NCBI GenBank assembly: GCA_902826815.1
Contig: CADEGF010000058.1
Location: 1-42,376 of the forward strand
Direction: 5' to 3'
DNA length: 42,376 nt
Source: an uncultured Mycobacteriaceae bacterium
Lineage (GTDB): Bacteria; Actinomycetota; Actinomycetes; Mycobacteriales; Mycobacteriaceae
How positions within the stretch are numbered: position 1 is the first letter of the stretch; each line of letters starts with the position of its first letter. Shown one piece after another: positions 1 through 42,376 of the stretch. The notes under the pieces are model-generated. The model was not told the DNA's origin and did no database searches. It was given only the letters and a program-made list of their open reading frames with translations. Both the position numbers and the translations under genes were made by a program.

Positions 1-174
1 AGGAAGGTCCGAGCGATCTACTATCCACATCCGTCAGCCGAGGGCAAGGGGATGTTGGCACAGCTGTGTGTAACCCGTACAGATTCAACCCTGCCAAGCC
101 GATACTGCCGTTCAGACCTCCCCGACTGGGTGGTGTGGCTTGATGGACTAACCCGAATCGAACAACGCCACTGA
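1..174 (+). CDS. possible 3' end of an unrecognised gene
   Basis: Frame 1 stays open for 57 codons from the window edge to a TGA at 172-174; its end reads WLDGLTRIEQRH. I do not recognise the protein. Third-position GC looks low for this genome, and an open stretch of this length can occur by chance in GC-rich DNA. It may be the tail of a gene entering from the left, perhaps of foreign origin, or not coding at all. A stem-loop repeat follows 13 bp after the stop. Confidence 0.25.
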   Translation, partial: RKVRAIYYPHPSAEGKGMLAQLCVTRTDSTLPSRYCRSDLPDWVVWLDGLTRIEQRH

Positions 175-186
175 TCGCTTATGCAC

Positions 187-245
187 CCAACGTGCGCTGG
201 CTGCGAGATCGCGCCGTTTTTTTCGCGGTACTTGCACGCTCGATG
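187..245 (+). repeat. stem-loop repeat family R2, copy A (degenerate)
   Basis: This 59-bp stretch aligns without gaps to 37501-37559, with 46 identical bases by eye. Identity is concentrated in the arms and in a T-run (seven T here). The central loop differs. In this copy the pairing of the outer and inner arms is partly lost. It lies between the stop at 174 and the convergent dipeptidase stop at 271, where a terminator would be expected. Confidence 0.5.
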
Positions 246-270
246 GCGGCAACACCTTTTGCGCCGCGAG

Positions 271-1605
271 CTATCTCACTGACGCCAGGTTCGCCAGCAG
301 TAGCGCCTCTGCGGTAGCGGCGCGTTCCAGCACGCCGAGATCCAGGCTTTCGTTGATGCTATGGGCTTGGGTCGCAGGGTCTTCCACGCCGGTGACCAAG
401 ATCTTCGCTGACGGGAAGGCGTCGGCGAACTCGGCGATGAACGGGATCGAGCCACCCACACCCATGTCGACCGGTTCACTCCCCCATGCCTGCCGAAAGG
501 CCGCACGGGCCGCGTCGTAGACCGGTCCGGTCGCGTCGATCGCATATGGCTGACCGAGGTCGCCGGGTGTGACGGTGACGTGTGCTCCCCAGGGTGCGTG
601 CTTCTCGAGATGACGGGTCAGTGCTTCCAGATGCGCCCGCGCGTCACCGCCAGGCGCGACCCGCATGCTGACCTTCGCCTGTGCCCGCGGGATCAAGGTG
701 TTCGACGACGACGCGATCGGCGTGGTGTCGATGCCGATGACCGTGATCGCCGGTTTGGCCCAAAGCCGTTGCGGCACTGATCCGGAGCCGATCTCGGTCA
801 CCCCGTCCAGCATCCCGGCCTCTTCGCGCACTCGTTCTTTCGGATAGTCCACGTCGGCGGCGGTCGCCTCGTGCAGACCGTTCACCGCGACGTTGCCGTC
901 GTCGTCGTGCAGCGACGCCAACAGGCGCACCAGCACGCTAAGGGCGTCGGGCACCACGCCGCCCCACAGACCGGAGTGCAGGCCGTGGTCGAGCGTGGCG
1001 ACCTCGACGAGGCAGTCGGCAAGGCCGCGCAGCGACACCGTGAGCGCGGGGATCTCGGTGCTCCAGTTGTCGGAGTCGGCGATGACGATGACGTCGGCGG
1101 CCAACGCATCCTTGTGCGCGGCCAGCAGCCGGCTCAGCGACGGCGATCCCGTCTCCTCTTCGCCTTCGACGAACACCGTCACACCGACCGGCGGCAGACC
1201 GCCGTGTGCGCGGAACGCGGCGAGGTGCGTTGCGATACCCGCTTTATCGTCTGCGCTGCCGCGGCCGTACAGCCGACCGTCACGCTCGGTGGGCTCGAAC
1301 GGCGGCGACACCCACTGGGCAGCGTCGCCCTCGGGCTGCACATCGTGATGGGCGTACAGCAGCACCGTCGGCGCACCCTCCGGCGCAGGATGCCGCGCGA
1401 TGACGGCAGGCGCCCCGTCCTCACTGACGATCTGCACATCGTCGAACCCGGCCTGCGACAACAGCTTTGCCACCGCTTCCGCGCTGCGCTGCACCTCGCC
1501 GCCGCGCGCCGGGTCGGCACCCACCGACTGGATGCGTACCAGGTCTTCGAGGTCCCGCCGCACCGAAGGCAGGACGTCGCGCACGCGCGCCACCAGATCA
1601 CTCAT
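271..1605 (-). CDS. M20 family dipeptidase (Rv2522c-like)
   Basis: A zinc-dependent M20/M28-type metallopeptidase of about 444 residues that probably cleaves dipeptides or N-acyl amino acids in the cytoplasm. Visible features are LYAHHDVQP (first metal-binding His/Asp), GRGSADDKAG (bridging Asp), FVEGEEETGS (catalytic and metal Glu pair), a central dimerisation domain and a late His in TQAHSINES. The ATG at 1605 has CGGAG just upstream; a longer reading from 1731 would run through the R1 repeat and is rejected. In M. tuberculosis, from memory, the orthologue lies directly next to acpS. Here the two are 15 kb apart because of an inserted block. R1 copy 1 now forms the region just upstream of this gene. 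Confidence 0.85.
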   Translation of the reverse strand: MSDLVARVRDVLPSVRRDLEDLVRIQSVGADPARGGEVQRSAEAVAKLLSQAGFDDVQIVSEDGAPAVIARHPAPEGAPTVLLYAHHDVQPEGDAAQWVSPPFEPTERDGRLYGRGSADDKAGIATHLAAFRAHGGLPPVGVTVFVEGEEETGSPSLSRLLAAHKDALAADVIVIADSDNWSTEIPALTVSLRGLADCLVEVATLDHGLHSGLWGGVVPDALSVLVRLLASLHDDDGNVAVNGLHEATAADVDYPKERVREEAGMLDGVTEIGSGSVPQRLWAKPAITVIGIDTTPIASSSNTLIPRAQAKVSMRVAPGGDARAHLEALTRHLEKHAPWGAHVTVTPGDLGQPYAIDATGPVYDAARAAFRQAWGSEPVDMGVGGSIPFIAEFADAFPSAKILVTGVEDPATQAHSINESLDLGVLERAATAEALLLANLASVR

Positions 1606-1619
1606 GGCTCCGAGACTAG

Positions 1620-1713
1620 CCGGTCGCCCTTCCTGCGCGAGCAGACGCAAAAGTCCCCGACACGCCGATGAAATGGGTACTTTTGCGTCTGCTCGCCGGG
1701 AGAAGTCTCGCCG
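1620..1713. repeat. 94-bp palindromic repeat R1, copy 1 (left island boundary)
   Basis: It is identical to 16542-16635 in 93 of 94 positions (G/A at position 7) and in the same orientation. It contains a perfect 18-bp inverted repeat: GCGAGCAGACGCAAAAGT at 1637-1654 and its complement at 1679-1696, around a 24-nt loop. It lies 7 bp past the ferredoxin stop and 15 bp before the dipeptidase start. It could terminate the AprA/AprB-like operon and also shape the dipeptidase leader. Confidence 0.95.
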
Positions 1714-1720
1714 TGCGCGG

Positions 1721-2014
1721 CTAGCCGTCACCCGGATCGCTACCGAGCAGGTCGATCATCGACGTCTGCGGGTTGAGCATGTTGTCGGGAAACACCACGG
1801 TGATTGCGTCAGCGGGGCACGCTTGTTCGCACAACCCGCAATACCAGCACTCGTCGGGGTACTTGATCACGGGAAGCTCGTTGGACCGGGGCTCCTTGTA
1901 AATGATGTCGCCCGGGCAGACGTAGTCGCAGATCATGCACCGGATGCATGTGTCGGGGTTGACGAGGATTGGATTGTGCGGTGTTGCCGCGTCATTCATG
2001 GTCTCGGCACTCAT
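1721..2014 (-). CDS. 2x[4Fe-4S] ferredoxin, AprB-like
   Basis: A 97-residue ferredoxin with two complete cluster motifs: Cys 23/26/29/33 and Cys 56/59/62/66, each of the form CxxCxxCxxxCP. The second motif (ECWYCGLCEQACP) and the short C-terminal tail resemble the beta subunit of adenylylsulfate reductase, though true AprB is longer. It overlaps the upstream flavoprotein gene by ATGA, so the two are translationally coupled and probably form an electron-transfer complex in which the ferredoxin passes electrons to or from the FAD subunit. The partner acceptor is unknown. It is the last gene of a two-gene operon and ends next to R1 copy 1. Confidence 0.85.
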   Translation of the reverse strand: MSAETMNDAATPHNPILVNPDTCIRCMICDYVCPGDIIYKEPRSNELPVIKYPDECWYCGLCEQACPADAITVVFPDNMLNPQTSMIDLLGSDPGDG

Positions 2015-3744
2015 CGGGCGGCGCTCCTCGCGGTCTCGGCACGGCGGTCTTCGATCAGATAGTCCAACAAAATCTCACCGCCCGGATCGCGGCGCAGGAC
2101 GATCGCTTTCTTCCAGGCCACGTCGTCGGTCTCAGGATGATCAACGCGCCGATGGGCCGCGCCCGACCTGCTCTCGGTCCGGTGCAAAGCGGCCTCGGTC
2201 ATGATCTCGGCGGCCTGCCTGATGTTCTTGGATTCGAGGGTGCGCATCAAGGCATGGAAAGAGTCGGCCTTCAGTTCGGGCTCATGCGCGGCGAGCGCTT
2301 GCAGGAGGGCGCGGCCGTGCCGCATGCCCTTGTCCGTGCGTCGCATCCCCACATAGTTTGTGACGATCCGGCGGACGTGATCTTCGAAGTCCTTCCAATT
2401 CTCGTCTGACTCGGTGACCAACGGCTGGTCCATCCGTGCCAGAGCGTCGCTGGTCGACGCCGTGTCCACAGCTACCCCGTCGGTCGCCGTTAGCCGCTCG
2501 ACGGCTCCGCGACCAGCGATGGCGCCCATCGCAGCGGCGGCGGAGATACCGCCGCTGACCATCGAGCAGTCGCCGCCGGCGAAGAGCCCGGTGATATTGG
2601 ACTCCCCAGACGTGTCAACGACGAGCCCGCTGCCCCGGAAGTACGAGCCGCCCCGCCGAATGGACATCTCCGACAGTCCGATCGGCAGAAGCTCCTTGCG
2701 AATGTCCAATCCCCGCTGGCGAAAATAGCCCGGCAGCGTATAGCGGTCGACACCCAGTGTGCGCACGAAGTTGTCGAGAGTGTCTTCAGGTAGATGTCGG
2801 ATGTCGACATAAAGAGGTTCGTTCCCGGCTAGAACTTCTTCGATGACGCCGTTGACCAGCATCGTGCGACGTGCCTTCTCGCCTTTGAGGTCGTACTTGA
2901 ACATGAACCGCTCGCCGTGGCGATTGAGGAAGTACGCGCCCTGACCGGCGTAGGAGTTCGTACCTTGCGTCGAGAACCCGAGAGGAGTGAGAGTCGCCTC
3001 AACGAGCTCCATGTTCACCAGCTTGGCTCCGCGCCGGAAGGCCATCGCATGTCCGTCGCCAGTGTTGTACGGGAAATGCCAACTGTCGAAAGGCATTCCC
3101 GAGATGTTTCGCGAGATGCGATTGATGTCGCCGGTCGAAATAACCACCGTCTTGGCGTGAATCAAGTAGCGCTCGCCTGTACGGCAGTTGAAGCCCACAG
3201 CGCCAGCTACGCGTTCGCCCGTCACGTCTGTGACGAGGTCGGTGATCATCGTGCGCGACAGAAACTTTGCTCCGTGGCCGACGGTATAGCGGCCGAGTTG
3301 GTACTTGAACTTGCTGCCGTCAAAATTGAGGTGGTACTCGCCGGGCAGACCGAACGCCCGTGTCCGGAAATATTCGCCCGTGGTCGGGTCGGTGAAATCG
3401 ATGCCAATGTCGACCAGCCGGTCGAACACGCGTGGAAGCTCGTGGACGGCGCGCTCGGCAACGTCGAGGTCGCTCAGGCCATCGGTCAGGCCGGGGACGA
3501 ACGCCATCAGGTGTTGCGGGGTGTCCCATTCCTCGCCCGCGTTGAGCGGCGCCATGAATTGGTCAACGCCCCCGGCAACGCTGCCCGCCCGCTCCAAGAA
3601 CCTCGCTTTGTCGGCGACCAAGACGGCGGCGCCTGCATCACGGGCATAGATGGCCGCCAAGCACCCAGCGACACCACCGCCGACGATGAGGACTTCGGTC
3701 TGCATCTGGGTCAACTCGGCGGTGGGCCATTCCAACTGGTTCAT
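2011..3744 (-). CDS. FAD-dependent oxidoreductase, AprA / fumarate reductase superfamily
   Basis: A 577-residue flavoprotein. The FAD-binding GGGVAG is at 22-27, and a second FAD contact (LFAGGDCSMVSGG) is near the end of the FAD domain. Stretches such as DKARFLERAGSVAGGV and VAGAVGFN resemble the alpha subunit of APS reductase (AprA) more than succinate dehydrogenase or fumarate reductase. No signal peptide is seen, so it should act in the cytoplasm with the ferredoxin encoded 4 bp into its 3' end. If a true AprA relative, it could oxidise sulfite; other members act on unrelated substrates and the active-site residues were not checked. The start at 3744 has GGGAG 7 bp upstream. A strong promoter with a LacI-type operator lies directly upstream. 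Confidence 0.8.
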   Translation of the reverse strand: MNQLEWPTAELTQMQTEVLIVGGGVAGCLAAIYARDAGAAVLVADKARFLERAGSVAGGVDQFMAPLNAGEEWDTPQHLMAFVPGLTDGLSDLDVAERAVHELPRVFDRLVDIGIDFTDPTTGEYFRTRAFGLPGEYHLNFDGSKFKYQLGRYTVGHGAKFLSRTMITDLVTDVTGERVAGAVGFNCRTGERYLIHAKTVVISTGDINRISRNISGMPFDSWHFPYNTGDGHAMAFRRGAKLVNMELVEATLTPLGFSTQGTNSYAGQGAYFLNRHGERFMFKYDLKGEKARRTMLVNGVIEEVLAGNEPLYVDIRHLPEDTLDNFVRTLGVDRYTLPGYFRQRGLDIRKELLPIGLSEMSIRRGGSYFRGSGLVVDTSGESNITGLFAGGDCSMVSGGISAAAAMGAIAGRGAVERLTATDGVAVDTASTSDALARMDQPLVTESDENWKDFEDHVRRIVTNYVGMRRTDKGMRHGRALLQALAAHEPELKADSFHALMRTLESKNIRQAAEIMTEAALHRTESRSGAAHRRVDHPETDDVAWKKAIVLRRDPGGEILLDYLIEDRRAETARSAAR

Positions 3745-3780
3745 CCGGTCTCCCGCTCAGGGTCAATTCATCACATGAAA

Positions 3781-3829
3781 ATGCAAACGTATGCATTCGA
3801 TAGTAAGCAGCGCTTAGATGAGGTGTCAA
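3781..3829 (-). promoter_or_regulatory. promoter and LacI-type operator of the AprA/AprB-like operon
   Basis: On the minus strand TTGACA (3829-3824) and TACTAT (3805-3800) are 18 bp apart. Immediately downstream, at the expected transcription start, is ATGCAAACGTATGCAT (3781-3796), which matches its own complement at 14 of 16 positions. The core resembles the CAAACGTTTG sites at 6031 and 13801. The position suits repression by the LacI protein encoded next door. Confidence 0.7.
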
Positions 3830-3872
3830 CACGTTGGTTCTCCAGACGGCTGGAATCGACGGTGGTGTGGCG

Positions 3873-4904
3873 TCAGATCGACCGGGTGGACGCCCGCACT
3901 TGGAGCGAAGTCGGAAGGAGCACCCTGGCCGGTGAGGCGTCAGGGTTGTCGAGCAGATTGAGCATCAACCGCGCTGTCTCCCTGCCGATATCGTATTTCG
4001 GAACACGGATGCTTGTCAGTGGCGGGTTGAACTCGTCGCACCAGCGGGATCCGTTGTATCCGACCACGGAGACGTCTTTGGGAACCTCGAGGCCGTTGGC
4101 CCGCAATGCGCGGTAGCATCCGAGCGCGATCATGTCGCTGGGGGCGATGATCGCGGTGAACTCGGCGTCGCGCGCCAGCAGCTCCTTCGTCGCCTCGGCG
4201 CCGTAGTCCTTGGTGAACCATGGCGCGAACACGATCAGCCGCTGGTCGACCGCTAGACCGAGGGTCTGCATCCATGCCAGGAAGTGCTGGTGGCGGTAGA
4301 ACCCGGTGGACGCTTCCAGTGCCGCGCCGACGAAGGCGATGCGTCGATGGCCCAGTTCGACAAGGTGCTTCACCGCAAGGCCGATGCCCTGGTGATCGTC
4401 GCCGGCCACCATCGACATCGGCGCATCGTCGACCGTGCGGTTGACGAGCACGACGGGGACACCCGAGTTCGCGAGAACGCTTGTCAGGGGGTATTTGCGC
4501 CGGGCAGTCGCCATTACCAGCCCGTCCACGCGCCTTTGCATGAAGACGTCGATGAGGTGCTCTTCACGGCCAAGGTCCTGGTCGGTGTTACCCAGGATCA
4601 TGACGTACCCGCGATCGCGCAGCCCGTCCTCGATGCCCCGAACGATCGGCGGGAACAGGGGGTTTCCGAGATCCGGCACCAACATGCCGATGGTCATCGA
4701 CTTCTGATCTTTGAGTCCGCGCGCAAAGGGATTCGCTCGGTACCCCAAAGCGTCTGCGGCAGCCAGCACCCGCTTGAGCGTCTCGGGCTTGACCATGCTT
4801 CGGGTCTCCGCGCGAAGCGCCCTGGAAACAGTCGAAATGTCAAGTTGCGCAGCGCTTGCGACCTCGCGGATGGTCGCCGCGCGCGGTCGATCAGATTCGG
4901 CCAT
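3873..4904 (-). CDS. LacI-family transcriptional regulator
   Basis: A 343-residue LacI/GalR regulator. The N-terminal helix-turn-helix reads IREVASAAQLDISTVSRAL, followed by a hinge helix (ANPFARGL) and a periplasmic-binding-protein-like sensor domain (MLVPDLGNPLFPPIVRGIE onward). It probably represses the island promoters and is released by a pathway metabolite. The ATG at 4904 is preceded by AAAGGGAGA at good spacing; nine upstream in-frame codons are discarded. The gene overlaps the end of the amidohydrolase gene by 14 bp, so it is cotranscribed from the operator-bearing promoter near 6031, which implies autoregulation. The candidate operators at 3781, 6031, 13801 and 13972 are its likely regulon. 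Confidence 0.9.
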   Translation of the reverse strand: MAESDRPRAATIREVASAAQLDISTVSRALRAETRSMVKPETLKRVLAAADALGYRANPFARGLKDQKSMTIGMLVPDLGNPLFPPIVRGIEDGLRDRGYVMILGNTDQDLGREEHLIDVFMQRRVDGLVMATARRKYPLTSVLANSGVPVVLVNRTVDDAPMSMVAGDDHQGIGLAVKHLVELGHRRIAFVGAALEASTGFYRHQHFLAWMQTLGLAVDQRLIVFAPWFTKDYGAEATKELLARDAEFTAIIAPSDMIALGCYRALRANGLEVPKDVSVVGYNGSRWCDEFNPPLTSIRVPKYDIGRETARLMLNLLDNPDASPARVLLPTSLQVRASTRSI

Positions 4905-5973
4905 GACGCTGTCTCCCTTTACGGCGAACATCTCGATCTGGCCAGGAGTCTAGAGCAAATTCCATTATCGGCCCTCGGCCAACTCGGGGGCCGAGCAGGG
5001 TACGGGCATTTTCGTCGAGGATTCTGTCCGCCTGGGATGCGTCCATTCCAGCCGTGCTGCGGACGAAGTCAACTGGCGTGGGATCGCCCATCTCGAACGG
5101 ATAGTCACTGCCCATGACGACCTGCCCGGAGCCGACAACTGAAACGAGATACGACAGCGCGGCAGGTGAATGCACCACGGTGTCGAAATACATCGTGCGC
5201 AGCCACTCGCTGGGCAATGCGGTCAGGTTGGCGGCGGCGCCCCTTACGTCGCTGCGAAACGCGCGATCCCACCTCCCGATCTGATAGGGCGCAAATCCGC
5301 CGCCATGTACGAAGCACAACCGCAACCGCTGATGGCGCTCGACGACTCCGCCGAACACCAGATGCCCGATGGCTACCGTCGATTCAGCCGGATTTCCAAC
5401 AAGATTGCCGAGAAAATGCCGCTCGACGGCGCGCCCAGCCAGCGAGTGCAGCGGGTGTACCAACACGACGCAGTCAAGCTCTTCAGCCACATTCCATACT
5501 GGTTCAAACGCCGGGTCATCCAAGTCGCGCGATCCGGGCCGGGTTGCGATCTCGGCTCCGACCATTCCCAGTTCTGCAACGCAGTGGCGAAGTTCCTCGG
5601 CAGCCGCCCTCGGGTCACACATCGGCAAATTGGCCAGGCCAAGGAACCGGCCCGGATGGCCTGCCACGAGCCCGGCCATCGCCTCGTTGAACACGCGTGC
5701 AAACGTTGGGGCGACGTCGATCGGAAGCTCACACGCCGACAGGTTCATCCAGGTGGAAAGCACCTGCACATCGACCCCGGTTCGGTCCATCACCTCGAGC
5801 CGTTCGGCGACGTCAACGATGTTGGCGGGTAACAACCTTGGCCGACCGTTCCCGATGGCGACCCGGTATCTGTCGCCGTCGGAGGAAGCGGTCGCACCCA
5901 GTCGGCCCCCTTCGGCGAGCTCGGTCAGTAAAGCCTGAGGAACACAGTGCGCATGAAGGTCGAACGTCGGCAA
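4891..5973 (-). CDS. amidohydrolase-family decarboxylase/hydrolase (ACMSD-like, COG2159)
   Basis: A TIM-barrel metal-dependent enzyme of 360 residues, related to 2-amino-3-carboxymuconate-6-semialdehyde decarboxylase, gamma-resorcylate decarboxylase and similar hydratases. Visible metal and active-site motifs are FDLHAH (HxH) at the N-terminus, LVHPLHS, FVHGGGFAPY and the terminal GSDYPFEMGDP. The family performs non-oxidative decarboxylation, hydration or hydrolysis of carboxylated substrates; the substrate cannot be read from sequence. I place the start at the TTG at 5973, because AGGAG sits 7 bp upstream and the protein then starts just before the HxH strand; the longer frame runs through the divergent promoter. 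It is first gene of an operon with lacI. Confidence 0.8.
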   Translation of the reverse strand: MPTFDLHAHCVPQALLTELAEGGRLGATASSDGDRYRVAIGNGRPRLLPANIVDVAERLEVMDRTGVDVQVLSTWMNLSACELPIDVAPTFARVFNEAMAGLVAGHPGRFLGLANLPMCDPRAAAEELRHCVAELGMVGAEIATRPGSRDLDDPAFEPVWNVAEELDCVVLVHPLHSLAGRAVERHFLGNLVGNPAESTVAIGHLVFGGVVERHQRLRLCFVHGGGFAPYQIGRWDRAFRSDVRGAAANLTALPSEWLRTMYFDTVVHSPAALSYLVSVVGSGQVVMGSDYPFEMGDPTPVDFVRSTAGMDASQADRILDENARTLLGPRVGRGPIMEFALDSWPDRDVRRKGRQRHGRI

Positions 5974-6004
5974 GATACAGCTCCTAGCTGGGTGAACAGG
6001 TACG

Positions 6005-6050
6005 AATCTAATCTGCGTGGTTGACCAATACAAACGTTTGGGGCTAGTTT
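6005..6050. promoter_or_regulatory. divergent promoters sharing one LacI-type operator
   Basis: The perfect palindrome CAAACGTTTG (6031-6040) lies between a rightward -35 TTGACC (6021-6026) and -10 TAGTTT (6045-6050), 18 bp apart. It also overlaps a leftward -35 TTGTAT (6033-6028) paired with -10 TAGATT (6010-6005), 17 bp apart. One bound repressor could therefore silence both the amidohydrolase-lacI operon and the dehydrogenase operon. The flanks AATACAAACGTTTG are shared with the site at 13801. Confidence 0.7.
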
Positions 6051-6080
6051 CTCTCACACGTCCAGTGAAGGAGGCAGCGC

Positions 6081-7058
6081 GTGAGCGGACCCTTGGTGGC
6101 GATCCTGGGCACCCGCTATCGGGATTTCGCAATTGAAGAGACTGTGCTGGGCCCACTGAACGCCACGATTGTCAGCGACGCCGGCGGCACGCCCGAGGCC
6201 ATCGCCGAGATCGCCAAGTCCGCGGATGTGGTGCTTGCAGGGTCTGCACCGCGATTCGACGAAGCCGTCCTGGCGTCGCTCGATTGCATTGGGATCGTCC
6301 GCTACGGAGTGGGAACCGACTCGATCGACTTGGACGCTGCTCGGCGCCTCGGGATCGCGGTGGCGCGCGTGTCGGACTATGGCACCGAGGCGGTTGCTTT
6401 TCACGCTGTGGCCGCCGCCGCAGCACTCCTTCGCCGGCTCCCTGACGCCGATCGCAGTATCCGCGGCGGTCGCTGGGGCTTTGCCGATCTGCGCCCGCTA
6501 CACGTTCCGAGTGAACTGACTGCCGGCGTGATCGGGTATGGACGAATCGGTCGGCAAGTAGCCGATTATCTTGCCGGATTGGGGTTTTCAGTCTGTGCTC
6601 ATGACGAGTACATCGATATCCCGGTCGGGTCCGGCGTCAGCTCCTTCGGGCTCGACGAATTGCTCGCCAGCAGCGACGTCGTGTTCTTACACGCGCCGGG
6701 TAACCAGGACGGCACCCCCATGCTGGACCGAGGCAGGCTTGAGGCGATGCGGCCGGGCAGCGTACTGATCAATACGGCCCGGGGTTCCTTGGTGGACCTC
6801 GATGCGCTGGTCGACGCGCTGCGCGCGGGACGCCCTGCGCGTGCCGCTCTCGATGTCTTTCCCAAGGAGCCGCTCGACATCAACGTCTTTGCGGGTGTCG
6901 AGGAGCAGGTGTTGCTGACACCTCACATGGCTTGGTACACAGAGGAATCCGAAGCGGATATGAGGCAGAAGGCTGCGAACGAGGCTGCCCGGCTGCTTAG
7001 GAGACAGCCGTTGCGGGACCCTGTCGTTGAGCCACAACAGCGGAAGGCGCATCCATGA
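6081..7058 (+). CDS. D-2-hydroxyacid dehydrogenase (possible sulfolactate dehydrogenase, SlcC-like)
   Basis: A 325-residue NAD-dependent dehydrogenase of the D-isomer-specific family. The nucleotide-binding GYGRIG is at 162-167. The catalytic set is Arg244 (NTARGS), Glu273 (PKEP) and His292 (TPH), with the usual 29 and 19 residue spacings, so it should be active. It interconverts a 2-hydroxyacid and a 2-oxoacid. (S)-sulfolactate dehydrogenase SlcC is a known member of this family, and the SuyAB-like lyase in the island makes that role attractive, but phosphoglycerate- or glyoxylate-type substrates are equally allowed by sequence. The GTG at 6081 has GAAGGAGG upstream. It is first of four genes under the LacI-operated promoter and overlaps the next gene by ATGA. 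Confidence 0.85.
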   Translation: MSGPLVAILGTRYRDFAIEETVLGPLNATIVSDAGGTPEAIAEIAKSADVVLAGSAPRFDEAVLASLDCIGIVRYGVGTDSIDLDAARRLGIAVARVSDYGTEAVAFHAVAAAAALLRRLPDADRSIRGGRWGFADLRPLHVPSELTAGVIGYGRIGRQVADYLAGLGFSVCAHDEYIDIPVGSGVSSFGLDELLASSDVVFLHAPGNQDGTPMLDRGRLEAMRPGSVLINTARGSLVDLDALVDALRAGRPARAALDVFPKEPLDINVFAGVEEQVLLTPHMAWYTEESEADMRQKAANEAARLLRRQPLRDPVVEPQQRKAHP

Positions 7059-7837
7059 GCAACAATCTCGCGCGGATGACGAGTCCTGAGGCGGCTGTCG
7101 CCCTCGCGCGATCAAAGACGGTGGTGCTGCCGATCGGCAGCATCGAACAGCACGGTCCGCATCTGCCGAACGGTACCGACACAATGGCGGCCGAGCTCAT
7201 CGCCGAAGAGGTCGCGGCGCGACTCGACGCGATGTACGCGCCCTTCTGCCCATACGGTGTGACGCCGATCCACGCAGGCCACCCAGGATCGGTGACGTTG
7301 CGCCGCGAGACGTTCGAGGCTGTCCTGCAGGATGTATGCACCGAGCTGATCAGGGCGGGTGCCCAGACGGTCATCTTGGTCAACTGGCACGAGGGAAACA
7401 TCGCTTCGATGAACGCGGTGGCAACTGACCTCCAAGACCGTTACGACGTCACATTCATTGCGGCGCAAGCCTGTTACACCGCAGCGCGCCTCTACCGCGA
7501 CGAGGGCGGCGAACTCACCCACGGCGGTGGCATCGAAACTCTTGCTGTGTTGGCCTACGACGAAACTTTGGCAAAGGCCGACCGCGTCGGCGAGCCGACC
7601 CGGCCCCCTGGCGCCTTCGAAATGGACAAGATGCGGCGATCGCCGGAGGTGTACGGGTTCATCACCGACGTCACCGAGTTGGCCGACGACGGGTGGTACG
7701 GCAATCCGCACTGGGCAACGGTGGACCGGTCAAAGGACTTCACCCAAGTGGTCGCGAGCGGTGTGCTCGCCGGCGTCGAAGTGGTGATGAACGCGCGTCG
7801 GATACGCAATGACAACCAACCGAAGGAGACTCGATGA
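7055..7837 (+). CDS. creatininase-family amidohydrolase
   Basis: A 260-residue protein of the creatininase/MftE/FAPy-deformylase family, which uses two metal ions to hydrolyse cyclic or linear amides. Metal ligands are visible: Glu31 and His33 (GSIEQHGPHLP), Asp42 (GTDT), His112 (NWHEGN) and Glu161 (GIETL). It overlaps both neighbours by ATGA and so is translationally coupled to the dehydrogenase and the Gfo/Idh/MocA enzyme. A C-N hydrolase here suggests that the island substrate or an intermediate contains an amide, lactam or similar bond. The exact reaction is not predictable. Mycofactocin genes are absent, so MftE is unlikely. Confidence 0.85.
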   Translation: MSNNLARMTSPEAAVALARSKTVVLPIGSIEQHGPHLPNGTDTMAAELIAEEVAARLDAMYAPFCPYGVTPIHAGHPGSVTLRRETFEAVLQDVCTELIRAGAQTVILVNWHEGNIASMNAVATDLQDRYDVTFIAAQACYTAARLYRDEGGELTHGGGIETLAVLAYDETLAKADRVGEPTRPPGAFEMDKMRRSPEVYGFITDVTELADDGWYGNPHWATVDRSKDFTQVVASGVLAGVEVVMNARRIRNDNQPKETR

Positions 7838-8901
7838 CCGACAAAGTGCGACTCGCCCCCGTTGGCCTCGGCAGGTGGGCCCGGGTGCTCGCGCGGGGTG
7901 CGCAGCGTGGCGACAAGGTCGAGCTCTACAGTTGTTTCAGCAGAGATGCCGCCAAGCGCGAAGCGTTCCAGAGTGAATTCGGCATCGAACGCAGCGCCGA
8001 CTCATACGAGGATCTGCTCGCCGACCCCATGGTCGAAGGCGTGCTCGTGACCACGCCCAATGACACCCACAAAGATGTCATCATCCAGGCGCTCGAGGCC
8101 GGCAAGGCCGTCTATACCGACAAGCCGATCGCACACACGCTAGAGGACGCCAATCGCATTGCGGCATCGGTGCGCGACACGGATTCGGTTTTCGCGGTGG
8201 GGCACAGCTCGCGACGGTTGTCCGGCCACCGCGAAATGAAACGCTGGATCTCCGACGGGCGGCTTGGTGAGGTGTCGCTGGCCGAGGCGAACTTCTCCAA
8301 CGAGCGCGGCCTGGAGCTCACTCCGCAGACCTGGCGCTTCTACGCCGACAAGAGTCCGGGCGGCGCGTTCATCCAGCTTGGCGTGCACCACGCCGATACC
8401 TTGCAGTTCCTGCTCGGTCCGGTGAAGACGGTCACCGCTCACGCGCGCAAGCTCTACACCAAGTCGGAGGTCCCCGACGCGATCATGGCGATCCTCGAAT
8501 TCGAGAGCGGCGCGCTCGGCTACATCGGAACAGGATGGGCGTCTCCGGGGGTCTACCGGATGAATCTCCTTGGTACAAAGGCGAATCTGATGTATGACCT
8601 GGACTTCACGCATTGGGACGAATCTCATCTGGCCGATGACTGGTCGATGTTGCAGTCGCAGTTCTACGGTGAGTCAGAACGCCAAGCGGTCGACCTGCCA
8701 CGTACCGACATGTTCCGTGAACAGCTGGAGGAGTTCGGCCTGGCCGCTCGCGGTCAGGCCACAGTGGAGGTCGGAGCAGACGAAGCTGTTCGCGCGCTTG
8801 CCGTCGTAAGGGCGGCGATCGAGTCATCCAAGCGCGACGGCGAAGCCGTTCCCCTGCAAGAGGTTATCGATAACGCGCAGGTGAGCCCGGCAGTGTCGTA
8901 G
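7834..8901 (+). CDS. Gfo/Idh/MocA-family NAD(P)-dependent oxidoreductase
   Basis: A 355-residue oxidoreductase with an N-terminal Rossmann fold (GLGRWARVLARG near residue 11), the catalytic lysine in TDKPIA (Lys97) and the substrate-domain motif GGAFIQLGVHHADTL near 176-190. The family oxidises hydroxyl groups of sugars, inositols, sugar acids and related polyols, or reduces the matching ketones. It overlaps the creatininase gene by ATGA. With the 2-hydroxyacid dehydrogenase upstream it gives the operon two dehydrogenases, which fits stepwise oxidation or epimerisation of a hydroxylated carboxylate. Substrate unknown. Confidence 0.85.
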   Translation: MTDKVRLAPVGLGRWARVLARGAQRGDKVELYSCFSRDAAKREAFQSEFGIERSADSYEDLLADPMVEGVLVTTPNDTHKDVIIQALEAGKAVYTDKPIAHTLEDANRIAASVRDTDSVFAVGHSSRRLSGHREMKRWISDGRLGEVSLAEANFSNERGLELTPQTWRFYADKSPGGAFIQLGVHHADTLQFLLGPVKTVTAHARKLYTKSEVPDAIMAILEFESGALGYIGTGWASPGVYRMNLLGTKANLMYDLDFTHWDESHLADDWSMLQSQFYGESERQAVDLPRTDMFREQLEEFGLAARGQATVEVGADEAVRALAVVRAAIESSKRDGEAVPLQEVIDNAQVSPAVS

Positions 8902-8931
8902 ACGTAGACAGGCCGAAAACGAAGGACTTTA

Positions 8932-9297
8932 ATGCCGGTAATCCCCGCCGACACGCTCCGCTTCCTTGACCTGCCAGGGCGGCAATCTGCCGACCCCGTA
9001 CCCGGCGGCTACGGCGAGGATTACAGCGTGCGCGTCGTGAGGGTGCCCCCGGGGCCGCGCAATCCGCATCGGCATCCTGCCACCGACGAGGTGACCTATG
9101 TGGCCGCAGGCCAAGGCGTCGCGTGGGAAGGCGATGAGAGCAGAGGGGTCAAACCCGGAGATCTGCTCGTTGTACCGCGCGGCATCCCGCACGCCACGGT
9201 CGCGCACGGTGACACCGACCTTGTGTTGGTCTGCTTCTTCCCTGCGGCGGACCTGGCATCGAACCTCGAGGAGTTGCCCGGGCCTCTGCGCCGGTGA
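8932..9297 (+). CDS. single-domain cupin protein
   Basis: A 121-residue cupin. Motif 1 is seen as NPHRHPATDEVTYV, with the His and Glu metal ligands, and motif 2 as the GDLLVVPRGIPHA stretch ending in a His. It could be a small metal-dependent isomerase, epimerase or dioxygenase, or a ligand sensor. It starts 30 bp after the Gfo/Idh/MocA stop and is the last gene of the rightward operon; only 9 bp separate it from the converging FAH-family gene. No specific reaction can be assigned. Confidence 0.8.
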   Translation: MPVIPADTLRFLDLPGRQSADPVPGGYGEDYSVRVVRVPPGPRNPHRHPATDEVTYVAAGQGVAWEGDESRGVKPGDLLVVPRGIPHATVAHGDTDLVLVCFFPAADLASNLEELPGPLRR

Positions 9298-9306
9298 GCG
9301 GCACCG

Positions 9307-10104
9307 TCAAACGGAGCAGGCCATCGTGGTTGTCAGGCTTCCCAATCCGGCAATGGACACCGTGACCACGTCGCCCGGACGCAAGAAACGAGGCGGGCTC
9401 TTCGCCATTCCAACTCCCGGCGGTGTGCCGGTCACGATGCAGTCGCCAGGCTCCAGCGTCATCGTCTGGCTGATGACGCTGATGAGTTCGGCAACACCGA
9501 AAATCATTTCGCTGGTGTTGGATTGCTGCATCACGTCGCCGTTGAGGGTGCATGCGATGTCGAGCTGCTGCGGATCGGGCACCTCGTCGGCCGTCACGAG
9601 CGCCGGGCCCATCGGCAGGAAACCGTCGATCGCCTTGCCGCGCGTCCACTGACCGCCGCTGCGCTGCAGATCGCGCGCCGAGAGGTCGTTGACGCACGTG
9701 TATCCGGCCACGTGGTCTAGCGCACGATCGACAGGTACGGCACGCGCGGTGCCTCCTATCACCACGCCGAGTTCGGCCTCCCAATCCGCCTCGGACGTCG
9801 CGACGGGGATCGGCACGATCGCGCCGTCGCCGACAATGGAATTGGCGAACTTGGCGAACAGGACCGGCTCAGTCGGGATCGGCTTGCCGGTCTCGGCCGC
9901 ATGGTCGCGGTAATTGAGCCCGACACAGATGATCTTGCCCGGCCTCGGAATCGGGGCGGTCACGTCGACATCGTCGAGGTGACGCGGTTCGCCGTCGTGC
10001 GGCATCTCCTCGCCCGACAGGTAGGCGACGATGTCTCGTCCCATCGGCACGAGCTTGCCGTCTTCGAGACGTCCGAATCCACCACTATGCGACACCAGGT
10101 GCAT
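9307..10104 (-). CDS. fumarylacetoacetate hydrolase-family protein
   Basis: A 265-residue FAH-family enzyme that should cleave a C-C bond in a 2,4-dioxo acid or act as a hydratase or decarboxylase. Family features are CVGLNYRDHAAE, the metal-binding DWEAELGVVIG (ExE), TCVNDLSARDLQ (Asp), RGKAIDGFLPMGP (Lys) and VTGTPPGVGMA. Close relatives include acylpyruvate hydrolases and 2,4-diketo-3-deoxy-sugar-acid hydrolases; the latter release pyruvate. The start at 10104 has AAAGGA upstream. It is the last gene of the ABC-transporter operon, 46 bp after the solute-binding protein, so its substrate is probably derived from the imported compound. Confidence 0.85.
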   Translation of the reverse strand: MHLVSHSGGFGRLEDGKLVPMGRDIVAYLSGEEMPHDGEPRHLDDVDVTAPIPRPGKIICVGLNYRDHAAETGKPIPTEPVLFAKFANSIVGDGAIVPIPVATSEADWEAELGVVIGGTARAVPVDRALDHVAGYTCVNDLSARDLQRSGGQWTRGKAIDGFLPMGPALVTADEVPDPQQLDIACTLNGDVMQQSNTSEMIFGVAELISVISQTMTLEPGDCIVTGTPPGVGMAKSPPRFLRPGDVVTVSIAGLGSLTTTMACSV

Positions 10105-10150
10105 GGCGTCCTTTCAACCCTCGGTGAGGGCAGTCACGGTAGTCGAGCGA

Positions 10151-11185
10151 CTACCCTTGAACGTTGCCCGGATCGGGCTTGAGGCCGAGCTTTTCCTGGG
10201 CTGCCGTCAGGCAGCTGAAATCGGCGTGTGCCTTCCAGTCGAATCCTTCTGGCACGTTGCCGTTGTCGATCATGTCCTGGTTCCACTGCTCGAACGACTG
10301 CAACGAGGAACCGCCGTCCAGCGCGAGTTGATTGGTCATCTCCTCCGACCATTCGGCGATCTCGTCTTCGCTCGGATCCAGTTTCCTGTCGCGCACGATT
10401 TTGAGTACGTCTTGTTCGTTGGCCGTGTGGTCCGGGCCCTGCGATACGTACTGCAGAGCTTCCACGCGTCCCTGAACGTAGGCGCAGACCTCATCCTTGT
10501 GGTCCGCGAGGGTCTCGGAACGGACAACCCAGGTCTCCTGGGGCACCTCTCTGTAATCCTTCACGATCATCTGGCCGCCGTTGGCTTCCAGCGGGGACAA
10601 GTGGCGAGGTTGCAGCACCGCGACGTCGATCTGCCCGGCCAGCAGCGCCGTCAGCCGATCGTCGGAACCACCGGGAATCGACACGAAATCCATGGATTCG
10701 GGGTCCACGCCGCGCTCTTCGAGCAGCTTTTTGGCCACCGTCACATTGCGGTCGCCGATCGGACCACCGCTGATCTTGCGGCCGGCAAGGTTATTCGGGT
10801 CCACACCCTTGGCGATGCCGAGCCACCAGGCTTCCTTGTCCTTGATGACACCGACGATGGTCAGCGGAACGCTACCCTGTGCCATCGCGGCCCAGATGGC
10901 GTCGCTCTCCCCTTGCGCGATCCACACGTCGCCGCCGGTCAGCGCAGCCATGTATTCGTCGGAAGCGGTCACGTCAGCGGGCTCGGTGAACCCGAGTTCC
11001 GGCCAATACTTTTCGTCGGCAACCATCCACGTCATCTGGTTCATGAAGTCGTCGTTGTCATATGACATTTTGACCTGCGTGAACTTTTGGTCGGCTCCTC
11101 CTGCTTGGTCGGAGCCTCCACAGCCCGTCAACGCGAGGCCGGCCACCGCGAGCGCCGATAGCGCGCGTATTGCGTTCTTCTTCAC
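10151..11185 (-). CDS. ABC transporter solute-binding lipoprotein (SsuA/TauA/NMT1-like)
   Basis: A 344-residue lipoprotein whose signal peptide ends in the lipobox LALTGC (Cys near residue 22), followed by a binding domain of the aliphatic sulfonate, taurine or nitrate class. I choose the GTG at 11185 because GGAGGG lies 8 bp upstream; the longer ATG reading places that Shine-Dalgarno sequence inside the coding region. It captures the substrate outside the membrane and delivers it to the two permeases encoded upstream. The class transports sulfonates, taurine, nitrate, cyanate, thiamine precursors and aromatic acids, so the family alone does not fix the ligand. Confidence 0.85.
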   Translation of the reverse strand: MKKNAIRALSALAVAGLALTGCGGSDQAGGADQKFTQVKMSYDNDDFMNQMTWMVADEKYWPELGFTEPADVTASDEYMAALTGGDVWIAQGESDAIWAAMAQGSVPLTIVGVIKDKEAWWLGIAKGVDPNNLAGRKISGGPIGDRNVTVAKKLLEERGVDPESMDFVSIPGGSDDRLTALLAGQIDVAVLQPRHLSPLEANGGQMIVKDYREVPQETWVVRSETLADHKDEVCAYVQGRVEALQYVSQGPDHTANEQDVLKIVRDRKLDPSEDEIAEWSEEMTNQLALDGGSSLQSFEQWNQDMIDNGNVPEGFDWKAHADFSCLTAAQEKLGLKPDPGNVQG

Positions 11186-11263
11186 TGAAAAACCCTCCAT
11201 GCCTTCATTGTTCGAGATGTACAACAGACGCTGGGTTTCGGCGCCTGCGTCGGTCCGCTCCGC

Positions 11264-12112
11264 TCAGTCCGGCTGCTTACGCCATTCCATGACCTTTCTC
11301 TCCATGAATTGGGTGCTGCTGACCATGGCGACACAGAAGAGAAGAAATACGAGCAACATCGCATACACCTGCGCGCTGTTGAAGGTCTTCTGTGCGAGGG
11401 TGATGATGTATCCGATACCGTTGGTGCCGGTGAACAACTCACCGATGAACAGCCCCAGTAAGCCCCGTGCGACGCCCATGCGTACGCCTGTGGCGATGAA
11501 CGGAACGGTCGACGGCATGACCACCGACTTGAACAACTGGAAGCGGCTGGCACCGAAGGAACGCGCAGCCGTCAGCAGGCTGTTGTCGACCGTCTTGACA
11601 CCCTCCATGACCACCACGAGGGTCGCGGGTACGGCCGACAACACAATGATGGTGACGCGAGCCGCGTCGTTGATGCCCACCCACAGCAGGATCAGCGGCA
11701 TCAAAACGATGCGCGGCATCGTGTACATAGCCCATACGTACGTACTCAATGCCCGGTCCAGCCAAGGGATCCCGCCGATGAGCAGGCCGGCTGGAACCGC
11801 CATTGCGATGGAGATGACCATTCCGACCACGTAGACCGAGAGGCTAATCCCGAGGTTGTTCCACAAGATGCCTTCCCGGCTCATCTGAACCAGTTCGCTG
11901 AACACATCGGTGAACCGCGGGAGAAACATCGACGGAATGCCACCGTAGGTCGCGATCAGTTGCCAGATCAGCAGGAACGCCGTGAGATTGAGGATGCCGA
12001 ACACGATCCGTTGGCGGCGGGTGAACACCCGACGTGTCCGCCGGCGGGGCAGCGACTTGCGGAACACGCCTGGCACAAGCGTCTTTCGCGGCATCGCGAC
12101 GGATGTGGTCAC
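11264..12112 (-). CDS. ABC transporter permease (SsuC/TauC-like), second subunit
   Basis: A 282-residue inner-membrane permease with about six membrane segments and the BPD_transp_1 coupling stretch (LLTAARSFGASRFQLFKSVV). I set the start at the GTG at 12112, which overlaps the previous gene's stop as GTGA and has GAGGAGG about 8 bp upstream; the open frame beyond that is a shadow of the first permease gene. The operon encodes two different permeases, whereas Ssu and Tau systems usually have one that homodimerises, so a heterodimeric channel is likely. The N-terminal cytoplasmic tail is Arg-rich. Confidence 0.85.
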   Translation of the reverse strand: MTTSVAMPRKTLVPGVFRKSLPRRRTRRVFTRRQRIVFGILNLTAFLLIWQLIATYGGIPSMFLPRFTDVFSELVQMSREGILWNNLGISLSVYVVGMVISIAMAVPAGLLIGGIPWLDRALSTYVWAMYTMPRIVLMPLILLWVGINDAARVTIIVLSAVPATLVVVMEGVKTVDNSLLTAARSFGASRFQLFKSVVMPSTVPFIATGVRMGVARGLLGLFIGELFTGTNGIGYIITLAQKTFNSAQVYAMLLVFLLFCVAMVSSTQFMERKVMEWRKQPD

Positions 12113-12936
12113 AGGATGACCTCCTCGCGCCAGCGGCTCGCGATCACCTCGAGGTAGCGCGACGCCGATACCAGTGACAACGCGATCGCAATCAGCAGGA
12201 AGATGAAGGCGAACCCGCGGGCGGTGTCGAACGTGCGCAGCGAGTCGCGGACCTCGCCGCCGATGCTGCCGCGAGTCCCAATGAGCAGTTCGACCGATAT
12301 CAGGCCGACGAAACCGCGGGATATGGCGTTGCGGACTCCGCTTGCGATGAACGGCAGCGAGCATGGCGCAATCACCTTGTAGAACACGGAGAATCGGGTT
12401 CCACCAAAGGACCGTGCCGCCCGTACAAGACCGGCGTCGACCGTTTGCACTCCATCTTTGCAACTGAGGCAGAGCGGCACCGATGCAGACAAGACCACCA
12501 TCAGAATGCGGGTCGTCTCGCTGAGGCCGGTCATCAGGATGAGCAGTGGCGCGAACGCGACGTTGGGAAGGGCGAAGAACGCCCATAGATGAGGCGACGT
12601 GATCAGATCCGCGACTGGTGACATTCCGATGGCGAGGCCGATCGGAATGGCGACCAACGCCAACGCCATGCCGATCGCAAGCGGCCCTGCGCTGCCCGCG
12701 ACGGCTTCGGACACCGATCCGTCATGCACGGCGTCGACGAAGGCATCCCATACCGCACTGGGGCCGGGAAGGATGATGTCCGACGGGTTGAAGACCACGA
12801 TGGCCAACTGCCAGATCGCGATAAGGGCGATCAGGCTGACGAATCCCGGAAAGCGCTTTCTTGTCTGTTTTGAGATCCACGACGGATTCTTCTTCCTCGG
12901 CACCGTTGGCGCGCCGTTTGCAACCATCGTCGCCAT
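12109..12936 (-). CDS. ABC transporter permease (SsuC/TauC-like), first subunit
   Basis: A 275-residue permease with multiple hydrophobic helices and the ATPase-coupling motif (LVRAARSFGGTRFSVFYKVI). It starts 2 bp after the ATPase stop and overlaps the second permease by GTGA. Together with that paralogue it should form the membrane channel of the importer. It is about the same length as the second permease and clearly related to it, suggesting an old duplication within this transporter type. Confidence 0.85.
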   Translation of the reverse strand: MATMVANGAPTVPRKKNPSWISKQTRKRFPGFVSLIALIAIWQLAIVVFNPSDIILPGPSAVWDAFVDAVHDGSVSEAVAGSAGPLAIGMALALVAIPIGLAIGMSPVADLITSPHLWAFFALPNVAFAPLLILMTGLSETTRILMVVLSASVPLCLSCKDGVQTVDAGLVRAARSFGGTRFSVFYKVIAPCSLPFIASGVRNAISRGFVGLISVELLIGTRGSIGGEVRDSLRTFDTARGFAFIFLLIAIALSLVSASRYLEVIASRWREEVIL

Positions 12937-12938
12937 GC

Positions 12939-13751
12939 TCAGACCGCTTCCGACACAGGTTGGGTGAGCTGGTCCCAGATGTGCTCACGCAACTCTTGGA
13001 ACTCCGGGAGTTTTCGGCTCTCACGGCCGCGTGGCCGAGGGATGCCAACCGTGATGATCTCGCGGATTCGGCCAGGACGGCTCGTCACGATCGCGATTCG
13101 GTCAGCCAAGGTGATCGCCTCGTCGACGCTGTGGGTGATGAACAAGATCGCTTGGCCGGTCTCGGCGACGATGCGCGCAAGCTCGTCTTGCATGAGCTCG
13201 CGGGTCATTGCGTCCACGGCTGCGAAGGGTTCGTCCATCAGCAGCAGGCGCGGCTCGGTGACGAGGGCACGGGCCAGACCGACGCGTTGCCGCATGCCAC
13301 CGGAAAGCTCCCGCGGATAAGCCCTTTCGAATCCCGAGAGCCCAACCATCTTGATGTAACGAGCCACTTTCTCCTTGGTGTCGGAGTCGACTCGCCGCTG
13401 AAGCTCAAGACCGAATCGGACATTGGCCTCTGTGGTCCGCCATGGCATCAGCGCATAGTCCTGGAAGACGACGGCGCGATCGGTCTGGGGGCCGGTGACA
13501 GGTCTGCCCATCACAGCGACCTCCCCGGCGACCGGGAACGTCAGTCCCGCGACGACATTCAGGAATGTGCTCTTGCCGCATCCGCTCGGGCCGACGATCG
13601 CGACGAATTCGCCTTCCGCAACGTCGAGGCTGAAATCCTCGAGGGCGATCAGGGTGTCTTTCTCCCGCAAACGGTCGTAGCTCACCGATACGTCGCGGGC
13701 TTCGACTGCCAATCGGCGCTTGGTCAGCATTTTCGTCTTGTGGGCTTCCAC
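12939..13751 (-). CDS. ABC transporter ATP-binding protein (SsuB/TauB-like)
   Basis: A 270-residue ATPase with Walker [10 protein letters not shown] (54-62), Q-loop FQDYALMPW, signature LSGGMRQR (149-156), Walker B LLLMDEP (169-175) and the switch His in ITHSVDE. The Q-loop and signature forms are those of the sulfonate/nitrate/taurine branch. It starts with GTG at 13751, with AAAGGA upstream, and heads a five-gene operon: ATPase, two permeases, binding lipoprotein, FAH-family enzyme. A consensus promoter with a LacI-type operator lies about 50 bp upstream. Confidence 0.9.
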
Positions 13752-13800
13752 TGCGCGCTGTCCTTTGTCGGGGGGGCAATTTGTGATCTGGATCTCAATA

Positions 13801-13844
13801 CAAACGTTTGCTTACATAACAGAGGTTCGCGCGTCGGCTGTCAA
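13801..13844 (-). promoter_or_regulatory. promoter and LacI-type operator of the ABC importer operon
   Basis: Reading the minus strand, TTGACA (13844-13839) and TGTTAT (13821-13816) are exactly 17 bp apart. The perfect palindrome CAAACGTTTG (13801-13810) begins 5 bp past the -10 box, over the expected start point. The flanking AATA is the same as at 6027-6030. This is a textbook arrangement for repression by the island LacI protein. Confidence 0.75.
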
Positions 13845-13900
13845 GGAAAAACTTCCGGTGGATAGAATCCGTTGCACCGAGGCCTTTTCAGGCACAACGG

Positions 13901-13918
13901 CGACCACGTCGGTGGTCG
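13901..13918. terminator. inverted repeat downstream of the UxaA-family gene
   Basis: CGACCAC and GTGGTCG form a perfect 7-bp stem around four bases, about 115 bp past the stop of the UxaA-family gene. It may end that transcript. There is no T-run, and it could instead be a protein-binding site, since GTGGTC also occurs in the GntR operators. Confidence 0.3.
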
Positions 13919-13971
13919 GTTCGACGGTGATCGTCATTCGGGCTCCCATGCCCTGTGCCGGGGCGATGATT

Positions 13972-13983
13972 GCAAACGTTGGC
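13972..13983. promoter_or_regulatory. weaker second LacI-type operator upstream of the importer operon
   Basis: GCAAACGTTGGC matches its complement at 10 of 12 positions and shares the CAAACGTT core with the site at 13801, about 170 bp away. It could be an auxiliary operator for DNA looping. The 280-bp gap 13752-14031 holds this site, the primary operator and a small inverted repeat; I see no gene in it. Confidence 0.4.
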
Positions 13984-14031
13984 TTCCGCGCTGATCGTGG
14001 GGCCGCGATGCCGCGCGGCCCCACGTGAGCC

Positions 14032-15192
14032 TCAGGCGCTTCGGTAGAGCTTCGTCAAGGTGAATTCGCGGTGGCCGAGCGACTCGGCCGCGGTGAGCCG
14101 TCCATTGATGGTCCGCTCCACAATGTCCATCAGCGCCTCCCCTGCCTCCTCCACCGACTGGCCGTCGGTGAGCATCGCCGAGCAGTCGACGTCCATGTGG
14201 TCGGGCATCGACATCGCCGTCTTCGGGTTGGCGGTGATCTTCACGACCGGCTGGACAGGGTTGCCGATGACGTTGCCCTGCCCGGTCGGAAAGAGATTGA
14301 CCACGCCGCCTCCGGCCGCCATCAGCGTCACGCACTCGGCTGCGGCCGACGACGTGTCCATGAAGTGCAGCCCGGCGGTGGTTGGCGCTTCGGCCGGTGC
14401 AAGGGCGCCGACGATCGGTGCGGTCCCGGTCTTGACGATATTGCCCAACGCTTTTTCCTCGATCGTCGACAGCCCGCCAGCGATGTTGCCCTGCGTGGGC
14501 TGGGAACCGAGCAGGTTGGCGCCCGTTGCTTCGATCATGTCGATATAGCCGTCGTAAAACGACTGGAAACGTGCACGCACCTGGTCGTTTATGCAGCGCT
14601 CGGCGATCAGGTGCTCGCCGCCGGTCAACTCGCTCGTCTCGCCGAAAATCATCGTTCCGCCCTCGGCGACCCACTTATCGCTTACATAAGCTGTGACCCG
14701 ACACGAGCCGAGACCCGTAGTCGTGTCGGATTCGCCGTCCTTGGTGGTCAACAAAATCTCCGAGCGCTCGACGGGCTCGCGCACGATCTCGCTGGCTTCC
14801 TGCAGGAACTGCTGGGTGACTCGGCCTGCACGTTCGATTATCTTCAGGTCGCCGAGGCCCTCGATGGAAAAGCCCTCTACCGGCTTGCCGGTTTTGGCGA
14901 TGCCTTCCACTACACGCGCGGTCCAGTTCGGTTCAATGCCGATGACGACCACCGCCGCCGCGTTCGGGTTGGAGCCGATACCGATCAAGGTGCGGAACGT
15001 CAGCTCGAGATCCTCGCCGAACTGCAGGCGCCCGAATGCGTGCGGAAGCGCGAGGGCGCCTGGAATCACTGAGGCGACAGCTTCGGCGGCTGCGTTGGAG
15101 AGGTCGTCCACCGGCAGGACGGCCACATGGTTGCGGGTTCCGACTGTTCCGTTCGACCGGCGATATCCAGTCAGGCGACGCTGTTGTGCCAC
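14032..15192 (-). CDS. UxaA-family lyase, large subunit (SuyB-like sulfolactate sulfo-lyase candidate)
   Basis: A 386-residue protein matching the C-terminal catalytic part of altronate/galactarate dehydratases, here as a separate subunit. Features are GYRRSNGTVGTRNHVAVLP, GESDTTTGLGSC, GETSELTGGEH, SQPTQGNIAGGL, MDTSSAAAECVTLMAAGG and the terminus ALGHREF-type LGHREFTLTKLYRSA. From memory these stretches fit (2R)-sulfolactate sulfo-lyase SuyB better than E. coli UxaA, whose corresponding regions differ clearly. SuyAB cleaves sulfolactate to pyruvate and sulfite, using a Fe centre. Altronate or galactarate dehydratase remains the main alternative. The GTG start at 15192 has GAGGAG at 7 bp and overlaps the small-subunit gene by 22 bp, so the two are coupled. 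Confidence 0.75.
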   Translation of the reverse strand: MAQQRRLTGYRRSNGTVGTRNHVAVLPVDDLSNAAAEAVASVIPGALALPHAFGRLQFGEDLELTFRTLIGIGSNPNAAAVVVIGIEPNWTARVVEGIAKTGKPVEGFSIEGLGDLKIIERAGRVTQQFLQEASEIVREPVERSEILLTTKDGESDTTTGLGSCRVTAYVSDKWVAEGGTMIFGETSELTGGEHLIAERCINDQVRARFQSFYDGYIDMIEATGANLLGSQPTQGNIAGGLSTIEEKALGNIVKTGTAPIVGALAPAEAPTTAGLHFMDTSSAAAECVTLMAAGGGVVNLFPTGQGNVIGNPVQPVVKITANPKTAMSMPDHMDVDCSAMLTDGQSVEEAGEALMDIVERTINGRLTAAESLGHREFTLTKLYRSA

Positions 15193-15470
15193 CGTGCACT
15201 CCTCACATTGTGGATGTGGACGTAGTCGCCCATCTTGATTTCGGTGCTTGCCACCGCGATCCGTACGCCGTACTCGATGACGTCCTCGCCGGCGGCCATG
15301 TCGCGCAGCGCCACCTTGTGGCCTAGCGGGATCTCCGCGTTGGCCTCGACGTCGAGTGAGTCCGATCCGTCGAGGAAGACGACGTGGCCGGTCGCCTTCG
15401 GTGCGTCCATGACTGCTACCGCGACGTAATCACCGTCGCAATGAGCTAGGAAGGTTGGTTTCTTGACCAT
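15171..15470 (-). CDS. SAF-domain small subunit (SuyA-like)
   Basis: A 99-residue SAF-domain protein equal to the N-terminal domain of UxaA-type dehydratases. The conserved core is seen as EIPLGHKVALRDMAAGEDVIEYG, of which the GHK and YG parts are most typical, and the end reads VHIHNVRSARW. HN-(V/L)-(K/R)-(T/S)-ARW is what I recall from SuyA, whereas E. coli UxaA has HAHNTRTN. It is the partner of the large subunit encoded downstream with a 22-bp overlap. I take the ATG at 15470, with GGAG upstream; an earlier ATG at 15521 would run back through the promoter and operator. Confidence 0.75.
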   Translation of the reverse strand: MVKKPTFLAHCDGDYVAVAVMDAPKATGHVVFLDGSDSLDVEANAEIPLGHKVALRDMAAGEDVIEYGVRIAVASTEIKMGDYVHIHNVRSARWHNSVA

Positions 15471-15492
15471 CCGAGTAGCGCTCCATCTGGTT

Positions 15493-15550
15493 AGTGGTCT
15501 GACCTCTACTCGGCGGAACATTAGTATCGCGTTCTTTCGTTGTCAACGAA
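15493..15550 (-). promoter_or_regulatory. promoter and GntR-type operator of the SuyAB-like operon
   Basis: On the minus strand TTGACA (15546-15541) and TAATGT (15523-15518) are 17 bp apart. The -35 box sits inside the perfect palindrome TTCGTTGTCAACGAA (15536-15550). Downstream of the -10, AGTGGTCTGACCTCT (15493-15507) contains GGTC-N-GACC, the usual form of FadR-type operators, and matches the site at 15661. Confidence 0.65.
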
Positions 15551-15660
15551 CGGTTTGGGTCGAAAGATGCTCACAAATAGACAGATTGCATCGATCACGG
15601 GCAACGAACTCGATAGGGTGACATCTCAAGGAAGCCCGAGCTCTAATGTTGGTGGTGACC

Positions 15661-15675
15661 AGTGGTCTGTCCACT
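15661..15675. promoter_or_regulatory. GntR-type operator upstream of the GntR gene
   Basis: AGTGGTCTGTCCACT has perfect 5-bp outer arms and matches the operator at 15493-15507 in 13 of 15 positions. It lies about 70 bp before the regulator start and just past a possible -10 TAATGT (15644-15649). It probably serves autoregulation. The 273-bp gap 15471-15743 otherwise holds only this divergent control region. Confidence 0.6.
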
Positions 15676-15743
15676 CTCACAGCTGTAATCGCGTAGCCTT
15701 AGCTGACCGCACGACGGATGCGGCAGGCATGATGGGAAGTGAG

Positions 15744-16496
15744 ATGACCGCCGAAGACACGTTCAACCCGTGGCAGCCACTAGGGCAAGGCACTTTGAAC
15801 GGGCGGATCCGATCGGAGATACTGCGCGTCCTGGAGGCGCGCGCGCTATCCCCGGGCGATCGCCTTCCGTCCGAGCGTGAGTTGGCGGCAACCTTGAAGG
15901 TGAGCCGACCGTCGGTGCGCGAGGCGATTCGGTCGCTGCAGGCCGAGGGTCGGTTGGTCGTCAAGCACGGTCAGGGCGTATTCGTCGCCGAGGCCACGGC
16001 GCAGCGGGCATTTCGGGAGTCGATGGCGCAACTCGACGCGAGCCTCTCGGAGCTGTTCGCGATGCGCGAGGTGCTGGAAGTGCCTGCTGCGAGGTGGGCG
16101 GCGCAACGTCAGGATGCGCTGGGGCTCGCTGCCGTGCAGCGGGCCTTCCACGATCTCGACGAGGCGGTACGCGAGAAGCCGCGCGACTTCCAGAAGCTCC
16201 AGTACCTCGATGCGACCTTCCACCTGCGCATCGTGCAGGCCGCGGGAAATCGGTTGCTCGAACAGACCCAAGGGGTGCTCAACGACCTGCTGATGACCGG
16301 CCTCCAGACAACGCTCGAGGTCGAGGGGCGACTCGAGCAGTCACGGCATGAGCATCACGCGATTCTCACCGCAATACTCGAAGCAAACACCGGCGCCGCG
16401 GCGCGTGCGGCTCAGCTGCACGTGCGCAACGTGCGCAAGGCGGCCAACCGTCGCATCGCCGAGGCGTCGGCCCAGTTCGACCCTCCGCCCGCGTAG
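15744..16496 (+). CDS. GntR-family regulator, FadR subfamily (FCD domain)
   Basis: A 250-residue regulator. The N-terminal winged helix-turn-helix (PGDRLPSERELAATLKVSRP and the wing near GQGVFV) is followed by an FCD ligand domain with metal-type histidines in ATFHLRIV, HEHHAI and LHVRNV. It is divergent from the SuyAB-like operon and should bind the two matching operators between them, responding to a carboxylate such as the lyase substrate or product. I take the ATG at 15744, with GGGAAGTGAG just upstream; ATG 15729 is possible. The frame extends further upstream but would cross the operator. It is the last island gene before R1 copy 2. Confidence 0.9.
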   Translation: MTAEDTFNPWQPLGQGTLNGRIRSEILRVLEARALSPGDRLPSERELAATLKVSRPSVREAIRSLQAEGRLVVKHGQGVFVAEATAQRAFRESMAQLDASLSELFAMREVLEVPAARWAAQRQDALGLAAVQRAFHDLDEAVREKPRDFQKLQYLDATFHLRIVQAAGNRLLEQTQGVLNDLLMTGLQTTLEVEGRLEQSRHEHHAILTAILEANTGAAARAAQLHVRNVRKAANRRIAEASAQFDPPPA

Positions 16497-16541
16497 CGAC
16501 TGTCGTGACGGCCCAGTTTGGCGCGCAGTCGTCCGGAGATT

Positions 16542-16635
16542 CCGGTCACCCTTCCTGCGCGAGCAGACGCAAAAGTCCCCGACACGCCGATGAAATGGGT
16601 ACTTTTGCGTCTGCTCGCCGGGAGAAGTCTCGCCG
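16542..16635. repeat. 94-bp palindromic repeat R1, copy 2 (right island boundary)
   Basis: Same orientation as 1620-1713 and identical but for one base. The 18-bp arms are at 16559-16576 and 16601-16618. It lies between two converging genes, 45 bp after the GntR stop and 8 bp after the acpS stop, where its hairpin can act as a terminator in both directions. Confidence 0.95.
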
Positions 16636-16643
16636 GGAAGGGC

Positions 16644-17036
16644 TCAGCGGTCCTCGAGCACCGCGACCGCGGCAGCGGTATCGCCCTCGTGCGTCAGCGA
16701 CAGATGGATCGTCACGTTCTCGAGGTGTTCAGCGATGGCACCGGTCAGCCGCACCCGCGGCCGACCCCACATATCGGTCACCACTTCGATATCGCGGTGA
16801 ATGCCCTCCGGCAGCACGGGCCGCTTGGAGAACCGCGACCCCGACCACGCCTTGATCACCGCCTCCTTGGCCGCCCACCGGGCCGCCAGGTGCCGCGCCG
16901 CCGACGAACTCTTGTCCGCGGCGTCACGGCGCTCACCGGGGGTGAACGTCTCGGCGAATACCGTGCCGGGCTGGTCGACCTGCTCTGCGAACTCGGGGAT
17001 CGAGACCAGGTCGATACCAACGCCAACGATGCTCAC
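16644..17036 (-). CDS. acpS: holo-[acyl-carrier-protein] synthase
   Basis: A 130-residue phosphopantetheinyl transferase that moves 4'-phosphopantetheine from CoA to the ACP serine, in mycobacteria chiefly of FAS I. Magnesium ligands are Asp9 (GVGIDLVSIPEF) and Glu58 (ARWAAKEAVIKA); the end HLSLTHEGDTAAAVAV is typical of the family. The GTG start at 17036 lies 9 bp past the fas stop, so the modifying enzyme is made from the same transcript as its substrate. R1 copy 2 follows the stop. Confidence 0.95.
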   Translation of the reverse strand: MSIVGVGIDLVSIPEFAEQVDQPGTVFAETFTPGERRDAADKSSSAARHLAARWAAKEAVIKAWSGSRFSKRPVLPEGIHRDIEVVTDMWGRPRVRLTGAIAEHLENVTIHLSLTHEGDTAAAVAVLEDR

Positions 17037-17045
17037 GCGGGAAGG

Positions 17046-20000
17046 CTATCGCGTGTACACACCGTTTTCGCCGAGCCTCGACGCCGGATCGAGCAGCATG
17101 TCCGCCTCTTCGCGGTTCTCCGGCGCTTCGTCGTCGAGTCGACGGTTGCTCGCCGGCCGCTCGTACAGCGGCTTACCACCCGCGATCGCCGAGGCCAGGC
17201 GTCGCTGCCCTGCGAAGATCCGCGCGCCCGCGTGCTCCCGGTAGGACTCCCGCTGCTCGGGATCAAGCGCCGCGATGAACGCCTGCGGGTGCACCAGCGC
17301 GATGACGCCCGACACGTGACCGAAGCCGAGGCTGGTGATCAGGCCCGCCTTCAGCGGGAACTTCTCCCCCAGCCGCAGCGTCTCGCGCACCCACACGAAG
17401 TGCTCGGAGCCGGCCAGCTCGTCGTCGACACAGTCCAGGCTGCGGTTCGGCGGGATGACGCCGTCGCGCAGCATCTGGCACATGCCCATCATCTGGAACA
17501 CCGCCGCGCCGCCCTTGGCGTGACCCGTCAGGCTCTTCTGCGACACGATGAACAGCGGCGCGCCGTCGGACCGGCCCATCGAGTCCGCGAGCCGCTCGTG
17601 CAGCTCGGTCTCGTTCGGGTCGTTGGCCAGCGTCGACGTGTCGTGCTTGGACACCAGTGCGATGTCGTCGGCGCCGACACCCAGCTTGGCCAGCGACCGG
17701 GACAGCAGCGACTCCTTGCCGCCGCGGCCCGCGCTCAGCGCACCGAGGCCCGGCGCCGGGATCGAGGTGTGCACGCCGTCGGCGAACGACTGCGCGTAAC
17801 CGACCACGGCCAGCACCGGCAGACCCATCTTCAGGGCGAGATCGCCGCGGGCCAGCAGGATGGTGCCGCCGCCCTGCGACTCGAGGAAGCCGAGCCTGCG
17901 ACGGTCGTTGGCGCGGGAGAACTTCGAGTCGCTGATGCCCTTGGCGCGCATCATCTCGGTGTCCGCGGTCGCCGCCATGTCACCGAATCCGATGATCGCC
18001 TCGAGCGTCAGGTCGTCGAAGCCGCCTGCGACGACGAGCTCCGCCTTGCCCAGCTTGATCTTGTCGACACCCTCCTCGACCGACACCGCCGCCGTCGCGC
18101 ATGCGCCGACCGGATGGATCATCGAGCCGTAGCTGCCGACATAGGACTGGATGACGTGGGCCGCAACGACGTTCGGCAGAACTTCCTGCAGGATGTCGTT
18201 CGGCTTGTTCCGCCCGAGCAGGTTGCCGTGATACATGGTCTGCATCGAGGTCATGCCGCCCATGCCGGTGCCCTGCGTGCTGGCCACCATCGCGGGGTGA
18301 ACCCAGCGCATCAGCTCGGTCGGGGTGAAGCCCGCTCCGAGGAACGCGTCGACGGTGGCGACGATGTTCCACACCGCAACCCGGTCCAACGACGTGTTCA
18401 TATCCGCGCTGATGCCGTACACCGTCGGGTCGAACCCGGTGGGGATCTGACCGCCGACCGTCCGCGACAGCTTCGTCTTGCGTGGCACCCGAATCTCGGT
18501 GCCCGCCTTGCGGGTCACCTGCCAGTCGCTGGTGCCAGCCACCGGCGTGGCAACGGTGTGCTCCGGGTCGAACTGCACGAACGCGCGGGCGTCGGCCTCG
18601 GACGACACCACGAAGGTGAAGTCCTTGTCGAGGAACACCGAAACCAGAAGCGGTGACGCGTGATCCGGGTCGATCGCACCGTCGTCGACGAACTCGCGGA
18701 TGCCGGTGCGCTCCACGACCGCGTCGTGGTAGCGCTCGACCAGCTCCGACTCGTCGACCAGGTCGCCGGACTCGGAGTCATACCAACCCGGCTTAGGGTC
18801 GTCCTCCCACTTGATGAGGCCGGTGGTCCAGGCCAGCTCGAGCACACCGGCAGCCGACAGCTCGTTGTCGACCTCCATCTCGAAGCGGGTCCGCGACGAG
18901 CCGTACGGGCCGAGCTCGGCGCCGCCGACGATCACCACCATGTCGGCGGGGTCGATGTCGAGGTCGTCCCATGCCGGCGGCGTCGCGGAGGTGAAACCGC
19001 GCGGCGGCGACGGCAGCGCGGCGATGGTGCCGTCCTGCTCGTCGCTCTCGTCAGCAGACTCTGCGGCCATCTCCTCGCGGGCCTTGGCGGCCAGCTCGGA
19101 CATGTCGATGTCGATATCGCCGAGCCCGCCGGTCAGGTCGACCTTCAGCGGCTCCTGCGCGGCGCACACCTTCGACTCGATGCTGCACAGGTCGAGCAGC
19201 ATGGCGGCCATCTGCTCGGTCGAGTAGGTGGTGACGCCAGCCTCCTCGACGGCGTTGACGATCGCGTCGTTGGCACCCATCAGGCCGGTGCCGCGGGTCC
19301 AGCCGATCAGCGCGTGCGCCAGGCTGACTCGCTGCGCCCACGACGACTCGGCGCTCCACCGGGTCACGACCGCGTCGAGCGCGGACTTGGACTCGCCGTA
19401 CGCGCCGTCGCCACCGAACATGCCGCGGTTCGGCGAACCGGGCAGCACCACATGCAGCCGCGACGCGATATCGCGCTCGGAGCCGATGTGCGAAAGGCCG
19501 CCGATCAGCCGCTGCACCGCCCACAGCAGAACCTTCATCTCCATCTCAGAGCGAGAGCCCGCCTCGGACAGATCGCCCGCGACCCGCGGTGCCGCGAACG
19601 GGAACAGCAAGGTCGGCGTCTGCGCATCCTTCAGGTGAATGGACTGCGGCCCAAGGTTTTCGGACTGCTCGTTGCCGACCCACTGCACGAGCGCGTCGAT
19701 ATCGGAGTACGAAGCCATGTTCGCAGGAACCACCCACAGGGCCGCGCCGAAGCGGGCGTTGTCGCGGTACAGGTTGCGATAGAACTCGAGGCGGCTGTCG
19801 TCGAGCTTGGACGTCGTCGCGATCACCGTCGCACCGCCGTCGAGCAGACCGGCGACCACCGAAGCCGCGATCGAACCCTTGGAAGCGCCTGTCACCACGG
19901 CGATTTCGTCGCTGTAGCGGCCCTTGCCCGGATTCTCCGCGCCGGCTGCGGCACGCCCGAACAACGACGCGTGGATGTTGCGTCCGGCGGCGAGAGACCT

Positions 20001-23000
20001 GCCCTGCCACCACGATGCCTGCTTGCCGACGATATGTCCCGCACCCTCGAATCGCTCGGAAAGCTCCTGCCAGTTGGCGTCGATCTCGCCCTCGTCCATC
20101 AGCCAGAGCTTGACCAGATCCTCGCGTGCGCTTGCCCACCGGTCGTCGAACAGGACCGCCTTGCGGCCGTCGAACACCGGTGCCACCAAACGTGGCCAGT
20201 CCGAACCGAGTTCGGTGGTGACCAGGTCGATCAGTTCGGCGTCGGTCGCGGCCTCCGGAGTGGAGACGGGGTTGTCCAGCCCCAACTGGTTGAGGATGGT
20301 GCGTGCGGCAGAAGCCAGCACCCCGTCGCGGCCGGTGACCTGCTCGGCGAACTCGGTCAGCGCTGCGGAGTCGACGACCCCGCCGGCTGCGCCACCGCCC
20401 GCCGACGGCAGTGCAACGGCGATACCGCGCCGGCCCGCCACGGCAGCCACCGCTGCGTCGATGACCTTGTCGACGGTCGCGGCGTCGGCAAGCGCACCTT
20501 CGTGCAGCCCGCCAAGACCGCCGCCGCGGACACTGGTGCCCTCGCGGGTGCCCAGGGCGACTTCTACGGTGACGTGCTTGGCCCAGCCGTCGCCGAGCTC
20601 CCACGCCTTCTTGACGCGCTCCGCGATCGCAGCAGGCCGCTTGCCCGACGGGCCGAGTGCCGTGCGCAGCTGATCGTTGATCGCATCGGAAAGCACTGGG
20701 CCGTAAGGCTTGTAGGTGCGGGCGAGCTTGGTGACCTGACCCTTGAGCCCGGACAGATCGGCCTCCGCGGCACCGTCGATGGCGCCGAGATCAAGCTCGG
20801 AGCCGAGATCGACGAGCAGCTGGTTGCGACGCGACGACGCACCGTCGGTGATGGACTCGATAGAGTCCAGCGGCTCGATCTGATCGATGCGCATCTTCGC
20901 CGACAGCGCGATCAGCGCCATCGTCGCATCCGCGGCATCGAAGGTGATGTCGTCGGGCCTGGGAGCGCCTGCGGGCGCCGTCGGAGCGGCGGCTGGCGCT
21001 GCAGGAGCCGCGGCTGCCGCGGCCGGTTCGGCCGCTGCCTCCGGAGCCGGCGTTGCCACCTCTGCCTCGTCGTCGTCCTCGTGCGCGGGGTCGGTGTCGT
21101 TCGCGAACAGCACCGGTGCGTCGCGCTCGGAGTTGAGCACTTCCGTTGTGTTGTGCGAATACTCAGGCAGCTTGAGCGTGTTGGTGGCCAGGCCTGCGAC
21201 GGTCGGCGCGGACTTCACCCCGATCTCGACGAACCTCTCCACACCGAGACCGCCTGCGGCCTCCTCGATGAAGAGAAGGTCCTGCGTCTCGATCCAGCGC
21301 ACCGGGCTGGCGAACTGCCATGCCAGCAGCTCGATGACGACCTTGCGGCACAGCTCGTGCGGCTTCTCGTTCCGCCACGTGTCGTAGTCGGCGAGGATCT
21401 CGTCGAGCGGCTCGGCGGGCACCAGATCGCGGATCTCCTGGATGAAGTCGCGGTCCAGCGTGAACGGTCGCGGCACCAGGTTCGGGATGTACTTGCCGAT
21501 CAGCAGCTCAGGATCGGCGTCGCGCGGCATGACCCGCTCCAGCGAGCGGCGGAAGTCGGCCACACCGACCCGCAGCACAGAGGAGTGGAACGGTACGTCG
21601 ATGCCGGGCACCAGGATGAAGGACCGCTTGCCACCGCTGATCTCGCGGCGCTTCTCGACCTCTTCCTCGAGAGCCTCGAGGCCACGGACCGTACCCGCGA
21701 TGGCGTACTGCGAGCCGCGCAGGTTGAAGTTCACAATCTGCAGGAATTCGCCTGTGCGCTCGGAGATCTCGGCGACGAAGTCGACCACGTCGTTGTCGTC
21801 GAGATCGATCTGCGACGGCCGGATCGCGGCGAGCCGGTAGTTGGACCGGCCGAACTCGTCGCGCGGCACGATGTCGTGCATCTTCGAGCCGCGGTGGAAC
21901 ACGACCTCCAGCAGCGCCTCCAGTTCGTACACGCCGCTGACGCAGGCCAGCGCCGTGTACTCACCGACGGAGTGACCGCAGGCGATGGCGCCCTCGACGA
22001 ACGCACCCTGCTCGCGCATCTCGGCGACCTGTGCGGCCGCCACGGTCGCCATGGCGACCTGGGTGAACTGCGTCAGGTAGAGCACGCCCTCAGGGTGCTG
22101 ATAGTGCACACCGCTGGCGATCAGGCTGGTCGGGTTGTCTCGCACCACGTGCAGCACCGAGAAGCCGAGGGTTTCGCGGGTGAACTTGTCGGCGGAGTCC
22201 CACACCTTGCGGGCGGCCTTGGACCGGGCGCGGACATCCATGCCCATGCCCTTGGACTGAATTCCCTGGCCCGGGAACGCATACACGGTCTTCGGCGCGG
22301 CGAGTTGAGCCGTCGCCGCCATCACGAGGTCGGATCCGACGCGGGCGGCGACCTCGAGAATCTCTGCGCCACGGTCGATTCCGACACGGTCGACGCGGAT
22401 GTCGACCTCGTCACCCGGCAGCACCATGCCAAGGAACCGGGCGGTCCAGCCGATCAGTCGAGCAGGCGGAACGGCTCTGCCGTCGGTGGCGGTGACAACC
22501 TGCTGCGCGGCCGCGGACAGCCACATGCCGTGCACGATAGGAGATTCCAGGCCCGCCAGCAGCGCCGCTGCGCGGTCGGTGTGGATCGGATTGTGGTCAC
22601 CGGAGACCACCGCGAAGGCACTCATATCGCCCGGTGCGGTGACGGTGACATCCCGGCGACGACGCCGTGGCGTATCCGTCGCGTTGTCGGTCATCGCGCC
22701 GCCTGCGCGCGGCGGGTCGGTCAGCTCGAGCGCGCCGGTGCGGCCGCGGATCGCGAAGCGCTCCTCGAGCTTGGCCAGCTCGGTGCCGTCGGCGTCGGAG
22801 ATGGTGACCTCAACGGGCACCACACGCCCGACCTCGGTGTCGGTAGCCGCCGAAGCCGTTGCGACGACGGTCAATTCGGCGCCCGTCTTCGGCAGCTCGG
22901 CGAGCAGGTGCGCGGCGTGGTCCAGGTGGACCAGGCTCAGCAGACCCTCGACGACGGGGAAGCCCTCGTCGGTGACGGCCGAACCGATCACCGAGAACAC

Positions 23001-26000
23001 CGCGGGCCAGCACAGGCCAACCAGCGCATCGGGCACCAGCTTCAGGCCGGGCGCCAACGGCGCACCGAACGTCGCGGTGACGCCCTTGTGGTCGGCGACC
23101 TTCTCCGGATCCCAGTCGACGGTGACCTCTGCGGAGTTGTTCACTACGACCGGCAGCGCGTCGGGGCCGTCGGCGCCTGCGGCGATCGCCAGCACCGCAC
23201 GCATCGCGTCGGAGGCGTCGTCGACGGTGACCACGGGCATACCGCCGTCGACCGTCGCGGTCGGCAACGTGAAGCGGATCTTGATCCAGGTGCCGGAAAG
23301 CGGAACGCTCAGCGTGACCGTGTCGTCATCGGACAGTTCCAACCGCGCACCCGTGGACGGGTGTGTGGCAGAACGGTTTTGGTTGACCTGCCACGTGGCC
23401 GGCTCGCCGATACGGTGCACCGGGTTGATGGAGGTGCGGCCCGCCCACAGCACGTCGGGCGCGTCGAGCACGACGGCCAGCGCGCCGGTGACGTCGCCGC
23501 GTGCCTGGCGGCGCGTGACGACGGAGACGGGCTCGGCACCCGAGGCGAGCACCTGGTCGATCGAGGCCTGCTCGAAGCGGTCCAGGAGATCGCCGACGGG
23601 CTCGTCGACCTTGGTGATACCCGCGACGGCCTGGGTGCCGGGAATGATGCACACCTGGTCGGCGTCGTAGCGGGCGTCGTGGGCCTGCCACAGCGAGTCG
23701 CTGCGCCACCAGCGCCGCACGTCCTTGTCGATGACGGGGACGAAGTTGACCGGCTTGCCCAGCGTCTTGCACAGCTGTACGAAGAACGGCACATCGGCCG
23801 GGTGCAGCTTGATGGTGTCGGCGTCGGGGTAGCGGGCGACGAGCGCGGCGATCGCCTGCTCCGGTGTTTCCAGCAGCGCTGTGCCATTTTCGGCGGAGCC
23901 GAATAACGTCCCGATCGGCCCGAAATCCTTGGGATGCAGACGGGCTTCGGCGCGCTTGAGCATGTCGGCGAACCGGTCGCGCCACGTGTCGGCCAGCCAC
24001 GGGCTGCCGGGTGCGGCGGTGTCGGCGGTGCTGTCGCCGTCGCCGATGGCGAGATCGACATAGCGCCGCAGCCACTGCAGGTACGTCATGTCACCGATGT
24101 CGCCGAAGTACGGCTTGCAGGTGTTGGCCATCGCGGCGATGATCTCGTCGCGCCGCGCGGCGACCGCCTCGGCGTCACCGGCAACCTCGTCGAGCAGCCT
24201 GCCGCAACGCGATGCGGTGTTGTCGATCTCGTGGATGTCCGCGCCGAGCTGGCTGCGGCTGGAAGCCATGCCGCCCTGCGCTTTTCCTGCGCTGATCCAG
24301 TTATCGGTGCCACCGATGTCGACCAGCATCTGCTTGACCGACGGCGACGTCGTCGACTCTTTGGTCGCCATCGCGGCGGTGCCGACGAGGATGCCGTCGA
24401 CGGGCATCAGCGGGAAACCGTAGGCCTGCGCCCAGCGGCCCGACAGGTAGTCGGCCGAGCGCTCCGGGGTACCGATTCCGCCGCCGACGCACACGGTGAT
24501 GTTCGACCGCGAACGGAGTTCGGAGTAGGTGGCCAGCAGGAGGTCGTCGAGGTCCTCCCAGGAGTGGTGACCGCCTGCGCGGCCGCCCTCGATGTGCATG
24601 ATGACGGGCCGGGTCGGCACCTCGGCGGCAATCCTTATGACAGAACGGATCTGCTCGATGGTGCCAGGCTTGAACACGACGTGGCTGATGCCGACCTCGT
24701 TGAGCTCCTCGATGAGCGCGACGGCCTCTTCCAGCTCGGGGATGCCTGCGCTGACGACGACGCCGTCGATCGGGGCGCCGGACTGGCGCGCCTTCTGCAC
24801 CAGCCGCTTTCCGCCGACCTGGAGCTTCCACAGGTACGGGTCGAGGAACAGCGAGTTGAACTGGACGGCGCGGCCGGGCTCGAGCAGAGAAGCCAGCTCG
24901 GCGATGCGGTCGTCGAAGATCTCCTCGGTTACCTGCCCGCCGCCCGCCAGCTCGGACCAGTGGCCGGCGTTGGCGGCCGCGGCGACGATCTTGGCGTCGA
25001 CGGTGGTCGGGGTCATGCCGGCGAGCAGGATCGGCGACCGGCCGGTCAGCCGGGTGAACTTCGTCGACAGCTTCACCGAGCCGTCGGGCAGGGTGACCAG
25101 CGTCGGGGCATAACTCGTCCATGGCTTGGCCACCTCGGGCACCGCGCCGACCGTGAACAGGTTGCGCTGCCCGCCGCGGGTGGCGGCAGGCACGATGCCG
25201 ATGCCGAGGCCACGGATGACCGGTGCGGTCAGCCGGGTCAGGATGTCGCCGGGGCCGAGGTCGAGAATCCAGCGGGCACCCGCCTCGTGCAGATCGTTGA
25301 TCTCTTTGACCCAGTCGACGCGGCGCACCAGGATGGCCTCGGCCATCTCGCGCGCCATGGCCTCGTCGAGGCCGACGGCCTGCGCCCAGTTGCCGACCAT
25401 GTCGATGGCGTCCGACAGCCGCGGCGTGTGGAAGCCGACCTCGACCTGGACCGGATCGAACACGGGTGCGAACACCGCGCCGCCGCGAATCTTGTTCTTG
25501 CGCTCGGCTTCTTCCTTCTCAGCGATCTGCTCGCAGTAGAGCTCGAAGCGCGACAACTGCTCGGGCGTTCCGGTGATGACGACGGAGCGCCTGCCGTTGC
25601 GGATCGACAGCACCGGCGGCAGCACGGTGCGGACGTCCTGCGCGAACTCCTCGAGAAGCTCGGCGATGCGCTCGGGGTCGGCGTTGGTCACCGAAACCAT
25701 CGGCGGGTTGTCACCGAGCACCGAGATACCGCGGCGACGGGCCACCAGCGTGCCCGCGGTGCCGATCAGCTGCGCCATCGCCAGCAGCTCGACGTCTTTG
25801 GCGCCGTTGGCGGCGAGCGCCTCGACCGCCAGCACGCCCTGTGAGTGGCCTGCTACGGCGACGGGCGGCGTCGCGGTCAGATCCATGCCCTGGCGGTTCA
25901 GTGCACGCACTGCGGCGATCTGGGTGAGCAGCACGCCGGGCACCGACACCGCGGCCGACGTCAGGTTCTTGGCGCTCGGCACGGCTTCTTCGGCCGCGAG

Positions 26001-26294
26001 CGAGCGGACCCAGTGCAGCGGCTGGAAGCCGATCGGACGCACCACGATCAGCTCGCGGGCGACCGGCTCGAGCAGCAGCTCGGCCTCGCCGACCAGCGTC
26101 GCCAGCTCGGCCTCGATACCGGCCGAGGACACCAGTTCTTCCAGAGACTCCAGCCAGGCGCTGCCCTGGCCGCCGAACGCGACGGCGTAGGGCTCGCCTG
26201 CGGTCAGACGATCGACAAGGGCGTGGCTGGACTGAGGCGCTCCCGAATCGCCATCGCGGCCGGTGGACACCCTGTGCTGTTCATTGATCGTCAC
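17046..26294 (-). CDS. fas: type I fatty acid synthase, multidomain
   Basis: A cytosolic megasynthase of about 3,082 residues that makes the C16-C26 acyl-CoAs used for membrane lipids and as mycolate precursors. Domains in order with approximate positions: acetyltransferase (GHSQG, ~150); enoyl reductase with FMN-barrel start (RSPILLAGMTPTTVDAK, ~420); hot-dog dehydratase (SGDHNPIHTD, ~1,235); malonyl/palmitoyl transferase (CGHSVGEYTALA, ~1,436); Ala/Pro-rich linker (~1,765) and ACP region; ketoreductase (VVTGASKGSIAASVV, ~2,135); ketosynthase (Cys in GACATAAVSVEEG, ~2,735; His in KHDTSTLANDP and SLTGHAKGGAA). Start: GTG 26294 with GAGGAG at 10 bp; an upstream ATG at 26327 would include the ribosome binding site in the coding region. 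Length and sequence match the mycobacterial enzyme along its whole length. acpS follows directly. Confidence 0.98.
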   Translation of the reverse strand: MTINEQHRVSTGRDGDSGAPQSSHALVDRLTAGEPYAVAFGGQGSAWLESLEELVSSAGIEAELATLVGEAELLLEPVARELIVVRPIGFQPLHWVRSLAAEEAVPSAKNLTSAAVSVPGVLLTQIAAVRALNRQGMDLTATPPVAVAGHSQGVLAVEALAANGAKDVELLAMAQLIGTAGTLVARRRGISVLGDNPPMVSVTNADPERIAELLEEFAQDVRTVLPPVLSIRNGRRSVVITGTPEQLSRFELYCEQIAEKEEAERKNKIRGGAVFAPVFDPVQVEVGFHTPRLSDAIDMVGNWAQAVGLDEAMAREMAEAILVRRVDWVKEINDLHEAGARWILDLGPGDILTRLTAPVIRGLGIGIVPAATRGGQRNLFTVGAVPEVAKPWTSYAPTLVTLPDGSVKLSTKFTRLTGRSPILLAGMTPTTVDAKIVAAAANAGHWSELAGGGQVTEEIFDDRIAELASLLEPGRAVQFNSLFLDPYLWKLQVGGKRLVQKARQSGAPIDGVVVSAGIPELEEAVALIEELNEVGISHVVFKPGTIEQIRSVIRIAAEVPTRPVIMHIEGGRAGGHHSWEDLDDLLLATYSELRSRSNITVCVGGGIGTPERSADYLSGRWAQAYGFPLMPVDGILVGTAAMATKESTTSPSVKQMLVDIGGTDNWISAGKAQGGMASSRSQLGADIHEIDNTASRCGRLLDEVAGDAEAVAARRDEIIAAMANTCKPYFGDIGDMTYLQWLRRYVDLAIGDGDSTADTAAPGSPWLADTWRDRFADMLKRAEARLHPKDFGPIGTLFGSAENGTALLETPEQAIAALVARYPDADTIKLHPADVPFFVQLCKTLGKPVNFVPVIDKDVRRWWRSDSLWQAHDARYDADQVCIIPGTQAVAGITKVDEPVGDLLDRFEQASIDQVLASGAEPVSVVTRRQARGDVTGALAVVLDAPDVLWAGRTSINPVHRIGEPATWQVNQNRSATHPSTGARLELSDDDTVTLSVPLSGTWIKIRFTLPTATVDGGMPVVTVDDASDAMRAVLAIAAGADGPDALPVVVNNSAEVTVDWDPEKVADHKGVTATFGAPLAPGLKLVPDALVGLCWPAVFSVIGSAVTDEGFPVVEGLLSLVHLDHAAHLLAELPKTGAELTVVATASAATDTEVGRVVPVEVTISDADGTELAKLEERFAIRGRTGALELTDPPRAGGAMTDNATDTPRRRRRDVTVTAPGDMSAFAVVSGDHNPIHTDRAAALLAGLESPIVHGMWLSAAAQQVVTATDGRAVPPARLIGWTARFLGMVLPGDEVDIRVDRVGIDRGAEILEVAARVGSDLVMAATAQLAAPKTVYAFPGQGIQSKGMGMDVRARSKAARKVWDSADKFTRETLGFSVLHVVRDNPTSLIASGVHYQHPEGVLYLTQFTQVAMATVAAAQVAEMREQGAFVEGAIACGHSVGEYTALACVSGVYELEALLEVVFHRGSKMHDIVPRDEFGRSNYRLAAIRPSQIDLDDNDVVDFVAEISERTGEFLQIVNFNLRGSQYAIAGTVRGLEALEEEVEKRREISGGKRSFILVPGIDVPFHSSVLRVGVADFRRSLERVMPRDADPELLIGKYIPNLVPRPFTLDRDFIQEIRDLVPAEPLDEILADYDTWRNEKPHELCRKVVIELLAWQFASPVRWIETQDLLFIEEAAGGLGVERFVEIGVKSAPTVAGLATNTLKLPEYSHNTTEVLNSERDAPVLFANDTDPAHEDDDEAEVATPAPEAAAEPAAAAAAPAAPAAAPTAPAGAPRPDDITFDAADATMALIALSAKMRIDQIEPLDSIESITDGASSRRNQLLVDLGSELDLGAIDGAAEADLSGLKGQVTKLARTYKPYGPVLSDAINDQLRTALGPSGKRPAAIAERVKKAWELGDGWAKHVTVEVALGTREGTSVRGGGLGGLHEGALADAATVDKVIDAAVAAVAGRRGIAVALPSAGGGAAGGVVDSAALTEFAEQVTGRDGVLASAARTILNQLGLDNPVSTPEAATDAELIDLVTTELGSDWPRLVAPVFDGRKAVLFDDRWASAREDLVKLWLMDEGEIDANWQELSERFEGAGHIVGKQASWWQGRSLAAGRNIHASLFGRAAAGAENPGKGRYSDEIAVVTGASKGSIAASVVAGLLDGGATVIATTSKLDDSRLEFYRNLYRDNARFGAALWVVPANMASYSDIDALVQWVGNEQSENLGPQSIHLKDAQTPTLLFPFAAPRVAGDLSEAGSRSEMEMKVLLWAVQRLIGGLSHIGSERDIASRLHVVLPGSPNRGMFGGDGAYGESKSALDAVVTRWSAESSWAQRVSLAHALIGWTRGTGLMGANDAIVNAVEEAGVTTYSTEQMAAMLLDLCSIESKVCAAQEPLKVDLTGGLGDIDIDMSELAAKAREEMAAESADESDEQDGTIAALPSPPRGFTSATPPAWDDLDIDPADMVVIVGGAELGPYGSSRTRFEMEVDNELSAAGVLELAWTTGLIKWEDDPKPGWYDSESGDLVDESELVERYHDAVVERTGIREFVDDGAIDPDHASPLLVSVFLDKDFTFVVSSEADARAFVQFDPEHTVATPVAGTSDWQVTRKAGTEIRVPRKTKLSRTVGGQIPTGFDPTVYGISADMNTSLDRVAVWNIVATVDAFLGAGFTPTELMRWVHPAMVASTQGTGMGGMTSMQTMYHGNLLGRNKPNDILQEVLPNVVAAHVIQSYVGSYGSMIHPVGACATAAVSVEEGVDKIKLGKAELVVAGGFDDLTLEAIIGFGDMAATADTEMMRAKGISDSKFSRANDRRRLGFLESQGGGTILLARGDLALKMGLPVLAVVGYAQSFADGVHTSIPAPGLGALSAGRGGKESLLSRSLAKLGVGADDIALVSKHDTSTLANDPNETELHERLADSMGRSDGAPLFIVSQKSLTGHAKGGAAVFQMMGMCQMLRDGVIPPNRSLDCVDDELAGSEHFVWVRETLRLGEKFPLKAGLITSLGFGHVSGVIALVHPQAFIAALDPEQRESYREHAGARIFAGQRRLASAIAGGKPLYERPASNRRLDDEAPENREEADMLLDPASRLGENGVYTR

Positions 26295-26417
26295 GTTTTG
26301 TAATCTCCTCAGTCCCGCGTCTTGCACGTCTCACGTCATAGGTCGTCGTATTTGGGTTCGTATCTGGGCTGTCGTTGTCTCGGTGGTGTGGCCCGGCTCC
26401 CCTGAGGGGCCACACTC

Positions 26418-26568
26418 GATTCGTCGTCGAATCCCGACTGGCATCGGACGCGTCCCGCGGACACTCCAGCCGTACTAAGAGTGTCATAAGGGCAAGCACC
26501 AGTTTCACGCCTGAAATGGTTACTGGCGAGTTCTACGCTCGGGTAACCATGTGTTGTGTAACACGTGG
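26418..26568. promoter_or_regulatory. fas upstream region with three inverted repeats
   Basis: The 510-bp gap 26295-26804 holds no gene I can support. Upstream of fas it has GATTCG-4-CGAATC (26418-26433, perfect), GACACTC-12-GAGTGTC (26460-26485, perfect) and CCA-n-GTGTT-4-AACAC-n-TGG (26547-26568). fas in mycobacteria is activated by the TetR-type regulator FasR binding its promoter. One or more of these may be that site, but I do not remember the exact motif. Confidence 0.45.
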
Positions 26569-26804
26569 TCCGAAACCGGCCGAAGGCATCCGGGACAAAC
26601 GTCCTGCATGGAAGTGGTTACGGTTGAGTAGGCGAAACAGTGCAGATCAAGGCATGACTGTGACCAAATCGTTATGTAAAAATTTCGCCTCGTTCGCGGC
26701 GCCCCCGCGGCCGGATCAGACGCGACAACTCGACGGGATTTGTCTAGCCGCGAACGCCAGCCAACGAAAAAAGTTTGCTGGAGTTGCTTACTGATCGGTA
26801 ATAT

Positions 26805-27518
26805 TCAGTCCCATTGACCGAACCTCGGCTTGAGGATGTGGTTGATGTCCACCCCGATACCGCCGACGTTGCGCTTGTCGATCTCGACCTGATGCAAATG
26901 CGCTGCGGGGTGGGTGAAACCCTTCGGAGAGCCCCAGTTGTGCTGCCAGAAATACGAGCCGAGGCCGTCTTGAAGCGCCCAGTCGATGGTCTTGGAATTG
27001 GCGTAGACGCCCACCCGCTGATGCCCGAGGACCGTTTCCCAACCACGCAGATACGGCGCAACCTGCTGCTTGTACTGCTCATATGACGGGTCGTCATCGA
27101 TCGACGCATAGATCGGTGCGCCGTAGGAACCGCCCGCGGCGACGTGTAACTGCCAGCCGCGCTTGGCGTGCAGAACGCCTGCGTTCTGGCCGCCGAGCCA
27201 GTCCGCGGTGTCTTGCTTGCCGAACTGGTAGCAGGAGACGATTTTCAGGCCGCTCTGATAGAGGTCGCGGGCCTCGGGCAGCTGGATCGGCTTGCCAAGC
27301 ATCCACTGTCCGCCGGGCCTGCGGTCGGACACATAGCGGATAGCTCCGTGTGCGCCCGCGGCGCGAATATCGGCGGCTTTGATGACTCCGGCCGCATAGT
27401 CGAGCAGGATTCCCAGCGGCACGGCCGACGCCTGAGGCGGCGCTACCAACGAGGACGCGGCGAGGACCGCCGGGGCAGCGGCCGCGCACTTCAGGAGGTC
27501 CCGTCGGGACATGAACAC
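26805..27518 (-). CDS. Tat-exported DUF1906 glycoside-hydrolase-like protein (Rv2525c-like)
   Basis: A 237-residue secreted protein. The N-terminus has a twin-arginine signal (SRRDLLK followed by an Ala-rich hydrophobic stretch ending ASA), so it is exported folded. The rest is a DUF1906 TIM-barrel resembling glycoside hydrolases, with motifs such as GAIRYVSDR, SCYQFGKQDT and IYASIDDDPS. Its M. tuberculosis counterpart Rv2525c, a Tat substrate beside fas, has been linked to cell-wall homeostasis; no enzyme activity is firmly known to me. Start is GTG 27518 or ATG 27512; neither has a clear Shine-Dalgarno sequence. It is transcribed in the same direction as fas, 510 bp upstream. Confidence 0.88.
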   Translation of the reverse strand: MFMSRRDLLKCAAAAPAVLAASSLVAPPQASAVPLGILLDYAAGVIKAADIRAAGAHGAIRYVSDRRPGGQWMLGKPIQLPEARDLYQSGLKIVSCYQFGKQDTADWLGGQNAGVLHAKRGWQLHVAAGGSYGAPIYASIDDDPSYEQYKQQVAPYLRGWETVLGHQRVGVYANSKTIDWALQDGLGSYFWQHNWGSPKGFTHPAAHLHQVEIDKRNVGGIGVDINHILKPRFGQWD

Positions 27519-27610
27519 GTGCCACAGAATACGTCAAAAACCTCACATTTCACTCTGACGCCACTGGTCACACTTGCATCAAGATTCCCAGAATTTCGGC
27601 CAGCGACGCA

Positions 27611-28789
27611 ATGACGCATGATCGCTGGGTGAGCCCACAGCTGAGCCTCGAGCCGTTCCGCATCGCGATACCCGACTCCGACCTGGCCGATCTGAAGCGC
27701 CGACTGGCCGCGACGCGCTGGCCCGAGCAGTTGCCGGGCATACCATGGCAGCGCGGCGTACCGGTCGATTACCTCAGACAACTAGCCGATTATTGGGCCG
27801 ACGGCTTCGACTGGCGCGCCCAGGAGGCCGAACTCAACTCCCATCCGCAGTTCCGCACGCAGATCGACGGGCAGACGATCCACTTCCAGCACATCGAGTC
27901 ACCCGAGCCGACGGCGCGACCGCTGATCCTGGTGCACGGCTGGCCTGGCTCGGTCGTCGAGTTCCTCGACATCATCGGCCCGCTGACCGATCCGTGCGCC
28001 CACGGTCTCGATCCCGCACAGGCGTTCCATCTCGTCATCCCGTCGCTTGTCGGCTTCGGCTTCTCGACGCCGATTTCGGGTGCCGGGTGGACCCCGATGC
28101 GGATGGCGGCGGCCTTCACCACGTTGATGGCCGGGCTGGGCTACGACCGCTACGGCGTGCAGGGCGGCGACTGGGGCTCCTTCATCGCGCCGCTGATGGG
28201 CGGTCTGGCGCCGGATCGGGTGATCGGCGTGCACGTCAATGCGGCCGCGTTCGGGTTCATGCCAGGCAAGGACCTCAGCGAGGAGGAATTCGCGTCGCTC
28301 ACCGAAGTCGAGCGCAGCAAGGTTGCGCTGGCGCGGGAGTGGGCCGCCGAGAAGACCGGCTACTTCAAGGTTCAGGGCACGCGACCGCAGACCCTGAGCT
28401 ACGGGCTGACCGATTCGCCCGCCGGGCAGCTGGCTTGGATCGTCGAGAAGTTCAAGGAGTGGACCAACTCCGCCAAGGAACTGCCCGACGATGCGGTCCC
28501 CCGCGACCGCCTATTGGCGAACGTATCGCTGTACTGGTTCACCGGCACCGCGGGGTCATCCGCCGACATCTATTACGAATCCAGCCATGCAGGCGCGTTG
28601 CCCGAGCCGTCGGGCGTACCGACCGGCGTCGCGGTGTTCGCCGAGGATGCGGCCATCCGGCGGTACGGCGAACGGTGGCACAACATCACCCACTGGAGCG
28701 ACTTCGACTCCGGCGGGCACTTCGCCGCGATGGAGACCCCACAGTTGCTCGTCGACGACATCCGGGCATTCTTCGCGACCCTCACCTGA
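27611..28789 (+). CDS. epoxide hydrolase (alpha/beta hydrolase with EHN domain)
   Basis: A 392-residue enzyme that opens epoxides to diols through a covalent ester intermediate. An N-terminal EHN domain covers about residues 10-120. The oxyanion-hole motif HGWPGS is at 109-114, the nucleophile Asp187 in GGDWGS and the catalytic His370 in GGHFAAME. It resembles microsomal-type epoxide hydrolases common in mycobacteria. It is divergent from the DUF1906 gene across 92 bp, and a hairpin (28796-28840) starts 7 bp after its stop. The physiological epoxide, whether lipid-derived or xenobiotic, is unknown. Confidence 0.9.
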   Translation: MTHDRWVSPQLSLEPFRIAIPDSDLADLKRRLAATRWPEQLPGIPWQRGVPVDYLRQLADYWADGFDWRAQEAELNSHPQFRTQIDGQTIHFQHIESPEPTARPLILVHGWPGSVVEFLDIIGPLTDPCAHGLDPAQAFHLVIPSLVGFGFSTPISGAGWTPMRMAAAFTTLMAGLGYDRYGVQGGDWGSFIAPLMGGLAPDRVIGVHVNAAAFGFMPGKDLSEEEFASLTEVERSKVALAREWAAEKTGYFKVQGTRPQTLSYGLTDSPAGQLAWIVEKFKEWTNSAKELPDDAVPRDRLLANVSLYWFTGTAGSSADIYYESSHAGALPEPSGVPTGVAVFAEDAAIRRYGERWHNITHWSDFDSGGHFAAMETPQLLVDDIRAFFATLT

Positions 28790-28795
28790 GCGGGT

Positions 28796-28840
28796 TTTCG
28801 GCGCGGAAACGTGCGCTCACGGGGGGTTAGCGCGCCGAAA
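28796..28840. terminator. 10-bp inverted repeat after the epoxide hydrolase gene
   Basis: TTTCGGCGCG (28796-28805) and CGCGCCGAAA (28831-28840) flank a 25-nt loop. It begins 7 bp after the stop, so it may end the transcript, but no T-run follows. Arm/loop layout resembles R1, and it may be a third dispersed stem-loop family. Confidence 0.5.
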
Positions 28841-28887
28841 TCGCAGATGAGGCTGCGGGTTGGCCACGGAATTCGTAGGATCTGCCA

Positions 28888-29982
28888 ATGCACTCGGGGA
28901 TGGCCAGCGCCCAGCAGCGCGTAGATTCCGCTGCCGCCGTTGACGATCCGCAGATTGAATTGATCGGCGTCAGAAAAGAGTTCGGGGATTCCCGGCACAA
29001 GGTGGTCGCTGTCGAGGGTGCGGACCTGAGGGTGGGCGACGGCGAGTTGTTCGCGATCCTGGGCCCGTCGGGTTCGGGTAAGACCACGGTGCTGCGGATG
29101 GTCGCCGGTTTCGAGCAGCCGACGGCGGGGACGATCCGCCTCGACGGCGCCGACGTCACCGCCCTGCCTGCGCGGCGCCGCGACGTCAACACCGTCTTCC
29201 AGGAATACGCGCTGTTTCCTCACATGTCGGTCGCCCAGAACGTGGAGTACGGGCTGAAGGTCAAGGGCGTGGCGCGCGACGAGCGCCGCAGGCGTACATC
29301 CGATGCGCTGGACATGGTCCGGTTGAGCGGCGAGGCGTCGCGCAAACCGGCGCAGCTGTCGGGCGGTCAACGGCAGCGGGTTGCGTTGGCGCGCGCGCTG
29401 GTCGGGCGTCCGCGGGTGCTTCTGCTCGACGAACCGCTTGGCGCACTGGATCTCAAGCTCCGCGAGCAGATGCAGATCGAGCTGAAGGAGATCCAGCGCG
29501 AGGTCGGCATCACGTTCGTCATCGTGACCCACGACCAGGACGAGGCGCTGACCCTGTGCGACCGGCTCGCGGTGTTCAACAACGGCCGCATCGAACAGGT
29601 CGGAAAGGCCCGCGACGTCTACGAGAGCCCGGCGAACCGGTTCGTCGCCGACTTCGTCGGAACGTCGAACGTGCTCGACGGATCGGCTGCGCAAGCCCTT
29701 GTCGGCAGGCCCGGCACCTTCGTGGTGCGGCCCGAACGCATCGCCGTCTTCGCCAAGGGCACCGATCCCGTTTCCGGTGTGCAGACGGTGGATGCGACGG
29801 TTCTCGAGGTCATCTACGCGGGACCGACCACGAAGATCGCCGCAGCGACGGCGAACGGCGTCACGTTGACCGCCACCGTCCTCACCGCAAGCACCTGGCT
29901 GCCCGCAGATCTGCAGCACGGCGCCCCAATCACCTTGGCGTGGCCCGAAAAAGCCCTTCATCAACTGTCAAACGAGGAGTAG
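28888..29982 (+). CDS. polyamine-type ABC transporter ATP-binding protein (PotA-like)
   Basis: A 364-residue ATPase with Walker A GPSGSGKTT, Q-loop FQEYALFPHM, signature LSGGQRQR, Walker B LLLDEPL and switch His in VTHDQDE, plus a C-terminal TOBE regulatory domain (~275-355, with VVRPERIAVF). This domain set is that of the spermidine/putrescine and iron(III) importers. It heads a four-gene operon with a binding lipoprotein 2 bp downstream and two permeases. Start is ATG 28888, with ATG 28900 as alternative. Confidence 0.88.
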   Translation: MHSGMASAQQRVDSAAAVDDPQIELIGVRKEFGDSRHKVVAVEGADLRVGDGELFAILGPSGSGKTTVLRMVAGFEQPTAGTIRLDGADVTALPARRRDVNTVFQEYALFPHMSVAQNVEYGLKVKGVARDERRRRTSDALDMVRLSGEASRKPAQLSGGQRQRVALARALVGRPRVLLLDEPLGALDLKLREQMQIELKEIQREVGITFVIVTHDQDEALTLCDRLAVFNNGRIEQVGKARDVYESPANRFVADFVGTSNVLDGSAAQALVGRPGTFVVRPERIAVFAKGTDPVSGVQTVDATVLEVIYAGPTTKIAAATANGVTLTATVLTASTWLPADLQHGAPITLAWPEKALHQLSNEE

Positions 29983-29984
29983 CC

Positions 29985-31172
29985 ATGAAAGCAACCATTC
30001 GGATCGGACTCGTCCTCGGTGCATGCGCTGCGCTGATCGTCGGGTGCTCGGGCTCCGAGGAATCTGGCGGCTCGGGCGAATCGCCGCCGAAGATGGAGGC
30101 GCTGAGTTCCGTCGGCGACGGTGAAGGCGAGCTGAACCTCATCGCGTGGGCCGGCTACGCAGAGGACGGCTCCAACGACAAGACCGTCGACTGGGTGACG
30201 CCGTTCGAGAAGGAGACCGGCTGTCAGGTGAACGTCAAGCTGGGCAACACATCTGACGAGATGGTTCAGCTGATGCGCACCGGCCAGTACGACGGCGTGT
30301 CGGCCTCCGGCGATGCGACGCTGCGGCTGATCTACGCGGGCGACGTCGCACCGGTCAACACGGACCTGGTGCCGAACTACGCGACGATCTCCGACTTCCT
30401 CAAGGACAAGTCGTGGAACTCGGTGGACGGCCAGATGTACGGCGTTCCGCACGGCTGGGGTGCCAACCTGCTGATGTACAACCTCGAAGTCGTGAAGGAT
30501 GCGCCTGACTCGTGGGGCGCGGTGTTCGACGGCGCCGACAAGTACAAGGGCAAGGTGACCGCCTACGACTCCCCCATCTACATCGCCGACGCGGCCCTGT
30601 ATCTGTCGAAGACCAAGCCGGAGTTGGGCATCAAGGATCCCTATTCGCTCACACCCGAACAGCTCGATGCAGCAGCAGATCTGCTCAAGAAGCAGCGGGA
30701 GAACATCGGCGAGTACTGGTCGGACTACACCAAAGAGGTGCAGTCCTTCGAGTCCGGCACGTCGGTCATCGGCACCACCTGGCAGGTGATCGCGAACCTG
30801 ATCGGCGCCGACAACAAGGTTCAGGTCAACACCGTGCTGCCCAAGGAAGGGGCCACCGGATGGTCGGACACGTGGATGATCTCGTCGAAGGCCGCCCATC
30901 CCAACTGCATGTACAAGTGGATGGACTGGATCACCTCGCCGAAGATCAACGCGCAGGTGGCCGAGTACTTCGGTGAGGCGCCGGGGCAGACGAAGGCGTG
31001 CGACTTCACCACCGAAAAGGACTTCTGCGACATCTTCCACGCCACCGACGCCGACTACGCCGCGCAGATTCACTACTGGACGACGCCACAGAAGCAGTGT
31101 GTCGACGGCAGCGGCGACAACTGCACGACCTACGACGAGTGGGTCACCAAGTGGCAGCAGATCAAGGGGTAA
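29985..31172 (+). CDS. polyamine-type ABC transporter solute-binding lipoprotein (PotD-like)
   Basis: A 395-residue lipoprotein with signal peptide ending in LIVGCSGS and GAGGAG upstream of the ATG. The mature part is a PotD/PotF-type binding protein (NLIAWAGYAEDGS, NTDLVPNYATI, YGVPHGWGANLLMYN). Unlike E. coli PotD it has several cysteines, notably four in the last third (ACDFTTEKDFCD, QCVDGSGDNC), which may form disulfides outside the membrane. It could carry polyamines or another cationic amine or amino-alcohol; the ligand is inferred from the family only. Confidence 0.85.
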   Translation: MKATIRIGLVLGACAALIVGCSGSEESGGSGESPPKMEALSSVGDGEGELNLIAWAGYAEDGSNDKTVDWVTPFEKETGCQVNVKLGNTSDEMVQLMRTGQYDGVSASGDATLRLIYAGDVAPVNTDLVPNYATISDFLKDKSWNSVDGQMYGVPHGWGANLLMYNLEVVKDAPDSWGAVFDGADKYKGKVTAYDSPIYIADAALYLSKTKPELGIKDPYSLTPEQLDAAADLLKKQRENIGEYWSDYTKEVQSFESGTSVIGTTWQVIANLIGADNKVQVNTVLPKEGATGWSDTWMISSKAAHPNCMYKWMDWITSPKINAQVAEYFGEAPGQTKACDFTTEKDFCDIFHATDADYAAQIHYWTTPQKQCVDGSGDNCTTYDEWVTKWQQIKG

Positions 31173-31192
31173 TAGAAGCCAGCCCGATTTCG

Positions 31193-32020
31193 GTGCCGGC
31201 AAGGCGCCGGATCGCGCTGGCTTTCCTCCTGGTCCCGCCGATGGCCTGGCTGGTGCTGGCCTATCTGGGATCGCTTGCGGTGCTTTTGGTCTCGGCTTTC
31301 TGGGGCACCAACAGCTTCACCGGCAAGGTGGTGCACAAGTTCACCACCGACAACATCGTTGCGGCATTCACCGATGAGGTGTTCCGGGTCACGACATTCC
31401 GCACGATCGGCGTGGCACTGCTTGTCACGGTGATCTGCATCGTGCTCGCGGTGCCGCTGGCGCTCTACATGGCGAAGGTGGCCTCCCCGCGGATGCGGGT
31501 GGCGCTGGTGATCGCGGTGACCACCCCGCTGTGGGCCAGCTATCTGGTCAAGGCCTACGCGTGGCGGATGCTGCTCTCACCGGAAGGCCCGCTGGCATGG
31601 GCGGGCGGCTACACACCGGGCTACGGGCTTACCGCGACGGTGATCACGCTGGCCTATCTGTGGCTGCCGTACATGATCATCCCGGTGTTCGCGGCGTTCG
31701 ACCGGGTGCCCGACTCGCTGATCGACGCCAGCTCCGACCTCGGCGCGTCTGACCTGTCCACCGTGCGGATGGTGATGGCGCCGTTGGTCTTTCCTGGTAT
31801 CGCAGCGGGCTCGATCTTCACCTTTTCGCTGTCGCTCGGTGACTACATCGCGGTGACGATCGTGGGCGGTAAGACGCAACTGCTCGGCAACGTCATCTAC
31901 GGCCAACTGGTGACGGCCAACAATCAGCCACTCGCTGCTGCGTTGTCGATCATTCCGTTGGCCGCGATCATCCTCTACCTGCTGGCGATGCGCCGAACCG
32001 GCGCACTGGAGAGCGTCTGA
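31193..32020 (+). CDS. polyamine-type ABC transporter permease (PotB-like)
   Basis: A membrane protein of about 275 residues with six hydrophobic segments, starting at RRRIALAFLLVPPMAWLVL, and the permease coupling motif SLIDASSDLGASDLSTVRMV. The start is uncertain. GTG 31193 puts the first helix right after a basic tail. GTG 31151 overlaps the upstream gene by 22 bp. Neither has a strong Shine-Dalgarno sequence. Its stop shares one base with the next start (TGATG), so the two permeases are coupled. Confidence 0.82.
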   Translation: MPARRRIALAFLLVPPMAWLVLAYLGSLAVLLVSAFWGTNSFTGKVVHKFTTDNIVAAFTDEVFRVTTFRTIGVALLVTVICIVLAVPLALYMAKVASPRMRVALVIAVTTPLWASYLVKAYAWRMLLSPEGPLAWAGGYTPGYGLTATVITLAYLWLPYMIIPVFAAFDRVPDSLIDASSDLGASDLSTVRMVMAPLVFPGIAAGSIFTFSLSLGDYIAVTIVGGKTQLLGNVIYGQLVTANNQPLAAALSIIPLAAIILYLLAMRRTGALESV

Positions 32021-32820
32021 TGCTGTCGTACGGCGCGCGGCGCGCAGTTCGGGCATGGACCGTGCTGATCCTGCTGTTCCTCTACGTCCCGTTGGCTCTG
32101 GTACTGGTCAACGCGTTCAACTCCTCGCGCACGTTCGCCTTCCCACCGACCGGTTTCACCACCCAATGGTGGGTCACCGCATGGCACAGCGAGGGCATGT
32201 GGACGTCGCTGGCCAATTCGGCGTTGGTGGGCCTGGCTGCGACGGCGATAGCGTTGCTGCTGGGCACCATGGCCGCCTTCGCGGTGCAGCGCTACCGCTT
32301 CTTCGGCCGCGAAGTGGTGAGTTTGCTTGTCGTGCTGCCGATCACGCTACCCGGCATCGTCACCGGTATCGCCCTCAACGCGACGTTCACCTCGGCACTG
32401 GGCGTCACGCTCGGCATGGCGACGGTGATCATCGGCCACGCCACGTTCTGCATAGTCATCGTTTTCAACAACACCCAGGCCCGCCTGCGCCGCCTCGGCG
32501 CAGGCCTTGAGGACGCGTCGGCCGACCTCGGCGCATCGCCGTGGCAGACGTTCCGCTACGTGACGTTCCCGATGATGCGCGGTGCACTCGTCGCAGGCGC
32601 GATACTCGCGTTCGCCCTCAGCTTCGACGAGATCGTGGTGACGACGTTCACCGCGGGCCCGAAGGTGCAGACGCTGCCGATCTGGATCTTCGGAAACCTG
32701 TTCCGGCCCAACCAGGCACCCGTCATCAACGTCGTCGCCGCGGCACTGACACTCGTCGCCATCATCCCGGTATGGCTGGCCCAACGCTTCGGCGGCGACC
32801 CCGCCACAACACGCGTATGA
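32020..32820 (+). CDS. polyamine-type ABC transporter permease (PotC-like)
   Basis: A 266-residue permease with about six membrane helices (first: VLILLFLYVPLALVLVNAF) and the coupling motif LEDASADLGASPWQTFRYVT. It is the last gene of the importer operon and pairs with the preceding permease. It ends 1 bp before the stop of the converging MerR-family gene, with no room for a terminator, so the two transcripts probably overlap. Confidence 0.88.
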   Translation: MLSYGARRAVRAWTVLILLFLYVPLALVLVNAFNSSRTFAFPPTGFTTQWWVTAWHSEGMWTSLANSALVGLAATAIALLLGTMAAFAVQRYRFFGREVVSLLVVLPITLPGIVTGIALNATFTSALGVTLGMATVIIGHATFCIVIVFNNTQARLRRLGAGLEDASADLGASPWQTFRYVTFPMMRGALVAGAILAFALSFDEIVVTTFTAGPKVQTLPIWIFGNLFRPNQAPVINVVAAALTLVAIIPVWLAQRFGGDPATTRV

Positions 32821-32821
32821 C

Positions 32822-33610
32822 CTACGAACTCGACGGCGTCCACCGTCCGCGGGCGAGAATCCCTGTGGTGTAGTCGGATACGGCCGACACGATGTGTCGC
32901 TGCAGTCCCGTGTCGAGCAGATGTGTGACTACCGCGATACCGAGCGCGCGGTAGTCGTCGATGAGCCCGGCGACCTCGTCCATCTCGTCCGGCTTGGGTA
33001 CATACCCGGCCCCGTAACGGGCGGCGATGGCCTCCTCCAGCGCGGCGACCAGAACGGCCGCCAGCCCGTCGACCGTGCCGCTGGTGGAGTCGACCACCCG
33101 CAGGATCATCTGGACGTAGGAGAGCTGATCGGTGGACCGCGTGACGATCTCGGCCATCGTCGGATGGGTCAGCGACACCGAGTTCTCGACGAGTTCGGCG
33201 AGCCCGCACGACAACAGCCGTTGCGCTTCGTCGCAGTCGGGATCGAGATCGAGGGCCCGCGTTGCCGGGCGCGCATCGTCGCCCCTGCTGCCGAGGATCG
33301 CCTGCTGGACACCCAAGATCGCGGCGAGGTCGTGGCCCTCGCGCATGCGGTCGAAGAACTCGGCGATGTGCGCGCTGTTGAAGCCCTTGCGGAGCAGCTG
33401 GCTGATCGTCTTCAGCTGTGACAGGTGGTAGTCGTCGTAGAAGGCCGAGCGCCCCTGCCTGCGCGGCGGGTCGAGCAGGCCGCGTTCCCGGTAGGCGCGG
33501 ATATTGCGGGAGCTGACGCCCGAGATCCGCGCGAGGTCGTCGAGTCGGTACTCAGCCAAGCCTGCGCACCAGACGTCGACGACGGGGACAGCAACCTCGC
33601 ATTCGGACAC
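32822..33610 (-). CDS. MerR-family transcriptional regulator
   Basis: A 262-residue regulator with an N-terminal MerR winged helix (YRLDDLARISGVSSRNIRAYRE, key residues SGVSSRNIRAY) and a coiled segment, then a long C-terminal domain of about 150 residues with no metal-binding cysteine cluster; this suggests an organic ligand or protein partner. Start is taken as GTG 33610, with GGGGG 7 bp upstream; a TTG at the YRLDD end is possible. It converges with the polyamine-type importer and diverges from the MFS gene; either could be its target. Confidence 0.82.
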   Translation of the reverse strand: MSECEVAVPVVDVWCAGLAEYRLDDLARISGVSSRNIRAYRERGLLDPPRRQGRSAFYDDYHLSQLKTISQLLRKGFNSAHIAEFFDRMREGHDLAAILGVQQAILGSRGDDARPATRALDLDPDCDEAQRLLSCGLAELVENSVSLTHPTMAEIVTRSTDQLSYVQMILRVVDSTSGTVDGLAAVLVAALEEAIAARYGAGYVPKPDEMDEVAGLIDDYRALGIAVVTHLLDTGLQRHIVSAVSDYTTGILARGRWTPSSS

Positions 33611-33711
33611 TGTAATACCCCCAGCGTGGTTGTGAGCGAAGTCGTGACCGGTTCAGCCACGATGTCATCCTTAGCCAAGCCATAGGCACTTGCCTGGACA
33701 TATGGAGCAGA

Positions 33712-33803
33712 AGTGACATACGTCACCACACAGCCAAGCAATTTCAGCCAACTTCAGAGGGTCGTTACCGACTATTCCTGACGGCCGGGTGAGTGATCTC
33801 ACC
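33712..33803. promoter_or_regulatory. two palindromes in the MerR/MFS divergent region
   Basis: GTGACATACGTCAC (33712-33725) has perfect 5-bp arms. GGTGAG-4-CTCACC (33788-33803) has perfect 6-bp arms. Both lie in the 279-bp gap 33611-33889 between divergent genes and may be operators, one perhaps for the MerR protein. No gene is seen in the gap. Confidence 0.35.
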
Positions 33804-33889
33804 GGTAATGAACTGGCATATCCGCAGCCCGCTACGAGACCATGAAGCGGTCAGTCATTAAGACAAAGGCACCGACGAGGAGTTTCTGC

Positions 33890-35167
33890 GTGCGTCCCTG
33901 GATCGTGTGGGCCACCGGACTGCTTGCCTATATCGTCGCCGTCCTCGACCGCACCACGCTTGGCGTCTCAGGTCTCGAGGCAGGCGATCGCTTCACCGCC
34001 GGCCCCGGCCTGCTGTCGTCCTTCGTCGTCCTGCAGATCGTTGTGTATGCGGGCGCCCAGGTGCCGGCCGGCCTGCTGCTCGACCGGTTCGGCTCGAAGA
34101 CGCTGATCCTCTCCGGCGCCATGGTGATGGCGGCAGGCCAGCTGACGCTGGCATTCACCGAATCGCTGCCTACGGCCATCGCCGCCCGTGCGGTGGTGGG
34201 TCTCGGCGACGCGGTCACGTTCATCTCGGTGTTGCGACTGGTGCCGCACTGGTTTCGGCCGAGCCAGGTTCCGCTGGTGACCCAGCTGACCGGCATCTGC
34301 GGCCAGCTCGGCCAGGTGCTCTCGGCGGTGCCGTTTCTGGCGTTGCTCGCGGGTGAGGGCTGGACAAGGGCGTACCTGTCGGTGGTCGCACTCGGCGTGG
34401 TGTCGATCGTGTTGACGTTCGCCTTGGTCAAGAACACTCCGAACGGCAAGGTAGAAGACCCGCCATCGACATCGGTCAAGGAAGTCTGGGCCAGCGTCAA
34501 GACCGTATGGCTGCGACCAGGAACGCGCCTGGGCTTCTTCACCCACATGGGCAGCCAGTTCTCGGTGACCGTCTTCGCGCTGATGTGGGGGCTGCCCTAC
34601 CTGACCGTCGGGCAGGGGCTGTCGATCCACGTCGCCGGCACGCTGCTGAGCCTGTCGGTCGTCACCGGCATCGTCGCGGGCATCCTGATCGGCATCTTCA
34701 CCGGACGCAAGCCCCATCGAAGGTCGCGCCTCGTGCTGGCGATCATCGCGAGCAACGCCGCGATTTGGACCGTCGTGTTGGCGCTGCCCTCCGCCGCGCC
34801 GCTGTGGCTACTGACGCTGCTCATCATCGTCATCTCGGTCGGCGGCCCCGGCTCGATGGTCGGCTTCGACTTCGCGCGCACATTCAACCCAAGCGCCACC
34901 CTCGGCACCGCCCAGGGCATGGTCAATATGGGCGGCTTCCTGGCGTCCCTGCTGGTGATGCAGGTGATGGGCGTGGTGATCGGCGCGGTGGGCGGTTACT
35001 CGTTCGAATCGTTCCGGCTGGCATGGACGGTCCAGTATGCGATCTGGGCGCTGGCGACGGTCGGCATCCTGATCACCCGCAAGAAGACGCGCAAGCTGAT
35101 GGCTGAGGAGCGAAATCTGTTGGAGGGCTTCGACCCACATCCGCCGGAGCCCGCGCAGACGCGGTAG
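33890..35167 (+). CDS. major facilitator superfamily transporter
   Basis: A 425-residue membrane protein with about 12 hydrophobic helices. The MFS loop motif between helices 2 and 3 is seen as AGLLLDRFGSKTLILSG, and a helix-4 arginine stretch as ARAVVGLGDAVTFISV. The start is set at GTG 33890, because GAGGAG lies 7 bp upstream; ATG 33842 would add 16 residues without a clear binding site. The short cytoplasmic C-terminus is acidic and Pro-rich. Direction and substrate of transport cannot be told. Confidence 0.85.
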   Translation: MRPWIVWATGLLAYIVAVLDRTTLGVSGLEAGDRFTAGPGLLSSFVVLQIVVYAGAQVPAGLLLDRFGSKTLILSGAMVMAAGQLTLAFTESLPTAIAARAVVGLGDAVTFISVLRLVPHWFRPSQVPLVTQLTGICGQLGQVLSAVPFLALLAGEGWTRAYLSVVALGVVSIVLTFALVKNTPNGKVEDPPSTSVKEVWASVKTVWLRPGTRLGFFTHMGSQFSVTVFALMWGLPYLTVGQGLSIHVAGTLLSLSVVTGIVAGILIGIFTGRKPHRRSRLVLAIIASNAAIWTVVLALPSAAPLWLLTLLIIVISVGGPGSMVGFDFARTFNPSATLGTAQGMVNMGGFLASLLVMQVMGVVIGAVGGYSFESFRLAWTVQYAIWALATVGILITRKKTRKLMAEERNLLEGFDPHPPEPAQTR

Positions 35168-35203
35168 CAGACCCGGTTGCAGTCGAAGCGCCGACCGAAG
35201 TCG

Positions 35204-35219
35204 CGACGAATGTTCGTCG
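35204..35219. terminator. palindrome between converging MFS and LtrA genes
   Basis: CGACGAA-TG-TTCGTCG is a perfect 7-bp inverted repeat in the 148-bp convergent gap 35168-35315. It could act as a terminator for both genes, but there is no T-run. Nothing else is seen in the gap. Confidence 0.3.
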
Positions 35220-35315
35220 GCTCCCAAAGAATGGCGGCCGCTTCTTGACCGGACCCTCGAAGGCTCGCAATCGCGAGACGGTGGCGCCGCTCACAGACCC
35301 CGCGACTTCGGGCGG

Positions 35316-36605
35316 CTACAAAAAGGGCTTACCCGACCGGTTGCCCTCTAAACGCGCCGCGATGGCGTCCTCGGCATGCCGGTAGCCGAGCACTTCATAC
35401 CCGATGACGCTCACCGCGGGAGCGAGCATGACGATCAGCAGGGCGTTGGCCATCGACATACCCCTGCCTGCCAGCACCACCGCAGCGATAAGCACTGCAC
35501 CGGTGAGGACGATGAGCAGCAGGTGGAACACGTCGAGCGTGCCGAGGAGCCAGGAGTAGAGCACGTAGACGGCCGCGATGTAGATCGCGACCGGTATCGC
35601 GACGGACAGCACGGTGGCCACTGCGTCCAGCTTCGAGTGGTGCTCGACGTAGTAGGCGGCGGCGTGCAATCCGGCGCCGGTGGCCACGATCGTGCCGAAC
35701 ACCACAAGATGCAGATATCCGAACCGGAAGGACAGGTCGCGACGGCCCTCGAGCAACCGCGACTGCGGCACGCTGAAGTAGATCCACCACATGCCGAACG
35801 TCAGACCGGTCCCCGCCACCGCGACCAGGACCGCCGCCACGCTCCAACCCTGCGAAGAGACGACCGCCGACAGCGAGGCGACGGTGCCGACGACCCCCTC
35901 ACCGAGCGCGATGATGGTGAGCAGCGAATAGCGTTCGGCGATGTGGTGTGGGTGCCACGGGGTGCCGCCCATGCGGCGTTCGGCCAGCAACGGCCCGGAC
36001 ATCTCGAACGCCACCAAGAGCGCTGCCCACGCGAGCGTCGTGACGACCGACGTGCTGACCGGGATCATCGCGATCCAGCCGATCTGCGCGACGGTGACGA
36101 CGGTCGCGTAGGTCAGGCACGCCGAGCGGTGCTGCGGATCCTGTTTCGCCGCCCGTAACCACTGCGCCACCAAGGCGATTCGCATCACCACGTAACCGGC
36201 CACCATCACCCGGTTTTCGACGTGACCACCCTTGGCTATCGACGCATATATCTCGGGCAGTCCGAGCGCGAGGATGATGACCCCGACCATCTGCAGCATC
36301 GTCAACAGGCGGTACACCCAGTCGTCGGTGTCGTAAGCCGATGCGAACCAGCTGAAGTTGATCCACGCCCAGCAGATGGAGAATGTCGCGAAGACGAACG
36401 AAGCCAGCCCGGCACTGACGTGATCCTCGGCGAGTTGGTGGGCGAACTCGGATGCGGCGATGCCGAAGCCGATCACGAACGTGAGGTCGAACAACAGCTC
36501 GAGCGGGGTGGCCGCCCGATGTGACTCGTCGGGGTCGCGGCCGGTCATCTTGCGGATCCGATGCACCTCGACCCGCTGGGGCCTGCGCGGCTCAACCTCA
36601 TTCAT
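35316..36605 (-). CDS. low temperature requirement protein A (LtrA) family membrane protein
   Basis: A 429-residue integral membrane protein with about 11-12 hydrophobic helices. The family signature ATPLELLFDLTFVIGFG lies near the N-terminus after a basic tail, and a conserved HIAERYSLLTIIALGE stretch is in the middle. The family was named from a Listeria mutant that fails to grow in the cold; its molecular role is unknown. Start is ATG 36605, 15 codons inside the longest frame, with CAGG upstream. It is divergent from a SARP-like regulator across 136 bp. Confidence 0.85.
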   Translation of the reverse strand: MNEVEPRRPQRVEVHRIRKMTGRDPDESHRAATPLELLFDLTFVIGFGIAASEFAHQLAEDHVSAGLASFVFATFSICWAWINFSWFASAYDTDDWVYRLLTMLQMVGVIILALGLPEIYASIAKGGHVENRVMVAGYVVMRIALVAQWLRAAKQDPQHRSACLTYATVVTVAQIGWIAMIPVSTSVVTTLAWAALLVAFEMSGPLLAERRMGGTPWHPHHIAERYSLLTIIALGEGVVGTVASLSAVVSSQGWSVAAVLVAVAGTGLTFGMWWIYFSVPQSRLLEGRRDLSFRFGYLHLVVFGTIVATGAGLHAAAYYVEHHSKLDAVATVLSVAIPVAIYIAAVYVLYSWLLGTLDVFHLLLIVLTGAVLIAAVVLAGRGMSMANALLIVMLAPAVSVIGYEVLGYRHAEDAIAARLEGNRSGKPFL

Positions 36606-36741
36606 GACCTGCAGAGTTTGCCCAGCCGACGCCGCACTGTCCAGGCGCACCAGAGACAGGTAGTCGACTACGCATGCCGTGGCGCCCCGCGCTTCGCATC
36701 ATCGAGCGCAGAGGCTCATGCGACGCGGAAGGCGGCACGCG

Positions 36742-37248
36742 ATGTCGGAACAGTTCACGGTCACGATGCTGGGTGGCTTCGAGGTCCACCGCGATGGCCT
36801 GCCGCTCCTACTGCCGCCCTCATGTCAGCGTCTGGTCGCCCTCGCCGCGTTGAAACGCCGTGCGGTGCCGCGCAGTTGGCTGTGCAGGACGCTGTGGCCG
36901 ACGACCCGGCCGGACCGGGCGACGGCACGGTTGCGCACCACGCTGTGGCGGCTGCGTCCGATGGGTGCCGGGGCCCTGCTGTCGGTCGCACCGCAATCGA
37001 TCGCGCTCGCAGAAGGCGTGTCGGTGGACTGGCATGACTCGGTCGACTTGATCGGACAGTTGCTTGGCCGCAGCGACTCGGCCGACCCGGATGACGACGT
37101 CGCCGCAGAACTGCTCCCGTTGCTGCGGGAGGGTGCACTCCTCGACGGCTGGACCGACAACTGGAACGCATACGCCAGGGAAACCTACCGTGACCTGCGG
37201 CTCGATGCACTCGACGCACTCGTAAGTGCACACGCGCAGAACGGGTAG
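36742..37248 (+). CDS. short SARP/AfsR-like DNA-binding protein
   Basis: A 168-residue protein with an OmpR-type winged-helix at the N-terminus (FTVTMLGGFEVHRDG, SCQRLVALAALKRR, LWPTTRPDRATARLRTTLWR) as in SARP activators, followed by only part of the bacterial transcriptional activator domain (about residues 100-168). There is no ATPase or sensor domain, so it is much shorter than AfsR-type proteins. GGAAGG lies 9 bp before the ATG. It is divergent from the LtrA-family gene, which it may control. Confidence 0.75.
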   Translation: MSEQFTVTMLGGFEVHRDGLPLLLPPSCQRLVALAALKRRAVPRSWLCRTLWPTTRPDRATARLRTTLWRLRPMGAGALLSVAPQSIALAEGVSVDWHDSVDLIGQLLGRSDSADPDDDVAAELLPLLREGALLDGWTDNWNAYARETYRDLRLDALDALVSAHAQNG

Positions 37249-37335
37249 TGAACTACTCGTGCGTGTCGCTGTGAACAATTCCTACGCTTTCATCGTGCAA
37301 TAGAGACACACCGATTGAAAGACCGGGAGAGAGCC

Positions 37336-37452
37336 ATGAACGCGCTACTCGTGACCTGCCTGAGCCTGGCGGCACCGCTCGCCGCGCTCGGCGTGCACGA
37401 GTTGCAGGCGCGGCTCGAGCGCTGGGACTACGAGCGGCACTCCGAGGACTAA
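37336..37452 (+). CDS. 38-residue small membrane-associated protein
   Basis: ATG 37336 to TAA 37450-37452, preceded by GGGAGAGAG at good distance. The N-terminal half (NALLVTCLSLAAPLAALGV) is hydrophobic, and the C-terminal half (QARLERWDYERHSED) is strongly charged and amphipathic. From memory, near-identical small proteins recur in mycobacterial genomes; function unknown. It stands alone, 87 bp after the SARP-like gene and before R2 copy B. Confidence 0.7.
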   Translation: MNALLVTCLSLAAPLAALGVHELQARLERWDYERHSED

Positions 37453-37499
37453 TCTCGGTCGAGTCTTTAATTCGTATGCAGCTTTGTGCGCTAGTTTCG

Positions 37500-37557
37500 T
37501 CGAACGTGCGCTGGCTGCGAATATTCGTCCGTTTTTTCGCAGTACGTTCACGTTCGA
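37500..37557 (+). repeat. stem-loop repeat family R2, copy B
   Basis: Outer arms TCGAACGTG (37500-37508) and CACGTTCGA (37549-37557) and inner arms CTGCGAA (37515-37521) and TTCGCAG (37536-37542) pair perfectly, separated by a 6+6-nt internal loop and capped by a 14-nt loop with a T-run. A second copy is at 187-245. It lies between the 38-residue gene and the PPOX gene. Confidence 0.7.
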
Positions 37558-37598
37558 TGCGAGACATTAGATGGAATTGCCGGGCTAGATTCGGTCGA

Positions 37599-38021
37599 GT
37601 GGACGAACTCTCCGACGACGTAATCGATTTCATCTCTGAGGGCACCAAGACCGCGAAGCTCGGTTACACCGCATCCGACGGCCGCCCGCTGGTCGCTCCC
37701 GTCTGGTTTGTGGTGGACGACGGCACGCTGGCCTTCAACACCGGCAAGGACACCGCCAAGGCCCGTGCCCTGGCCCGCGACCCGCGCGCGGTGATCTGCG
37801 TGGACGACGACCGGCCGCCGTACTCGTTCGTCCAGGTGCAGGGAACCGTTTCGATCAGTGAGGATCCCGCCGATGTGCTCGCCGTCGCGACCAGGGCAGG
37901 TGGCCGGTACATGGGTGCCGACCGGTCCGAGGAGTACGGCCGCCGCAATGCGGTGCCCGGCGAATTGGTAGTCCGCCTGCGACCGACAAAGGTGATCAAG
38001 GCCTTCGGTCTCGCTGAATAG
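37599..38021 (+). CDS. PPOX-class oxidoreductase (FMN/F420-binding split barrel)
   Basis: A 140-residue split-barrel flavoprotein of the pyridoxamine-5'-phosphate-oxidase-like family. Typical stretches are TAKLGYTASDGRPLVAPVWF, with its Arg-Pro and VAPVWF strand, LAFNTGKDTAKARAL (cofactor-phosphate binding) and RYMGADRSEEYGRRN. In mycobacteria such proteins often use F420H2 to reduce organic substrates. GTG 37599 gives the usual family length; ATG 37557 would start inside the R2 repeat. Substrate unknown. Confidence 0.8.
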   Translation: MDELSDDVIDFISEGTKTAKLGYTASDGRPLVAPVWFVVDDGTLAFNTGKDTAKARALARDPRAVICVDDDRPPYSFVQVQGTVSISEDPADVLAVATRAGGRYMGADRSEEYGRRNAVPGELVVRLRPTKVIKAFGLAE

Positions 38022-38080
38022 TCACAGCTGGCGCGACCAGTGCCCGCCATGGTTTACACAATGAACTAGGTTTGTCAGTC

Positions 38081-38611
38081 ATGGACGGCTACGCGTACGA
38101 CACTGCGCTGTTGATTCTGCGGGTGTGCCTCGGCCTCACCATGGCGGCACACGGCTATAACAAGTTCTTCGGCGGCGGCCGGATACCCGGCACCGCGGGG
38201 TGGTTCGAGAGCATCGGGATGAAACCAGGCATGCTGCACGCCCGTATCGCCGCGACGACCGAGATGGCGGCGGGCCTCGGGCTTGCCGTCGGCCTGCTCA
38301 CCCCCATCCCTGCGGCGGGCTTCGTCGCACTGATGCTGGTGGCGGCGTGGACCGTGCACCGCCCGAACGGCTTCTTCATCGTCAAGGAGGGCTACGAGTA
38401 CAACGTCATCCTCGGCGTCACCGCCGTGGCATTGGCCGGACTCGGCGCAGGCCGGTTCAGCCTCGACTACGCCCTCTTCTCGGGCACCGGACTCTACAAC
38501 TTCCTGCACGGCTGGTGCGGACTACTGATCGCCGCCGGGCTCGGCCTCGCGGGCGGCATCGGCCAGCTGGTGCTGTTCTGGCGGCCGCCGCAGAAGTCGG
38601 ACGCTAGCTGA
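38081..38611 (+). CDS. DoxX-family membrane protein
   Basis: A 176-residue protein with four hydrophobic helices. The DoxX start LLILRVCLGLTMAAHGYNKFF is recognisable by its RxxLGxxMxxHGxxK pattern. Family members are linked to thiol/redox homeostasis at the membrane in mycobacteria, with no firm reaction. The ATG at 38081 has TAGG about 10 bp upstream. Its last 8 bp overlap the 3' end of the converging amidohydrolase gene. Confidence 0.85.
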   Translation: MDGYAYDTALLILRVCLGLTMAAHGYNKFFGGGRIPGTAGWFESIGMKPGMLHARIAATTEMAAGLGLAVGLLTPIPAAGFVALMLVAAWTVHRPNGFFIVKEGYEYNVILGVTAVALAGLGAGRFSLDYALFSGTGLYNFLHGWCGLLIAAGLGLAGGIGQLVLFWRPPQKSDAS

Positions 38612-39887
38612 CCCGTCCTCCGACGATGGTCGTGGCGACCATGTCGGACGCCAGCGTCTCGACCACTGCCCCCGGTGTGAGCAGCATCAGATCGCCCGGT
38701 TGACCGACGTCCACGGTGCGCGGCACCGACGGGCGGTCCAAGTGGCCGAGAAACATGCGCAAAGCCTCGGCGGGGGTGACGCGCTCGTCGGGGCCGATGA
38801 CCTCTCCCCCTACAGCGCTGCGGTGAACCGCGGCGCGCATCGCGGCCCACGGGTCCATTCCGCCGAACGGCGCATCGGTGCTCGCCGCCAACGGGATACC
38901 GGCCCGCAGAAGCGACGCCACCCGCCACAGCGCAGGATGTTCTTCGGCGGGTACATCGCGCAGATAGTGCTCACCGCGTTCGGCGACGAAGTTGGGCTGG
39001 GTGACGACGGTGACGCCGGCTTCCACCAGGTCGGCGACCATGTCCTCGGGCACGATCGCGGCGTGTTCGATGCGATCGCGCGCGTGCCTGCCCGCTGCCC
39101 GCAGCGCGGCCAGCGCGACGACCAGTTGGGCGTGGGTCACGCAGTGCAGCGCGACGGGGCAGTCGTCATCGTGGTGTTCGGCAATCCATCCGGTGAGCTC
39201 GTCGACGTCGAGGCGGTCGTCGTGCAGGATTCGCTTTCCAGGAGCGAGGAAGTGCAGTCGCTGCGGAATCTCGCCGCGCCGGTGCGCCACCGACAGTGTG
39301 ACGACGTCATCGGCGGTGAGATCGGGTGTGGCGTCGGTGATTCCGGTGACGCCGTACCCGGCGAGACGGGCGGTGATCTCAGCGAGCGCCGTTGCCCGAC
39401 GCGGCAGCGCTCTCGCCCAGTCGTCGGCACTGTGCAGCCGGCCGTCGGGATGGTCGGTGAGGCCGACTCGGGAGAGCGCCGCGGAGTTCAGGATCCACAT
39501 CGCACCGCTGCGGTGCTGGATCCGAGTCGGGGTGTCGGCGATGAGCATATCGAGCTGGTCGCGGTCCAGTTCGCCCGCGACCGATGCGTGGTAGCCGATG
39601 GCGCGGATCCAGCCGTCGGCTCCCGGTTCCGCGGTTCTCAGCGCCTGTGCCAGTTGCGTTTTGGTCCGGATCTGCGGCGGTCCGACCGTAAGCGAGTCGA
39701 GCGCGGCGGCCATCGCGCGCAGGTGCAGATGATGGTCGTGTAGTCCGGGTAGCACCGCGCCCGTGTCGGCGTCGACCACCTGCTCGGAGCCCGATGGTTC
39801 AACGCGGTCGGCGATTTCGGCGATACGATCGCCGAGCCGGATATCGGCGATCCGGCCGTCAGGCAACATCGCACGCCGAATCAGCAT
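38604..39887 (-). CDS. amidohydrolase family 3 (YtcJ-like) metal-dependent hydrolase
   Basis: A 427-residue TIM-barrel hydrolase. Metal-binding motifs are HDHHLHL near residues 50-56, ALHCVTH, RIEHAAIV and STDAPFGG, all as in the YtcJ/PF07969 group, which hydrolyses N-acyl, carbamoyl or cyclic amide bonds. It overlaps the CoA transferase gene upstream by 7 bp and so is coupled to it. The link to two acyl-CoA enzymes suggests it processes a catabolic intermediate, but no substrate can be named. Confidence 0.85.
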   Translation of the reverse strand: MLIRRAMLPDGRIADIRLGDRIAEIADRVEPSGSEQVVDADTGAVLPGLHDHHLHLRAMAAALDSLTVGPPQIRTKTQLAQALRTAEPGADGWIRAIGYHASVAGELDRDQLDMLIADTPTRIQHRSGAMWILNSAALSRVGLTDHPDGRLHSADDWARALPRRATALAEITARLAGYGVTGITDATPDLTADDVVTLSVAHRRGEIPQRLHFLAPGKRILHDDRLDVDELTGWIAEHHDDDCPVALHCVTHAQLVVALAALRAAGRHARDRIEHAAIVPEDMVADLVEAGVTVVTQPNFVAERGEHYLRDVPAEEHPALWRVASLLRAGIPLAASTDAPFGGMDPWAAMRAAVHRSAVGGEVIGPDERVTPAEALRMFLGHLDRPSVPRTVDVGQPGDLMLLTPGAVVETLASDMVATTIVGGRVS

Positions 39888-41020
39888 GCGGCCAGCCGCT
39901 TTCCGACCAGCTGAAGGACCCGCTGATTGTCCGCTCCAAGCTCCGCCGCCGGCTTGGGCGGCGGCGGGGGAACTCGCGGCGGCCCATCGCTTTCCGAATC
40001 GAGTGCGAGCGCAGCGGCGGCGTACTCGGCGGCCACTTCCGCCAGCGCCACCTCAACGATCTCGCCGCCGCCGCGCCGAAGCGAATCGAGCACCGCCCGC
40101 GTGGCGGTGAGGCCGGTCAGCGGATCGGCGATCGCGTCGCCGACGAAGACGGGGCCTGCTCCGACCAGGCCACCGGCGACCGCGGCGTCGTCACCGAACG
40201 CGACGCGGCCGGCCTGCTCCCCTGACGTGCCATAGCCGGTGACGCGCAACCAGACTCGGCCGGGGCGAGCCCGCACCTGCTCGGCGCCGAGGCCGCGGAG
40301 GACCAGCGCCGCAGGCCGAGACCCCTCGATCACCACATCGGCGGCCTCGAGCAGTCGCCGCAGGCCATCACTCCCGAAGTCGGTGGCGTAGGAGAGTTTT
40401 GACGAGTTCAGCCAGTCGTAGAATCGCCGATCGCCGCGACGGGTGCCGTCGGGCCTGCTGTGCGCTTCGACCTTGACGACGGTCGCCCCGGCCGCCGCCA
40501 GCATCTGCCCGCACAACGGGCCTGCCCACATCGACGACAGGTCAGCGACGAGTAGGTCCGACATCCGGCGCGGCGCCGTGCGGCCGCTTTGCACGAATCG
40601 CGGTGGTGCGGCCCGGACTTCACCGAGCACCGCCGCCGGTAGGTCGAGCAGCCGCGCCCTCGCGACGAACTCGGCCGCATCACCGTCAGCGACCGCGGCG
40701 GCCACAGCCGTCCACGGGTCCACGGGTTGTCGGCTCGTCCCGAGAAGCGCGGGGACGGTGTCCACGTCGTCGACCCGCGACAGCGTCAGCGCGCACCAGC
40801 CGGTTCTGCTCTCCAGCAGCCGCGTCGCACCGCCCGCCGAGATCCGCCCCGCCGGTGCAAGCCCCAGCAGCCCGGCCCGACCGGTGAGGATCTCGTCGGC
40901 ATCGACGGTCACGACGCCACCGAGATCGGCTGCATCGCCGCTGAGGTCGCTCGCGGTCCGCCGGGCACGCGCCAGCGCGGCGGCGGGGATACCCAACGAG
41001 CTCACCACGACATTCTGCAT
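39881..41020 (-). CDS. family III (CaiB/BaiF) CoA transferase with reversed domain order
   Basis: A 379-residue protein. Residues 155-320 match the beginning of CaiB-type CoA transferases (LLVADLSSMWAGPLCGQML, TVVKVEAH, WLRVTGYGTSG, and FGDDAAVAGG with the likely catalytic Asp at 277 or 278). Residues 50-135, which come first, look like the end of a normal CaiB enzyme (TRLLESRTGWCALTL, DPWTAVAAAV, LLDLPAAVLGE). So the chain is effectively permuted relative to the usual N-to-C order. It should move CoA between carboxylic acids. Start is ATG 41020, 4 bp after the crotonase stop; a longer frame is a shadow of that gene. Confidence 0.8.
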   Translation of the reverse strand: MQNVVVSSLGIPAAALARARRTASDLSGDAADLGGVVTVDADEILTGRAGLLGLAPAGRISAGGATRLLESRTGWCALTLSRVDDVDTVPALLGTSRQPVDPWTAVAAAVADGDAAEFVARARLLDLPAAVLGEVRAAPPRFVQSGRTAPRRMSDLLVADLSSMWAGPLCGQMLAAAGATVVKVEAHSRPDGTRRGDRRFYDWLNSSKLSYATDFGSDGLRRLLEAADVVIEGSRPAALVLRGLGAEQVRARPGRVWLRVTGYGTSGEQAGRVAFGDDAAVAGGLVGAGPVFVGDAIADPLTGLTATRAVLDSLRRGGGEIVEVALAEVAAEYAAAALALDSESDGPPRVPPPPPKPAAELGADNQRVLQLVGKRLAAC

Positions 41021-41024
41021 CGGC

Positions 41025-41975
41025 CTACGACGCTTCCACGGCATCCACCAAACCCCAGCCGAGTGCGGTGGCCGCATCGATCGTGTGCCCGGAGAGCACC
41101 AGGTAGGCCGTCCGCCACCGCCCGATACGTCGCGCCACGCTGACCGTTCCACCGGCGCCCGGTATCAGCCCGAGGCTCAACTCGGGCAGCCCGAGCACCG
41201 AATCACGGTGCGCCTCAACCGTTCCGCAGAACGCGGCCATTTCCAGCCCGCTGCCGAGGACCTGGCCGTGCACCCGCGCCCTGCATCGCGCACCCATCCT
41301 TGCGGTCAGCTCGTCGAGGACGAGCGCGGGGCTGTGCGCAACCCGGGCGGCGTGGGCGCTCGCCGGGTCGGCGAACGAGCCGAATTCGGCGAGGTCGCCA
41401 CCGCTGCAGAAGGACGGGCCGTTACCGGTCAGGACGAGTTCGTTCACCGATGGATCGTGGCGGGCGACGTCGAGGGCGTCGAGCAGCGCCGCGCGGGCGT
41501 CGTTGGAGAACGCGTTGTGGCGCGTCGGCCGGTTGAACCGGATGTGCAGTGTGTCGCCGTCGCGGTCGGCAACCACCGGATCGGGAAGGGCAGGCGCGGT
41601 TGCGGGTCCCCGCTGCTGCAGCCATGCCGCGAACTCCCCACCGGACTGCAGCGTCGAATACGCCAGCGACTCCGTGATCACCCCGGCCAACGTGGAGGAC
41701 GCCGGACCGGCCGCGCGCAACACGTCGTCGCACACGGTCGACGCCTGCGGCCACATCTCGTATCGGGTGGTCAGCTCCGCGAATGCGGTCGCCGTCGACT
41801 CGACGGTGACGACGCGGCGGTCGGCGACGGCGTCCTCGCTGATGGTGAACGCCGCGCGGTCGAGCCATGGCTGCGCGTGCTGCGACGAGATGTCGTCGGC
41901 AGACCCGACCGCCACGACCACCCCAGTCGGGGCGGGCGAACCGGTCGGCGGATCACCGAGGTCAACGACGAGCAC
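41025..41975 (-). CDS. enoyl-CoA hydratase/isomerase family protein with N-terminal extension
   Basis: A 316-residue crotonase-fold protein. The catalytic core starts only at residue 140 (LHIRFNRPTRHNAFS). It has oxyanion-hole motifs SFCSGGDLAEF (188-198) and VHGQVLGSGLEMA (235-247), and a Glu265 in LPELSLGLIPGAGGT. The chain ends soon after WGLVDAVEAS, without the usual C-terminal helices, while a helix-like stretch of that kind (ESLAYSTLQSGGEFAAWL) appears near 102-119. It is first in an operon with the CoA transferase and amidohydrolase. GTG start at 41975 with ACAGG upstream; the TnpB gene ends only 39 bp before it. Confidence 0.82.
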   Translation of the reverse strand: MLVVDLGDPPTGSPAPTGVVVAVGSADDISSQHAQPWLDRAAFTISEDAVADRRVVTVESTATAFAELTTRYEMWPQASTVCDDVLRAAGPASSTLAGVITESLAYSTLQSGGEFAAWLQQRGPATAPALPDPVVADRDGDTLHIRFNRPTRHNAFSNDARAALLDALDVARHDPSVNELVLTGNGPSFCSGGDLAEFGSFADPASAHAARVAHSPALVLDELTARMGARCRARVHGQVLGSGLEMAAFCGTVEAHRDSVLGLPELSLGLIPGAGGTVSVARRIGRWRTAYLVLSGHTIDAATALGWGLVDAVEAS

Positions 41976-41992
41976 GGCCGTTGCCTGTCAGT

Positions 41993-42041
41993 GAGCAAAT
42001 GTGAGTGCTCGCCATTAGGCAGCCTCGCCTTGCGGTGAGGC
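41993..42041 (-). ncRNA. candidate 3' part of a TnpB omega-RNA
   Basis: On the minus strand the last codons of the tnpB-like gene fold into GCCTCACC-GCAA-GGCGAGGC (42041-42022): an 8-bp stem with one A.C mismatch and a GNRA tetraloop. A second small stem (TGCTC / GAGCA, 42010-41993) follows the stop. TnpB guide RNAs (omega-RNAs) overlap the 3' end of the gene and run to the element's right end. The exact ends cannot be seen. Confidence 0.35.
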
Positions 42042-42376
42042 GGTTCCCGTCTGATCCACCAATTGATGTTGCGGGGTTGACGTTTCATCGCCTGCTGCGT
42101 TGCCCGCTGACGCGGGTTCGGTCTCACGCGTGGCTCCACGTCCTGCCACCGGGCCACTCCCGGCGGGACTCTGTGCACCCCAAATGTGGGGTTCGCCGAG
42201 TCGGGCGAGGTTGATCGCAGCACCCAGATCACGGTCGATGCGGGTACCGCAGTCGTCACAGGCGAAAACCCGATCAGCCAGGGTGAGGTTTGACTTTCGC
42301 CTCCCACACGCCGAGCACGTTTTCGACGACGGATAAAAACGGTCGGCCTCCACCAGATGGCTTCCATACCACCGTG
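42015..42376 (-). CDS. TnpB/OrfB transposase-associated nuclease, C-terminal fragment (runs off the window)
   Basis: The frame enters from the right edge without a start and ends at TAA 42015-42017. It shows the TnpB zinc ribbon (DRFYPSSKTCSACG, then FACDDCG, four Cys) and the last RuvC acidic motif (RIDRDLGAAINLARLG), as in IS200/IS605 and IS607 elements. After that comes a tail of about 60 residues (ending TASPQGEAA) typical, as I remember, of actinobacterial TnpB and probably constrained by the overlapping guide RNA. Whether the gene is intact depends on sequence to the right. The element must end in the 39 bp before the crotonase start or inside the gene's 3' region. Confidence 0.88.
   Translation of the reverse strand, partial: RWYGSHLVEADRFYPSSKTCSACGRRKSNLTLADRVFACDDCGTRIDRDLGAAINLARLGEPHIWGAQSPAGSGPVAGRGATRETEPASAGNAAGDETSTPQHQLVDQTGTASPQGEAA

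What the first reader, a model, noticed from the sequence alone, without database searches (positions are those of the whole stretch)
1721..16496. Candidate organosulfonate catabolic system in a mycobacterium: SuyAB-like lyase, AprBA-like pair, sulfonate-class importer
The island combines a split UxaA-family lyase whose sequence resembles (2R)-sulfolactate sulfo-lyase, an SsuABC/TauABC-class importer with two permeases, a D-2-hydroxyacid dehydrogenase (the family of (S)-sulfolactate dehydrogenase) and an APS-reductase-like flavoprotein/ferredoxin. Sulfite released by SuyAB would need disposal, and an AprBA-like enzyme could oxidise it. I know of no described mycobacterial pathway with this gene set. 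A sugar-acid route (altronate-type dehydratase, FAH-family hydrolase giving pyruvate) is the competing reading.
Basis: partly seen in the sequence, partly recalled or inferred. Interest (0 to 1): 0.85.

Follow-up and report, generated by a model that had tools for sequence, protein, structure and literature searches.

The report
Organosulfonate-degrading gene cluster in a mycobacterium
This stretch of a mycobacterial genome carries a gene cluster, shared with at least three other actinobacteria, that most likely imports a sulfur-containing organic compound and splits off its sulfur as sulfite with the known enzyme type SuyAB, while its first steps, run by enzymes of unknown substrate, look new.

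Summary
The genes are real and at the stated places. The UxaA-family pair (14032-15521) is of the SuyAB type: its large subunit lies in a fully supported SuyB clade with proteins from DHPS and sulfofucose clusters and lacks the cysteines of altronate/galactarate dehydratases. The same 16 genes occur in Mycolicibacterium agri (same chromosomal site), an actinobacterial MAG and Nocardioides caldifontis; in the last two, genes for sulfite export, sulfolactate dehydrogenase-like or sulfite-dehydrogenase-like proteins lie beside them. Organosulfonate catabolism is well supported.

The AprBA-like pair lacks residues expected of an APS reductase and of a fumarate reductase, so sulfite oxidation by it is unlikely; Soe-like and YeiH-like genes on another contig are better candidates. 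The 2-hydroxyacid dehydrogenase is not shown to be SlcC: it belongs to a LacI-controlled core (2HADH, creatininase, Gfo/Idh, cupin) found in other Actinomycetota, mostly without suyAB in the stretch seen. The island joins two modules with separate conserved operators: GntR-SuyAB and a LacI core of unknown substrate. An untested idea is 2,4-diketo cleavage giving pyruvate plus sulfolactate.

The parts
1721..2014 (-). AprB-like ferredoxin subunit, 97 aa, eight Cys in two CxxCxxCxxxCP motifs
   Evidence: 79-82% in three relatives
2011..3744 (-). AprA/FrdA-family flavoprotein, substrate unknown
   Evidence: 79-88% in three relatives
3783..3794 (.). LacI-type operator upstream of aprA-like gene
   Evidence: present in 4 of 4 clusters
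3873..4931 (-). LacI-family regulator
4891..6156 (-). amidohydrolase_2 family, ACMSD-like; true start probably the TTG at 5973
   Evidence: codon checked, choice of start inferred
6030..6041 (.). LacI-type operator between amidohydrolase and 2HADH
   Evidence: 4 of 4 clusters
6081..7058 (+). D-2-hydroxyacid dehydrogenase
7055..7837 (+). creatininase-family hydrolase
7834..8901 (+). Gfo/Idh/MocA oxidoreductase
8932..9297 (+). cupin
9307..10104 (-). FAH-family hydrolase, closest solved relative L-2,4-diketo-3-deoxyrhamnonate hydrolase
10151..11224 (-). NMT1/SsuA-like substrate-binding protein (lipoprotein by its N-terminus, inferred)
11264..12130 (-). ABC permease 2; the open frame runs to 12586, the start is near 12130 but undetermined
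12109..12936 (-). ABC permease 1
12939..13751 (-). ABC ATPase, NtrCD/TauB class
13800..13811 (.). LacI-type operator upstream of ATPase gene
   Evidence: 4 of 4 clusters
13972..13983 (.). second LacI-type operator between suyB and ATPase; in the MAG it lies upstream of an Ldh_2 gene
   Evidence: 3 of 4 clusters
14032..15192 (-). SuyB-type large subunit, predicted (2R)-sulfolactate sulfo-lyase
15171..15521 (-). SuyA-type small subunit; start probably the ATG at 15470
   Evidence: codon checked, choice inferred; no Pfam family
15493..15506 (+). GntR-type operator upstream of suyA
   Evidence: 4 of 4 clusters
15661..15674 (+). GntR-type operator upstream of gntR
   Evidence: 3 of 4 clusters
15540..16496 (+). 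GntR/FCD regulator; start probably the ATG at 15729
1620..1722 (.). left copy of 103-base palindromic repeat (dispersed repeat, not taken for an att site)
16542..16644 (.). right copy of the same repeat, 95% identical

Best explanation
An inducible organosulfonate catabolic island built from two modules. An NMT1-type ABC importer brings in a sulfonate. Enzymes of a LacI-controlled core (Gfo/Idh and 2-hydroxyacid dehydrogenases, creatininase- and ACMSD-like hydrolases or decarboxylases, cupin, FAH hydrolase, AprBA-shaped flavoprotein-ferredoxin) convert it to (R)-sulfolactate. SuyAB, under its own GntR regulator, eliminates sulfite from sulfolactate and leaves pyruvate. Sulfite is exported or oxidised by YeiH-like and Soe-like proteins coded elsewhere in this genome. 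Shown by computation: SuyB type by tree and residues, cluster conservation, two operator sets, sulfite-handling genes beside the cluster in two of three relatives. Inferred: all activities, the substrate, every upstream step, and the role of the AprBA-like pair. The confidence given is for organosulfonate catabolism ending in SuyAB; the first rival below is nested in it and differs only in what the LacI core does.
For: SuyB is 57-62% identical to proteins beside hpsN/hpsO, beside a sulfate/sulfite exporter and sulfite oxidase with an ABC importer and LacI, beside TauE-type and sulfate exporter genes, and in S. mexicanum, a species that PMC12421959 names as carrying a sulfofucose cluster with SlcC, ComC and SuyAB (Discussion part 1); the seven dehydratase or outgroup rows are at 27-38%. 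SuyB clade support 100/100 in both trees. Cluster conserved in three more genomes, suyB 87-95%. Sulfite-handling or ComC-like genes adjacent in 2 of 3 relatives. Of 23 other SuyB-positive genomes of the class sample, six loci were opened: slcC-like and comC-like genes sit by suyAB in 6 of 6, a yeiH-like gene in 3 of 6. In the MAG the comC-like gene and suyA both have LacI-type sites upstream. In G731 importer and suyAB are divergent, their matched ends 35 bases apart, next to the same core in a different gene order. The own genome has YeiH-like and Soe-like genes.
Against: No activity data. No sulfite-handling gene and no ComC inside the island; the two ComC-like hits in the genome are 34%, and Nocardioides has none at E <= 1e-10. 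The MAG has no close Soe-like homologue (best 1.7e-18). The LacI core occurs in 5 of 6 other loci without suyAB in the fetched stretch, so its native substrate need not be a sulfonate; three of those five are short contigs. Binding-protein and ATPase models are far below curated cut-offs. YeiH and L-sulfolactate dehydrogenase models are below cut-off too.
Confidence: 0.78

Rival explanations
1. Nested in the best explanation: plain sulfolactate (or sulfopyruvate) degradation. The importer takes up sulfolactate, the 2HADH acts as SlcC and another dehydrogenase as ComC; the remaining core genes serve an unrelated, sulfur-free substrate and are merely neighbours.
For: 6 of 6 other actinobacterial suyAB loci opened have slcC-like and comC-like genes beside suyAB, 5 of 6 a gntR homologue in the stretch; the LacI core exists without suyAB nearby; separate operators.
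Against: In the MAG, LacI-type sites lie upstream of both the comC-like gene and suyA; importer and suyAB share one intergenic region in G731; all four clusters keep both modules together; 2HADH relatives go with the core in 5 of 6 loci.
Confidence: 0.3
2. Sugar-acid pathway: the UxaA pair is an altronate/galactarate-type dehydratase and FAH yields pyruvate; no sulfur involved.
For: Superfamily membership; FAH and Gfo/Idh resemble sugar-acid enzymes; LacI regulators often sense sugars (general knowledge).
Against: Tree and cysteine test; exporter or Soe-like genes beside two relatives.
Confidence: 0.06
3. The AprBA-like pair oxidises the released sulfite to APS.
For: Homology to APS/PAPS reductases, best solved match 8a8o, E 7.8e-42; ferredoxin partner with two cluster motifs; a Trp at the FAD site is kept.
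Against: Positions aligned with Mt Arg237 and His346 are Thr and Gly in 4 of 4 cluster rows (near His346 the cluster rows have three extra residues, so that column is less sure); aprA models 92.9 of 641.75 and 195.3 of 557 bits; for MtPAPSR itself no reverse reaction could be measured; Soe-like genes exist in 3 of 4 genomes.
Confidence: 0.08

Closest known systems
SuyAB with SlcC/ComC or HpsNOP (Paracoccus, Chromohalobacter, Cupriavidus; sulfolactate and DHPS degradation)
   Same: two-subunit lyase of the SuyB clade; regulator and, in P. versutus, LacI and a two-permease ABC importer beside it
   Different: no HpsNOP, no clear SlcC or ComC in the window; a LacI core of other enzymes instead
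Sulfofucose ED plus SuyAB tandem cluster (P. wurundjeri; S. mexicanum named in PMC12421959)
   Same: sugar-type upstream part joined to SuyAB and an ABC importer
   Different: upstream enzymes belong to other families; none of the SfcH, SfcD, SfcF or SfcE protein families named in the paper was assigned to an island gene
L-rhamnose/L-fucose/D-arabinose diketo pathways with FAH-family hydrolase
   Same: FAH protein closest to 2,4-diketo-3-deoxyrhamnonate hydrolase
   Different: no dehydratase and no SDR 4-dehydrogenase assigned in the island; sulfonate context
MtPAPSR and dissimilatory APS reductase
   Same: FAD subunit plus small two-cluster ferredoxin subunit
   Different: two expected catalytic positions replaced; catabolic and importer neighbours

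Membership tests
SuyAB sulfolactate sulfo-lyase | two separate subunits (small, and GD_AH large) | tested here: met
   small subunit reaches no Pfam family but matches small subunits of other suyAB loci
SuyAB sulfolactate sulfo-lyase | large subunit branches with SuyB, not with UxaA/GarD | tested here: met
   100/100 clade of 11 rows and 17 rows; clade named SuyB from neighbours and one paper, no biochemically tested SuyB sequence was knowingly in the set
SuyAB sulfolactate sulfo-lyase | absence of the four Cys shared by UxaA/GarD dehydratases (PMC6336799, passages) | tested here: met
   window 0 of 4; 5 of 7 outgroup rows 4 of 4, but Halarchaeum and Variovorax rows keep only one, so the test is not fully specific; 11 of 17 SuyB-clade rows keep the fourth Cys, the window's 6-row subclade has Asp
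SuyAB sulfolactate sulfo-lyase | sulfite release from (R)-sulfolactate | not testable with these tools
   needs enzyme assay
Dissimilatory APS reductase AprBA | reaches a family cut-off | tested here: not met
   92.9 vs 641.75 and 195.3 vs 557 bits
Dissimilatory APS reductase AprBA | catalytic Arg and His (which residues: recalled; that MtPAPSR keeps the proposed catalytic residues: PMC10322725, section 9) | tested here: not met
   Thr and Gly in 4 of 4 rows; no true AprA sequence was aligned, only MtPAPSR
Fumarate reductase/succinate dehydrogenase | FHPT and RLGGNSL motifs (role recalled; FHPT or FHPS and RLGGNSL seen in two SdhA/FrdA-like rows of the own genome) | tested here: not met
   absent in 4 of 4 cluster rows
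SlcC (S)-sulfolactate dehydrogenase | groups with SlcC of sulfolactate clusters | tested here: inconclusive
   39% to S. mexicanum SlcC, 35% to own SerA; placement open
SsuABC/TauABC importer | SsuA/TauB family cut-offs | tested here: not met
   SsuA_fam 41.2 of 163.5; TauB 226.8 of 357 bits; class resemblance only

The most novel reading that the evidence does not exclude
A new sulfonate pathway in which a C6 sulfosugar acid is oxidised to a 2,4-diketo intermediate and cleaved by the FAH hydrolase straight to pyruvate and sulfolactate, by-passing sulfolactaldehyde, with an AprBA-shaped flavoprotein-ferredoxin of new substrate class as one of the oxidising enzymes, and SuyAB finishing the job.
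Probability: 0.17. Interest if true: 0.78.

Novelty: new variant of a known kind. Interest (0 to 1): 0.55.

Why it matters
In the papers I saw, SuyAB-based desulfonation is described for Proteobacteria and for anaerobes (passages); here it is part of a conserved actinobacterial cluster, including two mycobacteria, joined to an uncharacterised LacI core. If true it adds mycobacteria to organosulfonate turnover, gives a testable substrate hunt through one binding protein, and gives a context for an AprBA-like enzyme group whose function is unknown to me.

Tried and rejected
Island flanked by att sites: the 103-base direct repeat looked like it, but it is a dispersed palindromic repeat (8 copies of its core in the genome with up to 2 mismatches, 0 for the reversed control), and M. 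agri has other palindromes at both junctions. How the island moved stays open.

D152 in place of the conserved Cys as a sign of changed function: rejected, because G808 and G868, with slcC-like and comC-like genes beside suyAB, share it.

Aminobacter FAH hit (56%) as a guide to function: its neighbourhood showed none of the other core genes except a hydroxyacid-dehydrogenase-type gene. R. pomeroyi megaplasmid 150000-195000: no UxaA-family gene annotated in that stretch. AprA-like hits at 28-31% in Tsukamurella, Methylobacterium and Aquabacterium (three of 40 listed opened) sit with one-permease ABC importers, one of the three with a TauE-type gene; their function is not told by this, and they keep the His but not the Arg. 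Arg-Ser motif as a SlcC marker: rejected, the S. mexicanum SlcC lacks it as well. Paper search gave no paper on APS reductase residues; 72 and 96 gave no structure paper on SuyAB or on the diketo hydrolase; 87 and 113 showed nothing on actinobacterial SuyAB in the rows listed (12 of 262, 15 of 386).

Full report
What is there. The window holds an island of 16 genes between an M20 peptidase gene (271-1602) and acpS (16644-17036) with fas (17046-26327). Eleven of the 16 genes lie on the minus strand; 2HADH, creatininase, Gfo/Idh, cupin and gntR lie on the plus strand. Pfam assigns 15 of the 16: ferredoxin, FAD_binding_2/Succ_DH flavoprotein, LacI, Amidohydro_2, 2-hydroxyacid dehydrogenase, creatininase, Gfo/Idh/MocA, cupin, FAA hydrolase, NMT1 binding protein, two BPD permeases, ABC ATPase, GD_AH large subunit, GntR/FCD. 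The small subunit reaches no Pfam family and rests on similarity to other small subunits.

Conservation. A scan of genome contigs with the AprA-like protein, which finds close relatives only (11 stretches matched a pattern, 3 encoded a relative), gave Mycolicibacterium agri, an Actinomycetota MAG (SZAS-8) and Nocardioides caldifontis. All three carry the same 16 genes, suyB at 95, 91 and 87%. In Nocardioides the amidohydrolase is displaced (54%) and gntR lies about 5.6 kb from suyA, beyond inserted genes. M. agri has the island between the same M20 and acpS-fas genes. The cluster looks rare: SuyB at E <= 1e-100 in 2 of 401 genomes of the family, one being the window's own and the other at coordinates equal to those of the R. 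jostii RHA1 plasmid hit; the AprA-like protein at E <= 1e-60 in 1 of 396 genomes of a phylum sample, the window's own.

SuyAB. In plasmid records the large subunit has 13 relatives at 56% or more among the 40 of 314 records listed; the next rows fall to about 40%. Of the six neighbourhoods of this group opened first, five were annotated: C. pinatubonensis has hpsN and hpsO; P. versutus has hisD-like, SDR and ADH genes, LacI, a two-permease ABC importer, a putative sulfate exporter and sulfite oxidase; Rhodobacteraceae SC52 has hisD-like genes and a putative sulfate exporter; M. oryzae has TauE-type and sulfate exporter genes and an Ldh-family gene; R. koreensis has a hydroxyacid dehydrogenase and an Ldh-family gene, but no annotated sulfite exporter. 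The S. mexicanum record is unannotated, as is a seventh, C. insecticola; S. mexicanum is named as carrying sulfofucose, SlcC, ComC and SuyAB genes in PMC12421959 (abstract and outline; sections 6 and 12 part 1). Maximum-likelihood trees put the window inside a 100/100 clade of these proteins, apart from E. coli UxaA and GarD (18 rows; 24 rows; the program warns of long outgroup branches, among them the Variovorax row next to the clade). PMC6336799 (passages) states that four Cys are conserved in the superfamily except in the sulfo-lyase. In my alignment the window has none of the four, while UxaA, GarD, E. albertii, Priestia and Sporomusa have all; Halarchaeum and Variovorax rows have only the fourth, so the marker is not perfectly specific. 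That my four columns are the paper's four is inferred from spacing; its protein was not aligned.

Other actinobacterial suyAB. In a class-level sample 24 of 394 genomes (own included) have SuyB at E <= 1e-120, 17 of them in one family of 1.3-1.9 Mb genomes. Six of the 23 others were opened: all six have slcC-like and comC-like genes by suyAB, five have a gntR homologue in the stretch, three an aldehyde dehydrogenase, three a YeiH-like exporter. So GntR-suyAB-slcC-comC looks like the usual actinobacterial unit. The window has GntR-suyAB but neither slcC nor comC of that type. The MAG has an Ldh_2 gene between ATPase and suyB whose best NCBIfam model is L-sulfolactate dehydrogenase (176.7 bits, cut-off 500).

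Sulfite disposal. Beside the cluster the MAG has a YeiH-like exporter gene (159.1 bits, cut-off 232.6). Nocardioides has a Mrp-like gene, a molybdopterin oxidoreductase, an Fe-S/NrfD fusion and a SulP permease, and a YeiH-like gene on the other flank. I call the molybdenum pair Soe-like from its architecture; this is inference, no tree was made, and its best models are other DMSO-reductase-family enzymes below cut-off. The window's own genome has a 58% homologue of the molybdenum subunit, an Fe-S/NrfD partner and a YeiH-like exporter (45%) on contig C32; M. agri has the same on its contig C188. The MAG has no close homologue of the molybdenum subunit.

AprBA-like pair. Closest solved chain is the PAPS reductase of Methanothermococcus. 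Aligned to it, the Trp at Mt206 is kept, but Mt Arg237 is Thr and Mt His346 is Gly in all four cluster members; the latter column is less sure because the cluster rows have three extra residues there. SdhA motifs are missing as well. PMC10322725 (section 9) says that MtPAPSR keeps the catalytic residues proposed for APS reductases and that no reverse reaction could be measured for it; which residues are meant is my recollection, and no true AprA was aligned. The pair is best called an AprBA-shaped oxidoreductase of unknown substrate, tied to the cluster by a conserved operator.

Regulation. A palindrome around RCAAACGWWTG occurs at five places in the window, 9 strand matches against 2.33 expected, 0 of 100 shuffles reaching 9, all inside the island; one of the five, at 5699, lies inside the amidohydrolase gene and matches on one strand only. 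Upstream of aprA-like, 2HADH and ATPase genes it is present in 4 of 4 clusters; between suyB and ATPase in 3 of 4; upstream of suyA in 1 of 4, the MAG. AGTGGTCTGNCCWC occurs twice (expected 0.07), and a slightly looser form before suyA in 4 of 4 and before gntR in 3 of 4 clusters, and twice in the G808 suyAB locus. Both patterns were drawn from the window, so the shuffle figures flatter them; the cross-genome recurrence is the stronger point.

The LacI core elsewhere. Gfo/Idh relatives at 67-73% occur in 6 of 395 other genomes of the phylum sample. All six stretches have cupin with Gfo/Idh; creatininase and 2HADH are in 5 of 6 (the sixth contig ends there); LacI in 2, FAH in 2, an importer of this type in 3, an ACMSD-like gene in 3 (one weak) of 6. 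LacI-type sites recur in 5 of 6. suyAB is in 1 of 6, G731, divergent from the importer with matched ends 35 bases apart and without a LacI-type site. The association of importer, core and suyAB thus has two gene orders, which speaks for function, while 5 of 6 without suyAB in the stretch speaks against a core that only serves sulfonates. Whether those genomes have suyAB elsewhere was not searched.

Mechanism. Shown: lyase type, conservation, operator-like sites. Inferred: import, conversion to sulfolactate, lyase reaction, sulfite removal. The FAH protein's nearest solved relative is a 2,4-diketo-3-deoxyrhamnonate hydrolase (8gsr, E 1.7e-63), which gives pyruvate and lactate (general knowledge). 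A 6-sulfo analogue would give pyruvate and sulfolactate. No dehydratase for such a route was assigned in the island, so this stays a guess (0.17).

Literature. Searches (rows listed only) and term look-ups in two reviews (PMC12890257 and PMC9594981, passages) showed no mycobacterial SuyAB pathway. PMC6303947 (passages and the SERA section) leaves the place of SlcC within its family open. The library lacks most subscription papers.

Noticed in passing
class search, family f99 genomes (e.g. L092, L094): 17 of 24 SuyB-positive genomes in the class sample belong to one family of 1.3-1.9 Mb genomes, perhaps freshwater acI-type Actinobacteria (inference from size only); the two opened have suyAB, slcC-, comC- and yeiH-like genes.
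   Followed up: partly
window 1620-1722 and 16542-16644: Dispersed palindromic repeat; 8 copies of its core in the genome with up to 2 mismatches; M. agri has different palindromes at the same junctions.
   Followed up: yes
L104 (G412:C2:46000-65900): LacI core beside a [2Fe-2S] subunit of molybdenum-hydroxylase type, two FrsA-like hydrolases and an amine-oxidase-like flavoprotein, hinting at another substrate.
   Followed up: partly
L067 (own contig C32:46500-66400): Soe-like molybdenum enzyme, YeiH-like exporter and an Fe-ADH with SarD as second-best model (204.4 of 700 bits), perhaps a second sulfonate locus.
   Followed up: partly
L034 (Variovorax plasmid): UxaA pair at 39% with hydroxyacid dehydrogenase, Ldh-family and TTT-type genes, placed as sister of the SuyB clade (long branch).
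   Followed up: no
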